A stretch of DNA of 64,000 nt from Salipiger mangrovisoli (GTDB lineage Bacteria; Pseudomonadota; Alphaproteobacteria; Rhodobacterales; Rhodobacteraceae). The stretch is from assembly GCF_015223355.1 (NCBI RefSeq), contig NZ_JADFFK010000026.1:1-64000 (forward strand). The letters are read 5' to 3'. Positions 1 to 64,000 of this stretch are shown here, piece after piece. Under the pieces are notes generated by a model, which had not been told where the DNA came from, made no database searches, and was given only the letters and a program-made list of their open reading frames with translations. The translations under genes and the position numbers were made by a program. Within the stretch, counting starts at the first letter, position 1, and every line of letters begins with the position of its first letter.

Positions 1-712
1 CGAAGATCGACGATGACCGCCAGCCTCGCGATCAGCGACGCTCGCGGCTTCCTACACCACGCCGCGGGGCACTATCCCGAGGGTCTAGTATCCACCTGAA
101 TTTTGCTCCCTGCGCTGTCGCAAGACCATCCCCTGTCTCTACCGGTTGCATGGCCACGGCGCAGCATCTTCCGTAGCTCACCTGAGAACGCGAAAGGCGT
201 GGGCTCCCGCGGCAGTGAAAACAAGCGATGTTCTGGGCGCTTGGACGCGCCTGATGACCTAATGGAAACAGGTGCGGTCTGCCCCGCCTTTCAGCGCCAG
301 AGATCTCGAATCTTCCGGTCAAGCCCTTGGTTTGTTTTTGTTTTCTTCAAAGGATCAATCGAGTGATCGCATGGAGCGCCATCTCCGCGGAGATATTGTT
401 GAAAAAGTCGACGTTCGAAGCGTTCTGGGTGCCATCCAAAGGGATCGAATTCCTACATGCTGGGTCCGCAGAAAGCACACAAATTGCCGAGAACCTTGAG
501 GCTTTTATCGATCTCGAATGTCACGACCGTAGCGACCAAGCGCCCGAACGCCGCCGTCGCTCTGTGGATCATCGGCCTTGGCTGCGCCTCGGGCGAAGCC
601 CGAACAACGCTCGCGGAAGAGCCCCGCTGCGCCGCGCTCGCAGGCGCGGCCACCGCGAGCAACGGGACAGATGGAAACCGCCCGCCGGGCCATCGACCTG
701 ATCGCGACTGGA
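1..712. other. No assignable gene
   Basis: No open frame in this stretch has a recognisable family. Several short overlapping frames exist on both strands, but they show the Arg/Pro-rich composition of shadow frames. Roughly 300-520 is less GC-rich than its surroundings and one + frame there reads like an ordinary protein segment, so a decayed gene is possible. I could not identify it. Confidence 0.4.
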
Positions 713-740
713 ACTGCCCCGGACAGTGGCCCGGGGCAGT
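713..740 (-). terminator. Terminator-like hairpin behind bla
   Basis: There is a perfect 10-bp inverted repeat, ACTGCCCCGG and CCGGGGCAGT, with an 8-nt loop, starting a few bases past the bla stop codon. It has no long T run, so it may need Rho or mainly protect the 3' end. Confidence 0.6.
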
Positions 741-746
741 CCGCCT

Positions 747-1628
747 TCAGTTCCGGATCACCGCCATCACCGCGCTGCCGATCTCCTGAAGGGCGGCGTT
801 GCGCGTGTCGAAATCCGCATCGGACCCGGAGACGAAGATGGTGACGACCCAGGGCGTGCCGCCTTCGGGTGTGATCATAGCGATGATGTTGCGCGTGTGA
901 CTGCCGCTGCCGGACTTGTCGAGGATCTGCCAACCATCCGGCGCATCCGCACGCAGCAAGTTGCCGGTCACGCCACCATGGCTCATCCATTCCGCCAGTT
1001 GGTCGCGGGAGTTGGCGGACAACACATCTCCGAGCAGCAGCCGCCGCAGTGTCGCGGTCATCGCGGTCGGGGTGGTCGTGTCGCGCGGGTCTCCGGGCGC
1101 GAAGGTGTTCAGTTCGGGCTCGTACCGGTCGAGCCGGCTAACCTCATCTCCAGCGCCCCGGAGAAACTCGGTCACCGCTTGCGGACCCCCGAGGTGACCG
1201 ATCAGCATGTTTGCCGCCGTGTTGTCGCTCATGTCGAGCGCGGCGAGGCAGAGGTCAGAGAGGGTCATCTCTGCCCCGACCTGTTTTTCGGTGACCGGCG
1301 CATAGGACAGGATGTCCTCCTGCGCCACGCGCAGGGTCTCGGACAATGACAATTCACCAGCATCGCGACGGGCAAGCACAGCGCCGCAGATCGGTGTCTT
1401 CACGGTGCTGTTCATCAGGAAGTGTTCGTCTTCGCGGTGAAGCCACGACAGCTCCGACGCGGTGTCGACAAGCGACACGCCGACGCGCGCGCCGAGGCGC
1501 GCCTCGACCTGCGCGACGGTGTCCGCGAGCGTATCGATGGGCGTCTGGGCAAGCGACGCCGAACCCAGAGACAGGCCGAGAGTGAGCACTGCCGCGGCGC
1601 GCGACAGGACGGAAGCGGTGAACCGCAT
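747..1628 (-). CDS. bla: Class A beta-lactamase
   Basis: This is a periplasmic serine beta-lactamase of 293 residues, the usual class A length. A hydrophobic signal peptide occupies about residues 1-27 and ends at an A-x-A-like site. The active-site motifs are all present: STVK (Ser70-x-x-Lys73), SDN, EPELN (Glu166 of the omega loop) and KSG (the KTG triad with Ser in the middle). The start is supported by AAGGA about seven bases upstream. The gene is divergent from an AmpR-type LysR regulator, the classical arrangement of an inducible beta-lactamase. Substrate range cannot be told from the sequence. Family assignment is secure. Confidence 0.95.
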   Translation of the reverse strand: MRFTASVLSRAAAVLTLGLSLGSASLAQTPIDTLADTVAQVEARLGARVGVSLVDTASELSWLHREDEHFLMNSTVKTPICGAVLARRDAGELSLSETLRVAQEDILSYAPVTEKQVGAEMTLSDLCLAALDMSDNTAANMLIGHLGGPQAVTEFLRGAGDEVSRLDRYEPELNTFAPGDPRDTTTPTAMTATLRRLLLGDVLSANSRDQLAEWMSHGGVTGNLLRADAPDGWQILDKSGSGSHTRNIIAMITPEGGTPWVVTIFVSGSDADFDTRNAALQEIGSAVMAVIRN

Positions 1629-1738
1629 CAGAGTATCCTTTTTTGAGGTGGGGGCACCCGAGGCGCCCGGTCGAAGACATCAGGTCAGGTCATGGGAGCT
1701 GTATATTTCTCCTTGCACGCGGGCCTCAAACGACAAAT

Positions 1739-1756
1739 CTTATACCTTCCCATAAG
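1739..1756. promoter_or_regulatory. Candidate LysR-type operator between bla and its regulator
   Basis: The bla/ampR-like divergent region is 141 bp. It holds an imperfectly spaced inverted repeat, CTTAT-N8-ATAAG, that also satisfies the T-N11-A rule of LysR regulators, just upstream of the regulator start. It is a motif match only. Confidence 0.35.
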
Positions 1757-1769
1757 CTGAGGTATTGCG

Positions 1770-2639
1770 ATGGACCGCCCCGACCTGCCACTCAATGCCC
1801 TGCGGGTCTTTGAAGTCGCCATGCGGCAAGGCAGTTTCACCAAGGCCGCTATCGAGTTGCGCGTCACCCAGGCTGCGGTAAGCCACCAGGTCGCGCGGCT
1901 CGAGGACCTGCTGGGAGCGACCCTGTTCCAGCGGACCTCGCAGGGGCTCGTGCCGACCGACGAGGGGCGCATGCTTTTCCCGGTTCTCGAGCATGGATTC
2001 GATGCGATGGCCCGCGTCTTGGACCGGCTGGGCGGTCGCCGCGATATCGAAGTGTTGAAGGTCGGGGTCAACACGACCTTCGCCCTTGGCTGGCTGATGC
2101 CGCGGCTCGAGCTGTTCCGTCAGGCGCATCCGGAAATCGACCTGCGCATCTCGACCAACAACAACCGCGTGGAGATCCTGCGCGAAGGGCTCGACATGGC
2201 GATCCGCTTCGGCACGGGTGGCTGGACGGGGCACGAGGTGATCCCGCTGATGGAGGCTCCTCTGGCGCCGCTCTGCGCACCCGCGGTGGCCGCGCGTCTG
2301 CAGCACCCGGCCGATCTGGCGCAGATTACCCTGCTGCGCAGCTATCGGAGCGCCGAATGGGCAGGATGGTTCGAGGCGGCCGGCACGGCCTGCCCGCCGG
2401 TGACCGGTCCGGTCTTCGACAGTTCCGTCGCATTGGCCGAACTCGCGGCTTCGGGCGCGGGGGCGGCGCTGCTGCCGGTGGCGATGTTCGAAAGCTACAT
2501 CGCGCAGGGACGCCTCGCGCAGCCTTTCGGCGTTACCGTGCCCGCAGGCCGATACTACCTCGCCTGGCCGTCTGACCGGCGGGCGACCCCCGCGATGCGC
2601 GTCTTCTCAAGCTGGCTGTCAGGAAGAAGCGGGGCATGA
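1770..2639 (+). CDS. AmpR-like LysR-family regulator of the beta-lactamase
   Basis: This LysR-type regulator has 289 residues. The N-terminal winged helix (about residues 5-65) contains the pattern QGSFTKAA..LRVTQAAVSHQV. The effector domain carries features of the AmpR/GcvA branch: NNNRVEILREGLDMAIRFG and RSYRSAEWAGWF. Known AmpR proteins respond to cell-wall muropeptides and switch on the divergent bla gene. That role here is inferred from the close match and the head-to-head position with a class A enzyme. It is probably autoregulated from the shared 141-bp region. Confidence 0.85.
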   Translation: MDRPDLPLNALRVFEVAMRQGSFTKAAIELRVTQAAVSHQVARLEDLLGATLFQRTSQGLVPTDEGRMLFPVLEHGFDAMARVLDRLGGRRDIEVLKVGVNTTFALGWLMPRLELFRQAHPEIDLRISTNNNRVEILREGLDMAIRFGTGGWTGHEVIPLMEAPLAPLCAPAVAARLQHPADLAQITLLRSYRSAEWAGWFEAAGTACPPVTGPVFDSSVALAELAASGAGAALLPVAMFESYIAQGRLAQPFGVTVPAGRYYLAWPSDRRATPAMRVFSSWLSGRSGA

Positions 2640-2784
2640 CCTTATGTGGACGCCAAGTGTCGGTCATTTGGCAAAAAAGCTCCGATCACCGCAATCCGCG
2701 AGAAGCCGGTTCGCCGCGCGATCGCCCGGACCGGCCGCTTTGCCGCAAGGCCAAGCGGCGCATGATCGCGGGGCGTTGAGAGGA

Positions 2785-3942
2785 TCATGCGTTGGCTCTG
2801 GCCAGCCTTTCGTGCCGGAGCCGCCTTATGGGGCCAAGCGCCGCGAGGCATGTCAGTTGCATGGCAAAGAAGACGGCCATCGCCGGCACAAGGCCGATCC
2901 AATCCGCGAGGCCGCCGGCCGCAATCACCGGGATGGAGAAGCCGCAATAGGCGTAGACGAAGAGCCCCGCCGTGGCGCGCGCGCGGTTCTCAGGGGCCAG
3001 CATGGATACCTCCGACAGGGAGGAGAGATAGGTGAAGCCATAGCTGGACGCACTCGTGAGCGCCGTGCCCAGTAGGATCAGCGGGATCGACTGTAGCGCC
3101 GCGCCGGCAAGCAGACCGGAAAAGCCGAGCGGGATCAGGCAAAGACCCAGGCGCAGGGCGCGTGGATTGCTCATGCGACGTGCCAGAGGCTGGCAGAGAA
3201 ACCCGACAAAGAGCGCGAGAAAGATTACCGGCCCGGACCAGGCGCCCAGCCCATGCCGGTCGAGCAGCAGCGGCACCACGGCGATGGTCATGCCGGTGGA
3301 GGCCCAGCTCAGCCCCATTGCGATGCCATAGGGCGCGCTGCCTGCCGGAAAGACCGGCAAGCGGAGCATCGACACATGTCGCGGCACCCATGCGCGCGGC
3401 AGGGACAGGCTAGCCAGGACCAGCACCGGAACGGCGAGCAGCAGCAGCCAGAAGCTCGCGGGGGCAAAGCTCGGACCCTGCGCTATCAGGCTCAGGCCAG
3501 TGGCAAGCGCGCCACCGCCGAAGCCCAGGGAGGTGGCCGAGGTCACCCTCAGCGCCGCCTGTTTTGCGCGTGCCTCGCCCATCAGCTCAATCATGTAGGC
3601 GGTGCCCGACGTCGTGGCGAGCCCGGTCCCGGCGCCGAGAAGCCCCCGCGCGATGACCAGCTGCACCCATCCCGGAGACAGAGCGAGCAGTAGCGTCGCG
3701 CCACCGCTCAGCAGGAGGGCGCAAATCAGCGGCACCTTTCGCCCGATCCTGTCCGACAGCCCCCCCAGGAAGATCAGGGTCGGCATCAGGCCAGCAACAT
3801 AGGCGGCAAAGGCCACGGTCGCCGCCATGGCGCCAAACCCGCTTGATGCGACATAGGCCGGATAGAGCGGCGCCTGCAGGTTGACGGCGAAGGTCACCGC
3901 GAAGAGGCAGAGCGCAAGGATGGCAACGGACAAGCGGGGCAT
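2785..3942 (-). CDS. MFS transporter
   Basis: This is a major facilitator superfamily permease of about 385 residues, mostly hydrophobic, consistent with 12 membrane spans. The loop 2-3 signature is clear (GGLSDRIGRKVPL). I chose the ATG at 3942 because GAGG sits five bases upstream; a longer frame to 3969 lacks this. It is divergent from a MocR-type regulator (4054) with a palindrome between them, so it is likely that regulator's target. Drug, sugar or amino-acid efflux or uptake are all possible; the substrate is unknown. Confidence 0.85.
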   Translation of the reverse strand: MPRLSVAILALCLFAVTFAVNLQAPLYPAYVASSGFGAMAATVAFAAYVAGLMPTLIFLGGLSDRIGRKVPLICALLLSGGATLLLALSPGWVQLVIARGLLGAGTGLATTSGTAYMIELMGEARAKQAALRVTSATSLGFGGGALATGLSLIAQGPSFAPASFWLLLLAVPVLVLASLSLPRAWVPRHVSMLRLPVFPAGSAPYGIAMGLSWASTGMTIAVVPLLLDRHGLGAWSGPVIFLALFVGFLCQPLARRMSNPRALRLGLCLIPLGFSGLLAGAALQSIPLILLGTALTSASSYGFTYLSSLSEVSMLAPENRARATAGLFVYAYCGFSIPVIAAGGLADWIGLVPAMAVFFAMQLTCLAALGPIRRLRHERLARANA

Positions 3943-4011
3943 GGGATCCTCAAGGGCTGAACAGTCCAATCAGATTGCCGCCAGGGCTCTGGTTCCGACA
4001 GGGACAATGCC

Positions 4012-4033
4012 ATACAGTTTGTCCAAACTGTAT
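4012..4033. promoter_or_regulatory. Perfect palindromic operator between MFS and MocR genes
   Basis: Two 9-bp arms, ATACAGTTT and AAACTGTAT, are separated by GTCC. The site lies 69 bp from the MFS start and 20 bp from the MocR start, the expected place for an operator that controls both genes. The bound protein is inferred to be the adjacent MocR regulator. Confidence 0.6.
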
Positions 4034-4053
4034 TGATTGAATGGGCAGTACAC

Positions 4054-5472
4054 ATGGATGGGCTGACGCTTTCCCGGACCGACGGCCAGACCCTTGTCGA
4101 GCAGGTCATGGAGACCCTGCGCACGCGGATCGCAGGTCGCAAGGCCGCGCCGGGCACGAAGCTGCCCTCGATCCGGCAGCTTGCCGATCAGTTGGGGGTG
4201 TCCCGCTCGACCGTAGTCGAGGCCTACGACCGCCTTGTCGCCGAGGGGATCGTGCAATCGCGCCGCGGCTCCGGGTTTTACGTGGCCGGGCATCTGCCGC
4301 CCTTCTCGCTGAGCGACAGCGGCCCGGCCCTCGCCCGCGAGATCGACCCGCTGCGCATCACCCGGCAGGCCCTCGACAGTCGCCGCATCCGCTCCAACCC
4401 GGGCTGCGGCTGGCTGCCGAGCAGCTGGATGCCTCAGGAGGAGATCCGGCGCGCCCTGCGCAGCCTTGCCCGCGCCCCCGAGGCCAGCCTCACCGAATAC
4501 GGCACGCCGCTCGGTCTGCCCGAGCTGCGAGGCCTTCTGGCCGTGCGGATGGCCGACAGTGGCGTCGAGGCGCACCCGGACCAGATTATGCTGACCGAGA
4601 GCGGGACGCAGGCGCTCGATCTCGTATGCCGACTGCTCCTCGAACCCGGCGATCGGGTGCTGATCGACGATCCGTGCTATTTCAACTTCCTCGCGCTCTT
4701 CCGCGCGCATCGTGTCGAGGCCATTGGCGTGCCGCGCACGCCAGCCGGGCCCGACCTCGACGCCTTCGAGGCCGCGCTCAAAGAGCATCGCCCGCGGCTC
4801 TACATCACCAATTCCGGCCCCCACAACCCGACCGGCACGGTGCTGTCGCCCGTCGCCTGTCACCGCATCCTACGGCTGGCCGAGGCGCATGATCTGCTGA
4901 TCGTCGAGGACGACATCTTCGCCGATTTCGAGGAGCGCCCTGCCCCGCGCCTGGCGGCCTTCGACGGGCTGCAGCACGTGATCCAGATCGGCAGCTTTTC
5001 CAAGACGCTCTCTGCCTCGATCCGCTGCGGCTACATCGCGGCCCGGCCGGAGTGGGTCGACGCGCTTGTGGACCTGAAGCTCGCCACCTCCTTCGGCGGT
5101 GGTGCCATGTCGGCCGAGCTGGTGCTGCACCTGTTGAAGGAAGGCAGCTACCGGCGGCATGTCCAAGGCATGCGAACCCGGCTCGCAGGGGCGATGAACG
5201 CGCTTATCCCCCAGCTGAAAGCCATCGGCATTACGCCCTGGCACAGGCCCGAGGCCGGGGTCTTCCTCTGGTGCCGCCTGCCGAACGGCGTCGATGGGGC
5301 GGCCCTGACGCGCGCGGCCTGGGAGGACGGGATTGTACTTGCCCCCGGCAATGCCTTCAGCGTGTCTCAGGGCTGCGGCGGCCTCATGCGGTTCAACGTG
5401 GCCCAGATGCAGGAGATCGGGATCATCGGCGACTTGGCCTCCATTCTCGCAGGTGGCCCGGAGTTTTCCTGA
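4054..5472 (+). CDS. MocR/PdxR-type GntR regulator with aminotransferase domain
   Basis: This is a 472-residue fusion of an N-terminal GntR winged helix (about 10-75, with LPSIRQLADQLGVSRSTVVE) and a class I aminotransferase-like domain. PLP-binding features are visible: NSGPHNPTGTV, the VEDDIF aspartate and SFSKTL, whose Lys would form the Schiff base. MocR proteins use PLP or a PLP-amino-acid adduct as effector. An upstream TTG frame start at 4033 is possible, but it overlaps the palindrome; the ATG at 4054 gives the standard N-terminus. It probably controls the divergent MFS gene. Confidence 0.88.
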   Translation: MDGLTLSRTDGQTLVEQVMETLRTRIAGRKAAPGTKLPSIRQLADQLGVSRSTVVEAYDRLVAEGIVQSRRGSGFYVAGHLPPFSLSDSGPALAREIDPLRITRQALDSRRIRSNPGCGWLPSSWMPQEEIRRALRSLARAPEASLTEYGTPLGLPELRGLLAVRMADSGVEAHPDQIMLTESGTQALDLVCRLLLEPGDRVLIDDPCYFNFLALFRAHRVEAIGVPRTPAGPDLDAFEAALKEHRPRLYITNSGPHNPTGTVLSPVACHRILRLAEAHDLLIVEDDIFADFEERPAPRLAAFDGLQHVIQIGSFSKTLSASIRCGYIAARPEWVDALVDLKLATSFGGGAMSAELVLHLLKEGSYRRHVQGMRTRLAGAMNALIPQLKAIGITPWHRPEAGVFLWCRLPNGVDGAALTRAAWEDGIVLAPGNAFSVSQGCGGLMRFNVAQMQEIGIIGDLASILAGGPEFS

Positions 5473-6197
5473 TGATCAAATGCCATTCCGGGGCCATTCG
5501 TCCAAGATGTATGAGGAATTCCCCACTCGCGAGACGAGCCTGCAGCGCCGTGATCCGCCGCTTGGCTCGCAGGGATTTTTCGGAATGAATGACCAAGAAA
5601 TTCGGCTGGCCGCAGCGATAGGGCTTGGAAATGCTCGAAGGTTTCGCTTCGCGCGAACTTCACCTTTTGAGACCTGAACTCACCCGAGCCAGGTCCGCTG
5701 CCTGCCCCGACCTGACGTGTGCCGAGCCCAGGATCGCAGGGCGTTCCTCCTTTGATGCAGAACCAACCAAGCAATAACGCTGGTCGACCGGGATCCGCTA
5801 TCGGCACCGACCGCGGAGCCAACGACATCGCGCATTTCGGCAAAGGCCATCAGCTGAACTTCCGCGTGTCGACGCAATTGTCGCCTGTTCAATCGCTCGA
5901 ACTGACCGGGACGAAAGGCACTGCCGAACTGCTAACCCCGTTCAGTCCGCCTGCCGACGCGGGCACAGCCTGGCTGGGTGATACCAGCCTGAACCTGCAC
6001 GGCAGCCTGGGCCGGCGCGAAATTCTGCCACCCCGCGACAAGCACACACAGATGGTCGAAGCCTTTGCCTGCGCGGTTCCGGGGCTGGAGGATCTGCCCT
6101 GCGGGGTCGAAGATGCATCGCGACCCGTGGCCGTCCTTGGCGCGATCTTTTTGAGCGGGGCCAAGGGCGCTTGGGCGGACGTTCAATCCGATGATGG
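5473..6197. other. No gene seen
   Basis: About 725 bases lie between the MocR gene and the leftward catabolic operon. Frames of 90-160 codons occur on both strands, but none has a recognisable domain or good codon character. A long + frame entering from here is the antisense of the aldo/keto reductase gene. Decayed DNA is the likeliest reading. Confidence 0.4.
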
Positions 6198-6226
6198 CCG
6201 CGCCCCCTCGATCGGAGGGGGCGCGG
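6198..6226 (-). terminator. Strong terminator hairpin of the hyuAB operon
   Basis: A perfect 12-bp stem (CCGCGCCCCCTC paired with its complement) has a 5-nt GATCG loop and lies 21 bases past the aldo/keto reductase stop codon. It marks the 3' end of the leftward operon hyuA-hyuB-FAD oxidoreductase-AKR. There is no clear T tract. Confidence 0.7.
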
Positions 6227-6246
6227 CTCAAGCGGGAAATTTCCGG

Positions 6247-7275
6247 TCAGCTGTTGGTGGCACCGGCCCAGAGGTTGATGTCACCCTCGACGGCGTAGCG
6301 GTCGATCTCGGCCAATTCCTCTGCGGTGAATTCGAGGTTCTCCAGCGCGCCGACACAGTCGATGACCTGCTGCGCCTTGGACGCGCCGATCAGGGCAGAG
6401 GTAATCGCCCCGCCCCGCAGGCACCACGCGATCGCCATCTGCGCCAGTGTCTGGCCACGGCCCTCAGCAATCCGGTTCAGCTGGCGGATGTTCTCGATGT
6501 TTGCCTCGGACAGGAAACCTTCGCTCAGCGTCGTTCCTCGGGCGACACGGCTGTTTTCGGGCACGCCCTTCAGGTACTTGTTGGTCAGCATCCCCTGCGC
6601 CAGCGGCGTGAAGACGATGGAGCCCATGCCGAGCTCGGCCAGCGTATCCTTCAGGCCGTCGCGTTCGATCCAGCGGTTGAGCATGTTGTAGCTCGGCTGG
6701 TGGATCAAGCAGGGCGTTCCGAGATCCTTCAGGATCGCGGCAGCCTTGCGCGTCATTTCCGAATTGTAGCTGGAAATGCCGACATAAAGCGCCTTGCCCT
6801 GACGCACGATGCTGTCCAGCGCGCCCATGGTTTCCTCGAGCGGCGTGTTCGCATCGAAACGGTGCGAGTAGAAGATATCGACGTAGTCGACGCCGAGACG
6901 CTTCAGCGACTGGTCGCAGGACGCCATCAGGTACTTGCGCGATCCGCCGTCCCCATAAGGCCCGGGCCACATATCCCAGCCTGCCTTGGACGAAATCAAA
7001 AGCTCGTCCCGATAGCCCTTGAAGTCGGTGCGCAGGATCTCCCCGAACGCCTCTTCGGCGGAGCCTGCGGGCGGGCCGTAGTTGTTGGCCAGATCGAAGT
7101 GGGTGATGCCGAGGTCAAAGGCGGTCTGGCAAATCGCGCGCTTGGTGTCATGCGGCGTGTCGTGGCCGAAGTTGTGCCAAAGACCCAGCGAGATCGCCGG
7201 AAGTTTCAGCCCGCTTGTGCCGCAGGTGTTGTAGGTCATCTTTTCGTAGCGGGTTTCGCTTGGCGAATAGGTCAT
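6247..7275 (-). CDS. Aldo/keto reductase (YghZ/Gpr-like)
   Basis: This is an NADPH-dependent aldo/keto reductase of 342 residues. The catalytic tetrad is visible: Asp and Tyr in FDLANNYG, Lys in ISSKAGWDMWPGPYG and His in FYSHRFD. The WDMWPGPYG-DGGSRKYL stretch is typical of the L-glyceraldehyde-3-phosphate reductase (YghZ) branch. The ATG at 7275 is preferred because GGAAGGA lies six bases upstream; longer frames exist. It is the last gene of the leftward hydantoinase operon, so it may reduce or oxidise a carbonyl intermediate of that pathway. The substrate is unknown. Confidence 0.88.
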   Translation of the reverse strand: MTYSPSETRYEKMTYNTCGTSGLKLPAISLGLWHNFGHDTPHDTKRAICQTAFDLGITHFDLANNYGPPAGSAEEAFGEILRTDFKGYRDELLISSKAGWDMWPGPYGDGGSRKYLMASCDQSLKRLGVDYVDIFYSHRFDANTPLEETMGALDSIVRQGKALYVGISSYNSEMTRKAAAILKDLGTPCLIHQPSYNMLNRWIERDGLKDTLAELGMGSIVFTPLAQGMLTNKYLKGVPENSRVARGTTLSEGFLSEANIENIRQLNRIAEGRGQTLAQMAIAWCLRGGAITSALIGASKAQQVIDCVGALENLEFTAEELAEIDRYAVEGDINLWAGATNS

Positions 7276-7337
7276 GGATAGTCCTTCCATCCTTGGTCTG
7301 GTCGGTTCGTGAGGAGCCCGGCGCGCGGATCCGGCGC

Positions 7338-8717
7338 TCAGGCGTAGGCCTGCTTGGGCTCCCATGCGGCAAAGCGCTTCGTGGAGCGGAAGCGGTTGTA
7401 TCTGAAGGGTGTCGGATCAACGGTCGGACGGTCCCCCGCCACCAGTTCCGCCATCAGCTGGCCAACTGCGGGACCCGCCCCGAAGCCATGGCCCGAGAGG
7501 CCCGCCGCGATGTAGAGGCCCGGGACCTGTTCGACCCCGTCGATCACCGGGACACCGTCAGCCGTGGCGTCGATCGCGCCGCCCCAGGCATGGGTCACCC
7601 GCGCATCGCGCAGGGCAGGCAAGGTCTCGCGCATCCCTTTCAGGGCGCGGTCGAGCATCCAGTCCGAAGGTTCAGGATTCAACACCCGTACAGCTTCGAA
7701 GGGCGTCATCTGGTCGAGGCTCCAGCGCTTGCGCGACATGAGTTCTTCGAAGAAGTCCTTGCCGAAGCGCAGACTCAGCTCTCGCCAGCTCTTTAGGAAC
7801 ACGGGCAGAAAGTCGGTGAACAGACGGAAGCTGTCCGGCGTGATCGGAGCGATGTTGATATTGCGCGGACCCACGGTATAGCCGCCGTCCATCCGCTTGC
7901 GCAGGCCAAAGGCTGCGCCGCCCATGGGGAAGTCAGGGCCGTTGTGAAGATTTCCCGAGACCGCTTCGACGCGCGCAGCGGCGGCAATGATGTTCAGTTG
8001 CGGCAGGTGCACACCCATGTTCAACAGGAAGGGGCGGGTCCAGACTCCTCCGGCAACCACCACGGCAGAACATTTGATTGTGCCCTTTTCGGTCACCACC
8101 GCAGAGACCGCGCCGCCGGTCTTCTCGAAACCGCGCACCGCGCATCGGGTGACGATCTTTGCCCCCAGCCGGCGGGCGGCGTCGGCAAAGGCAGGGACCG
8201 CAAGCGCCGGTTCCGCACGCCCATCCGTCGCCGTGTGCAGGCCGTAGTTTTGCCCCGGCGCAATTCCCGGAACGATGTCCGCGATCTCGCGGGCGGTCAG
8301 TTCACGCAGGGGCAGACCGTGTTCCTTGCCGGTCCTGGCCCAGCCCTCGGCCTGTTTGACTTCCCAGTCCTTCTTGCACACGTAGACGATGCCGGTTTCC
8401 TTGTAGCCCGCTTCGATCCCGAAACGGTCCTTGAGCGTGCGCCAGAGGTTGAGGCTCTGGATCGTCAGCGGCATCTCGAGCGGATCACGGCCCATCTGGC
8501 GGGTCCAGCCCCAGTTGCGCGACGACTGCTCGGCGGCAATTTCGCCCTTTTCGCACAGGGTGACACGGACGCCCTTCTCCGCGAGGAAAAGTGCGGTCGA
8601 CACGCCCGCCGTCCCGCCGCCGATGACCACCACATCAGTTTCGGCCGGAAGTTCGGACTCGCTCACGACCGTGTTCAGCGAGGGGACGAACCCTCTGGTT
8701 TCACTGTTAATCATCAT
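7338..8717 (-). CDS. FAD-dependent amine/amino-acid oxidoreductase (DAO family)
   Basis: This is a 459-residue flavoprotein with an N-terminal Rossmann motif (VVIGGGTAGVSTALFLAEKG, about residues 30-50) and the DAO/DadA-sarcosine-oxidase layout, including a C-terminal GLYIAAGLSGHGFGAGPA segment near the flavin. Family members oxidise N-methyl or free amino acids. Lying between hyuAB and an aldo/keto reductase, it may act on the amino acid released by hydantoinase/oxoprolinase-type ring opening (for example sarcosine or proline-like compounds). That is inference. Two consecutive ATGs (8717, 8714) could both serve as start. Confidence 0.85.
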   Translation of the reverse strand: MMINSETRGFVPSLNTVVSESELPAETDVVVIGGGTAGVSTALFLAEKGVRVTLCEKGEIAAEQSSRNWGWTRQMGRDPLEMPLTIQSLNLWRTLKDRFGIEAGYKETGIVYVCKKDWEVKQAEGWARTGKEHGLPLRELTAREIADIVPGIAPGQNYGLHTATDGRAEPALAVPAFADAARRLGAKIVTRCAVRGFEKTGGAVSAVVTEKGTIKCSAVVVAGGVWTRPFLLNMGVHLPQLNIIAAAARVEAVSGNLHNGPDFPMGGAAFGLRKRMDGGYTVGPRNINIAPITPDSFRLFTDFLPVFLKSWRELSLRFGKDFFEELMSRKRWSLDQMTPFEAVRVLNPEPSDWMLDRALKGMRETLPALRDARVTHAWGGAIDATADGVPVIDGVEQVPGLYIAAGLSGHGFGAGPAVGQLMAELVAGDRPTVDPTPFRYNRFRSTKRFAAWEPKQAYA

Positions 8718-8766
8718 AAATTCTTTGCTCAGGAGGAAATTGGTCGCGGCGTGTCGGCGGGACGGC

Positions 8767-8784
8767 CACGGATCATCTTCCGTG
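8767..8784 (-). other. Small hairpin between hyuB and the FAD oxidoreductase gene
   Basis: CACGGA and TCCGTG arms with a 6-nt loop lie in the 95-base gap inside the leftward operon. The hairpin could be a processing or stability element. It is short and may be chance. Confidence 0.3.
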
Positions 8785-8812
8785 ACCGCCCCTCGATGCG
8801 CTGCGAGGCCCG

Positions 8813-10450
8813 TCAGGCGCCGAGGCCGAAGGTCGCCCTGGCGACCGCGGCGCTGATGCGGCCCTCTGCGACGTCGCGCAGGACGGATTCTTCGGGGCGT
8901 TTCGCCGGATCACCGTAGCCGCCGCCACCCGGGGTGGTGATCGACACGATCTGCCCGGGCTTCAGGTCGACCATCCCCGCGAAACTCGTGCGTTCGTCGC
9001 CGAAGTCGAGCGTGGTGCCCTTGGCACTATGGCCGCCGTCGAGACCCCAGGGCTGCGACCCCACGCGGGAACTCTCGACGGTGAAGCGGCAGGCCTTCTC
9101 GGCACGGTAGACGCGACGGACTCCCATGCCACCGCGGAACTGGCCCAGGCCCGCGCTGTCGTCCACGAGCTCGTAGCGCAGCAACGTGAGCGGGTATTCC
9201 AGCTCCAGCGCCTCGACCGGCAGGTTCGAGGTGTTGGTCAGGCCGACATGGATGCCCGAGAGCCCGTCCGCGCCGGGGCGTGCGCCGCCACCGCCACCGA
9301 TCGTCTCGAGGTAGACCCACATGTTGCCGTGCTCGTCGGCGCCGTTGAAGATCGCGCCGGTACAGCAGCCGTTGCCGGCCGCCATGACCTTGCCCGGGAG
9401 CGCCTTGGCAAGCGCGCCGTAGACCAGGTCGGTCACACGCTGCGACGCCGCGATCCGCCCCTCGACCGCCGCCGGATGGGCACAGTTGAGGATCGAGCCC
9501 TTGGGCGCCGTCACGGTGAGCGGACGCGCCAGACCCGCGTTCGGCAGGACGGTTGGGTCAAGCACGGATTTCACCGTGAAATAGGCCGCTGCCAGAAGCG
9601 AGGTATAGATCAGGTTCAGGCCGCCGCGCACCTGCGGCGGGCCATCGAACGCCAGCAGCATCTCGTCTCCGGTGACGGTGATGTCGACCTTGAAGGTCAT
9701 TGCGCCGGACCATTGGTTGCTGTCGAACTGGTCTTCGAAGCTGTAGGTGCCGTCGGGGATCGTCTCGATCGCCGCACGCATCTTGCGCTCGGCGTAGTCC
9801 TGCAGCGCGTCACCGGCGGCGAGCACTTTCGCGGTACCGTATTTGACGCAGAGGTCGGTCATCCGCTGCACGCAGAGCCGGTTCGCGGACATCTGGGCGC
9901 GCAGGTCCGAGATGCGCTCGCGCGGCACCTGGCAATTGAGCAGGAACATCTCCTGCAGGTCGTTGTTGAGCACGCCCTCGCGGTAGAGGCGGACCGGCGG
10001 GATGCGGATACCTTCCTGATAGATATGCTCGTGACCACGGTCGGCGAAGTCCGAATGGTGCGCGGTGTTGACCGCCCATGCCACCAGCGTGCCGTCGACG
10101 AAGATCGGTTCTGCCAGCACGATATCTGGCAGGTGCGTGGCCCCGCCCGCATAGGCGTCGTTGGCCATGAACACGTCGCCGGGCTTGATGTCGGCCATGT
10201 CGAAGCGCGTCTGGATCGCAGGGATCACGCCGAGGAAGGAGCCGAGGTGCATCGGGATGTGCTCGGCTTGACACAGGGTGTTGCCGCGGTGGTCGAAGAG
10301 CGCGGTGGAGCAGTCGCGCCGCTCCTTGATGTTGGTGGAGTAGGACGCGCGCACCAGCGCCTCACCCATTTCCTCGACGATGCTCTGAAGTGCCGATCCG
10401 ATCACCTCGACCGTGATCGGATCGATAGTCGTTTTTTCGGTCGCGGTCAT
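8813..10450 (-). CDS. hyuB: Hydantoinase/oxoprolinase B subunit
   Basis: This is a 545-residue HyuB-family subunit of ATP-dependent hydantoinase/5-oxoprolinase enzymes. The N-terminus DPITVEVIGSALQSIVEEMG with ERRDCSTALFD, and the C-terminal GGGGYGDP segment, are family hallmarks. It works as a complex with HyuA, whose gene overlaps it by four bases (ATGA), so the two are translationally coupled. Related enzymes open N-methylhydantoin or 5-oxoproline rings with ATP, or carboxylate ketones, so the real substrate cannot be assigned. The neighbouring amino-acid oxidase favours a cyclic amide that yields an amino acid. Confidence 0.92.
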   Translation of the reverse strand: MTATEKTTIDPITVEVIGSALQSIVEEMGEALVRASYSTNIKERRDCSTALFDHRGNTLCQAEHIPMHLGSFLGVIPAIQTRFDMADIKPGDVFMANDAYAGGATHLPDIVLAEPIFVDGTLVAWAVNTAHHSDFADRGHEHIYQEGIRIPPVRLYREGVLNNDLQEMFLLNCQVPRERISDLRAQMSANRLCVQRMTDLCVKYGTAKVLAAGDALQDYAERKMRAAIETIPDGTYSFEDQFDSNQWSGAMTFKVDITVTGDEMLLAFDGPPQVRGGLNLIYTSLLAAAYFTVKSVLDPTVLPNAGLARPLTVTAPKGSILNCAHPAAVEGRIAASQRVTDLVYGALAKALPGKVMAAGNGCCTGAIFNGADEHGNMWVYLETIGGGGGARPGADGLSGIHVGLTNTSNLPVEALELEYPLTLLRYELVDDSAGLGQFRGGMGVRRVYRAEKACRFTVESSRVGSQPWGLDGGHSAKGTTLDFGDERTSFAGMVDLKPGQIVSITTPGGGGYGDPAKRPEESVLRDVAEGRISAAVARATFGLGA

Positions 10451-12501
10451 GCCTTCACCTCCAGGATCAGGTTGAGATAGGTGTCCACGGTGCCCGACAT
10501 GTCTGGCAGGATGACCGTGGTCGTATCCATTTGTTCAACGATTGCGGGACCCTGGATGATATTTCCTGGGCGCAGCCTGTCGCGCGCATAGACCGCGCAG
10601 GCCACGAAGTCGCCAGCTTCGGCCATATAGACGTCGCGGGTGTCGATCTGCGCGGCCGAGGCATCGGGGCCTTCGACCGGCTGCGGCTTGAACTCGGCCT
10701 TTTTAACGACACCGGCCGCTTCGAGACGCAGGGTGACAAGCTGTATCTGCTCGCCTTCCGCGACGAAGCCGAAGCGTTGGCGGTGCGCGGCCTCGAAGCC
10801 TTCCTCGAGCGCCTTGAAGGTCTCGGACGTGATCGGACCGGCAGGCACGGCGACGGAAAGCTCGTAGTTCTGGCCCATGTAGCGCATGTCCGCGGTCCGC
10901 GTCATCACGCGGCGGTCCCCGGAGATCTCTTCGGCATCGAACCATGCCCCCGCCTGCCCCGTGAGGTCAGCAAAGCCCGCATCGATGGAGGCAAGAGCGC
11001 TGTCGTCGAGCGGCAACAGGCGTGAAATCGCGAAGTCGGCGCGCAGGTCGGTGAGCAGCAGTCCGAGCGCACAGAGCGTCCCCGGGGTCAGCGGCACGAT
11101 CACCTTGCCCATGTCGAGCTCGCGAGCCAGACGTGCGGCGTGGAGCGGGCCCGCCCCGCCGAAGGCCATCAGCGCGTAGTCGCGCGGGTCGTGGCCGCGC
11201 TGTACGGAAATCACTCGGATTGCCTTCGCCATATTAGCGGTCACGACCGAGATGATACCCTGCGCGGTTTCCATCACGCTCAGGCCAAGCTTGTCGGCGA
11301 GGCGCTGCACGGACTCGACGGCCAGATCTCGGCGCACCTTCATGCGGCCACCGAGGATCTCGACGGGGTTCAGCGTCTGCAACACGATGTTGGCGTCGGT
11401 CACGGTCGGCTCGGTGGAGCCGAGGCCGTAGCAGACCGGACCCGGATGGGCTCCGGCCGAGCGCGGACCGACCTTCAGCAGGCCACCGGTATCGACATGG
11501 GCGATGGAGCCGCCGCCCGCCCCCACGGTGTGAATGTCGAGCATCGGGGCCTTGATCGGGTAGCCATGCACATCGGCCTCGCCGGTGAGCTGGCAGACAC
11601 CGTTCTGCAGAAGCGCCACGTCGGAGGAGGTGCCGCCCACGTCGAAGGTGATGATGTTGTCGAAGCCCGACATCTTGCCGATGGCTTGCGCGGCAACCAC
11701 GCCGGTGGAGGGACCGGACAGCACGGTGCGCACCGGCAGGTTCGCGGCAGTGTCGAAGCCGATCACGCCGCCGTTCGACTGGGTGAGCTGAGGCGCGATT
11801 TCCAGACCGATCTCGGCGAGGTTCTCCTTCAGGCGCCGGATATAGCGCTGCATGACCGGCCCGAGGTAGGCATTGACCACAGTCGTCGACAAACGCTCGA
11901 ACTCCCGGAACTCGGGGGCGACATCGTGGGAGGTCGAGACGAAAACATCCGGCAGCTCCTCCGCGATCACGCGCTTCGCGAGTTCTTCATGTTCGGTGTT
12001 GAGGAAACCATAGAGGAAGCACACGGCCAGCGACTTGATGTCCTGGCCGGCAAGTTCGCGCAGCTCGGCGCGAAGTGCGGCCTCGTCGAGCGGCACATCA
12101 ACAGTGCCGTCGTACTTCATGCGCTCGGGCACTTCGCGACGCAGATCGCGCGAGACCAGCTGTTCGGGTTTCTCGGCATTCATGTCATAGAGGTTCGGGC
12201 GTTTCTGCCGGCCGATTTCCAGCAGGTCGCGGAAGCCATCGGAGACGATAAGACCGGTTTTCACGCCGCGCAGCTCGATCAGCGCATTGGTGGCAACGGT
12301 TGTGCCGTGACCGAGGAAGGACAAGTCTTTGGCGGTCTTGCCGACCTGATCGAGCCCCTCGACCACACCCGTGGTAATGCCGCGCGAAGGATCGTCGGGC
12401 GTGGACGAGACCTTCCAGATTTCGACCTTGCCGCTGTCTTCATCGAAGAGGCACACGTCGGTGAACGTGCCTCCGGAATCTACGCCAATTCTCCAGGCCA
12501 T
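10447..12501 (-). CDS. hyuA: Hydantoinase/oxoprolinase A subunit
   Basis: This is a 684-residue HyuA-family subunit. It has the N-terminal ATP-binding module GVDSGGTFTDVCLFDE, the GHGTTVATNALIELRG motif, and the central TFDVGGTSSDVALL and GAGGGSIAHVD segments typical of this ASKHA-fold family. It pairs with HyuB to catalyse ATP-driven ring opening of cyclic amides. It is the first gene of the leftward operon and faces the TRAP transporter operon across a 696-bp control region, so transporter and enzyme are probably co-regulated. Confidence 0.92.
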   Translation of the reverse strand: MAWRIGVDSGGTFTDVCLFDEDSGKVEIWKVSSTPDDPSRGITTGVVEGLDQVGKTAKDLSFLGHGTTVATNALIELRGVKTGLIVSDGFRDLLEIGRQKRPNLYDMNAEKPEQLVSRDLRREVPERMKYDGTVDVPLDEAALRAELRELAGQDIKSLAVCFLYGFLNTEHEELAKRVIAEELPDVFVSTSHDVAPEFREFERLSTTVVNAYLGPVMQRYIRRLKENLAEIGLEIAPQLTQSNGGVIGFDTAANLPVRTVLSGPSTGVVAAQAIGKMSGFDNIITFDVGGTSSDVALLQNGVCQLTGEADVHGYPIKAPMLDIHTVGAGGGSIAHVDTGGLLKVGPRSAGAHPGPVCYGLGSTEPTVTDANIVLQTLNPVEILGGRMKVRRDLAVESVQRLADKLGLSVMETAQGIISVVTANMAKAIRVISVQRGHDPRDYALMAFGGAGPLHAARLARELDMGKVIVPLTPGTLCALGLLLTDLRADFAISRLLPLDDSALASIDAGFADLTGQAGAWFDAEEISGDRRVMTRTADMRYMGQNYELSVAVPAGPITSETFKALEEGFEAAHRQRFGFVAEGEQIQLVTLRLEAAGVVKKAEFKPQPVEGPDASAAQIDTRDVYMAEAGDFVACAVYARDRLRPGNIIQGPAIVEQMDTTTVILPDMSGTVDTYLNLILEVKA

Positions 12502-13197
12502 TTCTGCCTTCCTACCTTTGGTTCAGGCCGCATGCGCGGCCCATTTCTGGAATATGTCGCACCGCGGAGCGGCGCGCGAGGACGCCGGTTACTGGCGTCG
12601 CGGGACGGGCCTTCGCCGCGGAGTCATGCATGAGACCCGCATGTGCCGGCCCGCGCCCGATTTGATCGGTTTGTGAAGCTTGGAATAGATTTCGGTCACA
12701 ATGCGTCAAAACAGGGTAAAGACTGCCGATCCCGACGCCACGCATTCCGCGGTCCGACCAGCCCTCTCGGGTCGCCTGCGCCCCGATTGCGCCCGGCCGA
12801 AGGCGGGCGCCGACTGCGGTCTTTGCGGGGCGGCGACCGGAGCCCTGCACTGCAATTTCGATCATCGACGGCATGGACTGCTGCCTTGGTCCTGTGTGGT
12901 TTAGAAGAATCGTGAAGAATTCCCGTTGCAGGACCAAACGTTGCTCATTTGTGGATGAATGTGAATGAAAATCTTTCAGGTGCAGTTCTATGTGGGAGTT
13001 ATTGCTCATATCTTGTGCGCTATTGTCGATAACTCTCAGAAACACGCAACCATAACGCGAATCGCTGCGAGAACGTGAAAGTTTCTTGACGACATGCCGC
13101 GGGATGTGCCTGCATACACGCATCATTGTGCACGCCTCAATGATCGGTGCGGCGAACGTATCCGCCCGAAACGATAGCAATCGCAGGGAGCTTTACC
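12502..13197. promoter_or_regulatory. Divergent control region hyuA / TRAP operon
   Basis: This 696-bp stretch has no supported gene. The right half (about 12,900-13,160) is AT-richer and promoter-like. It contains two copies of TTGCTCAT (12941 and 13002), each followed within a few bases by TTGTG or TTTGTG, 61 bp apart. DeoR-type repressors often bind spaced direct repeats, and a DeoR gene ends the adjacent operon, so these are candidate operators. Confidence 0.4.
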
Positions 13198-14214
13198 ATG
13201 ACATTCACTCGTCGCGCGTTCATGCGCACCGCCACCGCTACCGGCGCGCTCGTCGCGTTGACCGGCCCCGCCCTCGCCAACGTCCGCTGGGACATGTCCG
13301 ATGAGTACGGCGCCACGTCCCTGTCTGGCCAGGCGTGCAATTTCTTTGTGGAGGAAGTCAGCAAGAAGGTCGGCGACAAGCTTACCATCAACTACCAGGG
13401 CGGCGGCGCCCTCGGCTACAAGTCGATTGACCATTTCGATGCCGTGCAGGATGGCGGCGTGCAGGCAGCGGTCACGCTGATGACGCAACTCGGCGGCATT
13501 GACCCCCTGTTCAACCTGTCCTCGCTGCCCTTCATCGCCTCGGACCTCGACGAGGCCTACTTGCTTTGGCAGGCCGCCCGCGAGGAATATGCGAAGGTCT
13601 TCGAAGAGAACAACATGGTGCTGCTCTGGGCCATGCCGAACGCGCCCTCGGGCATCCACGCCAAGATGCCGATCACCTCGGAAGATGCGCTCAAGGGCCT
13701 GCGCGTGCGCACCTACGACGTGAACGGCACCCAGACCCTCAAGAACGCGGGCGCGGCTCCGCTGCAGGTGGCCTGGTCCGACCTGATCCCGCAGCTGTCG
13801 ACCGGCGGCCTCGATGCGGTGCTCACCTCCGCGGATGGCGCGATCCAGCTGTCGATCTGGGACTACCTGAGCGACTTCACCGAACTCAGCTACGCCATGG
13901 GGCTGTTCATGTGCCACGTGAACAAGGACGAGTTCGATGCCCTTCCCGAAGACGTTCAGGCCGCCATGCTCGAGACCATCGAGGCCTGCGACGCCTACAA
14001 CTGGGACATCATCAGCGCCTCGATCGACAAGGCCTACACAAAGATGGCCGAGAACGGCATGAACATCACCCGCAGCGCGGACGTGCCTCAGGAGGTCTTC
14101 GACTTCCTGAAAGAGGCCGGTGTTCAGGTGCGCGAGAATTGGCTGGCCGAGACCGGCGAGCGCGGCGAACGCATCCTAGCCCGCTTCGAGGAACTGAAGT
14201 CCCAGCAAGGCTGA
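13198..14214 (+). CDS. dctP: TRAP transporter substrate-binding protein (first system)
   Basis: This is a periplasmic DctP-family binding protein of 338 residues. The N-terminus has a twin-arginine signal (TRRAFMRTATATGALVALTG), which is unusual enough to suggest Tat export of the folded protein. The start is set by AGGGAG seven bases before the ATG. The region GLRVRTYDVNGTQTLKNAG is the typical carboxylate-binding segment containing the conserved Arg. The protein is clearly paralogous to the binding protein at 37482 (GALGYKSIDHFDAVQDG versus GALGYKSVDHFDAVGDG). The ligand is probably a carboxylate related to the hyuAB substrate; this is inferred from position. Confidence 0.9.
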   Translation: MTFTRRAFMRTATATGALVALTGPALANVRWDMSDEYGATSLSGQACNFFVEEVSKKVGDKLTINYQGGGALGYKSIDHFDAVQDGGVQAAVTLMTQLGGIDPLFNLSSLPFIASDLDEAYLLWQAAREEYAKVFEENNMVLLWAMPNAPSGIHAKMPITSEDALKGLRVRTYDVNGTQTLKNAGAAPLQVAWSDLIPQLSTGGLDAVLTSADGAIQLSIWDYLSDFTELSYAMGLFMCHVNKDEFDALPEDVQAAMLETIEACDAYNWDIISASIDKAYTKMAENGMNITRSADVPQEVFDFLKEAGVQVRENWLAETGERGERILARFEELKSQQG

Positions 14215-14273
14215 TCCCTCCTCTCCTCCGCATCCCGCACGGCGGGGCGCGGAGCCCCCAGGAATGACAAACC

Positions 14274-14870
14274 ATGGAGCCTGCAGTGAGTCCCGTAGAG
14301 AAGCCTGAACTCCCCGAGATCGAAGAGCACCACCACCCCGACCGCAACGACGATCCGGCCTGGCTTGCCTCCATCGCGCGGCTGTCGACGATCCTCAACA
14401 GGACAGCAGCCGTCGTCTCGGCGATCCTTCTGGTCGCGATGACCCTGCTCATCCTGCTCGAGATCTGCATGCGGATGTTCTCCACCTCGACCTATATGGC
14501 CGATGTTCTCGTGGGCTTCGGCGTTGCCGCGATCACTTTCCTCGCTGCGCCCTGGGCGCTGGAAGAGGGTGCAATGATCCGTGTGACAGCCCTCACCGAC
14601 ATGCTCTCCGGCCCGGTGCGCTGGATCGTGGAGGCCTTCGCCCTCGGCTCCTCCGCCGCCATCATGTGGTTCCTCGCCATCCACCAGTGGAAGACGGTGG
14701 CGAAACTTTTCGAGCGCGGTTCGGTCAGCGAACACCTGATCCCGATCCCGCTCTGGATCCCCGAGAGCTTCTTCTTCGTGGGTCTTGTCCTGCTGCTCCT
14801 GCAAATGCTCGTACGCGCGCTCCGGCTCGTCTTGGTCGGTCACGCCGAAGAACGCGCCCTGACCCTCTGA
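14274..14870 (+). CDS. dctQ: TRAP transporter small permease (first system)
   Basis: This 198-residue DctQ-type subunit has four hydrophobic segments and a charged, proline- and histidine-rich N-terminal extension (about residues 1-40) that is longer than usual. It pairs with the DctM subunit that follows 12 bases later. The intergenic stretch before it contains a short CCCGC/GCGGG hairpin. The family is clear from the membrane pattern, the operon position and the ALEEGAMIRV segment typical of DctQ. Confidence 0.85.
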   Translation: MEPAVSPVEKPELPEIEEHHHPDRNDDPAWLASIARLSTILNRTAAVVSAILLVAMTLLILLEICMRMFSTSTYMADVLVGFGVAAITFLAAPWALEEGAMIRVTALTDMLSGPVRWIVEAFALGSSAAIMWFLAIHQWKTVAKLFERGSVSEHLIPIPLWIPESFFFVGLVLLLLQMLVRALRLVLVGHAEERALTL

Positions 14871-14882
14871 TCGGAAGAGTCC

Positions 14883-16187
14883 ATGTCCATTACGTTTTCC
14901 GCCGCGGTCATCCTTCTGCTGCTCGTTCTCTTCCTCGGCTCCGGCGCGTGGATTTTCTCGGGCCTGATGCTGGTCGGGGCCTCGGCAATGTACTTCGTGC
15001 TCGACTTCAGCGCGGCCCGCATCGGGACCATTGCCACCAAGGTGATCTCCTCCTCCGCCATCTCGTGGGAGCTTGCCGCCATCCCGATCTTCATGTGGAT
15101 GGGGGACATCATCTTCCGAACCGACATCTCGCAGCGGCTGTTCCGCGGTCTCGCACCCATGGTGGCGCGCATCCCGGGCGGCCTGCTGCACACCAACGTC
15201 TTCGGCTGCACGGTCTTCGCCGCGATCTCCGGCTCATCCACCGCCACAACGGCGACGGTGGGCAAGATCACCATCCCCGAACTGCAGGCGCGCGGCTACG
15301 ACCTGCGCCTCGCCGCAGGATCGCTGGCCGGAGCGGGCTCCTTCGGGCTACTGATCCCACCTTCGATTGCCATGATCGTCTACGGGGTCCTGGCCGAAGT
15401 CTCGATCGCCAAGCTCTTTGCCGGCGGCTTGCTTCCCGGCCTGATGATGGCAGCGCTCTATGCGGGCTACATCGCGCTTGTCTCGCTGCTGCACCCCGAA
15501 CGCGCCCCGCGCTACGAAGGTAAGGTGGACGCCCGCGCGATCGCACGCGGCTTTGTCGAGCTGCTGCCGATCATGCTGCTCATGTTTGTCGTGCTGGGAT
15601 CGATCTACTCCGGCATCGCGACCCCCTCGGAGGCAGCCGCGGTCGGCGTGTTCGGGGCCATCGTGATCACCATCGTCACCGGTCAATTCACGCTCAAACT
15701 CATGCGTGACAGCCTGGCCGCGACCATCCGCGTCTCGGCCATGATCCTCATGCTGATCGCCGCATCCTCTTTCCTGTCGGCAGCCATCGCTTTCCTGCAG
15801 TTGCCGAATCAGATCACGCAAACCATCTCGTCGCTCGACCTGTCGCCCTATGGCGTTCTGCTGATCCTCGCGGGCCTTTATATCGTGCTGGGCATGTTCC
15901 TCGACGGCACCTCGATGACCGTGATGACGGTACCCATCGCGGTTCCGCTCATAGTGCAGGCTGGCTTCGACCCGCTGTGGTTTGGCATCTACCTCGTCAT
16001 CATGATAGAAATGAGCGCCCTGACCCCGCCGGTAGGATTGAACCTCTTTGTTCTGCAGGGCCTCACGCAGCGATCGCTTGGCGAAACCGTGCGCGCAACG
16101 ATGCCCTTCTTCCTGCTGCTGTGTCTCGGAACAGTCATTCTCGCCGTTTTCCCGCAGATCGTCCTTTGGTTACCTAGCCTGCTATGA
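14883..16187 (+). CDS. dctM: TRAP transporter large permease (first system)
   Basis: This is the 434-residue DctM-type channel subunit with many hydrophobic helices. Conserved features include GSSTATTATVGKITIPEL in the substrate/ion site region, GLLIPPSIAMIVYG, and the C-terminal ALTPPVGLNLFVLQG. It transports ligand with Na+ in known relatives. It is last of the dctPQM triplet and is followed 58 bases later by a DeoR-type regulator on the same strand. Confidence 0.92.
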   Translation: MSITFSAAVILLLLVLFLGSGAWIFSGLMLVGASAMYFVLDFSAARIGTIATKVISSSAISWELAAIPIFMWMGDIIFRTDISQRLFRGLAPMVARIPGGLLHTNVFGCTVFAAISGSSTATTATVGKITIPELQARGYDLRLAAGSLAGAGSFGLLIPPSIAMIVYGVLAEVSIAKLFAGGLLPGLMMAALYAGYIALVSLLHPERAPRYEGKVDARAIARGFVELLPIMLLMFVVLGSIYSGIATPSEAAAVGVFGAIVITIVTGQFTLKLMRDSLAATIRVSAMILMLIAASSFLSAAIAFLQLPNQITQTISSLDLSPYGVLLILAGLYIVLGMFLDGTSMTVMTVPIAVPLIVQAGFDPLWFGIYLVIMIEMSALTPPVGLNLFVLQGLTQRSLGETVRATMPFFLLLCLGTVILAVFPQIVLWLPSLL

Positions 16188-16245
16188 CGCAGTTAGATAC
16201 CGATGGTGACGTCAAACCGACCAAATGCCAGATTAGGAGGTCCCC

Positions 16246-17097
16246 TTGCGCAAGTCAGAGGACACATTGAATGAAGAAATGCTGCCGGCAGAGCGTCGGC
16301 AACATCTCATCGACTGGTTCAAGGAGAACCAAGCGGGATCCGGTCAGGATCTGGCTCGGATGCTGGGGATTTCAGTATCGACCATTCGTCGCGACCTGGA
16401 TGTCCTGGCAGGCGAGGGTCTCGTGCGGCGCACCCATGGCGGCGCGGTGGCAATCCGTTCGCGCTCGAGCTACGAGCCGTCCACCGATCTGTCGCAGCGC
16501 ACAGCGGTCGAGGAAAAGCTGGCCATAGTGCGCGAGGCGCTCACGCTCATCGAGCCGGGCCAGTCCCTCTTGATCGATACCGGGGCCGTCATTTGTCATC
16601 GCCTGGCCGACGAGGTCGCGAAGATCGAGTTTCCACTGACCGTCATCACCAATGATCTCTACGTGGCCAAGCAGCTGACCTACCGCGACAACATCACCCT
16701 GATCGTGCCAGGAGGCGCATGTCGTGTCGGCTCTTTCAGCCTTTTGGGGGAACCCGGGCTGAGTTTCCTGAAGAACATCCATTGCGATATCTTCTTCACG
16801 TCGGCCACAGCGATCGATGAGAATGGCACTTCGGAAACAAATCTGGAACTCGGGCACATGAAGCGGGCGATGGCCGCCGCCGCAAGAGAGGTCGTGCTCA
16901 TCGCCGACAGCAGCCGGTTCATGTCCTGCGCCCTACACCGCACGGTACCGATCAATTCCATTGACCTCATTATCACGGACGCAGGTCTGCTCGAAGAGGA
17001 CCGCGCCAAGTTTCCACCGCACAAGCCGCGTTTCAAGACCATCGACAGCGCTCAGATGGACGGCGCCGAGAATAACGATCTGGAAATGCCGTCCTGA
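16246..17097 (+). CDS. DeoR-family transcriptional repressor
   Basis: This 283-residue DeoR/GlpR-type regulator has an N-terminal winged helix (ARMLGISVSTIRRDLDVL and RRTHGGAV, about residues 38-70) and a C-terminal DeoRC sensor domain resembling sugar-phosphate isomerases (LIDTGAVICHRLADEV). The start codon is TTG: a perfect AGGAGG stands five bases before it, whereas the first downstream ATG (16279) has no comparable site. It shares the strand and likely the transcript of the TRAP genes and probably controls the hyuAB/TRAP control region. The effector is unknown. Confidence 0.88.
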   Translation: MRKSEDTLNEEMLPAERRQHLIDWFKENQAGSGQDLARMLGISVSTIRRDLDVLAGEGLVRRTHGGAVAIRSRSSYEPSTDLSQRTAVEEKLAIVREALTLIEPGQSLLIDTGAVICHRLADEVAKIEFPLTVITNDLYVAKQLTYRDNITLIVPGGACRVGSFSLLGEPGLSFLKNIHCDIFFTSATAIDENGTSETNLELGHMKRAMAAAAREVVLIADSSRFMSCALHRTVPINSIDLIITDAGLLEEDRAKFPPHKPRFKTIDSAQMDGAENNDLEMPS

Positions 17098-17674
17098 TCC
17101 TGGAACCGCAGATCTACGCTCTGCGACCTCCCCACCCGGCCTCCGCACCGCACAAGCGCCAGTTCATTTCGGGCGCGCCGCATGTGCACTGCAAGACGTG
17201 CTGGGTGAGAAATTGCCCGGACACCTCAAACCTTGCCGCAACGCCGCAAGGCTGCTCCGAGCACACGGCAAAGGAAGCTGTGCCGTGCGTGATCGGCGGC
17301 GCCCACGGAGATTGCAAAGTCAGACCAGCGAGCTGAGAACCTCCACGGCACGCCCCAGAAGGCCTGCATTGCGATAGGGGAAAGCCGTCCGCTTGATGCG
17401 CGTCTCACGCCGTGTTTCCGGAGCAAGACATCTTCGCCCCTGCGCGCATCGAGCAAGAGTTCGGTTTGATCGATATGTGTGATCGACTTCTCCGCGTCAT
17501 GGACAGGTTACATACTTTGGGTTATAGACTTTGTGATGTTATTTCCTGTAGTGTGGGGAAATCTGGAGGGAGACTCTCCCGCGCCAAAGGCGCTTATCGG
17601 AGAAAATCTGGTGCATTTCGAAGGCATGCGGCACAGCAGACATCGCCGCAAGCCACACTTTAGGAGAGACCCTG
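17098..17674. promoter_or_regulatory. Leader region of the acidic repeat protein
   Basis: This 577-bp stretch has no supported gene. The final 180 bases are AT-richer than the surroundings and precede the GTG-start repeat protein. They contain ACATACTTTGG (17510-17520), a motif shared with the glycosyltransferase promoter and related to palindromes near the hybrid kinase and second repeat protein. Confidence 0.45.
17510..17520. promoter_or_regulatory. ACATAC regulatory half-site
   Basis: ACATACTTTGG occurs here and again at 27975-27985, and its ACATAC core recurs as perfect inverted repeats at 30861-30876 and 31090-31107. All copies lie upstream of genes of the surface-protein locus, which suggests one regulator. 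The binding protein is unknown. Confidence 0.5.
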
Positions 17675-19483
17675 GTGTCTGAAGTGAAAGGCAAGGACCG
17701 CAGCGGCGAGCAGCGACTGTCGACAGAGACAGCCGTCGAGCAACCTCTCGCGCCGCGGCACAACCAGACCCAGAACCTCCGTACCGACTTCGCACAGATC
17801 GCCACAGCGGCCAATGCGGCGGCTATTGGGATGGGCCTCGCGGCACAGGCCGAGGCTGGCTCCCAGCATGACACCCAGGGCGACGCCGAAAACACGTCGT
17901 TGCAGGAGCCCGACAACGGCTCCGCGAGAAACCTCTTCGAGGCAGCGCAAGGGCAAGTCAGCCCTGAAACGGCATCAGACACGCTGGGCGACGCGCCAGA
18001 TGCAGGCGACTCCGCAAGCGTGTTCACGACCGCTCAGCCAGAGGCTGATCGGACGAGCGGCACCGCCAGCGCCGCGGCGATTCCTTCGGACGTTTTCGCA
18101 ACGCAGCCCGCGCCCTCTTCGACGCCCGCGGCAGGAGACCGTCCTGCCGAAGGAACTGCGACGGCGGATTCCGGCCCCGCGGCAACCGCCCCCGTCGCAC
18201 CACCCCTCGTGCAGGCCACTGCGCCGGTCGCGCAGCAGACCTCCGAAAGCTCCCCCTCCGTCGCTGGTTCTGCGGAGGTCGACTCGCAGCTCGCCACAGC
18301 AGGGTCCGACGACGGTGCAACGGGCACCGACAGGGACGCGGACCCGGCTCACGACACGCTCCCCGGCGACAGCGGCATCGTCACCGGCGCCCTCGACACC
18401 GTCACCGGGGAGGACGGCCTCCTCGACAGCGCCCTCGACCTCGTCACGGGCGACGAGGGCCTTCTCGACACGCTCACAGGCGACAGCGGCATCGTCACCG
18501 GTGCCGTCGACACCGTCGCCGGGGAGGACGGCCTCCTCGACAGCACCCTCGACCTCGTCACCGGCGACGAGGGCCTTCTCGACACGCTCACCGGCGACAG
18601 CGGCATCGTCACCGGTGCCCTCGACACCGTCACCGGGGAGGACGGGCTGCTCGACAGCACCCTCGACCTCGTCACGGGCGACGAGGGTCTCATCGACACG
18701 CTCACCGGCGACAGCGGCATCGTCACCGGCGCCCTCGACACCATCGCCGGGGAGGACGGCCTCCTCGACAGCACCCTCGACCTCGTCACGGGCGACGAGG
18801 GTCTCCTCGACACGCTCACCGGCGACAGCGGCATCGTCACCGGTGCCCTCGACACCATCGCCGGGGAAGACGGGCTGCTCGACAGCACCCTCGAGCTCGT
18901 CGCGGGCGACGAGGGTCTTCTGGGCGGGATGCTGGGACTCTCCGGCGCGACGGAAGATCAGACATCGGAGGACGACTTTCTCGACTCGCTGCTCCTCTCC
19001 GAAGCGGACGATCAGCAGATGGACAGCGTGCTCGACGGGCTCCTCGGCGAGGATGATCCCTTCGCGCTCTCGCCCGATGACGCGGAGGGCAGCACCCTTG
19101 ACGACGGCACCAGCGCGCTGCTTGCCGGACTTGGCATCGAAGACGGTCTCAGCGGCACCCTCGTCGACGAGGGCGTCGTCGACGCCGCGGCTATGGATGT
19201 CGAGGACAGCGCCGAGGTCGATGCCCTTCTGACCGAAATTCTTGGAAGCTCGGTCGATGGTGATCTCTTTTCCAGCTCCCAGGGAGCCTTTGACTCCCTG
19301 CTCAACTTTGGCGACAGCGAAGGCGATACGATGGAGCCGGTGGCGGAGGGCGACGACAGCCTTCTCGGTGACACCGCGATCGACGGCACCCTTGCCGGGC
19401 TGTTCGAGAGCAGCAGCGGAGACGGCCTGCTTTCCGGCCTTCTGAGTGGCGACAGCGACGGGCTGGACAGCGAGAACAGCTGA
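17675..19483 (+). CDS. Acidic Asp/Gly repeat protein, candidate secreted surface protein
   Basis: I do not recognise a named family. The 602-residue product starts at GTG (AGGAG eight bases upstream). Residues about 35-60 form a hydrophobic Ala/Gly stretch (IATAANAAAIGMGLAAQAEA), and about 85-225 is an Ala/Pro/Thr-rich linker. Residues 231-420 are five 38-residue repeats built from GDSGIVTGALDT, GEDGLLDSTLDL and GDEGLLDTLT. The C-terminal third continues with irregular acidic GLL/DGL units. There is no Sec signal, Cys or RTX GGxGxD repeat. Its strong acidity, the related repeats in the protein at 31175 and the type I secretion genes just downstream suggest export as an adhesin or matrix protein. 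That function is inference. Confidence 0.75.
   Translation: MSEVKGKDRSGEQRLSTETAVEQPLAPRHNQTQNLRTDFAQIATAANAAAIGMGLAAQAEAGSQHDTQGDAENTSLQEPDNGSARNLFEAAQGQVSPETASDTLGDAPDAGDSASVFTTAQPEADRTSGTASAAAIPSDVFATQPAPSSTPAAGDRPAEGTATADSGPAATAPVAPPLVQATAPVAQQTSESSPSVAGSAEVDSQLATAGSDDGATGTDRDADPAHDTLPGDSGIVTGALDTVTGEDGLLDSALDLVTGDEGLLDTLTGDSGIVTGAVDTVAGEDGLLDSTLDLVTGDEGLLDTLTGDSGIVTGALDTVTGEDGLLDSTLDLVTGDEGLIDTLTGDSGIVTGALDTIAGEDGLLDSTLDLVTGDEGLLDTLTGDSGIVTGALDTIAGEDGLLDSTLELVAGDEGLLGGMLGLSGATEDQTSEDDFLDSLLLSEADDQQMDSVLDGLLGEDDPFALSPDDAEGSTLDDGTSALLAGLGIEDGLSGTLVDEGVVDAAAMDVEDSAEVDALLTEILGSSVDGDLFSSSQGAFDSLLNFGDSEGDTMEPVAEGDDSLLGDTAIDGTLAGLFESSSGDGLLSGLLSGDSDGLDSENS
18365..18934 (+). repeat. Five tandem 114-bp coding repeats
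   Basis: Five in-frame copies of a 114-bp unit (starts 18365, 18479, 18593, 18707, 18821) encode 38 residues each. Copies are nearly identical at DNA level, with a few substitutions (Ala/Ser-Thr, Val/Ile, Leu/Ile), so the array is young or kept uniform by recombination and could vary in copy number between strains. Confidence 0.9.
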
Positions 19484-19818
19484 TCTAATCCCATTGGCCG
19501 CCCGCGGTTCAATAGTGCACGGCGCGCCAAATTTAAGCCAAACTTGTATGCCAAAATTCCAGGAACTGCCGAGGCATTCCGAAATCTGAATTACTTACAT
19601 TCGGCTTCCGGGAGTGCAAAAAGGCGTTGCACCCAGCGGTTGATTGCGGCAGAAATAAAGATGCATAGCAAGTACATGTTTCCGCATTGAGCAGTGCTTC
19701 ACGACCCTGTCTCAATCAGAATGCGTGGAAACTCGTGCTGATACCGTTTCAAGGTGTCAACCAAATGAGGAGATTGTGGGGATAGACGCTGCCGTCCATT
19801 CGGTGAGGAGTGTGTGGT
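19484..19818. promoter_or_regulatory. AT-rich region before the secretion operon
   Basis: This 335-bp stretch has no supported gene. Most of it is AT-rich compared with the window and presumably holds the promoter of the secretion operon starting at 19819. I found no exact ACATAC site here. Confidence 0.4.
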
Positions 19819-20643
19819 ATGGCAATAGAAGTGTTGGCGCGCGCCCTGTCTGGAAATTCTGGGGCGTCGCGGGTTGTGACTTCGCATCTAACCTTGCGGG
19901 AATCCATGGAAATCAGCCTCACGGAAACAAGTGGTGGCATTTCCGGATATCTGAAGTCCGGACCTGACCTGGAGATATCTTTTCAGGACGGTCAAGCGTT
20001 GAATATAGAGAATTTCTTTGTCTCAGGACCCGATGGGGAGTTCAGTTCTCTCGTTGATGACGACGGCACGACGCTGGTATCTGGCCTTCTCGCCCCTGAA
20101 CCGGATGCCGAGTCATTGGGATTGGCTGGTGCCGTAAACGATATTCCTGACGCGACCAGTGCAGAATCAACGGGAATATCCGAGCTGGATCTTGCGAGTG
20201 GCTCCGCGCTTTCCTTTGCCGAATCCATGGCCGGTGAGCCCGAAATAGACCCCGGCCCGACATGGCCTCTCGGGCTGGGAATCGCGTCGGGACTCGGCGG
20301 CCTCTCGCTGCTCTCCGACGCCTCCGGATCGGACAGCGGCTCCGCCTCCGACCAGCCCAACGAAACCTCGAGCGCGTCGGTCACAAGCGCAACGATCGGC
20401 GACGACGAGATCGCCGACCTGCTCGGGCCATCTTCCGGTGACGCGGCGCTCGACGATGAACTCGCGGAATTGCTGCAACCCGCCGCCACAGCTTCTGAAG
20501 GCGACACCGATACGGCACTGCCGGACGCAACCGAGGGTCTTGTCCCCGTGGACGACATTCATCTCGACATGGGAGCCGACCTCGTGGCCGTCGCCAGCGT
20601 ACCGGAGCTCCTGCAAAACGATCCCATTGAAAGCGAGCTATGA
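19819..20643 (+). CDS. BapA-prefix-like short acidic protein coupled to TolC
   Basis: This 274-residue protein starts at the ATG eight bases after GAGGAG. Residues about 35-65 (GYLKSGPDLEISFQDGQA, then LNIENFFV) resemble the prefix domain at the N-terminus of BapA/LapA-type giant adhesins. A Gly-rich hydrophobic stretch (WPLGLGIASGLGGLSLL, about 145-165) follows, then an acidic Ser/Asp/Ala tail. The same prefix plus Gly-rich helix order occurs in the repeat protein at 31175, so this looks like an adhesin reduced to its secretion-associated start. Its stop overlaps the TolC start by four bases (ATGA), so it is made together with the exporter. A secreted substrate or an accessory retention factor are both possible. 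Confidence 0.7.
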   Translation: MAIEVLARALSGNSGASRVVTSHLTLRESMEISLTETSGGISGYLKSGPDLEISFQDGQALNIENFFVSGPDGEFSSLVDDDGTTLVSGLLAPEPDAESLGLAGAVNDIPDATSAESTGISELDLASGSALSFAESMAGEPEIDPGPTWPLGLGIASGLGGLSLLSDASGSDSGSASDQPNETSSASVTSATIGDDEIADLLGPSSGDAALDDELAELLQPAATASEGDTDTALPDATEGLVPVDDIHLDMGADLVAVASVPELLQNDPIESEL

Positions 20644-21914
20644 AACTTTACCGACCTTCCGGCCTTCGCGGGCTCCTGAGCCGTTTCGGCGCTGGCGCAG
20701 TGCTGGTCCTATGCCTCGCGCCCGGCCCGCTTGCGGCGCAGATGACCCTGACGCAGGCGCTGGGGCTCGCCACAGAGCTCGACCCGACGGTGACCGCGAA
20801 GCGCCAGGTGGTGGCCAGCCGAACAATAGGCATACAGGAAGCGCGCGACGCCTATTATCCCAGCGTCAATGTCTCTGCCGACAGCAACACCACTGATGCC
20901 AACGGCCCCGGGATCACCCTGACGATATCCCAGGTGCTCTATGACTGGGGGCTCATCCGCAGCCAGATCAAATCCGCGACCCAGGCCAGGGTACGCTCGA
21001 TCTCCGACCTCAAGATGGCGGTCGAGGCGCTGACGCTCGATGTCGCCGAGGCCTTCCTTGATGTCGAGATCGCCGATCGCAAGATCGCGCTGACCAACGA
21101 ATACGCCGACTATGCCGGGCGTCTCGCGCGGCAGGCCGAAGATCGCGCCCGCGCCGGGCTGGGGGACAACGGCGAGGTCGCGCGGGCCCGGCTCGAAATC
21201 GCCCGCGCCGAAGATCGGCTCGCCACGCTGCGCTCGGACCGCGCGCTCAGCCTGTCGCAAATCGGCTTTTTGACCGGGCGCAACCCAAGCGGCGTTGCCG
21301 CGCCGCCGTCGCTCGGCTACGCCCGCCGCTACGGCAGCATGGAGCAGATCCGGCAAGCCGTGCGTATCGCCCCAGATTACGTTGCAAGCCAGGCCAGCGC
21401 CGCCGAGGCCGAGGCCGAGGTCCAGCGCACCAAGGCCGCCCGGCTGCCGACGATCAGCCTGCAGGCCGAGGGTCGCACCGATCTCAACGGCGGGCGCACC
21501 CGCACCGCGCTCGGCATTGCCGCCGGTGTCGACCTCAACGCCTCGACGGTCGGCGGACGCAGCCTGCAGATCTCGCAGCGCGACTTCGCCGCGGCGAAAT
21601 TCAATCTTCAGGGGGTCGAGCGCCAGCTCACCAATGTGGCGCAGACCTCGCTTCAACAGCTGAACGCCCTGCGCGCGACCGAAGCCGCCCGCGCCGGGCA
21701 ACTCGAGGAATCGCGCCGCGTGCTCGACACTTACGAGGAACAGTTCACCGCCGGTCAGCGCGATCTGATCGACGTGCTGACCACCGGGCGCGATCTCTAC
21801 GATGCACAGATCGAGCAGGTAGAGACCTACGAAGACCGCAAACGAACCGAATACGAGGCGGCGCATGACCTGGGTGTCCTGGGCACGCTTATCCTCGAAG
21901 CCAGCCGGACCTAA
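20640..21914 (+). CDS. TolC-family outer-membrane channel of a type I secretion system
   Basis: This is a 424-residue TolC/LapE-type protein. It has a signal peptide (about residues 1-34, ending PLAAQ), then the start of the first repeat, LTLTQAL-like MTLTQALGLATELDPTV, and long Ala/Arg/Glu-rich helices repeated in the second half. YDWGLIRSQI in the first half and GQRDLIDVLTTGRDLYDAQ near the end match the family. It is the outer-membrane exit duct for the ABC exporter and fusion protein encoded directly after it. Confidence 0.9.
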   Translation: MKLYRPSGLRGLLSRFGAGAVLVLCLAPGPLAAQMTLTQALGLATELDPTVTAKRQVVASRTIGIQEARDAYYPSVNVSADSNTTDANGPGITLTISQVLYDWGLIRSQIKSATQARVRSISDLKMAVEALTLDVAEAFLDVEIADRKIALTNEYADYAGRLARQAEDRARAGLGDNGEVARARLEIARAEDRLATLRSDRALSLSQIGFLTGRNPSGVAAPPSLGYARRYGSMEQIRQAVRIAPDYVASQASAAEAEAEVQRTKAARLPTISLQAEGRTDLNGGRTRTALGIAAGVDLNASTVGGRSLQISQRDFAAAKFNLQGVERQLTNVAQTSLQQLNALRATEAARAGQLEESRRVLDTYEEQFTAGQRDLIDVLTTGRDLYDAQIEQVETYEDRKRTEYEAAHDLGVLGTLILEASRT

Positions 21915-21950
21915 CGACGTGACCTGATTGACGAGTTCTGGAGAAGCCGC

Positions 21951-24083
21951 ATGTCCGATCGACCGCAGACCGACCCGCTTGTCTCAGGGCTCATCGAGCT
22001 GTGCCGTAGCCAGGGGGTCTCGACCTCGGCAGTGCGGCTCACCGATGGGCTGCCCCTGCCCGAGGATGGCACCATGTCGCTCGACACCGCGGCGGCGGCG
22101 CTGCGGCGCGTCAACATGAGCTGCCGGGTCAGCCGAGAGCCACTCTCCTCCTTCCCGGCGCACAGCCTTCCGGTCCTGCTGTTCCTGCGCTGCGGGCGCA
22201 CCGTGGTGCTCGAGAAGCTGAGCAAGGTCAGCGCGACCGTGGTGCTGCCAGAGGCCGACGGCGGCCGCGCGGTCTGGGGCTGGCGCGAGCTCGAGGCGCT
22301 GCATGACGGGCGAGTGCTGGTGTCGAAGCCGATCGACGTCACCTCGGACCGGCTCGACGAAAAGGCCCCCGACCGCCGCCACTGGATCCTCGGCCCGGTC
22401 CTGCGCAACTGGTGGGTCTATCGCGATGTCGTAATCGCCTCTTTCGCCGCCAACCTTCTGGCCATCGCCACCGCGCTCTTCTCGATGCAGGTCTACGACC
22501 GGGTCGTGCCGAGCAATGCCTTCGACACGCTGTGGATCCTCGCCTCGGGCGTCGGGCTCGCGATCGTGCTCGAGCTGGTGCTGCGCATCACCCGCGCCGC
22601 GCTGGTCGATGTCTCGGGCCGCGACCTCGACCTGCGGCTCTCGGCGCAGCTCTTCGACAAGGTCGCCAACATGCGGCTGGCGCATCAGCCCGCCTCGACC
22701 GGGGTGTTTGCCAATCAGGTCCGAGACTTCGCCACGGTCCGAGAATTCTTCACCTCGGGCACGGTCACCGCGCTCTGCGACATCCCCTTCGTGCTGATCT
22801 TCGTGGCGGTGATCTGGTTCATCGGCGGGCCGATCGCCCTCGTCACCCTCGCCGGCGTCGCGATGACCGTTGTGCCGGGACTGCTGATGCAATCCCGCCT
22901 CGCCCGCGCTTCGCGCGAGAACACCCGCGAGGCCGCGGCGCTGAACGGGCTGCTGCTCGAGACCATCTCGAACCTCGAGACGGTGAAGGCCGCCCGTGCC
23001 GAGACCCGGCTGCAGCGCGCCCATGCGCAGCTCTCCGCGACCATGGCCAACACCTCGGTCAACACCCGCCGCCTGACGACGCTGATGACCCAGATGGTCG
23101 GCGGCGTGCAGAAATTTGCCTACGCCGGGGTGATCATCACCGGCGTCTACCTGATCAGCGCCGGCGAGCTGACCGTCGGCAGCCTCATCGCCTGCACCAT
23201 GCTGTCGAGCCGCACGCTGACGCCGATGAGCCAGGTTGCGGGGCTGCTGGCGCGCTGGCAGCAGGTCCGCGCCGCGCTCGAAGGGCTTGACCGCATCATG
23301 GCGCTGCCGGTCGAACGCCCTGCCGACCGCCACTTCGTCCGCGCCAGCGACATCCAGGGCGGCTACCGGATCGAGGATGTCGCCTTCCGTCACGACCCGG
23401 CAGCGCCGCCGGTCCTGCACATCCCCGAGCTCCGCATCGACGCGGGCGAGCGCATTGCGCTGCTCGGGGGCAATGGCGCCGGCAAATCCACCTTCCTGCG
23501 GCTGATGGCGGGCTACATCGACGCCCAGCAGGGCAGCATCCTGCTCGACGATCTGGCACTTGGGCAGATCGACCCGCTCGATCGGCGCCGACAGATCGGC
23601 TACCTGCCGCAGTCGGTGGCGCTGTTCCAGGGCACGCTGCGTGACAACCTTCTGCTCGACCACGGTCTGCACAGCGATGACGAGCTTCTTGCCGCGCTGG
23701 ATGCCGTGGGGCTCGGCAGCTTCGTGCGGCGCCATGTGCGCGGGCTCGACCTGCAGCTGAGCGGCAACGGAAACGTCTCTGGCGGGCAGCGCCAGTCGAT
23801 CGGCCTTGCCCGCGTGTTGCTGCAGGATCCGCGCGTGGTACTGCTCGACGAACCAACCGCGGCGCTCGACCACATCACCGAGGCGCGGGTGATCGCACAC
23901 CTCAAGACCTGGCTCGAGGGGCGCACGGTGATCATCTCGACCCACAAGCGCGAGCTACTGGCGCTGACCCAGCGCACGCTCGTACTGAAGGACGGCAAGG
24001 TGGCGCGCGATGGTGACCTGGCGCAGATCCTCAACGCCGCCCGCGCCCGCACCGTGCAGAATGCCAAGGTGAAGGCGGTCTGA
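21951..24083 (+). CDS. Type I secretion ABC transporter (LapB-like)
   Basis: This 710-residue exporter has three parts: an N-terminal C39-peptidase-like domain (about 1-140), a transmembrane domain (about 155-450) and an ATPase domain with Walker A GGNGAGKST, signature SGGQRQ and Walker B VVLLDEPT. The N-terminal domain has no catalytic Cys-His arrangement that I can see, as in LapB/HlyB-type exporters where it only docks the substrate. It would drive export of RTX-like or BapA-like proteins without removing a leader. The stop overlaps the next start by one base. Confidence 0.92.
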   Translation: MSDRPQTDPLVSGLIELCRSQGVSTSAVRLTDGLPLPEDGTMSLDTAAAALRRVNMSCRVSREPLSSFPAHSLPVLLFLRCGRTVVLEKLSKVSATVVLPEADGGRAVWGWRELEALHDGRVLVSKPIDVTSDRLDEKAPDRRHWILGPVLRNWWVYRDVVIASFAANLLAIATALFSMQVYDRVVPSNAFDTLWILASGVGLAIVLELVLRITRAALVDVSGRDLDLRLSAQLFDKVANMRLAHQPASTGVFANQVRDFATVREFFTSGTVTALCDIPFVLIFVAVIWFIGGPIALVTLAGVAMTVVPGLLMQSRLARASRENTREAAALNGLLLETISNLETVKAARAETRLQRAHAQLSATMANTSVNTRRLTTLMTQMVGGVQKFAYAGVIITGVYLISAGELTVGSLIACTMLSSRTLTPMSQVAGLLARWQQVRAALEGLDRIMALPVERPADRHFVRASDIQGGYRIEDVAFRHDPAAPPVLHIPELRIDAGERIALLGGNGAGKSTFLRLMAGYIDAQQGSILLDDLALGQIDPLDRRRQIGYLPQSVALFQGTLRDNLLLDHGLHSDDELLAALDAVGLGSFVRRHVRGLDLQLSGNGNVSGGQRQSIGLARVLLQDPRVVLLDEPTAALDHITEARVIAHLKTWLEGRTVIISTHKRELLALTQRTLVLKDGKVARDGDLAQILNAARARTVQNAKVKAV

Positions 24084-25255
24084 TGAATTCTCCCGAGTAT
24101 TTTGACCCAAGCCATGTCGATGGCAGCTTCCGCCGCCAGACCCTCGCAAAGTCGCGGCTCACCATACAGGTCGTCGTGCTCAGCGTGCTCGCGGCGATAG
24201 GCTGGTCGGCCGTGGCCCAGGTCAACGAGGTCACCCGCGGCGACGGCCGCGTGATCCCGGCGCGGCGCATGCAGACCATCCAGAGCCTCGAGGGGGGCAT
24301 CCTCTCCGAGCTGGCGGTGCGCGAAGGCGACATCGTCAAGCAGGGTCAGGTGCTGGCCCGGCTCGACCCCACGCGTTCGCAATCGGCGTTCATGGCCACG
24401 CAATCGCAGATCACCGCACTCACCGCCGAGGTGGCCCGGCTCGAAGCCGAGGTGCTGGAACATCCCGAACTGGACTTCGGAGACACCCCGAACGAGGCCG
24501 AGCGCACCGAGTTGCGCCTGTTCACCGCGCGCCGCACCAAGCTCGAGGCGTCGCTCACCGCGCTCGAAAGCGAGCGCAACGCCATAGAGGAGCAGATCGC
24601 CATCACCGCCCCGCTCGCCGAGCGCGGCTCGGTCAGCCGCATCGACCTGCTGCAGCTGCAGCAGAAGAAGGCCGAACTCGACGGCCGCATCGGCGAGGCG
24701 CGCAATGCGTATGTCCAGGACGCCTACAAGGATCTGGCGCAGCGCCGCGCCAAGCTCGCGACGCTGCAGGAAGAGGTGGTGCAGAAACGCGACGAGCTGC
24801 AGCGGACCGATGTGCGCTCGCCGGTCGAGGGCAGGGTCAACAACATCGCCATCACCACGCTCGGCGGCGTGGTGCAGCCCGGCGAGCCGATCATGGAGAT
24901 CACCCCGATCGATGATCAGCTGGTGATCGAGACAAAGGTACTGCCCCGCGACGTCGCCTTCGTGGCGCCCGGCATGGCAGCAAGCGTGAAGATCACCGCC
25001 TACGACTTTTCCACCTACGGGGATCTGCGTGGCACGGTGATGCAAATCTCAGAGGACACGGTGGAAGAAGAGACCAAACAGGGGCCGCAGGACTTCTACC
25101 GGGTTATGGTCGGCACCGAACAGAACTACCTCGAGCGCTACGGCGAGAAATTTTTCATCCGCCCCGGCATGGTGGCACAGGTTGATATCGAGAGCGGCGA
25201 CCGTTCGGTGCTCAGCTATCTGACCCGCCCGCTGCTGAACGCCCGGCTGCGCTGA
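24083..25255 (+). CDS. Type I secretion membrane fusion protein (HlyD/LapC family)
   Basis: This is a 390-residue HlyD-type adaptor. It has a single N-terminal membrane segment (about 30-50), a lipoyl-like half (GDGRVIPARRMQTIQSLEGG, LAVREGDIVKQGQVLARL), long coiled-coil helices (about 115-235) and the C-terminal barrel (VRSPVEGRVNNIAI, PGMVAQVDIESGDRSVLSYL). It bridges the ABC transporter in the inner membrane to TolC. The one-base overlap with the ABC gene and the 13-base gap to the next gene indicate a single operon. Confidence 0.92.
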   Translation: MNSPEYFDPSHVDGSFRRQTLAKSRLTIQVVVLSVLAAIGWSAVAQVNEVTRGDGRVIPARRMQTIQSLEGGILSELAVREGDIVKQGQVLARLDPTRSQSAFMATQSQITALTAEVARLEAEVLEHPELDFGDTPNEAERTELRLFTARRTKLEASLTALESERNAIEEQIAITAPLAERGSVSRIDLLQLQQKKAELDGRIGEARNAYVQDAYKDLAQRRAKLATLQEEVVQKRDELQRTDVRSPVEGRVNNIAITTLGGVVQPGEPIMEITPIDDQLVIETKVLPRDVAFVAPGMAASVKITAYDFSTYGDLRGTVMQISEDTVEEETKQGPQDFYRVMVGTEQNYLERYGEKFFIRPGMVAQVDIESGDRSVLSYLTRPLLNARLR

Positions 25256-25268
25256 CAGAAGGCAATCA

Positions 25269-26642
25269 ATGACCCCTCATCTGCAAGACGGCGTGCTGCG
25301 CGCGCCCCGGCGTCCTGCCCCGCCGCACGGCCTTGTCGCGCTGCGCCGCCATCGCCTGCTCTCCTGCGCCTCGGCGCTGGCTCTCGTGCTGCTTACCCTT
25401 GCCGCCCCCAGCCAGGCCCGGGTCTACCGCGAGGTCGAGGTGCGCGGGGCCCGCTTCATCCCCGAGGACGACATCCGCGCCACCTGCAGTGCCCTGCCCG
25501 GCGCCGATTACCAGGACTACGACCTGCGCGCGATCGAGGATTGCCTGATGCTCACCGGCGTGTTCGAGCGGGTGCAGCTGCGCGGCGAGGGCTCGACGCT
25601 GGTCATCGACGTGACCGAGATCGACACCCGCCCGGGACGGATCGAGGGTGCGCTCTCCTACATCATGCAGGACGGATTTCTGGCCGAAGCTTCCTACGAG
25701 CAATACGACCTGCTGCCGGGCACTTTCGGTTCCGTTCAGCTCTCCTTCAACAGGCAGGTGCGCGAGCTCCAGGGCCATCTCTATCGTGCGGACCAGTTCG
25801 GAGAGACGCTGGACATCGGGCTCGACGCGATCTGGCGCGAGACCAACTATGACGACCGCAGCTATTCGGACGGCGGTTACCGCGTCGAGCCCTACCTCGC
25901 CTGGACCCCGACCGAGGTCCTCCGGCTCGAGGCCGGGCTTGGCTGGCGCGACTACCGCATGTACGACGTCGAGAGCGATGCCAGTCTGCTGCTGCAGCGC
26001 GAGGAGACCGATGGCATCTCGGCGCCCTACGCCCGGCTCGCGCTGACCTTCGGTGCCAGCGCGGAGTTGGTCCTTGACGAAGACTGGGCACGCCCCGCCT
26101 ATTCCGTCGAGCTGCAGCAGTACCTGTGGAACCTCGGCACCGAGGATGTGATATCCGACAGCCGCGCAGAGTTGCGCGCACGTTCCCCGCTGGCGCCCGA
26201 GCTTGCGTTGCTGACCACGCTGCGCGGCGGAAACGTGACCGGGCTGAACGACAACAACACCCGTGCCACCGACCGGTATTTCCCCGGTGCCGACACGTTC
26301 CGAGGCTTCGCGCCGCGCGGCATCGGCCCGCGCGACGGCGACGACATGCTGGGCGGCAACAGCTATTTCGTCGCCTCGCTCGAGCTGCAGCGCAATTTCG
26401 GCACGGTCCTGTCGCTACCGCTGCGCGGCGGTGTCTTCGTCGAGACCGGCGCGGCCTGGGGACTGGACGACACGCTGGACGGGCAGATCGACGACGCCCG
26501 CCACCTGCGCAGCTCGGCCGGGCTGTCGCTGACCTTTGACGTCGCCGAAATTCCCGTGTCGCTCTTTCTGGCGCAGCCGCTGCGCAAGGAGCCCGGTGAC
26601 GAGACGCAGGCCTTCGGCCTATCGTTCAGCGCCCGGTTCTGA
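25269..26642 (+). CDS. Small single-POTRA BamA/Omp85-like outer-membrane protein
   Basis: This is a 457-residue protein with a signal peptide ending near QARV (about residue 50). One POTRA domain follows (about 52-118, with two Cys about 25 apart that could pair), then a beta-barrel of about 330 residues. The barrel has the BamA lid-loop signature: DTFRGFAPRGIGPRDGDD followed by LGGNSYF. BamA proper has five POTRAs and about 750-800 residues, while two-partner TpsB proteins have two POTRAs, so this is a reduced Omp85 protein. As the last gene of a type I secretion operon it may help insert or display the secreted proteins. This combination is unusual and its role is inferred. Confidence 0.82.
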   Translation: MTPHLQDGVLRAPRRPAPPHGLVALRRHRLLSCASALALVLLTLAAPSQARVYREVEVRGARFIPEDDIRATCSALPGADYQDYDLRAIEDCLMLTGVFERVQLRGEGSTLVIDVTEIDTRPGRIEGALSYIMQDGFLAEASYEQYDLLPGTFGSVQLSFNRQVRELQGHLYRADQFGETLDIGLDAIWRETNYDDRSYSDGGYRVEPYLAWTPTEVLRLEAGLGWRDYRMYDVESDASLLLQREETDGISAPYARLALTFGASAELVLDEDWARPAYSVELQQYLWNLGTEDVISDSRAELRARSPLAPELALLTTLRGGNVTGLNDNNTRATDRYFPGADTFRGFAPRGIGPRDGDDMLGGNSYFVASLELQRNFGTVLSLPLRGGVFVETGAAWGLDDTLDGQIDDARHLRSSAGLSLTFDVAEIPVSLFLAQPLRKEPGDETQAFGLSFSARF

Positions 26643-26657
26643 GGCCGTTCGGCAGCG

Positions 26658-27899
26658 CTAGCCCCCCGCGTCCTTGGTCCGCGCGTCCCGATTTGCCATG
26701 GCCTGCCGGAACAGACCCATGTAGCGCGGCGCGACGGCGGGCAGGCTGTAGTGAAGGCGCGCGAGATAGCGCGCCTTCTGGCCGTAGCGGAAGCGCCGCG
26801 CCGGATCCTGGGCCAGCGCCTCGATCTCTGTGATCCAGGCGTCGTCGTCATCGGGCAGCAGCCGCCCGTTGATGTCGTCAAGGATCAGTTCGGCCGCATA
26901 CCCCCGGTCGGGCGCCAGCACGCAGCCGCCGCGACCGAGGATCTCGACCAGACCCCAGTTGGCGACGCCGAACTGCAGCGGGTAGAGAAAGAGGTCGATG
27001 TCCGAGAGCCGCTGCGCGAACGCCTCGTAGGGGAGTTTGCCGGGAAATTGGATCACCTCGGCGGCCCGCGGATAAACCTGCAGCAGGTGATCGCGGAAGC
27101 TGGCCACGGCACCACCGTACTTGCGCGCCACCCATTGCTGCTCGTAGCCGTAGGTGCTGCCTTCCGCGCCGCCAAGCGCCACGAACTCGGCCTGCAAGCC
27201 GCGCGCCACCAGCTTGTCGGCCAGCCGCACGAAGACCTCGAACCCCTTCGAACTGGACAGGTCGCGCGCCGAGAACCCGATCGTGAAAGGCCGGGCTCCT
27301 TCTCGCGGGGCGGCCGTCTCATCCTCGAAGGCGAAGCCCTCGAGCTGCACTTCGATATTGGCCTGCAGCGCCTCGGGGAACATCCGCTTGGCGTGCTGGC
27401 TGGGGCAGATCACCAGATCGCTGCGCAGCGCCTGGTGGAAATTCAACATCTCGAGGTTCTTGTCGCCCATGCGCTGCGACTGGTCCGGCGGGTAGTCGCT
27501 GCTCCAGCCGTGGGCACGGTAGCTGGGGAATTCGATGTAGCTGACGATCGCGGCCCCGGTCTCGCCATAGAGAAAATGCGGTGCGCCCCAGAGCGAATGC
27601 GCGAGGATCACGTCGATCTTCTTCTTTTCCTCGAACTGCTGCACCGCACGCAGCAGCCCTCGCCCGATCCGCGCCGAGCGCTCGAGCTTGGCGGTATAAT
27701 AGTAGTTCTGCGGCCCCACCACGGGCCCGTCGGGCGCGAACTCCAGAATGTGCTCGCCACGATGGGCGTTGCGCGCGCGGTGGCCGGGGGTGGTCAGGAA
27801 ATAGGTCTCGGCCAGCCTGGCTTGCCGCAGGTAGTCACACAGATGGCCGAACTGCCCCGGATAGACCGCCCCGGCAAACACGATGACCGGCTTTCGCAT
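26658..27899 (-). CDS. GT4-like glycosyltransferase
   Basis: This is a 413-residue GT-B fold glycosyltransferase. The N-terminal half contains PVIVFAGAVYPGQFGHL, and the C-terminal donor half has the pattern NWGLVEILGRGGCVLAPDRG, matching the conserved acidic residues of GT4 enzymes. I chose the ATG at 27899, which has GAGGTG upstream; a GTG three codons earlier is also in frame. It converges on the Omp85-like gene and lies between it and the two-component genes, so it may modify a surface polysaccharide or a secreted repeat protein. Donor and acceptor are unknown. Confidence 0.8.
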   Translation of the reverse strand: MRKPVIVFAGAVYPGQFGHLCDYLRQARLAETYFLTTPGHRARNAHRGEHILEFAPDGPVVGPQNYYYTAKLERSARIGRGLLRAVQQFEEKKKIDVILAHSLWGAPHFLYGETGAAIVSYIEFPSYRAHGWSSDYPPDQSQRMGDKNLEMLNFHQALRSDLVICPSQHAKRMFPEALQANIEVQLEGFAFEDETAAPREGARPFTIGFSARDLSSSKGFEVFVRLADKLVARGLQAEFVALGGAEGSTYGYEQQWVARKYGGAVASFRDHLLQVYPRAAEVIQFPGKLPYEAFAQRLSDIDLFLYPLQFGVANWGLVEILGRGGCVLAPDRGYAAELILDDINGRLLPDDDDAWITEIEALAQDPARRFRYGQKARYLARLHYSLPAVAPRYMGLFRQAMANRDARTKDAGG

Positions 27900-27974
27900 G
27901 TATTTCACCTCGCATCATCGCCCGGACAAAGCCAAGGCTCGCGCGTAGGTTAGGAGACTCCTTAACCGAAGAAT

Positions 27975-27985
27975 ACATACTTTGG
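27975..27985. promoter_or_regulatory. ACATAC regulatory half-site before the glycosyltransferase
   Basis: ACATACTTTGG, identical to the site at 17510, lies 76 bases upstream of the leftward glycosyltransferase start. Confidence 0.5.
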
Positions 27986-28030
27986 AGAGTCGCGCGTGGG
28001 TTGCGGCAGTTCCGCCACGCTCCACCGGGC

Positions 28031-28672
28031 TCAGATGATGTTCATATCGCGTGCGACGATCACCGCCTGCGTGCGGTTGCTGGCCTCCAGCTTCGAGCAG
28101 ATGGATTTCACATGCATCTTGACCGTCGCCTCCTTCAGCCCCAGCGCTGCCCCGATGTCGCGGTTGGACTTGCCCTCGGCCAGTTCGGCCAGCACGTCGT
28201 TCTCGCGCTCGGACAGCTGCGCCGCCGTTCGCGGCTCGCGCGGGGCAACGCGCTGCCTCTCGATCAACTCGACCGGGATGTAGCGCCCGCCCGCCGCCAT
28301 GAAGCGGATCTCGTTGGCAAAGGCCTTGAGCGAGGTGGTCTTGAGCACGAAGCCCGCCCCCCCCAGCGCCAGGACCTCGGGCACCAGGTGCGCCGGCGGA
28401 TTGCTGGTCAGCAGCGCCACGGGCTTGCCGCCATTGCGGCTGATCGCGCGGCCCAGCCCCTCGAGCCCGTTCATGCCCGGCATGTTGAGATCAAGCAGTA
28501 CCAGATCGTAGGGCCCGTCGCGGTCGATCGCCGACAACGCCGTATCGAGATCCGGCGCCGTCGACGCGCTCACGTCGTCGAGGTTCTCGATGAACTGCGC
28601 AAACATCTCGAGGACCATGGCGTGGTCGTCGGCGATGAGGATGCGAACCGGATCCGCACTCTTGCTGGTCAT
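28031..28672 (-). CDS. NarL/FixJ-type response regulator
   Basis: This 213-residue response regulator has a receiver domain (ILIADDHAMVLEMF, phosphoacceptor Asp in LVLLDLNMPGMNG, Lys in GFVLKTTSL) and a C-terminal LuxR-type helix-turn-helix (LSERENDVLAELAEGKSNRD, KEATVKMHVKSICSKLEASN). It is encoded just downstream of a hybrid histidine kinase on the same strand, so it is the likely output of that kinase and the best local candidate for binding the ACATAC/GTATGT sites. That link is inference. Confidence 0.92.
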   Translation of the reverse strand: MTSKSADPVRILIADDHAMVLEMFAQFIENLDDVSASTAPDLDTALSAIDRDGPYDLVLLDLNMPGMNGLEGLGRAISRNGGKPVALLTSNPPAHLVPEVLALGGAGFVLKTTSLKAFANEIRFMAAGGRYIPVELIERQRVAPREPRTAAQLSERENDVLAELAEGKSNRDIGAALGLKEATVKMHVKSICSKLEASNRTQAVIVARDMNII

Positions 28673-28787
28673 GTCTCTCTATCCTTCGGGCACGGACTCT
28701 GCGGAGGGCGCGGACCGCACCGCAAGTCCATATCAGGCCTCAATATGGCAAGGAACGCGGCGCTCCGCCAGCACCACTCCTCGGGCC

Positions 28788-30746
28788 TCAGAACGGCGGG
28801 TCGCGCAGCGCCGCGGCGGTGCGCTCAAGCGCTTCGGCCAAGGCGGACATCTCGGCCTCGGCGGCACCCTGCCCCGCCTTCACCGCATCTTCGAGCACAC
28901 GCAGCCGCCGCTCCGCCAGGGCAAGCCCCGTCAGGCCGCAGGCGCCGGTGGCGGCATGCAGGGCACATCCCGATGCGGCATTGAGCCCTCCGCGCAGCAG
29001 CGCCATTGCCTGCTCGGCCTCGGCGAGCGCCCGCGCCATGAAGGCCAGTGCCCGGTCGCGGCCCAGCTCGCGCGCGAGTTCCGAGACCACCTCCAGCGAA
29101 ATCACCGGTTCCCGCGTTTCCGCCGCGCCGTCCGCCGGGTCCGCCAATGGCGCATCGAGGGGATCGGAAGCTCCGCCGCGCAGGGCCGCCAGCGCCGCGC
29201 AGAGCTGCCCGGGTCGGATCGGCTTTTCCAGCACCTCGACCATACCCGCCTTCAGGCAAGCCGCGCGGATCCGGGTATCCACATGTGCGGTGAGCCCGAC
29301 GATCCGCAGCGCCGCCGGGAAGAGGCCCTGTCTCACGCCCGCCCTGATGCGCCGCGCCAGCTCGACGCCGTGGAACTCGGGCAGCGTGACATCCGAGAGC
29401 ACGATATCGGCCGGGCCGCCTTCGGCCAAGCGAAGCAACTCCAGCGCCTCTGCGCCGCGCCCTGCCTCCTGCACCTCTGCACCGGCATTGCGCAGAACCT
29501 GGCAGAGCCAGCTTCGACTTGCGGGACTGTCCTCTATCACCAGGATCCGCGCCCCGACCAGCGCCCGCTCCGCGTCGGCTTCGGGTTCCGGCTCGGGGAT
29601 GTCGATCGCTGTCGGCAACCTGAAACGCGCCCGCAATATCGTGCCGATGACTTCCGCGCCGTCTTTGGCCGTATCGGCCCTGTCCTCGATTTCCAGCGTG
29701 CCGCCCAGTTGCATCAATGCATGCGCGAGCACCTCTAGGCCGCCGGAACGCCTTTGAGCCGGGCGTGCATCTGCCGGCGTGGCCGGGACCAGCGCTGACA
29801 TATTCCCAGCCGCCACGTGGCCAAGCGCCTCCTGCAGCCGCGCGCGCTGCGCGGGCGGCAGGCCGCCACCGAGGTCGCGCACCTCGAACCTGATCTCCAA
29901 CAATGGCTCCCCGTCCGGGCCAAGCTTCGGCAGAGGCGTCAGCCACAGCTCTGCCTCGATCTTGGCGCCGCCGTGTTTCACCGCGTTGTCGAGCATGTTC
30001 TGGAACAGGGCCCGCACGAAGCGCACCGGTCCGTGGACCTGCTCCGGCCCGGCGGACCCGGCGTGTAGCCTGAGTTCAGCGCCGCGCTGCGCGGCCAGCG
30101 GCTGCAGCATCGCCACCAGCGCTTCCACCTCGGCCGCCGGAGAGAAGGCGGCGTCGGGCTGCAGCCCGCTGCCGCGCTGCTCGCCGCGCAGCACCGAGAG
30201 CACGTTGCTGACATGCGCCAACGACAGATCCGCCGCGCGGCGCAGGCCGGCCAGCGCCCCGGAACCGGCGGTCGCTCCGGTGACCAGCGCCTCCGCCGAG
30301 GCCAGCAGCGACTGGATCGGCGTCCGCAGGTCATGCGCCACGCGCAGCAGCGTCGCCGCCCGCGCCCGGTTCCGCAGCCATGTCGCCTCGTCCTCGCTGT
30401 CCGACAGCCGCAGGAACAGGCCCGTCGCGGGGCCGACCGGCAGCGCGACAAGTTCGCCCTCCAGCTCCTGCCCCATCAGCGTCACCGCAACCCGGGCGCT
30501 GCCGGCACGCCGCGCACGCGCGCTGATCTCGGGCCAGTCAAGCACCGAACGAAGCCGCGCCGCGTCAAGTCCGAGCGCCTTGGCCGGGGCATTGGCCAAC
30601 AGGATCTGCCCCGCCTCGCTGGCCAGCAATGCCGCGCGGCGGTCGGTGGCGATGAGCCGGGCGATCACCTGCACCACCGGCCGATAGACCGAGACATCCT
30701 CTTCCGCGCCGCTTTCCGGCGACGGCACACGGCGTTCTCCTGTCAT
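28788..30746 (-). CDS. Hybrid histidine kinase with receiver and Hpt domains
   Basis: This is a 652-residue kinase with no clear membrane segment. A PAS-like N-terminus (about 20-130) is followed by a HisKA segment with the His in RVAHDLRTPIQSLL and a HATPase domain (N box MLDNAVKHGG, G box VRDLGGGLP). A receiver domain follows (ILVIEDSPASRSWL, Asp in IVLSDVTLPEFHG, Lys in VLEKPI), then a C-terminal Hpt-like helix with LHAATGACGLTGL. The start at 30746 is fixed by AGGAGG seven bases upstream; the open frame extends further but without a site. Phosphate would pass His-Asp-His to the NarL-type regulator next to it. Confidence 0.9.
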   Translation of the reverse strand: MTGERRVPSPESGAEEDVSVYRPVVQVIARLIATDRRAALLASEAGQILLANAPAKALGLDAARLRSVLDWPEISARARRAGSARVAVTLMGQELEGELVALPVGPATGLFLRLSDSEDEATWLRNRARAATLLRVAHDLRTPIQSLLASAEALVTGATAGSGALAGLRRAADLSLAHVSNVLSVLRGEQRGSGLQPDAAFSPAAEVEALVAMLQPLAAQRGAELRLHAGSAGPEQVHGPVRFVRALFQNMLDNAVKHGGAKIEAELWLTPLPKLGPDGEPLLEIRFEVRDLGGGLPPAQRARLQEALGHVAAGNMSALVPATPADARPAQRRSGGLEVLAHALMQLGGTLEIEDRADTAKDGAEVIGTILRARFRLPTAIDIPEPEPEADAERALVGARILVIEDSPASRSWLCQVLRNAGAEVQEAGRGAEALELLRLAEGGPADIVLSDVTLPEFHGVELARRIRAGVRQGLFPAALRIVGLTAHVDTRIRAACLKAGMVEVLEKPIRPGQLCAALAALRGGASDPLDAPLADPADGAAETREPVISLEVVSELARELGRDRALAFMARALAEAEQAMALLRGGLNAASGCALHAATGACGLTGLALAERRLRVLEDAVKAGQGAAEAEMSALAEALERTAAALRDPPF

Positions 30747-30860
30747 CGCGTTCCCTCCTGCGGCCTGGCGAGCAAGTCGTGCCCAGGGTGTGATTATAGA
30801 CACTTGTGATGCGATTGCGCCCCGTCCGCTACAAAAGTCTCGGGTCCGAGCAACTGAATC

Positions 30861-30876
30861 ACATACTATCGTATGT
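30861..30876. promoter_or_regulatory. Perfect ACATAC-N4-GTATGT palindrome before the kinase
   Basis: ACATAC-TATC-GTATGT lies 115 bases upstream of the hybrid kinase start, in the 428-bp region shared with the second repeat protein. It is the cleanest copy of the motif found across the locus. Confidence 0.6.
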
Positions 30877-31066
30877 ATCACCCGGGACTTCATGATTCCA
30901 GCGACCACTCATGACCAGAACGCGGCGCGCCGAAAGAGGCATTTTTCCATCAATTCGCCGTAATTTACGTTACTTTTGTTTCCAATTTCCCGCCCAATGT
31001 CGCCCTGGAAGCGCAATAGGCCCTGGAAACGCGGTGAAAATTCTCCAACCCAACCAAACGACAATA

Positions 31067-31107
31067 GTATGTTGACTGACGATACTTTCGTATGTTTTGA
31101 TACATAC
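31067..31107. promoter_or_regulatory. Cluster of GTATGT/ACATAC sites before the second repeat protein
   Basis: Three half-sites occur here: GTATGT at 31067, then the perfect pair GTATGT (31090-31095) and ACATAC (31102-31107) with a 6-base spacer. The cluster ends 67 bases before the ATG at 31175. ATACTTTCGTAT (31082-31093) also resembles the core of the 30861 palindrome. Confidence 0.6.
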
Positions 31108-31174
31108 CAAATAGTGTACTTCTATTTTCACGACCCCGCACCGAATGCGCGGGTGATATTGCAAGGGTTGAAAG

Positions 31175-33421
31175 ATGGCTGAAACGGTTATTCAGGCAGG
31201 TCAGGAAATCGGCATCCGCATCGATGCTGTCTCCGCGGACATTGCGCGCTACACGCGGCAAGGAAAGACGCTGATCGTCGAGTTGAAGAACGGCGACCGG
31301 GTGATCATCAATGATTATTACACGCCGGCAGAAAACAATTCGCTGCACAGCCTGATCCTTGGCGATTCTGAAGAGGCGGCGGTCGAGGGCGAAGGGGCTG
31401 CCGGCCTCGGAATGAGCATGGAAGAACAGGCCGCGCTCGCCGCAGCGGGCATCGGCGCTCTTGGCATCGCCCTGGCGAGTGGCGGGGGCGGAGGCTCCAA
31501 GAAGGACCCAACCGACGGCACTGATCCGACCGACGGGACAGACGGCACCGACCCGACCGACGGAACGGACGGCACCGACCCGACCGATGGAACCGACGGC
31601 ACCGATCCGACCGACGGAACCGACGGCACCGACCCGACCGATGGAACAGACGGAACCGACCCGACTGACGGAACCGACGGCACCGACCCGACTGATGGAA
31701 CCGACGGCACCGATCCGACCGACGGAACCGACGGCACCGACCCGACCGATGGAACCGACGGCACCGATCCGACCGACGGAACAGACGGCACCGACCCGAC
31801 CGACGGAACAGACGGCACCGATCCGACCGATGGAACCGACGCCACCGATCCGACTGATGGAACTGACGGCACCGATCCGACCGATGGCACCGACGGTACC
31901 GACCCGACCGATGGAACGGATGGCACTGACCCGACCGATGGAACCGACGGCACTGACCCGACCGATGGAACCGACGGCACTGACCCGACCGACGGGACAG
32001 ACGGCACCGACCCGACCGACGGAACGGACGGCACCGACCCGACCGACGGGACAGACGGCACCGACCCGACCGATGGAACCGACGGCACCGACCCGACCGA
32101 CGGAACGGACGGCACTGACCCGACCGACGGGACAGACGGAACCGATCCCACGGATGGCACCGATGGAGTGGGCACGCAGGGCTTCCTCGACCCGCTGGTC
32201 GCCGACGAGGGCCTGCTTGGAGATGTCACTGGAAATGACGGGGTGCTCGGCGAGGTGACGGGGTCTGAGGGCCTGCTCGGCGAACTGCTCGGACCTCAAT
32301 CCGAGCTCAGTGAGCCCTTCGAAACCCTGATCGGCCAGCCCCTGCTCGGCGACGGCACCATCAGCTCGGAAACCGGGATTGCCGACGGACTTGTTTCCGA
32401 CGACGGCCTTCTGGGAGACGCCACCGGGAATAGCGGCGCCCTCGGCGAGGTCACAGGCTCGCAGGGCCTGCTGGGCGAGCTGGCCGGCAACGATGGCGCG
32501 CTTGCCGAGATTACCGGCAGCGACGGGCTTGTCGGCGAGCTGACCGGAACCGGATTGCTCGGCGACACGGATGGCACATCCGACGGGACACCGGGCACCG
32601 GTGAGCTGCTTGACGGCGTACTTGGCGAAGACGGATTGCTCTCTGGCGTCCTCGACAGCGGCGAGGGTCTGCTCGACCCGGTGATCGCCGATGACGGCCT
32701 GCTCGGCGAGCTCACCGGCAACACCGGCGCGCTTGGCGAGGTCACGGGGTCCGACGGTCTGCTCGGTGAGCTGGTCGGCGACGACGGCGCGCTCGGCGAG
32801 ATCACCGGCGAAGACGGGTTTGTCGGCGAGCTGACCGGCACGGGACTGCTCGGTGACGGAGATGCCGCCGATGGTGACGAGGACCTGCTTGGCGGACTGC
32901 TCGATGGTGGCACCGAAGATGTTCTCGGAGGACTGCTCGACAGCGGCGAGGGAGTGCTCGACCCGGTGATCGCCGATGACGGCCTGCTTGGCGACCTCAC
33001 CGGCAATTCAGGCGCACTTGGAGAGGTCACTGGTTCCGACGGTCTGCTCGGTGAATTGGTCGGCAACGATGGCGCGCTCGGCGAGATCACCGGCGATGAC
33101 GGGCTTGTCGGCGAGCTGACCGGCACGGGACTGCTCGGTGACGGCGACGGAAGCGGTGGCGGCGGCGTGGACGAGCTCCTCGGCGAACTCATCGATGGCG
33201 GCTCCACCGAAAGCCTTCTCGGCGGCGAGACCCCGCTGGACGGTATCCTCGGCGAGAACGGCTTGCTGGGTGACAGCGGACTTCTGGGCGACGAAGGCCT
33301 GCTCGGTAGCGGCGAGTCCCTGCTCGGAGGGCTGACGGATGGCCTGAGCGACGATGGATCCCTGCTCGGCGGAGACCTGCTCGGCGGCCTCTCCGGCCCC
33401 GGCGAAGAAGATTTCAGCTGA
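31175..33421 (+). CDS. BapA-prefix acidic repeat adhesin candidate
   Basis: This 748-residue protein has four parts. Residues about 10-60 form a BapA/LapA prefix-like domain (RQGKTLIVELKNGDRVIIND). Residues about 80-110 are a Gly/Ala-rich hydrophobic stretch ending in a poly-Gly run, like the retention or linker segment of biofilm adhesins. Then come 24 nonapeptides DPTDGTDGT (residues 117-332). The C-terminal half has three copies of a roughly 60-residue block made of GLLGDLTG, GALGEVTG, GLLGELVG, GALGEITG and GLVGELTG units. It has no Sec signal, Cys or RTX repeat and is extremely acidic. Export by the adjacent type I system is inferred. Asp-rich repeats could bind Ca2+. Confidence 0.8.
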   Translation: MAETVIQAGQEIGIRIDAVSADIARYTRQGKTLIVELKNGDRVIINDYYTPAENNSLHSLILGDSEEAAVEGEGAAGLGMSMEEQAALAAAGIGALGIALASGGGGGSKKDPTDGTDPTDGTDGTDPTDGTDGTDPTDGTDGTDPTDGTDGTDPTDGTDGTDPTDGTDGTDPTDGTDGTDPTDGTDGTDPTDGTDGTDPTDGTDGTDPTDGTDGTDPTDGTDATDPTDGTDGTDPTDGTDGTDPTDGTDGTDPTDGTDGTDPTDGTDGTDPTDGTDGTDPTDGTDGTDPTDGTDGTDPTDGTDGTDPTDGTDGTDPTDGTDGTDPTDGTDGVGTQGFLDPLVADEGLLGDVTGNDGVLGEVTGSEGLLGELLGPQSELSEPFETLIGQPLLGDGTISSETGIADGLVSDDGLLGDATGNSGALGEVTGSQGLLGELAGNDGALAEITGSDGLVGELTGTGLLGDTDGTSDGTPGTGELLDGVLGEDGLLSGVLDSGEGLLDPVIADDGLLGELTGNTGALGEVTGSDGLLGELVGDDGALGEITGEDGFVGELTGTGLLGDGDAADGDEDLLGGLLDGGTEDVLGGLLDSGEGVLDPVIADDGLLGDLTGNSGALGEVTGSDGLLGELVGNDGALGEITGDDGLVGELTGTGLLGDGDGSGGGGVDELLGELIDGGSTESLLGGETPLDGILGENGLLGDSGLLGDEGLLGSGESLLGGLTDGLSDDGSLLGGDLLGGLSGPGEEDFS
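31523..32170 (+). repeat. 24 tandem 27-bp repeats (DPTDGTDGT)
   Basis: 648 bases encode exactly 24 nonapeptide units after an initial DPTDGT. One unit has GT changed to AT, and the last ends DGV. Synonymous changes (gac/gat, acc/act, ggaacc/gggaca) vary between copies, so the protein sequence is more constant than the DNA, which points to selection on the peptide. Confidence 0.92.
32399..33147 (+). repeat. Three copies of a ~180-bp acidic block
   Basis: Three related blocks begin near 32399, 32675 and 32960. Each codes for the order DDGLLG-x-xTG, GALGEVTG, GLLGEL, GALxEITG, GLVGELTGTGLLGD. The last two both open with DPVIADDGLLG, 285 bases apart. Block edges are approximate. Confidence 0.7.
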
Positions 33422-33489
33422 CCCCACTCACGGAACAACAGCTGAAACCGGCCTGCCCCGCTCCCCCACCCCCTTCGGCGGGGCAGGCC
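33412..33489 (+). terminator. Double hairpin ending the repeat-protein gene
   Basis: A 9-bp inverted repeat (TTTCAGCTG / CAGCTGAAA, 33412-33447) spans the stop codon. Right after it is a perfect 12-bp stem, GGCCTGCCCCGC with GCGGGGCAGGCC (33450-33489). The second is a strong terminator-type hairpin without a T tract. Confidence 0.7.
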
Positions 33490-33537
33490 CCCCAAATTCC
33501 CAGTGATCCCCCAGTTTCCAACCGAGAGGCCTGCCCC

Positions 33538-33831
33538 ATGGACCCGCGCCCGAAGCCCTCCCGGCCATCATGGACCCTGACCTATGCCGCTCGCGACCGC
33601 TGCCGAACGACCTGGGCGCAATTGCCCGCCGGGCAGCGCGGCGCAGCGAACCGCTGCGCTGCCCCTGCAGCAGGTGACGAAGCCGCGGGAGATGCCGATT
33701 TCCGCTCCCACGCAATGGACCCGACCCACAAGGACAGCACCCCCCGCGTATTCTGCTCCGGCTGGTGGATCGCTCCGGCAGCCTGCCTTGGCACCTTGGG
33801 CTGGGTCGCGCTGCTTGCAGCGGTACTGTAA
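33538..33831 (+). CDS. Small putative membrane protein
   Basis: This is a short frame of 97 codons preceded by GAGAGG. Only the last part looks protein-like: STPRVFCSGWW followed by a hydrophobic helix, IAPAACLGTLGWVALLAAVL, running to the stop. An internal ATG at 33715 would give a 38-residue single-span protein. The first half is Arg/Ala-rich and may be untranslated. It lies between a terminator and the receiver-GGDEF gene. No family is recognised. Confidence 0.35.
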   Translation: MDPRPKPSRPSWTLTYAARDRCRTTWAQLPAGQRGAANRCAAPAAGDEAAGDADFRSHAMDPTHKDSTPRVFCSGWWIAPAACLGTLGWVALLAAVL

Positions 33832-33906
33832 TCCGGCCCGCCCGGTCGTGCTGCCGCGAGCCCTGAAGACACCGCCCTGTCTCCACTGACCGAAGAGGAC
33901 CATTTC

Positions 33907-34911
33907 ATGCGACTGCTCGCCGTCGATGACAGCCCAGTGATGCGAGATCTGATTCCGCTGCTCGTTGACACCGACATGGTGGTTAGGAGCGCGGCCTCGG
34001 GATCAGCGGCCCTGAGCATGTTGCAGGGCTCGGAACAGCCCTTTGACTGCCTGCTGCTCGACATCGAAATGCCGGGCATGGACGGGATCGAGCTGTGCCG
34101 ACAGGTGCGCAGCCTCCCCCGCTACACGCTGACCCCGGTCATCATGCTCACGGCCCGCACCGACGGGGGCAGCATCGAGGCCGCATTCGCCGCCGGCGCC
34201 AATGACTACATCGTCAAGACGCTGAATACGCGGGCGCTCAGGGGACGCCTGCGTGTCGCCGAACGGCTGCGCGACGCGCCCGGGATGTTCCGGTGCGACC
34301 GCCGCCGGCTGAGCACTTTCGGCAGGCCCCGCGGGGCGCATCCCTTCTCCGCATCACAGAGTGTCACCATCCTCGGCACCGGTCAGATGATCGACCCGTT
34401 CTCGCTTGGAAATTATCTCGCGCAGCTGCCGCGCCGCGACATCGAACGCAGCCGCATCTTCGGGGCCCGGCTCGACGACTTCGAGGAGATTTATCGCAGC
34501 ACAACGACGCCCGAATTCGGAAGCCTTCTTGTGGAGGTGGCGGAGGGGCTGCAGACCTTTGTGAAATCATCATCGGCACTGACCTGCTACGACGGCAACG
34601 GCAGGTTCATATGCCTTGCTCGCAGCGCCGATTTGCCCGCGCCCGACCAGATGGAGGCCGAATTGGCCGCGCACCTTCAAGCGACCTGGCAGCAGGATGC
34701 GCCCGCTGCGGTGCCGCCATCGAGCGTCACGCTCGGCACCCCGGTCACACCCTTCGCGAACAAGACCCAAAGAGTGCGCAAGTCCCTGCTGCGCGCCCAG
34801 GCCCGGCTCGAGGCGCGTTCAGCCCGAAAAGGGCTCTGCAACGTCGGGGTCCGGCATCCGTTGGAGACGATCTCGATGCGTGCCGCGGGCCTCGATGTGC
34901 CCCGGACCTGA
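33907..34911 (+). CDS. Receiver protein with degenerate GGDEF domain
   Basis: This is a 334-residue protein. Residues 1-125 are a receiver domain (LLAVDDSPVMRDLI, Asp in CLLLDIEMPGMDG, MLTARTD, Lys in DYIVKTLN). Residues about 150-270 follow the GGDEF fold pattern (GARLDDFEEIY, LLVEVAEGLQTF), but the signature position reads YDGNGRF instead of RGGDEF, so diguanylate cyclase activity is very unlikely. The last 60 residues are basic and may be a tail. Next to a BapA-like locus, it may sense phosphorylation, GTP or c-di-GMP as an inactive regulator. The degenerate-domain reading is mine and should be tested by structure prediction. Confidence 0.75.
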   Translation: MRLLAVDDSPVMRDLIPLLVDTDMVVRSAASGSAALSMLQGSEQPFDCLLLDIEMPGMDGIELCRQVRSLPRYTLTPVIMLTARTDGGSIEAAFAAGANDYIVKTLNTRALRGRLRVAERLRDAPGMFRCDRRRLSTFGRPRGAHPFSASQSVTILGTGQMIDPFSLGNYLAQLPRRDIERSRIFGARLDDFEEIYRSTTTPEFGSLLVEVAEGLQTFVKSSSALTCYDGNGRFICLARSADLPAPDQMEAELAAHLQATWQQDAPAAVPPSSVTLGTPVTPFANKTQRVRKSLLRAQARLEARSARKGLCNVGVRHPLETISMRAAGLDVPRT

Positions 34912-35101
34912 CGTCCGCCATCCATGTGCCAACAACGCCACGCGCGGAAGGTCGCAGTGACCCTCTATGAGCGCGGTCGGGAGGGGACCGACCTACCCGT
35001 TCCGGAATCGCATGAGCGCCGTTGAGATGTCTGCGTCGCATCGGGAACTCTTCGGGTTTTCGCTCCCCGAGGCCTTGCCCAGGGTCAGCACTCGTTCACT
35101 C

Positions 35102-35896
35102 TCAAAGGCAGAAGGTAATGGTCGCGGCGAGTGCGATTCCTGTGAAGAGGGTTTGTTGGCAGCGGTCACAAAGGGTCGCAACACTCCGCCATCCCTTGAG
35201 TCCGCCGAAACTGATTTCGATCCGGTTGCGCCGCTTGTACCTGCGCTTGTCGTGCCGGACGGGCGTCTTCCGTTTCTTCCGGGACGGGATGCAAGGACGC
35301 ATCCTCTTGCCCTGCAGGGCGTCTCTGAACAAGTCGGCAGCCTGGCCACGATCTCCGAGCAGCCGCTTCACGTCGGGCGGCCCGCTGACCAGCGCACGCG
35401 CCCCGATGTGGTTACTGACGGGGCCGGCAGTCGGGAACCGGTCGATGGGCCGCCCTTGGCTGTCGCAGAAGGCGTGCAGCCTTGTGTTCCTGCTGCCTTT
35501 GGTTCGGCCGATCAGACGCCCACGCCCCCCATTTTGACGCCGAGGCTGGACGCCGTACGATGGGCCTTCAGATGAGTTGCGTCGATCACCACGGTCGTAT
35601 CCTCACCGTGCTCGGCCGCCAGCCCCGCCGCAATCCGGGCGATGACGCCCCCGTTCGTGGTCTCTTTCGAACCGGTGGCGTTTGGCCGCCCACCTCCACC
35701 GCGTCCAACGCGGTGGAGAGCGCCTTGTGGAGCCAGCCTCCTTCGGGGCATCTGGCCACCGCAAGCCATTGCGATTGAGGAATGACTATCCCGCTCAGGA
35801 CACGCCCGTCATCAACTCGGGGCTTGCCATCCGACTTCGGAAGGCAAGGCTCCAGACCCGCCATCCGGCATCGTTCACCCAGAAGAGAACTGACAT
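35102..35896 (-). mobile_element. Frameshifted IS5-family transposase relic
   Basis: This is a decayed IS5-family DDE transposase read leftwards in at least three frames. The start MSVLFWVND is at 35896, then KSDGKPRVDDGRVLSGIV, then TVVIDATHLKAHRTASSLGV (first Asp), then LLGDRG (second Asp), then RRYKRRNRIEISFGGLKGW (Glu) to the end near 35102. All three catalytic positions can be found, but frameshifts between them make the element inactive. I could not define its terminal inverted repeats or target duplication. Confidence 0.8.
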
Positions 35897-36601
35897 GCTC
35901 ACCGCTCGTTTCCGAACGATGAGGCATGTTCGCCCAACCAAATCAAAGGGTCCTGACCCTAACCACAGTGTGCCGGCCAACGTGAACCTCATCGACAAGA
36001 TGTGGCACGGAAGCCCGCACGACGACCTGCTTCAGTTCCGCGATGTAACCGCTCCGCTGCAGGATACGATCCGCTCGCGTATCGGCGACGAGGCCGTGGA
36101 CGCGCTGCTGTGCGCGATCAACGCCAACAGCCGAGGGCACACAGGGAGGGCGGCGCGCAAGTCGCGACAGTCATGCGAAGGCAATGCAGAGCGCCTCCCG
36201 CAGCTGGGCACAGTGACATTGCCGCCGACGTCCGAGGCCGGGATCGAACGTACCATCGTGGTGCAGGCCGCAAAAACCGGGGCCGAAACAGAGTTTCAGC
36301 TCGATATCGCCCGCCGGAACGAATTCGTCGCTGGAGCGCTTGGCCGGCGCGACAGGGCATCCCCGGATTTCGCCGCGCAGTTTTTTTAGATCGGCCGCAT
36401 CTCCCGCACCGGCAGCAGGCCACACTCCGCGATGCCGGTGGAAAGACGCGCCGTCCGGGCAGCCCCATAGGCAAACCCTTGCGTTTTTTGTGCGCGAAAC
36501 CCGCAAAATCGCCAACAGCAGCGGCTATTCTGCCATCGCCGTTGGCATGGCCTTCAAAAACAGGTAGACCAGTTCGTAACTTCACGAGCACGGGACACAG
36601 C
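35897..36601. other. No assignable gene
   Basis: A + frame of about 150 codons crosses this stretch (ending 36389) with ordinary composition around 35,980-36,130, but I cannot link it to a family. It may be a gene remnant next to the insertion relic. Confidence 0.35.
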
Positions 36602-37219
36602 ATGAGCGCCGAGGCCAAATCGCCCCCTGTCGCACGCCCACGTCGCACACAGGCCGAACGCTCGCAGGAGACCCGCAACAAGGTCTGCGAAGCCACGCTT
36701 CAGGCGCTTGTCGAAGTAGGCTACGAACAGATCTCCACCACATTGATCGCTCAGAAGGCGCAAGTTTCTCGCGGTGCGCTGACCCACCAGTTCCCGACCC
36801 GCAACGACATGCTGGTCGCCGCCTTCGAAAAGCTGGTGGGCGACTGGCGCGACGGCTACCCCTTCGGGCTGGATCCGGACAAGGAGCAGCTTTCGGTCGA
36901 TGAGCTGATCGACGCGCTTTGGGCGAACATCTTCGCCGATGGTCGCTACATCGCGGCCATGGAACTGATGCTGGCGGCACGACAGGACAATGAGCTCGGC
37001 CACGCGCTGCGCGACATCCTCGTGACCTGGATCCGCAAGCGCGACCGGATCACCGTGCGGCTTGTCGGCGGCGACGTCGACGATGCCGAGGCCGATCTGA
37101 AGGTGCAGCTGCACCTCTCGGTGCTGCGCGGAATCGCCATGCACCAGAGCTTCGATTCCGATCCGCAGACCGCCATCAAGCTGGTCGATCTGTGGAAGAG
37201 GATCGCGCGGAAGGCGTAA
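36602..37219 (+). CDS. TetR-family regulator
   Basis: This 205-residue TetR-type repressor has an N-terminal helix-turn-helix (about 20-65: ALVEVGYEQISTTLIAQKAQ, VSRGALTHQFPTRNDML) and an all-helical ligand domain. The start is the ATG at 36602. It is upstream of, and on the same strand as, the double TRAP/amidohydrolase operon, separated by 262 bp that hold a nested palindrome, so it probably controls that operon. The ligand is unknown. Confidence 0.88.
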   Translation: MSAEAKSPPVARPRRTQAERSQETRNKVCEATLQALVEVGYEQISTTLIAQKAQVSRGALTHQFPTRNDMLVAAFEKLVGDWRDGYPFGLDPDKEQLSVDELIDALWANIFADGRYIAAMELMLAARQDNELGHALRDILVTWIRKRDRITVRLVGGDVDDAEADLKVQLHLSVLRGIAMHQSFDSDPQTAIKLVDLWKRIARKA

Positions 37220-37367
37220 TCTGCGGTTCCAGCCGAACTTCCGGACAATGTTGCTCGTAAATTCAGCACAGCCAAGGCCTCGCTTTATCAATGGCTTGCG
37301 CAGTCGATCGCGCCATTCGCCGATTTTTTCCCTCTGCGATGCATTTTTTTGCACCTCTACAGTTGAT

Positions 37368-37412
37368 TTACGAACAGCGCTGACCGCATGATGCGGACAA
37401 TACTGTTCGTAA
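37368..37412. promoter_or_regulatory. Nested palindrome, candidate TetR operator
   Basis: The arms TTACGAACAG and CTGTTCGTAA (10 bp, perfect) flank an inner palindrome, CCGCAT-G-ATGCGG. A second copy of the right flank, GGACAAT..TG.TCGTAA, lies at 37243-37260, just after the TetR gene. The site sits 70 bases before the dctP start. Confidence 0.6.
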
Positions 37413-37481
37413 GTGCCGCGATGCCCGACGAACAGGCTGGAGGAATCGCCCGGTCCTACGGGCCGCAACAGGGAAGACCAC

Positions 37482-38459
37482 ATGACCATCAGAACGCTTC
37501 TTGGAACCGTCGCGGGCCTTGGCCTCGCCGCCGCGCCGGCGCTGGCCACCACCTGGGACCTCTCCAGCGAATACCCAGCGGGCTCGCTGCAGGGCCAGAC
37601 CGCCGACTTCTTCGCAAAGGCCGTTGCCGAGAAGACCGGCGGCGAGGTCGAAGTGACCGTCCACCACGGCGCAGCACTCGGCTACAAGAGCGTCGACCAT
37701 TTCGATGCGGTGGGCGATGGCGCGCTGCAGGCAGCCTCCTCGGCCTTCGTGTTCTGGACCGGCATCGACCCGATCTTCCAGCTCTCGTCGCTGCCCTTCC
37801 TCGCGCCGACATCGGCCGACGTGCATGACCTCTACGAGCTGGCAAAGCCCGAGTACGAGAAGGTGCTCGAGGACAACAACCAGATGCTGCTGCTGGCAAC
37901 GCCCTGGCCGTCGTCCGGCCTCTGGTGCAACAAGGCCTTCACCTCGCTCGCCGACCTCGAGGGCGTGAAGGTGCGGACCTATGACGTCGCCTCGACCGAG
38001 ACCATCAAGAACGCCGGTGCCTTCCCGATCCAGATCTCCTGGGCCGACGTGCCCGCGCAGCTCTCGACCAACGCCATCGACGCCGTGCTGACCTCGCCGA
38101 ACGGCGGCGTCGGCGTGCAGATGTGGGAACTGCAATCGGACTTCACCAACGTCAACTACGCCTCGTCGCTGCAGGCGATCCACCTCAACCTCGATGCCTG
38201 GGACGACCTGAGCGAAGAGCAGCAGGCCGCCGTGAAGGAAGCCGCCGCCGAGGCCGAGGACTTCGGCTGGGGCCTGCTGACGGAAGCCACTGCCAAGGAC
38301 TTCGACACGATGCGCGAGAACGGCATGACGGTGACCGAGGAGATCCCCGCCGAGTTCTCGCAGGCGCTGACCGACGCGGCGCAGCCCTTCATCGACCAGT
38401 GGATCGCGGACACCGGCGAGCGCGCGCAGACCATCATGGGCGCCTACGAGTCCCGCTGA
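37482..38459 (+). CDS. dctP: TRAP transporter substrate-binding protein (second system)
   Basis: This is a 325-residue periplasmic binding protein with a Sec signal (about 1-22, ending APALA). It shares long blocks with the first-system protein at 13198 (GALGYKSVDHFDAVGDG, LSSLPF, VKVRTYDVASTETIKNAG), so the two are paralogues of one subfamily, although that one carries a Tat-type signal. The Arg in VRTYD is the usual ligand-carboxylate contact. It opens the long operon through 45927. Confidence 0.92.
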   Translation: MTIRTLLGTVAGLGLAAAPALATTWDLSSEYPAGSLQGQTADFFAKAVAEKTGGEVEVTVHHGAALGYKSVDHFDAVGDGALQAASSAFVFWTGIDPIFQLSSLPFLAPTSADVHDLYELAKPEYEKVLEDNNQMLLLATPWPSSGLWCNKAFTSLADLEGVKVRTYDVASTETIKNAGAFPIQISWADVPAQLSTNAIDAVLTSPNGGVGVQMWELQSDFTNVNYASSLQAIHLNLDAWDDLSEEQQAAVKEAAAEAEDFGWGLLTEATAKDFDTMRENGMTVTEEIPAEFSQALTDAAQPFIDQWIADTGERAQTIMGAYESR

Positions 38460-38473
38460 TTTCTCCCCGACTG

Positions 38474-38502
38474 GCGCGGGTGGCTCCTGTTGCCGCCCGC
38501 GC
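38474..38502 (+). terminator. Hairpin between dctP and dctQ (second system)
   Basis: An 11-bp stem (GCGCGGGTGGC / GCCGCCCGCGC, one G-U pair) with a 7-nt loop is followed by ATTTCTTT. It lies inside the operon right after the binding-protein gene, so it likely gives partial termination or protects the dctP message. Confidence 0.65.
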
Positions 38503-38530
38503 ATTTCTTTCGCTTTCCCCGGAGCTTCGC

Positions 38531-39055
38531 ATGACCCGCTTCTATTCAGGCGTTTTCGCCCTGTCGCGACTGGCCGCCGTGATCGCCGCATGCGCGCTGA
38601 TCTACATGGTGGGCCACATCGCCTATGAGATCATCCTGCGCAGCTTCTTCGCCACCTCGACCTTCGTGCTGGACGAATTCGTCGGCTACGCGATCAGCGT
38701 CTGCGTGATCTGGTCGCTGGGCTACGTGCTGGAACAGGGCGACCTGATCCGCGTGAGGCTGGTGCTCGACCGCCTGCCGGAGCGGGCGCAGCAGCTGATG
38801 ACCGCCGGGGCCGCGCTGGTGGCCTGCGCGCTTTCAGCGGGGCTGGCCTGGATGTTCTGGATCCGCGTCGCGCGGGCCTGGTCGCGGGGCACCGTGTCCT
38901 CGTCGGTCGCCGCGGTGCCGACCTGGATTCCCGAGGGCGCGCTCATGCTGGGGCTCGGGCTCTTTGCGCTGGCCGCGCTGTCGCACGGGCTGCGCCACCT
39001 CACCGGGCACCCGTCGCCCGCCCCCCGCACGCCGCTGGCGACCCCGGTCGAATAA
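38531..39055 (+). CDS. dctQ: TRAP transporter small permease (second system)
   Basis: This 174-residue DctQ-type subunit has four hydrophobic segments. The conserved YVLEQGDLIRVRLVLDRLP segment corresponds to the ALEEGAMIRV stretch of the first system, and PTWIPEGALMLGLGLF precedes the last helix. The ATG at 38531 is the first codon giving a standard N-terminal helix. Its partner DctM follows after 23 bases. Confidence 0.88.
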   Translation: MTRFYSGVFALSRLAAVIAACALIYMVGHIAYEIILRSFFATSTFVLDEFVGYAISVCVIWSLGYVLEQGDLIRVRLVLDRLPERAQQLMTAGAALVACALSAGLAWMFWIRVARAWSRGTVSSSVAAVPTWIPEGALMLGLGLFALAALSHGLRHLTGHPSPAPRTPLATPVE

Positions 39056-39078
39056 GCCGCCCCATACGGAGAGATCAC

Positions 39079-40389
39079 ATGGACACGCTCCTGACCGCGG
39101 CCGCGACGCTGGCCTTCCTTCTGCTGTTCCTTGGCCTTGGGGTCTGGGTCTTCATCTCGCTGGCGCTGGTCGCCACCTCGGCGCTGTTCTTCCTGCACGG
39201 GATGGACCTGTCGCGGATCGGCTCGATCGCCGCGGGCATCATCTACCGCTATTCCACCAGCTGGGAGCTCTCGGCCATCCCGATGTTCATCTGGATGGGA
39301 GAGATCATCTTCCGCACCGACATCTCGACCCGGCTGTTCCGCGGCCTGTCGCCCTTCGTCGACTACATCCCCGGCCGCCTGCTGCACACCAACGTGCTCG
39401 GCTGCACGCTCTTCGCCGCGGTCTCGGGCTCGTCGCCCGCCACCACCGCCACGGTGGGCCGCATCACCACGCGAGAACTGGGCCAGCGCGGCTATGACGA
39501 CCGGCTGTCGCTGGGCTCGCTGGCGGGCGCGGGCAGCCTCGGGCTGCTGATCCCGCCGTCGATCGTGATGATCGTCTACGGCATCCTCGCCGAGCAGTCG
39601 ATCTCGCGCCTCTTTGCCGCCGGTGTTCTGCCGGGGCTGATGATCACCGCGCTCTACTCAGGCTACATCATGCTGCGGGCGAAGTTGGACCCCGGCCTGG
39701 TGCCGGCCACGCGCGAGCGCCGCAGCGCGATGGACTTCCTGCGCGCGCTCTGGGATCTCGCGCCGCTGGTGGTGCTGATGACCATCGTGCTCGGCTCGAT
39801 CTACACCGGCATCGCCACCCCTTCCGAGGCCGCCGCCGTGGGCGTCATCGCCGCCATCGCCATCGCCGCCGTGACCCGCCAGCTGTCGCTCACGCTGCTG
39901 CGCGACACGCTGATGGGCGCGCTGCGCACCTCGACCATGGTCTGCTCGATCCTGATCACCGCCGCCTTCATGTCGACCGCCATCGGCTACCTGCACATCC
40001 CGGCGGACGTGGCGGACGGCATCGCGTCGCTCGACCTGCCGCCCTGGGGACTACTGGTGGTGCTCTCGCTCTTCTACCTCGGGCTCGGCTTCTTCCTCGA
40101 CGGCACCTCGATCGTGGTGATGAGCCTGCCGATCTCGCTGCCGCTTGCGCTGCAGGCGGGCTTCGACCCGATCTGGTTCGGCGTCTACCTCGTGCTGATG
40201 GTCGAGATGGCGCAGGTGACCCCGCCGGTCGGCTTCAACCTCTTCGTGCTTCAGGGCATCTCGGGGCGCTCGATCAGCTACGTCGCCCGCGCCGCGCTGC
40301 CCTTCTTCGTGCTGATGCTGGTGGGGGTCGCGCTGCTGGCGGTCTTCCCCGGCATCGCGCTCTGGCTCCCGAACTTCTTCTACGGATAA
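39079..40389 (+). CDS. dctM: TRAP transporter large permease (second system)
   Basis: This 436-residue DctM-type channel subunit is strongly similar along its length to the one at 14883 (for example GSSPATTATVGRIT, GLLIPPSIVMIVYG, VTPPVGFNLFVLQG). It uses an ion gradient, usually Na+, to move the ligand delivered by DctP. Four bases separate it from the GAF gene. Confidence 0.92.
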   Translation: MDTLLTAAATLAFLLLFLGLGVWVFISLALVATSALFFLHGMDLSRIGSIAAGIIYRYSTSWELSAIPMFIWMGEIIFRTDISTRLFRGLSPFVDYIPGRLLHTNVLGCTLFAAVSGSSPATTATVGRITTRELGQRGYDDRLSLGSLAGAGSLGLLIPPSIVMIVYGILAEQSISRLFAAGVLPGLMITALYSGYIMLRAKLDPGLVPATRERRSAMDFLRALWDLAPLVVLMTIVLGSIYTGIATPSEAAAVGVIAAIAIAAVTRQLSLTLLRDTLMGALRTSTMVCSILITAAFMSTAIGYLHIPADVADGIASLDLPPWGLLVVLSLFYLGLGFFLDGTSIVVMSLPISLPLALQAGFDPIWFGVYLVLMVEMAQVTPPVGFNLFVLQGISGRSISYVARAALPFFVLMLVGVALLAVFPGIALWLPNFFYG

Positions 40390-40393
40390 GACA

Positions 40394-40876
40394 ATGACCT
40401 CCCCCGCTACCCGCGCGCTCGATCTCGCGCCCCTGCTGCGCGCGCAGGCGCAGCTGAACCAGCCCCACACGCTCTTCCGCGCTGTCGAGGAGACCTGCCG
40501 CGTTCGCTTCGGCTTCCGCTTCCTGACCGTGCTGCGGAACCTGCCGGGCACCGGCAACGTCATGCGGATGCACAGCTCGGAGAAGGACTACCCGACCGGC
40601 GCGCTGAAGCCGATGGGGCTGACCGAATGGGGCAAGGTCGTGCTCGACGGCGGGCAAAGCTGGCTGGGCAATTCCGCCGAGGATGTCCGCTGGGCCTTTC
40701 CCGACGCCGAGCTGATCCTGTCGAAGGGCTGCGAGGCCTGCGCCTGCGCCCCGGTGCTCTGGGCCGGGCGCTGCGTCGGCGTGCTGTCGCTGAACGACGC
40801 GCGCGACGCCTACAGCCCCGACGACATGGCGGACATGACCCTCGTCGCGCAGACCCTCGCGCCGGCGCTGATCTGA
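40394..40876 (+). CDS. GAF-domain protein
   Basis: This 160-residue protein is essentially one GAF domain. It includes a Cys-rich turn (SKGCEACACAPVLWAGRCVG) before the final strand, LSLNDARDAYSPDD. No output domain is attached. GAF domains bind small molecules or act as free methionine sulfoxide reductases, and the Cys cluster could be redox active. It is sandwiched between a transporter and an amidohydrolase in one operon, so a ligand-sensing or minor enzymatic role is possible. The role is not established. Confidence 0.75.
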   Translation: MTSPATRALDLAPLLRAQAQLNQPHTLFRAVEETCRVRFGFRFLTVLRNLPGTGNVMRMHSSEKDYPTGALKPMGLTEWGKVVLDGGQSWLGNSAEDVRWAFPDAELILSKGCEACACAPVLWAGRCVGVLSLNDARDAYSPDDMADMTLVAQTLAPALI

Positions 40877-40896
40877 CACCCGAAAGGATGACCAAG

Positions 40897-42132
40897 ATGA
40901 CCTCCCTGCTGATCAAGAACGCCCGCATCGTCGACGGCACCGCGCTAGAACCCACCGACCCGATGCAGATCGCCATCGAAGACGGCCGCATCCGCGAGGT
41001 CGGCGCCTGCGTCGGCTTCACCGCCGGGGAAGAGCTGGACCTCGACGGGTTGACCGTGATGCCCGGCCTCATCGACTGTCACGTGCACACCATCGCCTCG
41101 ACCGCGAACCTCGGGCTCAATGCCTCGCTCCCCTCCTCGCTGGTGGCGGCGCGGGCCTCGACGCTGATGAAGAACATGATCCTGCGCGGCTTCACCACCG
41201 TGCGCGACCTCGGCGGCGCCGATCGAGGGCTGCAACAGGCGGTGGAAGAAGGTCACTTCACCGCCCCTCGGCTGGTGATCTGCGGCAAGGCGCTGAGCCA
41301 GACCGGCGGCCACACCGACTACCGCGGCCCCTATGACAACCGCGACGTCAGCTGGTACGCGCAGGCGCTCGGCACGCTGGGGCGGATCTGCGACGGCAAA
41401 CCCGAGCTTCTGCGCGCCGCGCGCGAAGAGCTGAAGGGGGGCGCGCAGTTCCTCAAGGTGATGGCGGACGGCGGCGTCTCCTCGCCCTCGGACCCGATCG
41501 GCTACCTCGTCTACTCGGTCGACGAACTGACCGCGCTGGTCGAGGTCGCCAATGGCTTTGGAACCTACGTCGCTGCGCACCTCTATGCCGACGAGGCCAT
41601 CGTGCGGGCACTCGACTGCGGCATCACCTGCATCGAGCACGGCAACCTGATCGGTGACGAGACCATCAAGCGCGTCGCCCGCGAGGGGGCCTTCGTCGTG
41701 CCGACCAACATCACCTACGACCTGCTGGCCCGCAAGGGCGCCGAGTTCGGTCTGCCGCCGGAGTCGGTGGCCAAGGTCGCCGACGTGCGCGAGGCGGGCC
41801 TCGAGCGCGTGGTGAAGCTGCACGAGGCGGGCGTGACCATGGGATACGGCTCGGACCTGCTGGGCGGCATGCAGACCGAGCAGTCGGGCGAATTCCCGCT
41901 GCGCGGCCGCTACATCCCCGCCGACGCGGTGATCCGCTCGGCCACCGTCGACGCGGCCAAGGTGCTGCGCATGGAAGGCGAGGTCGGCGTCATCGCTCCC
42001 GGTGCCCATGCCGACATCATCGCGGTCGAGGGCAACCCGCTGCAGAACCTCGACCTGCTGACCGGGCAGGGCGCCCACATGCCGCTCATCATGCAGGGCG
42101 GCCGCGCGATCAAGAAGGCGGCAAGCCTCTAA
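40897..42132 (+). CDS. Amidohydrolase (imidazolonepropionase/prolidase-like)
   Basis: This is a metal-dependent hydrolase of 411 residues. The first metal motif is LIDCHVHT, the likely carboxylated Lys is in FLKVMADGG, further His ligands are in AAHLYAD and IEHGNL, and the catalytic Asp is in GYGSDLLGG. These follow the Xaa-Pro dipeptidase/isoaspartyl-type branch of the superfamily. I prefer the ATG at 40897 because GAAAGGA is then well spaced; an ATG at 40888 would abut it. It probably cleaves an amide or N-acyl compound imported by the flanking TRAP systems. Confidence 0.85.
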   Translation: MTSLLIKNARIVDGTALEPTDPMQIAIEDGRIREVGACVGFTAGEELDLDGLTVMPGLIDCHVHTIASTANLGLNASLPSSLVAARASTLMKNMILRGFTTVRDLGGADRGLQQAVEEGHFTAPRLVICGKALSQTGGHTDYRGPYDNRDVSWYAQALGTLGRICDGKPELLRAAREELKGGAQFLKVMADGGVSSPSDPIGYLVYSVDELTALVEVANGFGTYVAAHLYADEAIVRALDCGITCIEHGNLIGDETIKRVAREGAFVVPTNITYDLLARKGAEFGLPPESVAKVADVREAGLERVVKLHEAGVTMGYGSDLLGGMQTEQSGEFPLRGRYIPADAVIRSATVDAAKVLRMEGEVGVIAPGAHADIIAVEGNPLQNLDLLTGQGAHMPLIMQGGRAIKKAASL

Positions 42133-42198
42133 TCCCCTGCAAAGACTTCCCCAAGCGCGGGCGGCCCGAGCCGCCCGCCGACCAACTCGGAGAGAGAC

Positions 42199-43317
42199 AT
42201 GAAGAAGTTCCTGACCACCACGCTGCTCGCCGGCGTGCTCGCAAGCCCTGCCCTGGCGACGGATTTCATCGCCAACACCTTCTACGACGCGCAGCATCCG
42301 CTGGCCAAATACGGCTACACCGAATGGGCCGAGATCGTGAAAGACCTGTCCGGCGGCGAGCTTGCCCCGCAGGTCTTCACCGGCACCGTGCTGCTGGCCC
42401 CGCGCGCCTCGATGCAGGGCATCCGCGACAACGTCGTGCAGGTCGGCCACCACGCCGCCATCTACACGCCCTCGGATCTGCCGGTGGCCAACGCGGTGCA
42501 GGAGCTTGGCTTCAACTACTCCGACCCGCTCGTCGCGATCTTCGCCGTGACCGATTTCTCGATGCACAACGCCGCGCAGCTGGCCGAGTGGGACGATCAG
42601 GGCATCGTCTATCTCGGCGCCTATGCCACCCCGCCCTACATCCTGATGTGCGCCGAGCCGGTGCGCACCCTCGCCGAGCTGAAGGGCAAGCGCATCCGTA
42701 CCGCGGGCTCGGCCGTCTCGGCCTGGGTCGAGGCTGCCGGGGGCATTCCGGTGAACGTGCCCTCGTCCGAGATGTACACCGGGATCGAGCGCGGCACGCT
42801 CGACTGCGCGACCAACGCGGCCAATGACCTCGTGGACCGTTCGCTTCTGGAAGTGGCCGAGCACACGACCCTGCTGCCCACCGGCATGTACTGGTCGGGG
42901 CCGAACTGGGGATTCAACCCCGGCTTCTGGTCCGGCCTGACCGCCGATCAGCGCAGCGTGTTCATGCAGGCCTCGGCCCGCTCCATGGCGCGGATGATCA
43001 TCAACTACACCGCGCAGGCAGAGGCGGCACTCGAGACCGCCAAGGACAAGGGCGGCAACGTCTACCAGCCCGAGGCCGACCTGCTCGCCTCGGTCGAGGA
43101 CTTCCGCGCCGAGACGCTGGCAGGCGTCTACGACGAGGCAACGGAAACCTACGGGCTAACCAACGCCAAAACGGTGATCGACGAGTTCCGCGCCACGATG
43201 GACAAGTGGGCCGCGCTTCTGGCCGAGGTCGACACCTCGGACGAGGATGCGCTGACCGCGCTTGCCATGTCCGAGATCTACGGCGACGTCGATCCGGCGA
43301 CTTACGGCGTCAAGTAA
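42199..43317 (+). CDS. dctP: TRAP transporter substrate-binding protein (third system)
   Basis: This 372-residue binding protein has a Sec signal (about 1-20, SPALA). It belongs to a different DctP branch from the other two: SDLPVANAVQELGFNYSDP and GKRIRTAGSAVSAWVEAAGG are its ligand-region features. It lies directly behind the amidohydrolase, so its ligand may be that enzyme's substrate or a product. Confidence 0.9.
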   Translation: MKKFLTTTLLAGVLASPALATDFIANTFYDAQHPLAKYGYTEWAEIVKDLSGGELAPQVFTGTVLLAPRASMQGIRDNVVQVGHHAAIYTPSDLPVANAVQELGFNYSDPLVAIFAVTDFSMHNAAQLAEWDDQGIVYLGAYATPPYILMCAEPVRTLAELKGKRIRTAGSAVSAWVEAAGGIPVNVPSSEMYTGIERGTLDCATNAANDLVDRSLLEVAEHTTLLPTGMYWSGPNWGFNPGFWSGLTADQRSVFMQASARSMARMIINYTAQAEAALETAKDKGGNVYQPEADLLASVEDFRAETLAGVYDEATETYGLTNAKTVIDEFRATMDKWAALLAEVDTSDEDALTALAMSEIYGDVDPATYGVK

Positions 43318-43337
43318 CTCCCCCGCATCCGACCTGC

Positions 43338-43361
43338 CAGGGGCCCCTTGTCGGGCCCCTG
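43338..43361 (+). terminator. Hairpin between dctP and dctQ (third system)
   Basis: A perfect 9-bp stem (CAGGGGCCC / GGGCCCCTG) with a 6-nt loop is followed by TTT. It has the same position, right after the binding-protein gene, as the hairpin of the second system. Confidence 0.7.
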
Positions 43362-43389
43362 TTTCCGCACGCCCCAAGGAGGTGCCTCG

Positions 43390-43875
43390 ATGCACGCCCT
43401 GATCCGCTGGACCAACCGCGCCGTCATGGCGCTCGCCTGCGCCTTCATGTTGCTGATGATGGCCCATATCACCGCCGACGTGGCGCTGCGGTACTTCTTC
43501 GACGGCCGGCTGATCGGCACGCTCGAGATCGTCTCCTACTACTACATGGTGGTGATCGTCTTCCTGTCGCTCGGCTACGTCGAATTGCGCGGCGAGCACA
43601 TCCGGGTCGATCTCTTCGCCAAGATGCTGCCGCAGGGCGTGCAGCTTGCGCTCTACGTGCTGGCCTGCGGGCTGGGGCTGGTCTTCTTCGGGATGCTGTT
43701 CTGGCAATCCGCGCAGGACGCGATCGGCGCGACCTCCCGCGCCGAAGAGGCGATGAGCAACTTCACCTTCTACATCTGGCCCGCCCGCTGGGCGCTGCCA
43801 CTGGGCTTCGCCGGCATCTGGCTGGCGGTGCTGTCGAACCTGCTGAAATCCGTGACGCTGCGGCGCGCGCTGTAA
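43390..43875 (+). CDS. dctQ: TRAP transporter small permease (third system)
   Basis: This 161-residue DctQ subunit has four hydrophobic segments and the conserved YVELRGEHIRVDLFAKMLP loop. The start at 43390 is fixed by AAGGAGGTG just upstream; a longer in-frame reading through the hairpin region is unlikely. The DctM gene follows after 21 bases. Confidence 0.88.
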   Translation: MHALIRWTNRAVMALACAFMLLMMAHITADVALRYFFDGRLIGTLEIVSYYYMVVIVFLSLGYVELRGEHIRVDLFAKMLPQGVQLALYVLACGLGLVFFGMLFWQSAQDAIGATSRAEEAMSNFTFYIWPARWALPLGFAGIWLAVLSNLLKSVTLRRAL

Positions 43876-43896
43876 CCGCCGAGAGGACCTGAACCC

Positions 43897-45204
43897 ATGA
43901 GCAATCTCGATATCGGTATCCTCGGCACCGTCATCGCCCTCGTGCTGATCGCGCTGCGCGTGCCGATCGGCCTGGCGCTCGGCCTGGTGTCGATCGTCGG
44001 CATCTCGCAGATGTTCAACATGAACGTCGCCTGGGGAATGATCTCGGCCACGCCCTTCGACTACGTCGGACAATGGGAGCTTTCAGCCGCCCCGATGTTC
44101 CTGCTGATGGGCTTCCTGTGTTCCTCGACCGACATGACACGCGGGCTCTTCCTGTCGCTGCGGCTCTATCTCGCGCGGCTGCCGGGCGGGCTTGCGATCA
44201 CCTCGGTCGGGGCCTGCGCCTTCTTCGCCGCGGCCTCGGGCTCTTCGGTCGCCACCGCCTCGGCCATGTCGCGCATGGCGGTGCCCGAGATGCTGAAACA
44301 GGGCTACGACAAGGGACTCGCCACCGGCACCATCGCCGCTTCGGGCACCCTCGGCTCGCTGATCCCGCCCTCTGTCCTGCTGATCCTCTACGGCGTCTAC
44401 GCGCAGGTCTCGGTCGGCCAGCTCTTCATGGCGGGGTTCATCCCCGGCATCCTCTCGGCGCTGATCTACATGGCGATGATCGTCACCCGCGTGAAGCTGA
44501 ACCCCTCTCTGGCCGGGGAAACCCCGCCGCCGCCGACCGAGGCGGAACGCCGCGAGGCGCTGCGCGACGTCTGGCCGCTGCCGACGCTGATCCTGCTCGT
44601 GCTGGGCGGCATCTTCTCGGGCGCCTTCTCGCCCACCGAGGCGGGCGCGCTCGGCGCCTTCTTCGCGGCAGTGATCGGAGCGGTGCGCGGCAAGCTCACC
44701 CGCGCCGCGGTGATCGAGGCGGTGACGCAGGCGGTGGTCTCCACCGGGTCGATCTTCATCATCCTGATCGGCTCGCTGTTCTTCACCCGCTTCCTCGCGC
44801 TCTCGGGCCTGCCGACAGCCTTCTCCAACGCGATCCTCTCGGTCAGCAGCGAGGTCTGGTGGATCCTCTTCGCGGTGACGGTGATCTACCTGGTTCTCGG
44901 GATGCTGATCGACTCCATCGGCCTGCTGCTGCTGACGCTGCCGATCCTCGTGCCGCTGGTGCAAACCACCGGGATCGACGCGATCTGGTTCGGCATCATC
45001 ATTGTCAAGCTGCTGGAGATCGGCCTTGTCACGCCGCCGATCGGGCTCAATGTCTACATGATCAACGGCGCGCTCAACAACGCGGTGACCCTGCCCGAGA
45101 TCTTCCGCGGCATCTGGTGGTTCCTGCTGATGGACCTCGCGACGCTGCTGATCCTGATCCTGTTCCCGGCGCTGACGCTCTGGCTGCCATCGCTGGCCTA
45201 CTGA
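43897..45204 (+). CDS. dctM: TRAP transporter large permease (third system)
   Basis: This is a 435-residue DctM channel subunit. It contains SGSSVATASAMSRMAVPEM, LGSLIPPSVLLILYG and VTPPIGLNVYMING, the family's conserved re-entrant and ion-site regions. It is more distant from the first two systems than they are from each other. It completes the second transporter of this operon and is followed 15 bases later by an SDR gene. Confidence 0.92.
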   Translation: MSNLDIGILGTVIALVLIALRVPIGLALGLVSIVGISQMFNMNVAWGMISATPFDYVGQWELSAAPMFLLMGFLCSSTDMTRGLFLSLRLYLARLPGGLAITSVGACAFFAAASGSSVATASAMSRMAVPEMLKQGYDKGLATGTIAASGTLGSLIPPSVLLILYGVYAQVSVGQLFMAGFIPGILSALIYMAMIVTRVKLNPSLAGETPPPPTEAERREALRDVWPLPTLILLVLGGIFSGAFSPTEAGALGAFFAAVIGAVRGKLTRAAVIEAVTQAVVSTGSIFIILIGSLFFTRFLALSGLPTAFSNAILSVSSEVWWILFAVTVIYLVLGMLIDSIGLLLLTLPILVPLVQTTGIDAIWFGIIIVKLLEIGLVTPPIGLNVYMINGALNNAVTLPEIFRGIWWFLLMDLATLLILILFPALTLWLPSLAY

Positions 45205-45219
45205 CCGAAAGGACGACAG

Positions 45220-45927
45220 ATGACCGACTGTCCCGTGATGCTGCTCAGCGGCGGAAGCCGCGGCATCGGTGCCGAAATCGCGCGCGCCGCTCAGGCGCGC
45301 GGCTGGCACGTGAGCCTTGGTCTGCGCGACCTCTCCGCAGTGCCGGAGGGCATGGTTCCCGAACGGCTCGACACCTTCGCCTATGACGCGACCGAGCGCG
45401 CCGCCGAAGCGCGTTGGGCCGAGGCCGTGATCGCCAGGCATGGCCGTATCGATGCCATCGTGGCGAGCGCCGGGCTCTTCACCTCGAGCAGCATCGTCGA
45501 GGCGTCGGAAGGTGAGGTCGATACCCTGCTGGAGGTCAATCTGCGCGCACCGCGCCGGCTTGCGATGGCGGGCTGGGAAGCGCTCAAGGCGGGCGGTCGC
45601 GGTCGCGTTGTCATTCTCGGCTCGCTTTCGGGCAAGCGCGTCGCCTCGGCCGGATCGGGTCTCTATTCGGTCAGCAAGTTCGCGGCAGTCGGACTTGCCC
45701 ATGCGCTCCGCTACGAGGGCTGGGACCACGGCATCCGCGCCACCGCGGTCTGTCCGGGGCTGGTGGCGACCGAAATGGGCGAAACCGCTTCGGCCGGCAG
45801 CCGCCCCGCGGAGCAGATGACCCAGCCCGAGGAGGTCGCGCATCTGGTGATGGAAGCGATTGGCCTGTCGAACACGGCTTCAGTCCCCGAGATCCATATC
45901 AATTGCCGTACCGACGGGATCTTCTGA
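45220..45927 (+). CDS. Short-chain dehydrogenase/reductase
   Basis: This 235-residue classical SDR has the nucleotide motif GGSRGIG at residues 11-17, ASAG in place of NNAG, a catalytic Ser before YSVSK (Tyr-x-x-x-Lys), and the VCPGLVATEM segment. It is the last gene of the TRAP-amidohydrolase operon and probably oxidises or reduces a hydroxy/keto intermediate of the imported compound. Cofactor preference and substrate are not clear. Confidence 0.88.
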   Translation: MTDCPVMLLSGGSRGIGAEIARAAQARGWHVSLGLRDLSAVPEGMVPERLDTFAYDATERAAEARWAEAVIARHGRIDAIVASAGLFTSSSIVEASEGEVDTLLEVNLRAPRRLAMAGWEALKAGGRGRVVILGSLSGKRVASAGSGLYSVSKFAAVGLAHALRYEGWDHGIRATAVCPGLVATEMGETASAGSRPAEQMTQPEEVAHLVMEAIGLSNTASVPEIHINCRTDGIF

Positions 45928-46774
45928 ACGGGCCTTTGGGCCGGCAATACGGCCGCGCGATACATCGCGTATCGATCAGGACGAGGCTTCGACTGAGCGA
46001 GGATGCGTTGTGAAGCCACTGCGGCGCGCTCTGCGGCTTAGTCACGATGCTCCGGTAATTCGGTCTTTCGCCCCCCCGCGCTTGACCGGCTGGCGCGGCG
46101 TCTGCGCGGAGCGCATACCGCACGGCCCGACCTCCCTCCAGATGTGCCGGGATGCGGGCGAGAAGACCCACAACCGGCCGACCGGCCCGGAGCGGCACGA
46201 TGACCGATACGACATTGCCACAAGACAAGGCGAAACCGCGGGCGCGCCCGTGGCCCAGCCTCGCCGGGGCGACTGAGGCCTACCGGGGCCCGGAAGGCCG
46301 TCGCCGAGGCGGTGGTCGGGGGGATCTCGGACCTTACCTTCCGGTTCGCCATCCACCTGATCCGGACCGGGGTAATGCGTGTGGTGGCGAGGCCGCCGGT
46401 TTCGCGGTTTTCCGGCCAAAGCCCGGCGTGACACACGTGCCTGGCGCTGCGACGCTCGCGGGGGGCTTGCTCGGACTCGCGGACATCCCGTGAAGCGGCC
46501 CTCCGGCACGCAGCCAGCGGTGGCGCGATCACATGGCCGCTGCGAGCCCTTCATTGCCGTACGCACGCCCTGTGCAGAACCACGCGCGAGGGCCGGACGT
46601 CTGCGGCGTGTGTCGACAGGGAGTGGCATGTCTCGGTCCGCCATTCCACGCCGCGAGACACGACCTCTGGGTTGGTCACAAGACCGTGCGGCGGGACCCA
46701 AAAAACGAGGTCTCGACCCGAAATTGCGGTACACTCCTGCGTGGCCACGCGCTCTGTCGAAGGGAGGCTCACCA
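45928..46774. other. No assignable gene
   Basis: About 850 bases follow the SDR gene. Frames exist on both strands, but they are Arg/Pro/Gly-rich and match nothing I know. The composition stays GC-rich without promoter-like stretches until just before the Tat protein gene. It is probably decayed sequence. Confidence 0.4.
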
Positions 46775-47263
46775 ATGTCGCAAGTTCCAATGGTACGCCG
46801 AAGGTTTGTGGCAGCGGGGGCTGCGGCCCTGTTGGCCGCTGGTCCCGGCCTGACATCGCCTGCCCGCGTACAGGGTCTCGCTCCGACCAAATCCATGCGC
46901 GGCGGTGCGAACAATTACCTGCCGGGTGCTCCCGTAGTGGACCGGATCGGCGGCGGCGGCTTCACGATGTCCGGAACCGTACGCCGCGCGGGTGACGGCA
47001 CGCCCCTGAAGGGTATTCGGATCCAGATCTGGGCGCACACCGTCGAGGGACGCGAGAGCGAGGTCCGAAGCCACGGCGCGACCCTGACCAACGCGGACGG
47101 CATATTCCAGCTCGATATGCCGCAAATTGTACCGATCTTCGGACAACCGCATGGGCACCTCGCCTATGACAGCGGCGGCTTCAGGACAGTCTTTCTCCGC
47201 CCGGTCATGGCCAGTGCGCGTGACACGAGTCTTTCGGCACATTTCGTGCTGGAACCCGCGTGA
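46775..47263 (+). CDS. Tat-exported intradiol-dioxygenase-like protein
   Basis: This 162-residue protein starts at an ATG behind GGGAGG. The N-terminus VRRRFVAAGAAALLAAGPGL is a twin-arginine signal. The rest resembles the beta-sandwich of intradiol ring-cleavage dioxygenases: FTMSGTVRRAGDGTPLKGIRIQIW, TNADGIFQLDMP and the paired-His element PHGHLAYDSGG. The two tyrosine iron ligands of true intradiol enzymes are not evident, so metal binding or catalysis may be altered. Its stop overlaps the next start by four bases, which ties it to a ferric-reductase-like membrane protein. Confidence 0.75.
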   Translation: MSQVPMVRRRFVAAGAAALLAAGPGLTSPARVQGLAPTKSMRGGANNYLPGAPVVDRIGGGGFTMSGTVRRAGDGTPLKGIRIQIWAHTVEGRESEVRSHGATLTNADGIFQLDMPQIVPIFGQPHGHLAYDSGGFRTVFLRPVMASARDTSLSAHFVLEPA

Positions 47264-47895
47264 CACTGGCAGTCGTCTGCCGCGCAATCCTCGGCTGGGC
47301 CGCGATCATCGCCGTCATCGCAACGGCGCTGTTCGTCGCTGCTGGGAGCTCGTACCTGCAGTATCGAACCCCGGTCTATGTTGCGGCAGGCTTCGCGGGC
47401 GTGGTTGCGCTGTGCCTGCTGCTGGTGCAGCCCTTGCTCGCCACCGGGATGCTGCCCGGATTGCCGTTGCGGGCTGGGCGACGGGTCCATCGGTGGACCG
47501 GCGTGGCCCTGGTGCTGGCCGTGGCCATGCATGTCGCCGGCCTTGGGATCGCGAGTCCGCCCGACATGCTGGATGCCTTGACCTTCACCGCGCCGACCCT
47601 GTTCTCGGTCTTTGGTGTCGTGGCGATGTGGGCTCTGGTCGCAGCGGCGCTCCTGGCGGGCGTCAGAAAAAGACGTTCCCTGCGTCCGCAGGCGTGGCGG
47701 CTTGCGCATTGCACGGCGGCCGCCGTCGTCGTGGTCGGCAGCGTGGCACACGCGATGCTGATCGAAGGGACGATGGGGAGCGTGTCGAAGACCTTGCTGT
47801 GCGCGCTTGTGATTGGCTCATCGGCGCTGACCGCAGCGCGTCTCAGGCCCTGGGCCGGAGCGTGGCGAGCCTGGCCGGGACAGGCGAGGAAATAG
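47260..47895 (+). CDS. Ferric-reductase-like transmembrane protein
   Basis: This is a 211-residue integral membrane protein starting at a GTG within the previous gene's stop region. It has six or so hydrophobic helices with His residues that could hold two hemes: HRWTGVALVLAVAMH and RLAHCTAAAVVVVGSVAHA. This matches the ferric reductase/MsrQ-type transmembrane domain without the FAD/NADPH part. Its job is probably to pass electrons across the membrane to the exported partner; this is inferred from the coupled gene pair. Confidence 0.8.
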   Translation: MTLAVVCRAILGWAAIIAVIATALFVAAGSSYLQYRTPVYVAAGFAGVVALCLLLVQPLLATGMLPGLPLRAGRRVHRWTGVALVLAVAMHVAGLGIASPPDMLDALTFTAPTLFSVFGVVAMWALVAAALLAGVRKRRSLRPQAWRLAHCTAAAVVVVGSVAHAMLIEGTMGSVSKTLLCALVIGSSALTAARLRPWAGAWRAWPGQARK

Positions 47896-48510
47896 CCGAT
47901 CGGCTTCGCGGGCGGGAGCTTCGACAGCCGGCCTTTTTCGGTAAGGCCCGACCCTCTGCTCCAGCGACGCCACGCTAAATCGACAGGCTGGGCCATTGAC
48001 CGCCGGCTCCGGACCGGAAGCATCGGAAATACGGCAACAAAGCACCTTCCAGCCCGTACAGCTTTCTCCACCGCTGCGCGTCTCCGCGTGGTGTGGCGAC
48101 GGGCCCTTGCCGCGATGGGCCGCCGCTTGAGCAAGCTCCCGGGCCACGCGTCATCGCCCGTGAAGAACCTGCGAGCGCCGGGCGAGGTCCAGCAGCAAGC
48201 GCATCTTCATGCCTGTCCCGCTCGGGTCGGCTCTTGAAATTGCGGTCAACCGCGGGCCTTGTCGGTGAAGCTGCGCAACAGCACTTGGAAGGCGCAAGCG
48301 TGACTTTTCGCGCGCTGCCGAAGCCCGACTGACGTCCCAGACGCACTGCTTCGGGCCACGTCGAGATCGGGGCTCTCCGTGCAAGGACCAGCCCGGAACG
48401 AACCGATGCACAGGTGGTGCCAGCGCGCACATCAGCGAATGGTCACCGGCGTGGCTGCCCCCCTGCCCTGGTCTCTGCGAAACGCGGGCCGAAAGACACC
48501 CTCTCGTCGC
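47896..48510. other. No assignable gene
   Basis: About 615 bases lie between two converging gene groups. Overlapping frames on both strands are Arg/Ser-rich and unassignable. I found no clear terminator pair or repeat; a decayed mobile-element fragment is possible but not shown. Confidence 0.4.
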
Positions 48511-49359
48511 TCAGAAATCGAGGCCCAGATCGAGTGTCCGCGCCGAATGGGTCAGCGCCCCGGCCGAGATGTAGTCGACCCCGGTCGCGGCGACCTCGGC
48601 GATGCGCTCCAGCTTCATGTTGCCCGAGGCCTCGAGCACCAACCGACCGGCATTCACAGTGACTGCCTCGCGCAGCGTGCCGGTATCCATGTTGTCGAGC
48701 AGCACCACATCCGCCCCGCCCTCGTCCAGAACCTCGACAAGCTGGTCCAGCGTATCGACCTCTATCTCGACCCGCACCATGTGCGAGGCCTGCCCCTTGA
48801 TCGCCTGCAGCACCGGCCGGATGCCCCCGGCCGCGGCGATGTGGTTGTCCTTCACCAGGATCGCATCCGACAGCGAAAAGCGGTGGTTGAAGCCGCCGCC
48901 GTGCAGCACTGCCTGTTTCTCGACGAGGCGCAGCCCCGGCGTGGTCTTGCGGGTGCAGGTGATGCGCACCTTGGTGCCCTGCGTCTGCGCCACGAAACCG
49001 GCGGTGATCGTGGCGATGCCCGAGAGCCGCCCGGCGAAGTTCAGCGCCACGCGCTCGGCGGTGAGGATCGAGGCGGCCTCGCCCTCGATCTCCATCAGCA
49101 CGTCGCCGGGGGCGATGGGGCTGCCGTCGGGCTTGTGAAGGGTCAGCTCCAGCGCCGGGTCGACCATGTGAAACGCCATGCGGGCGATCTGCATGCCCGA
49201 GACCACCCCCGCCTCGCGCGCACGCAGCTGCGCGCGGTAGCGGGTGCCCGCCGGGATCACCGTGCGGGTGGTCAGGTCGCCGTAGGTGCCGAGGTCCTCC
49301 ATCAGCGCAGCGCGCACCAGCGGGTCGAGGATCATGTCGGGCAGCGGAGGCAGGGACAT
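48511..49359 (-). CDS. nadC: Nicotinate-nucleotide pyrophosphorylase (quinolinate phosphoribosyltransferase)
   Basis: This 282-residue enzyme converts quinolinate and PRPP to nicotinate mononucleotide and CO2, the third step of de novo NAD synthesis. Family motifs are present: LTAERVALNF, TRKTTPGLR, LVKDNH and EASGNM. The ATG at 49359 overlaps the nadB stop by one base (TGATG), so it is translationally coupled. It is the last gene of nadA-nadB-nadC. Confidence 0.96.
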   Translation of the reverse strand: MSLPPLPDMILDPLVRAALMEDLGTYGDLTTRTVIPAGTRYRAQLRAREAGVVSGMQIARMAFHMVDPALELTLHKPDGSPIAPGDVLMEIEGEAASILTAERVALNFAGRLSGIATITAGFVAQTQGTKVRITCTRKTTPGLRLVEKQAVLHGGGFNHRFSLSDAILVKDNHIAAAGGIRPVLQAIKGQASHMVRVEIEVDTLDQLVEVLDEGGADVVLLDNMDTGTLREAVTVNAGRLVLEASGNMKLERIAEVAATGVDYISAGALTHSARTLDLGLDF

Positions 49360-50921
49360 CAGGCGGGTTCCTTCTGGAGCGTGTCGCGGAGGGCCATGGC
49401 CTCCGTAAGGGTGATGCGGCTGCGGCTGCCGGTCTCGGGCGCGTCTTCGCCGGCATCCGAGCGGAAATGCGCGCCGCGGCTCTCGCGGCGGGTGAGCGCG
49501 GCGGCGGCGATCAGCGTCGCGGTGGCGGTCATGTTGCGCAGCGGTGTGCAGCCCGGCTGCGCGGCCTCGATCACGGCAATCTCGCGCAGGCAGGCGGCGA
49601 GGCCCTCTGCCGTGCGGATCACCCCGGCGCCGGCGGTCATGGCATCGCGCAGGCGGTCCACGAGCTGCGGGTCGGGCGCCTCGGCAGGGCCGGTCTGCGG
49701 CAGGGCGAGCGGCGGTGCGTCCCGGAGCTCGCCAAGTTCCCCGGCGATGTCCGACGCGCAGCGGCGGGCGTAGACCAGCGCCTCCAAGAGCCCGTTCGAG
49801 GCCAGCCGGTTCGCGCCGTGCAGTCCGGTCGAGGCGCATTCGCCGCAGGCCCAGAGCCCGGCGAGCGAGGCGCGCCCGGCGGCATCGGTCGCGATCCCGC
49901 CCATATGGTAATGTGCAGCGGCGGCGACGGGGATGGGCTGGGTGACCGGGTCGATCCCCGCGCGGATACTGGCGGCGGCGACGCCCGGGAAGTCCTCGCG
50001 GATCCGGGGGCCGAGCGCGTCGCGGGTGTCGAGCATCGGGCGCAGGCCGGACCGGCTCTGCGCGTAGACGGCGCGGGCGACCACGTCGCGCGGGGCAAGT
50101 TCGAGGTCGGGGTGCTGGCCTTCCATGAAGCGCTGGCCCAGCCGGTTGACCAGCACCGCCCCCTCGCCGCGCAGCGCCTCGGTTGCGAGCGGCGCGGGAT
50201 CGAGGCCGATGTCCATGGCGGTGGGGTGGAACTGCACGAACTCCATGTCGGCCATCACCGCCCCGGCCCGCGCGGCCAGCCCTGCGACCTGCCCGCGGAT
50301 GCGCGCGGGGTTGGTGGTCAGCGCGTAGAGCCCGCCCGAGCCGCCGCCTGCCAGCAGCACAGCCGGGGTGGTCACCGCCACGGGCGCGCCGCCGTCGGAG
50401 GGCGCCAGCTCGACACCTGTGACCCGGCCTTCGGCGCTGCGCAGCCCGGTGGCCAGCCAGCCCTCGAGCACCTGCACCGAGGCTGCCTGCCGCACCTGCG
50501 CCACCAACGCGCGCATGATCTCGGCGCCGGCCTGATCGCCGCGCACCCGCACCACGCGGGCAAAGCCATGCGCCGCCTCGCGCGAGAGCAGGTAGCCCCC
50601 CGCCGCGTCGCGGTCGAAGGGGGCGCCGAGATCGGTCAGGTTCAGGATGTGGTCCCGCGCCTCGCGCGTGACGGAATGCGCCACCTCGGGATCGACGATC
50701 CCGGCGCCGGCACGCAGCGTGTCGGCGGCATGGGCCTCGGGGCTGTCGGGCCGGGCCATGGCGGCGGCGACGCCGCCCTGCGCCCAGGCCGAGCTTGCGC
50801 CGGTGCCCAGCGGGTCGGGCGAGACCAGCAGCACCGGGCGCGGTGCCAGTGCCAGCGCCGCGTAGAGCGCGGCCAGACCCGCGCCGAGGATGACCACGCG
50901 GTCGGTCGCGACATCGGTCAC
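49359..50921 (-). CDS. nadB: L-aspartate oxidase
   Basis: This 520-residue flavoprotein oxidises L-aspartate to iminoaspartate for NadA. It has an N-terminal FAD motif, VVILGAGLAALYAALAL, and succinate-dehydrogenase-family segments (GTGASSAWAQGGVAAAM, EFVQFHPTA, LRGEGAVLVN, YHMGGIATDAAGRAS). The length is typical. Four bases separate it from the nadA stop. Confidence 0.96.
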   Translation of the reverse strand: MTDVATDRVVILGAGLAALYAALALAPRPVLLVSPDPLGTGASSAWAQGGVAAAMARPDSPEAHAADTLRAGAGIVDPEVAHSVTREARDHILNLTDLGAPFDRDAAGGYLLSREAAHGFARVVRVRGDQAGAEIMRALVAQVRQAASVQVLEGWLATGLRSAEGRVTGVELAPSDGGAPVAVTTPAVLLAGGGSGGLYALTTNPARIRGQVAGLAARAGAVMADMEFVQFHPTAMDIGLDPAPLATEALRGEGAVLVNRLGQRFMEGQHPDLELAPRDVVARAVYAQSRSGLRPMLDTRDALGPRIREDFPGVAAASIRAGIDPVTQPIPVAAAAHYHMGGIATDAAGRASLAGLWACGECASTGLHGANRLASNGLLEALVYARRCASDIAGELGELRDAPPLALPQTGPAEAPDPQLVDRLRDAMTAGAGVIRTAEGLAACLREIAVIEAAQPGCTPLRNMTATATLIAAAALTRRESRGAHFRSDAGEDAPETGSRSRITLTEAMALRDTLQKEPA

Positions 50922-50925
50922 CGGG

Positions 50926-51978
50926 TCAGGCCGCCGCGCGCTTCGACAGGTCGATCATCCGCTGCACCGCGCGGCGCGCCTCCTCGGCGACCGAGGCATC
51001 GACCTCGACCGCGCCCTCCATGCTGTGCAGCGACCAGAGCACCTTTTCCAGCGTGATCATCTTCATGTAGGGGCACATGTTGCAGGGGCCGACGAACTCG
51101 ATCCCCGGCAGCGCGTCCGAGATGTTCGAAGCCATCGAGCATTCGGTGACCAGCATCGCCTTCTGCGGCTGCTCGCGGGTGACGTAGTCGATGATCCCGG
51201 CGGTCGACCCCGAGAAATCGGCCTCGGCCACCACGTCGGGCGGGCACTCGGGATGGGCGATGATCCGGGTGTCGGGCTGCCAGCTGCGGAAGTCGCGCAG
51301 CTCGGCGGCGGTGAAGCGCTCGTGCACGATGCAGGAGCCGTCGTACCAGACGATATTTTTCTGCGGCACCTGTTTGGCGACGTTCTGCGCCAGGTACTTG
51401 TCGGGCGTCATGATGACCGTCTCGGCATCCAGCGCAGCGACGATCTGCGCGGCATTCGACGAGGTGCAGCAGATGTCTGAGGCCGCCTTCACCGCGGCCG
51501 AGGTGTTCACGTAGGTGACCACCGGCGCGCCGGGATAGCGGCGGCGCATCTCGGCGATGCCCTCGGGGGTGATGCTTTCCGCGAGCGAGCAGCCGGCGTC
51601 CATGTCGGGCATCAGCACGGTCTTCTCGGGGCTGAGGATCTTCGAGGTCTCGGCCATGAAATGCACCCCGCATTGCACGATGACATCGGCCTTCACACGG
51701 GTTGCCTCGATGGCCAGTTGCAGGCTGTCACCGACCACGTCGGCGATGCCGTGGTAGATCTGCGCGGTCATGTAGTTGTGGGCAAGAATGACCGCGTTGC
51801 GCTCTTTCTTGAGCTTGTTGATCGCTTCGACATAGGGCGCGTGGATCGCCCAGTCGGCGGGGCTGACAACGCGGCTCATGCTGGCGTAGACATCCGCCAG
51901 ACGCTCGGCGGCCTCCAGCGAAGGCGCAAGGTCGTAATGCTGGCCGAGCATTTCGGCGATCGTGGTCTCGTCGAGCAT
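50926..51978 (-). CDS. nadA: Quinolinate synthase A
   Basis: This 350-residue 4Fe-4S enzyme condenses iminoaspartate with dihydroxyacetone phosphate to quinolinate. Candidate cluster ligands are visible in VQCGVHFMAE, VTECSMASN and VGPCNMCPYMK. The first triad subdomain begins ILAHNYMTAQIYHG. The start at 51978 is set by GAGGAG seven bases upstream. It leads the nadABC operon. Confidence 0.96.
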   Translation of the reverse strand: MLDETTIAEMLGQHYDLAPSLEAAERLADVYASMSRVVSPADWAIHAPYVEAINKLKKERNAVILAHNYMTAQIYHGIADVVGDSLQLAIEATRVKADVIVQCGVHFMAETSKILSPEKTVLMPDMDAGCSLAESITPEGIAEMRRRYPGAPVVTYVNTSAAVKAASDICCTSSNAAQIVAALDAETVIMTPDKYLAQNVAKQVPQKNIVWYDGSCIVHERFTAAELRDFRSWQPDTRIIAHPECPPDVVAEADFSGSTAGIIDYVTREQPQKAMLVTECSMASNISDALPGIEFVGPCNMCPYMKMITLEKVLWSLHSMEGAVEVDASVAEEARRAVQRMIDLSKRAAA

Positions 51979-52893
51979 GAACCTGCTCCTCCCCAGAGTC
52001 TGCGTCGCGTCCCGATGTGTCGGTTGGTCGACACACGGGCAGTCGCGTCGCGAAATAGCCGCATGTTGACCCAGGGACAAGCCGGGGCGCGAAACTTCGC
52101 AGCCCCCGCGCCACCGAAACCGCTTTCGCGCGACCTTTGCAAGCAAGCGGGGCCGTCCGGCTTCGGGTCAGGCTACCTTGTGGGTGTGTCCCGTATCGAA
52201 CGCGATGTGCGCCGCAGATGGCCAACGCGACAGGCGCTGGGTCACGCGAAGGCGGCGAACCCCCCCAGGTCTCTGCCGCATTTGAAGTCGCAACATTGCG
52301 CCGTAGGCGCCCTGCCGAGCAGGGCCCCCGTTCATGAGCCACATGCCCGCTCGGTGCCAGATAGACAGCTAAAGCCGAGGCATGACCGTTGGCCAGCTCG
52401 AGGCCTGCACCGTATTCGGCCTGCCCGCGCCCCGCCGCGATCATCGGATGCCCCGTCGGCTGGAAGGCGCATCGACGACCCAATGCTTCGCGCCGCTTGC
52501 TCACAGACACCTTGCATGGGTGGCCACCGACAGGGTGCTGGCCATGCGGGTTTTTTCCAACACCAGCCAAGGCGATGTTCCGGGGTACTGCGGGCTCCGC
52601 GCGGACCTTGGCCTCAGCCTCGGCCGAAAGGATGTTCTTGATGGGTCCGCGGAGGCGGCGGCTTTTGGACGAGCCGGCCCGCTCCGCCCGATGTATTTGG
52701 CAGCCCGGAAACTACGCCATGGGCCGCCGCGATGGATGCCCGCTGCCTTGAACGGGCGCGTGATCGCCTCGTCGTCGCTGCCGACCAATGCCTCGATGTC
52801 GGACCGGCTGCCGCGACCTCGAGCGGAAGTGTTTCGCAAGGCCGGTCAATGAAATGCGTATGAGGTTGGATGAGGCAGGACCCGGATCGCGCT
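51979..52893. other. No assignable gene
   Basis: These 915 bases hold the nadA promoter side (from 51,979) and then unassignable sequence up to the quiC stop. Frames such as 52,501-52,839 on the minus strand read smoothly but match no family I know. It is probably decayed. Confidence 0.4.
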
Positions 52894-54774
52894 TCAGTCC
52901 CGTGGCAATCCCTTCGGCGGGGCGAGCCGTTTCTGCGCCGCGATCCGGAATGGCGAGTTGGGCGCGCCGTAACCGGAGTAGCCGCCGGTCCGCTCGACGA
53001 TCTCGAAAAACAGCCCGCCCGCCGCCGGGCGGCTGTAGAGCTGGCGGAACGTCCCGGTCTCGTCCTCGTCGTAGAGGATGTTGTGACGCTGCATCCGTGC
53101 CAGCTCTGCCGGCGCGATGTCGAAGCGGGCGGCGAGGTCGTGGTAGTAGTTGCCGGGAATAGGCAGCGCCTCGAACCCGGCCGCGGCGAAGGCGCGTGCG
53201 GTGGCGAACATGTCCTCGGTCGCGAAGGCGATATGCTGGACCGGCGCGCCGAAGCTCGACGCCAGGAAGGAGCCCGCCACGGTCCGGTGCGTCTCGGCGC
53301 CGTTGAGCGTGACCCGGAAGGCGCCGTCGGGGGCCGCCAGCGCCTGGCTGCGCACCAGCCCGTCGGGGTCGATCACATCGACCATGGGCGCCTTGGACAT
53401 CCCCAGAAGCGAGCTGTAGAAGAGCGACCAGCTCAGCATCTCGTCGTAGGTCATTGTTTGCGCGATGTGGTCGACCGACACCAGCCCGGCGCCCCGAGGG
53501 CCGGAGCGGTCGACGCCGAATTCGTCGCGCCAGACAGAGGCATGGCGCTCATCTAGGAAATGCAGCAGGCCGCCGCCGAGGCCGCGGATTGCCGGGATGT
53601 CGAGCTGTCCCACAGCGGGTGACTGCGCGAAGCCGGTCGCGCCAAGCGCCGTGGCCCGCGCCAGGGTCTCGGCCGAGGAGGCGACGGAGATGCCGATGTC
53701 GCAGACCGAGGTGCCGTGCATGTTGAAGGCGGATCCCGCGAAGTCGCCCTCTTCTTCGTTCAGCACGATACGGATGTCGCCCTGCTGCCAGAGGGTGATC
53801 GCCTTGGCGAGATGGCGGCCGGTCTCGACGAAACCGAGCGCGGTGAGCTGGCTGCGCAACGTGTCACCCTCGGCACCGCGCGTCGCGAACTCGACGAAAG
53901 CCGTGCCCTCGAGCCGCTGCCGCGGCGGGATCACCGGCAGATCGGCCCGCACCTCGGGCTCCGCGCGCCGGACGTCGTCGAGCAGCGTCACCAGGGACCG
54001 ATAGCCGTCACGCGCGATGGTGCGCGGGCTGCCACCGCGGAACTGGTCGTTGAAGATCTCGAGGCTGACCGGTCCGGTGTAGCCCGCCGCCAGCACCGCG
54101 CGCAGGAAGTCGGTGACCGGCAAATCGCCCTCACCCGGCATGTTGCGGAAGTGGCGCGACCAGTAGAGCAGGTCCATGTCGATCCGGGGCGCGTCGGCCA
54201 TCTGCACGAAGAAGATGCGATCGCCGGGGATCTGCCGGATCGACGTGGGGTCGAGGTTCCGGCCAAGCGTGTGGAAACTGTCGAGGATGATCCCGAGGTT
54301 CGGGTGGTCGGCACGGCGCACGATCTCCCAGGCGTCACGGTGGTCGTTGACGAAACGACCCCAGGCCAATGCCTCGTAGCCGATCCGCAGCCCGCGGGCG
54401 GCCGCCCGCTCGCCGAGCGCACGCAGGTCCTCGGCCGCCCGCTCGATGCCGCCAAGCGCCTTGGGGTGGACCGAGGAACACACCAGCATCAGCTCGGCAC
54501 CCAGTTCCTGCATCAGGTCGAACTTGCGCTCAGCGCGGTCGATGGCCTTGGCCCTCAGCGCGCCCGGCAGCCCCTCGAAGTCGCGGAAGGGCTGGAAGAG
54601 GTCGATGCTCAACCCCTGGTCGCGGATGCGCTTGCCGACATCCCGCGCGCTGCCGCTGTCGGTGATGAAGTCCTGCTCGAAGATCTCGATCCCGTCGAAA
54701 CCTGCCGCCGAGATTGCCTCGAGCTTCTCGGAGAGCGTGCCCGAGATCGAGACCGTTGCGATGCAGGTTTTCAT
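52894..54774 (-). CDS. quiC: 3-dehydroshikimate dehydratase, two-domain QuiC type
   Basis: This is a 626-residue enzyme converting 3-dehydroshikimate to protocatechuate. The N-terminal TIM barrel (about 1-280) has metal-ligand strands with GYEALAWGR, GIILDSFH and SLEIFND. The C-terminal half (about 300-620) is a VOC/4-hydroxyphenylpyruvate-dioxygenase-like domain ending QLYSRPAAGGLFFEIVERTG, the fusion typical of bacterial QuiC. Its start overlaps the aroE stop (ATGA). It is last in the tctCBA-aroE-quiC operon, which indicates quinate/shikimate catabolism to the beta-ketoadipate pathway. Confidence 0.92.
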   Translation of the reverse strand: MKTCIATVSISGTLSEKLEAISAAGFDGIEIFEQDFITDSGSARDVGKRIRDQGLSIDLFQPFRDFEGLPGALRAKAIDRAERKFDLMQELGAELMLVCSSVHPKALGGIERAAEDLRALGERAAARGLRIGYEALAWGRFVNDHRDAWEIVRRADHPNLGIILDSFHTLGRNLDPTSIRQIPGDRIFFVQMADAPRIDMDLLYWSRHFRNMPGEGDLPVTDFLRAVLAAGYTGPVSLEIFNDQFRGGSPRTIARDGYRSLVTLLDDVRRAEPEVRADLPVIPPRQRLEGTAFVEFATRGAEGDTLRSQLTALGFVETGRHLAKAITLWQQGDIRIVLNEEEGDFAGSAFNMHGTSVCDIGISVASSAETLARATALGATGFAQSPAVGQLDIPAIRGLGGGLLHFLDERHASVWRDEFGVDRSGPRGAGLVSVDHIAQTMTYDEMLSWSLFYSSLLGMSKAPMVDVIDPDGLVRSQALAAPDGAFRVTLNGAETHRTVAGSFLASSFGAPVQHIAFATEDMFATARAFAAAGFEALPIPGNYYHDLAARFDIAPAELARMQRHNILYDEDETGTFRQLYSRPAAGGLFFEIVERTGGYSGYGAPNSPFRIAAQKRLAPPKGLPRD

Positions 54775-55622
54775 AGAGCTTCTCCGATTTCGAGGAGCGC
54801 AGAGCGCAGTGCCACCGCGTCCAACCCCAGGCCCGAGAAGAGCCGCCAGGCGTGGACCCCTTGGAAAAAGTAGAGCTCCCACCCCGAGATCACCTTCAGC
54901 CCTGCTGCCGCGGCATCTTGCAGAAACTGCGTGTCCGCCGGTGTGTAGACCGCATCGAAGGCCCAGGATGCGCCGTTCATTGCAGCGGGTGCCAGCGGCG
55001 TTCCCTCATGGCCGACCATGCCTACGGGGGTGCAATTGATCAGGCCGCTGCACCCCTCTGCCGCCTTGTCGGCACTGAGCCAGATGCTGATTTCCATGTC
55101 CGGTGCGACGGACTTCAGCGCCTCGGCCAGCGCCTCGGCCTTGGCGGGATCGCGGTCGACAAGGCGAAGGCTGCGCGTGCCTAGCCCCGCCAACCCGAAG
55201 GCCACCGCGCGGCCGACCCCGCCGGTGCCGATCATCAGCGCCGTGCCGGTGGCGGCTTCGCCGATCACGCGCCGATAGGCCGCCATGAAGCCGGAATAGT
55301 CGGTGTTGAAGCCCTTGGGGCGGGGCTCACCGAAGATCACCGTGTTGACCGCCCCGATGGCCCGCACAAGCGGATCATCCACCTCGACCCGCCTCGCGGC
55401 GCTCTCCTTGTAGGGATAGGTCACGTTGATCCCGCGATAGCCCTGCCGCGCGCAGCCATCGCAGATCTCGTCGAAGCCGAGGTCCATCTCCCTCGGGACC
55501 AGCCGGTCATAGGTCACTTCGACGCCGTTCTGCTGCCCGGCGAGGCGGTGCAGAAGGGGCGAGCGCGAGCGCGCGATATTGTCGCCGATGAGCCCGAGCT
55601 TGAGGCTCTTGAGTGTGGTCAT
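54771..55622 (-). CDS. aroE: Shikimate/quinate dehydrogenase, probably NAD-dependent
   Basis: This is a 283-residue AroE-family enzyme. Substrate motifs are SRSPLLH, NVTYPYKE (catalytic Lys) and NTDYSGF (catalytic Asp). The nucleotide motif is GTGGVGRAV, and the second strand ends LVDRDPAKA. Biosynthetic NADPH enzymes have NRT-like residues there, whereas the catabolic NAD-dependent quinate/shikimate dehydrogenases have Asp, so this copy is probably catabolic. It overlaps tctA by four bases and quiC by four bases. Confidence 0.9.
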   Translation of the reverse strand: MTTLKSLKLGLIGDNIARSRSPLLHRLAGQQNGVEVTYDRLVPREMDLGFDEICDGCARQGYRGINVTYPYKESAARRVEVDDPLVRAIGAVNTVIFGEPRPKGFNTDYSGFMAAYRRVIGEAATGTALMIGTGGVGRAVAFGLAGLGTRSLRLVDRDPAKAEALAEALKSVAPDMEISIWLSADKAAEGCSGLINCTPVGMVGHEGTPLAPAAMNGASWAFDAVYTPADTQFLQDAAAAGLKVISGWELYFFQGVHAWRLFSGLGLDAVALRSALLEIGEAL

Positions 55623-57139
55623 TGCTGCACCCTTTCGGCGGGATCGCCAAACAGCTTGGCTTTCGCGCGGGCCCAGAGCGGCGTCTGCGACACGAAGATC
55701 AAGATCACCGCGATGAACAGCACCAGCGACAGAGGGCTGGTGAAGATGCCGTGGAAGAACCGACCGAGGTCCTCGCGCTCCGAGATTATGGCCCGGCGCC
55801 AGTTGTCGTCGAGCAGCCGCGACAGGATCACGCCGAGGATCACCGGCCCCAGCGGGTAGCCGTAGTGACGCATGAAGTAGCCAAAGAAGCCGAAGCCCAG
55901 CATCCAGTAGATATCGCTGATCGAGTTGTTCACCGCGTAGGCGCCGACGATTGACAGCAGCATGATGAGCGGGATGAGCACCCCGCGCGGCATCTCGACG
56001 ATCCTGGTGAAGAGCTTGATCCCGGTCAGGCCGAAGAGCAGCATGAAGAAATTGGCCATCACCAGCGCGCCGACGATGAACCAGAACATGTCGGGTTGGT
56101 CGATCATCAGCATCGGGCCGGGATTCAGACCGTGGATGAACAGCGCGCCGATCATGATTGCGGTCACCGCGTCGCCGGGAATGCCCAGCGTCATCATCGG
56201 GATGAACGCCCCGCCGACGGCCGCATTGTTGGCGGTCTCCGGCGCAACCAGACCTTCCATCGCGCCCTGACCAAAGGGACGCTCGGGCTTTTTCGTCACC
56301 CGCTTCGCGTGGTCATAGGCCATGAGCGCCGCGATGTCGCCGCCGGTGCCCGGAAGCGCGCCGATGATCACCCCGATGGTCGAGGTCTGCAGCGACAGGG
56401 GCAGGTGTTTGCGGATGGTTCCGAAGGAGGGAACGATGCGGGTGATCTTCTGCCGCACCGCGGTCTTGTCCACGTGGTGCAGTTGCATGAGCGCCTCCGA
56501 GACGCCGAACATGCCGATCATCACCGCGATGAAGCTGATGCCGCTCTGCATGATGGTCAGATCGAAGGTGAAGCGTTCGGTGAAGGTCAGCGGGTCGCGC
56601 CCCACCGCACCGATGGCGATGCCGAGCGCGCCGGCGAAGATGCCCTTCACCAGGCTGCCCGACGAGAGCGACCCCACCAGCAGGATGCCGAGCACGGCCA
56701 GCAGCATGTAATCCCGCGGCTGGAATTTCAGCGCGAAATCCGACACCAGCGGCGCCGCGAGCGCCAGCACCGCGATGCCGATGAAGCCGCCGAAGAAGGA
56801 CATGACCGTGGTCACGCCGATCGCCGTGCCCGCCTCGCCGCGCTGCGCCATGGGATAGCCGTCAAGCGCCGTGGCGATCGCCGAGGGCGCGCCGGGGATG
56901 TTGAGCAGGATCGCCGTCCGCGAGCCGCCGTAGACGCCGCCCATGAAGATACCGATCATCAGCGAGATCGCCGGGTAGACGTCCCAGGAGAACGTAAAGG
57001 AGATCAGGATCGAGACCGCCATGGTCACCGAGAGCCCCGGAATGGCGCCGACGTAGACGCCCGCGAAGGTGCCGAGCCCCACCAGCAGCAAAAGCTCGGG
57101 CTGGGTGAAGACGGTCAGGAAGGCAAGAAGCGTGTCCAT
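55619..57139 (-). CDS. tctA: Tripartite tricarboxylate transporter large permease
   Basis: This 506-residue TctA-family permease has about 12 hydrophobic segments. Family motifs are present: GAIPGLSVTMAVSIL near the start, its second-half counterpart GALPGTGGDIAALMAYDHAK, and MMTLGIPGDAVTAIM. The start at 57139 overlaps the tctB stop by one base. With the downstream aroE and quiC it probably imports quinate or shikimate. Confidence 0.93.
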   Translation of the reverse strand: MDTLLAFLTVFTQPELLLLVGLGTFAGVYVGAIPGLSVTMAVSILISFTFSWDVYPAISLMIGIFMGGVYGGSRTAILLNIPGAPSAIATALDGYPMAQRGEAGTAIGVTTVMSFFGGFIGIAVLALAAPLVSDFALKFQPRDYMLLAVLGILLVGSLSSGSLVKGIFAGALGIAIGAVGRDPLTFTERFTFDLTIMQSGISFIAVMIGMFGVSEALMQLHHVDKTAVRQKITRIVPSFGTIRKHLPLSLQTSTIGVIIGALPGTGGDIAALMAYDHAKRVTKKPERPFGQGAMEGLVAPETANNAAVGGAFIPMMTLGIPGDAVTAIMIGALFIHGLNPGPMLMIDQPDMFWFIVGALVMANFFMLLFGLTGIKLFTRIVEMPRGVLIPLIMLLSIVGAYAVNNSISDIYWMLGFGFFGYFMRHYGYPLGPVILGVILSRLLDDNWRRAIISEREDLGRFFHGIFTSPLSLVLFIAVILIFVSQTPLWARAKAKLFGDPAERVQQ

Positions 57140-57702
57140 CACTGGCCTCCCGCGAAGAGATTGCGGACGGCCTGGATCACCTCGGCCTCGGGCACGATGC
57201 CCGCAGGCATCAGCACCGTGAAGACGATGCGGAAGACGATCCAGACCAGCAGCAGGCTTCCGAGCGCGACGAAGGCGGTCCAGAGCCACCCGCGCCGGGC
57301 AAGCAGCTTGAGCGCGGCGATCAGGAAGAGCGCCGACGTCGGCAGGAAGCCAAGCGGCTTGAGCAGGAACCCGTAGGCCACGAGCATCAGCGCGATGATC
57401 AGCACGACGCCCGGAAGAATGTCCTTCGCCACGCTTTCGCCCGCCACGCGCGGCAGACGCAGGTCGCGCAGGAAGATGATGGCAGAGGTCACCACCATGA
57501 CGGCGGTTGTCGCCATGGGCACGGTTCCGGGGGCGGAAAGCGCCTCGAAGCCCGAGATCCCGTAGGCATTCCACAGCAGCACGAGACTGCCGATCACCAT
57601 CAGCGCGCCGAAGACCAGCTCGCCGGGGCGGCGCTGCCCCTCATACCCGCCCGGCGTAGCGTCGGACGTGCCGTCGTGGTGTTCCGTTTCAATTCGGGAC
57701 AT
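57139..57702 (-). CDS. tctB: Tripartite tricarboxylate transporter small permease
   Basis: This is a 187-residue TctB-family protein with four hydrophobic segments (first about 30-50) and a charged N-terminal tail. It pairs with TctA, with which it overlaps by one base. Its upstream gap to tctC contains a strong terminator-type hairpin. Confidence 0.88.
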   Translation of the reverse strand: MSRIETEHHDGTSDATPGGYEGQRRPGELVFGALMVIGSLVLLWNAYGISGFEALSAPGTVPMATTAVMVVTSAIIFLRDLRLPRVAGESVAKDILPGVVLIIALMLVAYGFLLKPLGFLPTSALFLIAALKLLARRGWLWTAFVALGSLLLVWIVFRIVFTVLMPAGIVPEAEVIQAVRNLFAGGQ

Positions 57703-57741
57703 GGGACTCTCCTCCCTGGGGTCGTCTTGGACGTCGATAGG

Positions 57742-57776
57742 AAAAGCGCCGCACTCCCGGTGCAGAAGTGCGGCGC
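57742..57776 (-). terminator. Intra-operon terminator between tctC and tctB
   Basis: Read leftwards, a perfect 10-bp stem (GCGCCGCACT / AGTGCGGCGC) with an 11-nt loop is followed directly by TTTT. It is a proper intrinsic terminator shape placed after the binding-protein gene, so tctB onward would be transcribed less than tctC. Confidence 0.8.
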
Positions 57777-57819
57777 CAGCGCGATCCAGGCCCGGCTGGT
57801 GCCGGTTCCCCGATCCGTT

Positions 57820-58818
57820 TCAGGGACGGGCGATGCCGAACTCTTCCGGCGAGGTCTTTGTCAGACCCGCGTCCTGAAGCAGCCAGGTGGTGCCCTGTTG
57901 CCACTTGGCGAGAAACTCCGTGGCCTCGGCTCCAGAGATCGAGAGCATGGAGAAACCGCGGTTTTCCATCAGGTCCTTGAACTCGGCGGTCTCGGCGCCT
58001 GCCGCATAGGCGTCGACCAGCTTGGCGACGACATCATCCGGCGTGCCCTTCTTGACGAAGACACCGAAGAACGGACCCCAGGGCAGGTAGGTTTTGTAGC
58101 CCTCGTTGAAATCGGTCACCGGGGGCACCTCGGGCAGCCTGTCGCTGGCCGCGACATCGAAGACGGCGAGCGGCTTCATGTTGCCGGCGCGGATGCCTTC
58201 GATCGCAGCCCCCAGGACCGCGGGCATGACGTCGATCGCACCGCCCTGCAGCGCGGTCAGCGCCGGGCCGTCCCCGTCGTAGGGCACCGAGATCACCTCC
58301 ATCTCGCCTTCGACCGTGTTGATCATGGCCGTCACCACGGAAGGCAGCCCGCCCGGTCCGGTCGCGCCGAGACGCAGTTCGCCGGGGTTCTCCCTGATGT
58401 AGGCGAGCATGCCTGGATAGTCGTCGAAGGGCGCATCGGGATTGGCCACCAGGATCGGAGTGCCGCGGGCCAGGATGTTGATCGGCGTGAAGTCCGAGTA
58501 GTCCTTGTCTCCGAGGCCCATCACCTTGTAGAGCAATGGGTTTTCCGCGCCCATCAGCAGAGTGTAGCCGTCGGCCGCCTGCCCCGCCACCTGGTTCAGC
58601 GCGATGGCACCGACGCCGCCGGTGACGTTCTGCATGACGACCGTGCCGCCAAGCACGTCCTCTGCGTGCGGCGTGACCGAGCGCATCACGGTATCGGTGG
58701 AGCCACCGGCACCCCATTGGATGATGCCCTGGATTTCCTTGCTGGGGTAGTCCTGCGCGGCGACTGCGGTCGCGGCAAGGACAAGCGCCGACGCGGCGCC
58801 AAAGACAAAACGCTTCAT
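57820..58818 (-). CDS. tctC: Tripartite tricarboxylate transporter binding protein
   Basis: This 332-residue TctC/Bug-family periplasmic protein has a Sec signal (about 1-21, ending AVAAQ), followed by DYPSKEIQGIIQWGAGGSTD, the usual Bug start. GPGGLPSV and LPWGPFFGVFVKKGTPDDV match the family. It is first in the leftward operon, and its ligand is probably a quinate/shikimate-type cyclic acid judging from the linked enzymes. Confidence 0.92.
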   Translation of the reverse strand: MKRFVFGAASALVLAATAVAAQDYPSKEIQGIIQWGAGGSTDTVMRSVTPHAEDVLGGTVVMQNVTGGVGAIALNQVAGQAADGYTLLMGAENPLLYKVMGLGDKDYSDFTPINILARGTPILVANPDAPFDDYPGMLAYIRENPGELRLGATGPGGLPSVVTAMINTVEGEMEVISVPYDGDGPALTALQGGAIDVMPAVLGAAIEGIRAGNMKPLAVFDVAASDRLPEVPPVTDFNEGYKTYLPWGPFFGVFVKKGTPDDVVAKLVDAYAAGAETAEFKDLMENRGFSMLSISGAEATEFLAKWQQGTTWLLQDAGLTKTSPEEFGIARP

Positions 58819-58895
58819 GGTTTCCTCCCGTCAAAAGGTCCCGAACGTGAACCTCCCCACGTCCGTTGACACCTTTTTGGGCCTCCCCTGGGCGT

Positions 58896-58937
58896 AACGT
58901 CAAATATCAATTTTGGACGTTGAGTAACCTTATGTTA
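58896..58937. promoter_or_regulatory. LysR operator region before tctC
   Basis: TAAC-CTTAT-GTTA (58925-58937) matches the site before the LysR gene (59875). Next to it, AACGTC and GACGTT (58896-58921) form a second inverted repeat with a 14-base spacer. Together they lie 78-120 bases upstream of tctC, a normal place for LysR activation. Confidence 0.6.
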
Positions 58938-58939
58938 AT

Positions 58940-59860
58940 TTACCTGTTGCTCTCTTCCCATTTTCGCCCCGCGTCGTTCAGCTCCTTGCGGAACTGTCGA
59001 ATGCTGTACTCGGCGAAATTCGAGAGCACCCGGTCCTTCTTCGTGACCGCGTAGATATCGATCGCCGTCTCCTCGATGATCGGCTTGCGAACGACACCCG
59101 GCAAGTACACCTCTGCCACAGAGAATTCGTCGATCAGCGCGACGCCGAGCCCGTGGCGGACAAGGCTGACGATGGTCTGCGCGAAACGGCCGCGCATGGA
59201 ATGGCGCAGTTCGATCCCCGCCTCGCGGAACGGACGCGAGACGATGCGGCCGTAGGGATCGCCGGGGTCGATGCCGATCAGCGGCTCCTTGGCAAGATCG
59301 TGCACCGAGATCACGTCGCGCTCGGCCAGCGCATGGCCCTCGGGCAAGATCGCCACGACCCTCCCATGCGCGATCTTCTCGCTCTGGACACCGGGGTTGT
59401 CGACGGCGGAGCTCATGATCACGAATTCCCCGCGTTCGAGCAGCAGGTAGTCGGTGGTTTCCTCGATCTTGAGAATGTTCAGGTCAATATAGAGATCCGG
59501 GTACCGGGAGCGAATGGTCTGGATCGCGCGCGCCGCGATGAACTGCGCGACGGACGGCGCAGAGGCGAAGGACAGCTGCACCTCCTCGCCCTTTTGCAGC
59601 GAGTTGATCGCGCTCTGCAGGTTCTCGACACCCTTGTAGACCTCGCGGACCTGGTCGAAGATCTTTCCCGCCTCGACCGAAGGCACGAAGAGCCCGGCCT
59701 TGCGCTCGAAGAGCCGCAGCCCCAGCGCCTCTTCGGTGTGCTTAACCAGCCGAGAGATGCCCGGCGCCGAGACACCGAGCAGTTCCGCGGCGCCGCTGAT
59801 CGTGCCACGGAGCATCACCGCCCGGATGACCTCGACCTGCCGCAGGGTGATTTCGCGCAT
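58940..59860 (-). CDS. LysR-family regulator of the quinate/shikimate genes
   Basis: This 306-residue LysR-type regulator has the winged helix at about 5-65 (RGTISGAAELLGVSAPGISR, LVKHTEEALGLRLFER). The effector domain shows PSVAQFIAARAIQTIRSRYP and LVRHGLGVALIDEFSV. The start is set by AGGAGG six bases before the ATG. It lies between the tct operon and the divergent FAD-dehydrogenase operon, with TAAC-N5-GTTA palindromes on both sides, so it probably regulates both and itself. The ligand may be quinate, shikimate or protocatechuate. Confidence 0.88.
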   Translation of the reverse strand: MREITLRQVEVIRAVMLRGTISGAAELLGVSAPGISRLVKHTEEALGLRLFERKAGLFVPSVEAGKIFDQVREVYKGVENLQSAINSLQKGEEVQLSFASAPSVAQFIAARAIQTIRSRYPDLYIDLNILKIEETTDYLLLERGEFVIMSSAVDNPGVQSEKIAHGRVVAILPEGHALAERDVISVHDLAKEPLIGIDPGDPYGRIVSRPFREAGIELRHSMRGRFAQTIVSLVRHGLGVALIDEFSVAEVYLPGVVRKPIIEETAIDIYAVTKKDRVLSNFAEYSIRQFRKELNDAGRKWEESNR

Positions 59861-59874
59861 CGACGCCTCCTGAA

Positions 59875-59887
59875 TAACCTGATGTTA
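59875..59887. promoter_or_regulatory. LysR operator between the regulator and the FAD dehydrogenase gene
   Basis: TAAC-CTGAT-GTTA (extended ATAAC...GTTAT) lies 14 bases upstream of the leftward LysR start and 79 bases from the rightward gene at 59966. It shares eleven of thirteen or more bases with the tctC-side copy at 58925. Confidence 0.65.
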
Positions 59888-59965
59888 TCTTCATCGCATA
59901 TATGGTCATTGACGTTAATACCCTCCACAAGGGTAAGCAGGGTCATCCGGGTGGAGGAGGACGGG

Positions 59966-61669
59966 ATGACCCAAGACGCGACGACGCCAGACGCGATGAC
60001 CCGGACAGTCGATCTCTTGGTGATCGGCTCCGGTGCCGGAGGGCTTGCGGCGGCGGTGACCGCGGCGGCGCATGGGTTGTCGGTGACCGTGCTGGAAAAG
60101 GCAGATGTGCTTGGCGGGACCACCGCCTGGTCGGGCGGGTGGATCTGGGCGCCGTGCAATCCCGTCGTCCGCCGCGCGGGCATTGATGAACTCGCCGACG
60201 CCCCCCGGACCTACCTGCAGGCCGTGCTCGGCACCCACTTCGATCCCGAAAGGGTGGATGCCTTCCTTGCTGCCGCGCCCGAGATGGTGGCCTTCTTTGA
60301 CTCCCGCACCGCGCTCGAGTTCGAGCCCGGCAGCGCCATCCCCGACACCTACGGCCACCTGCCCGGCGCAGGCACCGGCGGGCGATCGGTCATCGCCAAG
60401 CCCTTCGACGGGCGGCGGCTTGGACAGACAATCTTATTGCTGCGCAAGCCCCCGCGCGAGACGACCTTTTTCGGCATGACGATCCAGGCCGGGCCAGACC
60501 TGCGTGCCTTCATGACCATGACACGCTCACGTCCGGCCTTCCTGCACGCCACCCGCCGCGTGCTGCGCCACGCCCGCGACCTGGTGCTATACGGGCGCGG
60601 CATGGACCTGCGCAACGGCAATGCGCTGGTCGCCCGGCTCATCCGCTCGGCGCTCGACCTCGGCGTCGAACTTCGCCCTGGCGCCGTCGTCGCGGAACTG
60701 CTGCGGCAGGAGGAGAAGATCGGCGGCGTTCGACTGGCGGACGGATCGCGCCTGCTGTGCCGTCGCGGAGTCGTGCTGGCCACCGGCGGCTATGGCCATG
60801 ACCCGGCGCTGCGCGCTCGGACCTTCGCCCGCGACGCCGAACACCGGACGCTGGCGGTGGCCGAGGCAACCGGCGACGGGATTGCCATGGCGCGGGCCGT
60901 CGGCGGCCAGTTGCGCACCGATCTGGCAGGGCCAGCCGCGCTCTGTCCCGTTTCGGTGGTGCGCTGGCCGGACGGGCGCATCGGTCAGTTTCCCCACATC
61001 ATCGAGCGCGGCAAGCCCGGCGTGATCGGCGTCCTGGCGAGCGGCAGGCGCTTCTGCAACGAGGGACTGGGCTACCACGACTACGTCGAAGCGCTGCTTG
61101 CCGCGCTGCCCGAAGACGCGCCCGCGCGGTCCTGGCTGGTCTGCGACCATCGCTTCCTGCGCCGTTTCGGTCTGGGCGTGGTCCGTCCGCAGCCCGCTCC
61201 GTGGCGACACTGGGTGCGGCGCGGCTATCTGAAAACCGGCGCTTCCCTGCCCGATCTGGCGCGGGCCTGCGGCATCGACCCGGCGGGCCTGGAGGCCACG
61301 GTCGCCGAATGGAACCGCCACGCCGCCAGCGGCGAGGACCCGCTTTTCCACCGCGGCACCAGCCCCTACATGCGCCTCCAGGGCGACCCTGAGCAGCAGC
61401 CGAACCCCTGCGTTGCACCCATCGCCCGCGCGCCATTTTTTGCCGTCGAGGTGGTGCCGGGCAGCTTCGGCACCTTCGCCGGGCTTGCCACCAATGGCCG
61501 CGCGCAGGTGCTGAACGCCAATGGGGCGCCGATCCCCGGCCTCTGGGCTGCGGGCACCGACATGGCGAGCGTCTTCGGCGGGGCCTACCCGGCGGGCGGC
61601 ATCAACCTCGGGCCGGCGATGACCTTTGGCTTCATAGCCGGGCGCGACGCTGCGGAGGGGCGGCCATGA
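59966..61669 (+). CDS. FAD-dependent dehydrogenase (ketosteroid-dehydrogenase/fumarate-reductase-like)
   Basis: This is a 567-residue flavoprotein. The N-terminal FAD motif is LLVIGSGAGGLAAAVTAAAH with LGGTTAWSGG, and the C-terminal flavin segment is GGAYPAGGINLGPAMTFGF. This is the layout of 3-oxosteroid 1-dehydrogenase-like enzymes that desaturate or reduce next to a keto group. Being co-regulated with shikimate catabolic genes, it more likely acts on a cyclohexane-type carboxylic acid or enone than on a steroid. The start follows GGAGGAGG. Confidence 0.85.
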   Translation: MTQDATTPDAMTRTVDLLVIGSGAGGLAAAVTAAAHGLSVTVLEKADVLGGTTAWSGGWIWAPCNPVVRRAGIDELADAPRTYLQAVLGTHFDPERVDAFLAAAPEMVAFFDSRTALEFEPGSAIPDTYGHLPGAGTGGRSVIAKPFDGRRLGQTILLLRKPPRETTFFGMTIQAGPDLRAFMTMTRSRPAFLHATRRVLRHARDLVLYGRGMDLRNGNALVARLIRSALDLGVELRPGAVVAELLRQEEKIGGVRLADGSRLLCRRGVVLATGGYGHDPALRARTFARDAEHRTLAVAEATGDGIAMARAVGGQLRTDLAGPAALCPVSVVRWPDGRIGQFPHIIERGKPGVIGVLASGRRFCNEGLGYHDYVEALLAALPEDAPARSWLVCDHRFLRRFGLGVVRPQPAPWRHWVRRGYLKTGASLPDLARACGIDPAGLEATVAEWNRHAASGEDPLFHRGTSPYMRLQGDPEQQPNPCVAPIARAPFFAVEVVPGSFGTFAGLATNGRAQVLNANGAPIPGLWAAGTDMASVFGGAYPAGGINLGPAMTFGFIAGRDAAEGRP

Positions 61670-62535
61670 ACCGCAAGCTGACCGTCGCCCATCTCACCGC
61701 CATCGACCTCGCCCCGCCTGCCCTGATCGAGGCAGCCGCAAGCGCCGGCTTCGATGGCGTCGGCCTTCGCCTTCTGCGGGTGACGGAGGACAGCCCCGGC
61801 TACCCGCTTGCAAGCACACACGAGAGGCGCGCGACGCGGCATGCCCTCGCTGCCACGGGGCTCGAGGTCGCCGACGTCGAGTTCCTGCGGCTGACACCGG
61901 AATTCCGCGTCGAAGACGTGCTGCCCGTGCTGGACACCGGGGCGGAACTGCAGGCGCGCCACGTGATTGCCGCCCCTTACGACAGCGACCTATCGCGCCT
62001 TGCGGCGCGCCTGGCCGACCTGGCCGAAGCCTGCCACGCACGCGGTCTTCGCGCCGTGCTGGAGTTTTTTCCCTGGACCGCGGTTCCCGACCTCGCGACC
62101 TGCTGGCGGGTGGTGCAGGAGGCAGGTCCGCTGCCCGGCATCCTTGTAGACAGCCTGCATTTCGACCGCTCCGGTTCATCCCTGGCGCAACTGGCGCAGA
62201 TCCCCGCGGCGCGCCTGCCCTTCGCACATCTGTGTGATGCGCCGGTTTGCCCCTCCTACAGCACCGAGGCGCTGCTGGACACGGCCCGCCGCGAGCGCCT
62301 TCTGCCGGGCGACGGCGAAATCGACCTGGTCTCGCTTCTGCGCGTTCTGCCCGCCAACCTGCCGCTTGGGCTCGAGATTCCCGGCCCGCTGCGCGGCACC
62401 GAAACCCAAGGGGACCGGCTGCGGCGCATTCATCGGGCCACGCTGGCGCTCCTCCGTACCGCGATGGACCAAGGTCGCGACATTGCGCTGCCCGGCGATC
62501 CGGGCGCGCCGGAAGACGGCAGAAATGGCCCTTGA
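61666..62535 (+). CDS. TIM-barrel sugar-phosphate isomerase/epimerase-like protein
   Basis: This is a 289-residue AP-endonuclase-2 superfamily protein. Barrel strands carry LEFFPWTA, GILVDSLHFDRSG, FAHLCDAP and GLEIPGPL, which supply the usual Glu/Asp/His/Glu metal ligands. The fold is the same as the N-terminal half of QuiC, so a second dehydroshikimate dehydratase or a related isomerase is possible. It overlaps the FAD dehydrogenase gene by four bases (ATGA). Confidence 0.82.
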   Translation: MNRKLTVAHLTAIDLAPPALIEAAASAGFDGVGLRLLRVTEDSPGYPLASTHERRATRHALAATGLEVADVEFLRLTPEFRVEDVLPVLDTGAELQARHVIAAPYDSDLSRLAARLADLAEACHARGLRAVLEFFPWTAVPDLATCWRVVQEAGPLPGILVDSLHFDRSGSSLAQLAQIPAARLPFAHLCDAPVCPSYSTEALLDTARRERLLPGDGEIDLVSLLRVLPANLPLGLEIPGPLRGTETQGDRLRRIHRATLALLRTAMDQGRDIALPGDPGAPEDGRNGP

Positions 62536-63102
62536 GGGAGCGCAGTTCCCCTTCCCGCCTCCTGTGGCGCGCTTGGCGGCCGGTGCCCCGGTGAACACCG
62601 CCTGGAACCGGCCAGATGGGGCAATCGTCGCGACGGCGGTGCGCCGGAACGTGCTGCGGGCCGGCAGCGGATAGGCAGCAGAAGCCGAGGCGATCTCGGC
62701 CTGCTTCGCCGCGATCTTCGACGTGTTGAAATCCATCACACTGCCAAGCTCGTCGACGGCTGAACGGGCGATCAGCCCAAAATCGTCCTGCAGGTCCGGG
62801 CGCCGGAGGATCACCTCTTCGCCCGAGGCCGGTCCGTCCCGGCCCAACAGTCGGTCACCGATCAGATCGACCTCATGCGCGTCGGCATCGAACAGCACCG
62901 CCGTGCGGATGCCGGTGATGAAAATCCGGAATCCGGGCCGCGGCGCCAGGCGGACCGCGGCGGCGGCCTTCACCGACACGCCGAACTCCTCGGTCAGCGC
63001 CTTCCCAGAGACTCCATGGTCACGAAACCGGACGCGAAGACGCGATTCTGGAGCGCCGACAAGTTCTGCGCAGGAGAGAGAGCTGTCCTCGAGCCGAGTC
63101 AT
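62536..63102 (-). CDS. Uncertain open frame, possibly decayed
   Basis: A minus frame of about 190 codons covers this stretch and continues antisense into the isomerase gene without a stop. Its middle part (GFRIFITGIRTAVLFDADA and EVILRRPDLQDDFGLI) looks protein-like, but the end is not credible as a gene terminus. No family is recognised. It may be a truncated gene or a chance frame. Confidence 0.25.
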
Positions 63103-63179
63103 TTATCGATCACCCTCGGAAGAAAGTCTGCATTGGTCAGAGACTGCCGCGACGCCCGGAATCCTCTCCCGAGCCGCCG

Positions 63180-63520
63180 ATGGCACGATCCGTGCAGTCG
63201 GGCGCACGCTTGGTCCGGATGCCTGGGCCCGGTGCGCTGGCGATACGCCGGCGCCAGATGCAGACGCTGGTGATCTGCGCCGGCCGTTCCGGTGTCGTGG
63301 CAGCAACCTGCAAGGGTGTCCTCGCCGCTGGCGGCCTGCCCATCGGTCTTCTTGCCGGATTCGATCTGGCCAAGGCCAACCCCTTTGTGGCAATTTCGCT
63401 CAGCACCGGGTTTCCGGGGCCGCACCGCTGGAGGGCGCGCACCAGACCCGAAGCCCCGACGAGGCGGTCGAGACCGCGCGCGCCCTGAAGCTATCCAGCT
63501 TGCCGGTGCTCGGGGGCGCA
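63180..63520 (+). pseudogene. Remnant of a TIGR00725/LOG-like nucleotide-binding protein
   Basis: The segment around VICAGRSGVVAATCKGVLAAGG and LAKANPFVAISLSTGF corresponds to the GGRGGVMEAAxRGA and ANPxVDIxIxTGLG core of TIGR00725-family proteins. The conserved C-terminal SPDEAVETARALKL-type end is found in another frame close behind. A frameshift and a missing middle part show that the gene is broken. Confidence 0.55.
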
Positions 63521-63524
63521 TGAA

Positions 63525-64000
63525 ATGAGCGGTCTCTTACGTGGATCGGAAAGCGCGCACTCCCCGCATCTGACCGTGCGCCAGAATATTGCCTCCCTGC
63601 TGCGGACGGTTCCCGCACGACTGCCCGGTGCGGCGCTTTTCAGCACCCAGACCCGCGCCGCGGCGTCCGAGATCGAGGCCCGCACGCTTGAAATTGCGCT
63701 CATGCTGCGGCTCGGCGCACTGCTCGACTGCAAGCCAGATCAGCTCTGTGGCGGGCAGCAGCAGCACGTTGCGCTGGCACCGGCGCTGGTGCGCGATCCC
63801 GCGGCCTTCCTGCTCGACGCGCCGCTGAAGAACCTCGACACCGCGCTGCGCCACAGCACCTGCGGGGCAATCCGCGAGGTGAACTGGCGCACCGGCCAAC
63901 CCTTCCTGCTGCTGACCCACGACCGGGCCGACGTGCTGTCGATCGCCGGTGATGATCGGCGGGCGCAGCGCGCAATGCGCGCCGCCTGCCGATATCTGCC
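63525..64000 (+). pseudogene. Decaying MalK-like ABC ATPase fragment, cut by the window end
   Basis: An open frame with no stop runs to the window edge. It matches the second half of sugar-type ABC ATPases: LTVRQNIASLL, signature CGGQQQHVAL, Walker B-like FLLDAPLKNLD and H-loop LLTHDRADVLSI. The Walker A part is absent, the signature Ser is Cys, the catalytic Glu after Walker B is Ala and the usual Arg after GGQQQ is His. It is most likely a non-functional remnant. Confidence 0.65.

Follow-up and report, generated by a model that had tools for sequence, protein, structure and literature searches.

A candidate BapA-type surface-adhesin locus of Rhodobacterales with its own type I exporter, one-POTRA Omp85 protein and two-component regulators

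Eleven neighbouring genes occupy positions 17675 to 34911 of the window, the whole 64-kb stretch of DNA that was analyzed, and they raise the question of whether acidic repeat proteins, transport components, a glycosyltransferase and regulators constitute a single system and what such a system would do. The first-pass annotation had counted twelve genes; our count, which includes a receiver gene at the downstream end, is eleven, and 11 genes are also found between the two ends in an annotated Alloyangia pacifica plasmid. Searching genome contigs, we found 38 related loci, all from Rhodobacterales except one apparently mislabelled record, and in several species these loci are plasmid-borne. The proposal that the genes form a coherent unit was borne out: in the relatives they are linked, their order is retained in many genera, and a common promoter element precedes separate transcription units. 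The gene cassette is genuine, and its members stay together as a unit. The TolC-ABC-HlyD genes are directly upstream of the gene for a one-POTRA Omp85 protein (mOmp85) in 26 of the 36 loci with enough flanking sequence and are separated from it by an insert in 7 more, a class in which L113 was scored though no HlyD was detected there. The NarL-type regulator gene is kept in 27/33 loci, the kinase gene in 26/33 and an adjacent glycosyltransferase gene in 16/33. In 20 of the 38 loci the exporter occurs together with the Omp85 protein and the two regulators, and the set is flanked by acidic genes upstream (either Ac1 or BapN) and downstream; 13 of these loci also have the glycosyltransferase. We treat the receiver gene (33907–34911, + strand) as accessory. 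It had been described as a receiver/pseudo-GGDEF protein; the receiver domain was confirmed, and the GGDEF assignment was dropped because no such domain matched at E ≤ 0.1. A relative was found downstream of Ac2 in just 3 of the 38 loci (28 of the 38 extend 9.5 kb in that direction), so the gene was removed from the core set. On the A. pacifica plasmid and on that of P. pseudonitzschiae SMR1, Ac2 is likewise followed by a response regulator gene.

As had been reported, two of the genes encode very acidic repeat proteins of 600 to 750 residues. Ac1 (17675–19483, + strand; 602 amino acids), a candidate substrate of the type I secretion system (T1SS), has a net charge of −115, with 21% Asp plus Glu and 1.7% Lys plus Arg, and includes a 114-bp tandem repeat present in 5.0 copies that encode 38-amino-acid units (18352–18921, + strand). 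Both of its ends are common to relatives, an AIGMGLAxQ segment at the N-terminus and a [IV][ED]xALxxLF...LLxGL segment at the C-terminus. Among Pfam families there was no BapA_N match to Ac1 and none that explains the protein. A beta-roll, suggested by a weak antifreeze match (32.5 bits, cut-off 30), was discarded because the sequence concerned is of low complexity and the model of the related repeats of Ac2 consists of short helices. Ac2 (31175–33421, + strand; 748 amino acids, net charge −170, 24% Asp plus Glu, 1.1% Lys plus Arg) matched BapA_N (PF22783) with 38.2 bits against a cut-off of 27. The domain spans residues 1–70 and is followed by an Ala/Gly segment, an acidic (TDGTDP)n stalk and decapeptide repeats of the form GLLGxxTGxD. 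The Thr/Asp stalk corresponds to a 27-bp tandem repeat of 24.2 copies (31510–32163, + strand) and, like the 114-bp repeat, is far above chance. Ac2 has 18 decapeptide cores, compared to a mean of 0.03 and a maximum of 2 in shuffled sequences, and Ac1 has none. The stalk between the conserved ends measures 226 amino acids here, 70 in A. mangrovi and 271 in A. pacifica, and its sequence varies by species between (TDGTDP)n, (PTD)n, (DA)n and (GD)n. The structure model of Ac2 was weak overall (pLDDT 58); a fold assignment was abandoned because there was no match at E ≤ 0.001, and the N-terminal region had no sequence match among solved structures. The third acidic protein, BapN (19810–20643, + strand; 277 amino acids), is encoded by a gene that overlaps the TolC gene by 4 bp and may start at the ATG at 19819. 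The BapA prefix assigned to this protein by the first-pass annotation scored 25.1 bits, just below the cut-off of 27; the domain that exceeds the cut-off is on Ac2.

The genes next to these encode a TolC-family outer-membrane channel (20640–21914, + strand; PF02321), an LssB-type ABC permease/ATPase (21951–24083, + strand; TIGR03375, 796 bits, cut-off 693) and a HlyD-type periplasmic adaptor (24083–25255, + strand; TIGR01843, 322 bits, cut-off 209), in agreement with the exporter proposed initially, and they are neighbours of the candidate substrate genes in the locus. No peptidase C39 family was among the Pfam matches of the ABC protein. We take this exporter to be akin to LapB, presumably a member of the same LssB subfamily (TIGR03375). 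The mOmp85 gene (25269–26642, + strand) starts after a 13-bp spacing from the HlyD gene, and its product, already noted as BamA-like, matched PF01103 with 84 bits against a cut-off of 24. Its predicted structure (pLDDT 84) has one POTRA domain and a 16-strand Omp85 barrel, and compares with the one-POTRA BamA construct 4c4v at a TM-score of 0.67–0.69 and 18–19% identity. The RGF motif is a hallmark of the Omp85 superfamily; FRGF, C73 and C92 are invariant in 37 mOmp85 sequences. In a search over relatives, true relatives beyond the window were found in genomes G009 and G021 alone, and the other matches, mostly open frames of 755–873 amino acids, look like ordinary BamA.

The NarL/LuxR-type response regulator (28031–28672, − strand; D61 invariant in 29 sequences) and the hybrid histidine kinase (28788–30908, − strand) were both present as proposed. 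The HATPase and receiver domains of the kinase scored above their cut-offs and HisKA was sub-threshold at 17.5 bits, while H192, D506 and H651 are invariant in 28 sequences. We take the C-terminus as HPt-like from its resemblance to the HPt motif; Pfam returned no HPt match. Translation probably starts at the ATG near 30746, giving 652 amino acids. A GTATGT element first emerged from 29 sequences upstream of Ac2 and was then seen upstream of Ac1 (17510–17515, − strand) and of the glycosyltransferase gene (27975–27980, − strand), in both cases as part of CAAAGTATGTA. Five copies (30861, 30871, 31067, 31090 and 31102) lie in the divergent hybrid-kinase/Ac2 promoter region (30861–31107), the two at 30861 and 30871 being inside the longest kinase reading frame and upstream of its likely start. 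Seven of the eight GTATGT sites in the window are within 1,127 bp of promoter. The extended form CWWAGTATGT occurs twice in 6.35 Mb, both times at this locus, and the reversed-pattern control also occurs twice. Half of the GTATGT sites (105/209) were in promoters, compared to 26% (7/27) for the next best of 60 words of the same composition; the element was picked after the Ac2 upstream regions had been viewed, and the binomial values are descriptive only. Upstream of the exporter-operon genes and the NarL gene the element is scarce (BapN 3/21, TolC 0/37, HlyD 0/37, mOmp85 0/41, NarL 3/36), and the 10 of 40 ABC upstream stretches that contain it overlap the end of TolC. Therefore, control of the exporter operon would need read-through from Ac1. 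That GTATGT is shared by the promoters of Ac1, Ac2, the glycosyltransferase and the kinase appears to be undescribed in the literature searched, and the NarL-type regulator may be the protein that binds it.

The remaining gene encodes a GT4-like glycosyltransferase (26658–27908, − strand; PF12000 and PF00534), again as first proposed, and we regard the enzyme as a candidate stalk O-glycosyltransferase. In a table of 25 loci, which omits L085 (a duplicate of L084), L102 (stalk cut by the contig end) and loci without a readable downstream stalk, a Thr-containing stalk was found in 15/15 loci with the glycosyltransferase and in 1/10 without it. The same pairing with Thr-rich stalks is seen in L046, L139, L226, L230 and one of the two stalks of L140. 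This last locus has the enzyme yet also a Thr-free (DA)n stalk, and its Thr stalk, which the script missed as it contains more than five kinds of residue, was read by eye. The association appears to be undescribed in the literature searched, and judging from these sequences the enzyme probably adds sugar to the adhesin stalk. A real possibility, somewhat short of an even one, is that a BapA-type adhesin and T1SS form the core of the locus and the glycosyltransferase serves a cell-envelope or matrix polysaccharide, the threonine link being due to shared ancestry. On a tree that omits L085 and L107, and in which L102 was scored Thr-rich by eye, the association reflects just 3–4 independent changes (sign test, median p 0.25), and the matches to the Protein Data Bank are weak, including lipid-linked sugar transferases as well as SdgB chains at E of about 8e-4. 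Thr-rich stalks without the enzyme, which favour the polysaccharide role and broke a wider rule that threonine stalks need this glycosyltransferase, were found in L115 of the cassette set and in L160 and L170 of 98 BapA-prefix stretches (among these, L224 duplicates a portion of L135, and the genomes of L137 and L198 have the cassette). The homologue in genome G276 points the same way in not being beside the BapA gene. However, G276 is the only one without the cassette among the 5/394 genomes with the glycosyltransferase at E ≤ 1e-60, and it is also among the only 3/98 stretches with a Thr-rich stalk. In addition, wherever the downstream stalk could be read in an examined glycosyltransferase locus, one or more of the stalks were Thr-rich, and the promoter of the enzyme shares a rare element with the adhesin genes.

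Other readings concern the cargo and the Omp85 protein. That the acidic proteins reside in the cytoplasm or periplasm, for ion buffering or osmoprotection, and that the exporter moves something else would fit proteins with no demonstrated export signal, no RTX family and, in Ac1, no BapA_N match. We consider this improbable: Ac2 has the BapA_N domain and BapN a sub-threshold version, BapA_N genes are repeatedly linked to exporter genes, the ends of Ac1 are common to relatives, and the BapA protein of P. denitrificans, as far as its available description goes, sets a precedent. An LssB-type exporter, an N-terminal anchoring-type domain and a nearby receiver protein recall a LapA-type adhesin whose release by the LapG protease is controlled by c-di-GMP. 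LapG cleaves at a [TAP]AA[GV] motif near residue 108; similar sites were found at residues 61–140 in 14/38 Ac2-type proteins, where the sequence is Ala-rich. The LapG-type cysteine protease family (PF06035) had no match in 8/8 genomes, while Caulobacter was positive, the sole positive of 14 controls. Together with the lack of GGDEF in the receiver protein, this makes the LapA/LapDG arrangement very improbable and it was dropped. The mOmp85 protein could be a hitchhiker, or a general outer-membrane insertase carried on plasmids, as its BamA-like sequence and fold would allow; in L111 and L114 there is no cassette-type exporter within about 10 kb of it. Against this rather unlikely view, the exporter in the genome of L114 (G089) is about 17 kb from mOmp85 on one contig, the gene follows HlyD after a 13-bp spacing, it has the same position in most loci, and the exporter clade is found in 6/394 genomes, all 6 with mOmp85, a seventh mOmp85 genome being a 73%-complete assembly. 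A role of mOmp85 as T1SS partner appears to be undescribed in the literature searched.

We conclude that the genes probably make up a self-contained surface-adhesin locus of the BapA type, found in Rhodobacterales and in some cases on plasmids, in which a two-component-controlled T1SS is combined with stalk O-glycosylation. The soluble hybrid kinase would pass phosphate along a His-Asp-His path to the NarL-type regulator, which would act at the GTATGT elements that precede the kinase/Ac2 pair, Ac1 and the glycosyltransferase gene. The TolC-ABC-HlyD exporter would then secrete Ac1 and Ac2, and probably BapN too, independently of a Sec signal, after the glycosyltransferase, where present, had O-glycosylated the regularly spaced stalk threonines. 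The BapA-prefix end of Ac2 and BapN may retain the protein at the cell surface, and the long, disordered, polyanionic stalk would keep the decapeptide-repeat end distant from the cell, where it would serve as a calcium-responsive adhesin or matrix component. For mOmp85 we propose the role of a dedicated partner in the outer membrane, where it would insert or hold either the channel of the exporter or the anchored end of the adhesin. A bolder version, which we offer tentatively, is that of a Gram-negative, plasmid-portable counterpart of the staphylococcal Ser-Asp-repeat glycoproteins. In it, a dedicated GT4-type enzyme would O-glycosylate a Thr-Asp stalk in the cytoplasm, type I export would depend on a one-POTRA Omp85 of its own for placement in the outer membrane, and a His-Asp-His-Asp phosphorelay acting through GTATGT would define one regulon; one stalk chemistry (Thr-Asp, Asp-Ala, Asp-Pro or Gly-Asp) would be exchanged for another from species to species, and gain or loss of the glycosyltransferase would accompany that of the threonines. 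Giant proteins with RTX or Ig repeats are the best-known T1SS adhesins. The locus is a small, conserved version, plasmid-borne in several species, in which an Omp85 gene goes with a single exporter clade and adhesins, glycosyltransferase and kinase are joined by a rare promoter element. If the Omp85 protein is needed for export, type I secretion gains an Omp85-dependent branch, and if the stalk is glycosylated, a new Gram-negative model for exported stalk glycoproteins becomes available. For roseobacters and paracocci, the locus also provides a surface-attachment module that can be put to the test.

The closest comparison is with P. denitrificans BapA/BapBCD, on which a further paper, by Yoshida in 2017, has reportedly been published. 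As described in the available text of the mSphere 2017 article (PMC5588039), BapA is a 212-kDa Asp-Ala repeat protein with a predicted pI of 2.4, is the predicted substrate of the neighbouring T1SS bapBCD, and is required, as is the exporter, for biofilm. It is a published relative in kind, an extremely acidic simple-repeat protein beside T1SS genes, which qualifies the initial claim that no such system had been described; the Omp85 partner, dedicated regulators and glycosyltransferase were not found as a described system in the literature searched. Cassette relatives L088, L089, L090, L094, L097 and L116 also have an Asp-Ala stalk. BapA differs in having 2,211 amino acids and one long (DA)891 stalk, and the available text lists three genes for the exporter and mentions neither an Omp85 protein nor a glycosyltransferase or kinase pair (PMC5588039). 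A BapA-prefix match was found in 122/394 genomes of the family, and in 18/20 sampled generic loci ABC and HlyD genes accompany the BapA_N gene on one stretch. Their ABC proteins are 39–44% identical to that of the window, their substrates measure about 850–1385 amino acids (18 loci), and 19/20 of the loci are from genomes in which mOmp85 had no match; L137, the exception, is from cassette genome G136. LapA, as outlined in the accessible part of its description (PMC3032545), is likewise an adhesin that is secreted and kept at the cell through its N-terminal region, but is about 520 kDa, has RTX motifs and is released by LapG. The substrates here have 602, 277 and 748 amino acids, with no RTX family among their Pfam matches and no LapG, so the view that they lack RTX repeats and are not LapA-like held as far as tested. 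The P. aeruginosa BapABCD operon also pairs a T1SS adhesin with a two-component system, PprA-PprB, whose regulon covers type IVb pili and CupE fimbriae as well; the available text names no Omp85 or glycosyltransferase (PMC6821963). The mOmp85 protein shares its barrel with BamA, including the one-POTRA construct 4c4v; BamA proper has five POTRA domains, whereas the native protein here has one and is tied to a T1SS operon. In staphylococci, according to the accessible portions of two reports, SdgB modifies the DSD motif of Ser-Asp repeat adhesins (PMC8561734; PMC3794999), and the SdgA/SdgB systems resemble this locus in combining a long acidic stalk of hydroxy amino acids and Asp with a GT-B glycosyltransferase, matched here to a GT4-type family from sequence. 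Those adhesins are Gram-positive and LPXTG-anchored and have a Ser-Asp dipeptide stalk, whereas the stalk here is Thr-Asp-Gly/Pro.

The block at 17675-34911 of the window, itself the first 64,000 bases of a contig (G000:C18) 81,648 bases long, carries eleven genes. Those for the acidic repeat protein Ac1, the small acidic protein BapN, TolC, ABC, HlyD and a one-POTRA Omp85 lie in that order on the + strand; 3' of Omp85, the genes for a glycosyltransferase, a NarL-type regulator and a hybrid kinase are on the - strand, and the distal end is formed by Ac2, the second acidic repeat protein, and then a receiver protein, both on the + strand. BapN and TolC overlap by 4 bp, ABC and HlyD by 1 bp, and the remaining two gaps from TolC to Omp85 are 36 and 13 bp, so BapN to Omp85 are arranged as in one operon. 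Searching the genome collection with a profile of eight Omp85s identified 38 related loci (L085, counted among them, is a near-copy of L084). TolC-ABC-HlyD were found immediately 5' of Omp85 in 26 of the 36 loci whose upstream flank is 4.5 kb or longer, and exporter genes were separated from it by an insert in seven more; L110, L111 and L114 showed neither arrangement. On the opposite strand 3' of Omp85, the 33 loci whose downstream flank is 4.4 kb or longer contained the glycosyltransferase in 16 cases, the NarL-type regulator in 27 and the hybrid kinase in 26, and an acidic gene followed downstream in 23 of the 32 loci where that flank reached 5.6 kb or more. The full set of exporter, Omp85, the two regulators and acidic genes at either side was kept in 20 of the 38 loci, 13 of which also include the glycosyltransferase. 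These results bear out the first-pass annotation, which had described the genes as a coherent unit. A Tad-pilus secretin gene and a CpaD-like gene separate HlyD from Omp85 in the Pseudogemmobacter/Thioclava branch, as recognized by Pfam at L104:7564-9438, by annotation at L231:6279-8718, where a TadG-like gene is nearby, and by genes of the same size as those of L104 in L105 and L112. This is a hint that the exporter is linked with Tad-pilus parts.

The record titles of the 38 loci belong to Rhodobacterales (Roseobacteraceae, Paracoccaceae), L082 excepted. This record (JAFKDC010000027.1) is titled Enemella evansiae (Actinomycetota) and is probably a mislabelled genome, because it corresponds to G021:C27, from a genome placed in the same family as the window. 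A survey of 394 genomes from 393 genera detected the Omp85 (E<=1e-40) in seven and the exporter clade (E<=1e-200) in six, all among those seven; the assembly of the seventh, G315, is 73% complete. The Omp85 also matched nine plasmid records, and A. pacifica has the identical gene order on a 793-kb plasmid. Given these plasmid-borne relatives, the window's contig may be extrachromosomal. Three Sulfitobacter plasmid loci (L227, L228 and L229) retain the exporter core and Omp85, and have toxin-antitoxin, IS or metabolic genes in place of the adjoining glycosyltransferase, regulators and Ac2. Celeribacter ethanolicus (L084/L085) and Sulfitobacter sp. DSM 110093 (L228/L229) each carry the cassette or its core twice in near-identical form, which suggests recent duplication or transfer between replicons.

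Ac1 and Ac2 have net charges of -115 and -170, lack cysteine and tryptophan, and have similar repeat regions (BLASTP E 5e-12, a value inflated by low complexity). The window genome has just two BapA-prefix matches, Ac2 and BapN, that of Ac2 being above the cut-off; Pfam gave no BapA domain match in Ac1. The first 70 residues of Ac2 were modelled as a beta domain (block pLDDT 89-96), followed by a disordered stalk and then by 10-residue repeat blocks forming short helices (pLDDT about 70-84); comparison of the model with known folds returned no match at E<=0.001. Relatives of Ac2 keep both ends and exchange the stalk, which can be (TDGTDP)n, (PTD)n, (DA)n, (DP)n, (GGD)n or (GD)n; its length is not fixed either, being 226, 70 and 271 residues among the three Alloyangia compared. 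Two strains of Pseudosulfitobacter pseudonitzschiae (L083 and L140) differ in their second Ac2 stalk, built of (PTD)n in one and of (DA)n in the other, and stalks therefore seem to be swapped quickly. Of 27 Ac1 sequences, 20 have an AIGMGL-type segment near the N-terminus; the seven without it comprise four that are truncated at a contig edge (L082, L099, L106, L108) and three that are not. A common pattern also recurs in the C-terminal 75 residues. Both segments are candidate anchoring and export signals. Ac1 of Alloyangia mangrovi (L081) is split over two reading frames, with the shift near residue 194 of the window's Ac1, so that the gene is either broken or misassembled.

The stalk composition was compared with the presence of the glycosyltransferase. 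Where the downstream stalk could be read, it was Thr-rich in 15 of 15 loci with the enzyme (Thr 21-35%) versus one of 10 without it (L115). Thr-rich stalks were also found in the glycosyltransferase loci L046, L139, L226 and L230; L140 has one (read by eye) together with a (DA)n stalk, and L089 has two, alongside a (DA)n stalk upstream. Four changes of the glycosyltransferase and four of the stalk are placed on the Omp85 tree. Three independent pairs on well-supported branches gave a mean of 2.7 concordant, 0.3 without difference and none opposed (median p 0.25), a number of pairs with which significance is unreachable. Counting against the association, two of 98 BapA-prefix stretches (L160 in G025, L170 in G085) have a Thr-rich stalk without the enzyme, and neither genome has a PF12000 match. 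The window genome encodes a second PF12000 enzyme elsewhere. Beyond the cassette, the survey of 394 genomes gave a single additional match to the glycosyltransferase (G276, 52% identity), encoded on a different contig from that genome's BapA protein, which has a PTE stalk of 349 residues. Staphylococcal SdgB is described as adding GlcNAc to the Ser of DSD motifs (PMC8561734); its sequence match to the glycosyltransferase is weak, and it serves as a working analogy.

Word counts in 29 regions upstream of Ac2 identified ACATACT in 21 of them, the simple-shuffle maximum for any word being 7. Its core, GTATGT, occurs at eight sites in the window. Five of them are in the kinase/Ac2 region and another is within HlyD; the remaining two, one each upstream of Ac1 and the glycosyltransferase, are outside the discovery set. 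Across 41 loci it was present upstream of 40 of 44 Ac2-type genes, 24 of 35 kinase, 16 of 26 Ac1 and 10 of 20 glycosyltransferase genes, and of 3 of 21 BapN, 3 of 36 NarL, 0 of 37 TolC, 0 of 37 HlyD and 0 of 41 Omp85 genes. The ABC genes had it in 10 of 40 cases, four of them, from the Pseudogemmobacter-type branch, with three sites each. Regions upstream of the acidic genes, glycosyltransferase and kinase, 4.8% of bases, held 105 of the 209 sites. The 6.35-Mb genome contains two copies of CWWAGTATGT, each at the locus (the reversed-pattern control also has two), and three of AAAGTATGTA, two at the locus (control 0) and one at ORF edges on another contig (G000:C24:22248). The NarL-type regulator may bind this element. 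Its D61 is invariant in 29 sequences, as are H192, D506 and H651 of the hybrid kinase in 28, making a four-step phosphorelay chemically possible. The HisKA match of the kinase is below the cut-off (17.5 versus 26.9 bits); its C-terminus, which has no Pfam HPt match, can be read by eye as a putative HPt, and Pfam identified no sensor domain.

The Omp85 model (mean pLDDT 84) shows one POTRA (strand-helix-helix-strand-strand, 55-117) and a barrel of 16 strands. Its best PDB matches are BamA structures, including the one-POTRA construct 4c4v (TM 0.67-0.69), and FRGF and two POTRA cysteines are invariant in 37 sequences. We predict that it acts as a dedicated outer-membrane partner of the exporter. 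LapG-type release is unlikely because the eight genomes searched had no LapG match.

BapA-prefix matches were found in 122 of the 394 genomes, and 18 of 20 sampled loci have ABC and HlyD genes on the same stretch, with ABC proteins 39-44% identical to that of the window; the exceptions are L138, with an end-cut ABC gene alone, and L137, a different locus of the cassette genome G136, with none. Such widespread linkage makes the cassette a special branch of a common kind. In five genomes (G136, G133, G177, G400, G101), BapA-prefix open frames reach a giant size of about 3,400-3,700 residues, versus the usual 850-1,400. The first-pass annotation knew of no described system with exactly this set; searches of open PubMed Central papers gave no description of this gene set among the matches listed, and the kind of system to which it belongs is known. 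The experimental anchor is P. denitrificans, where, according to PMC5588039, biofilm requires a 2,211-residue protein of Asp-Ala repeats (predicted pI 2.4) as well as the adjoining exporter, and calcium stimulates attachment. The locus is real and conserved, and elaborates on a type of system already known without forming a category of its own.
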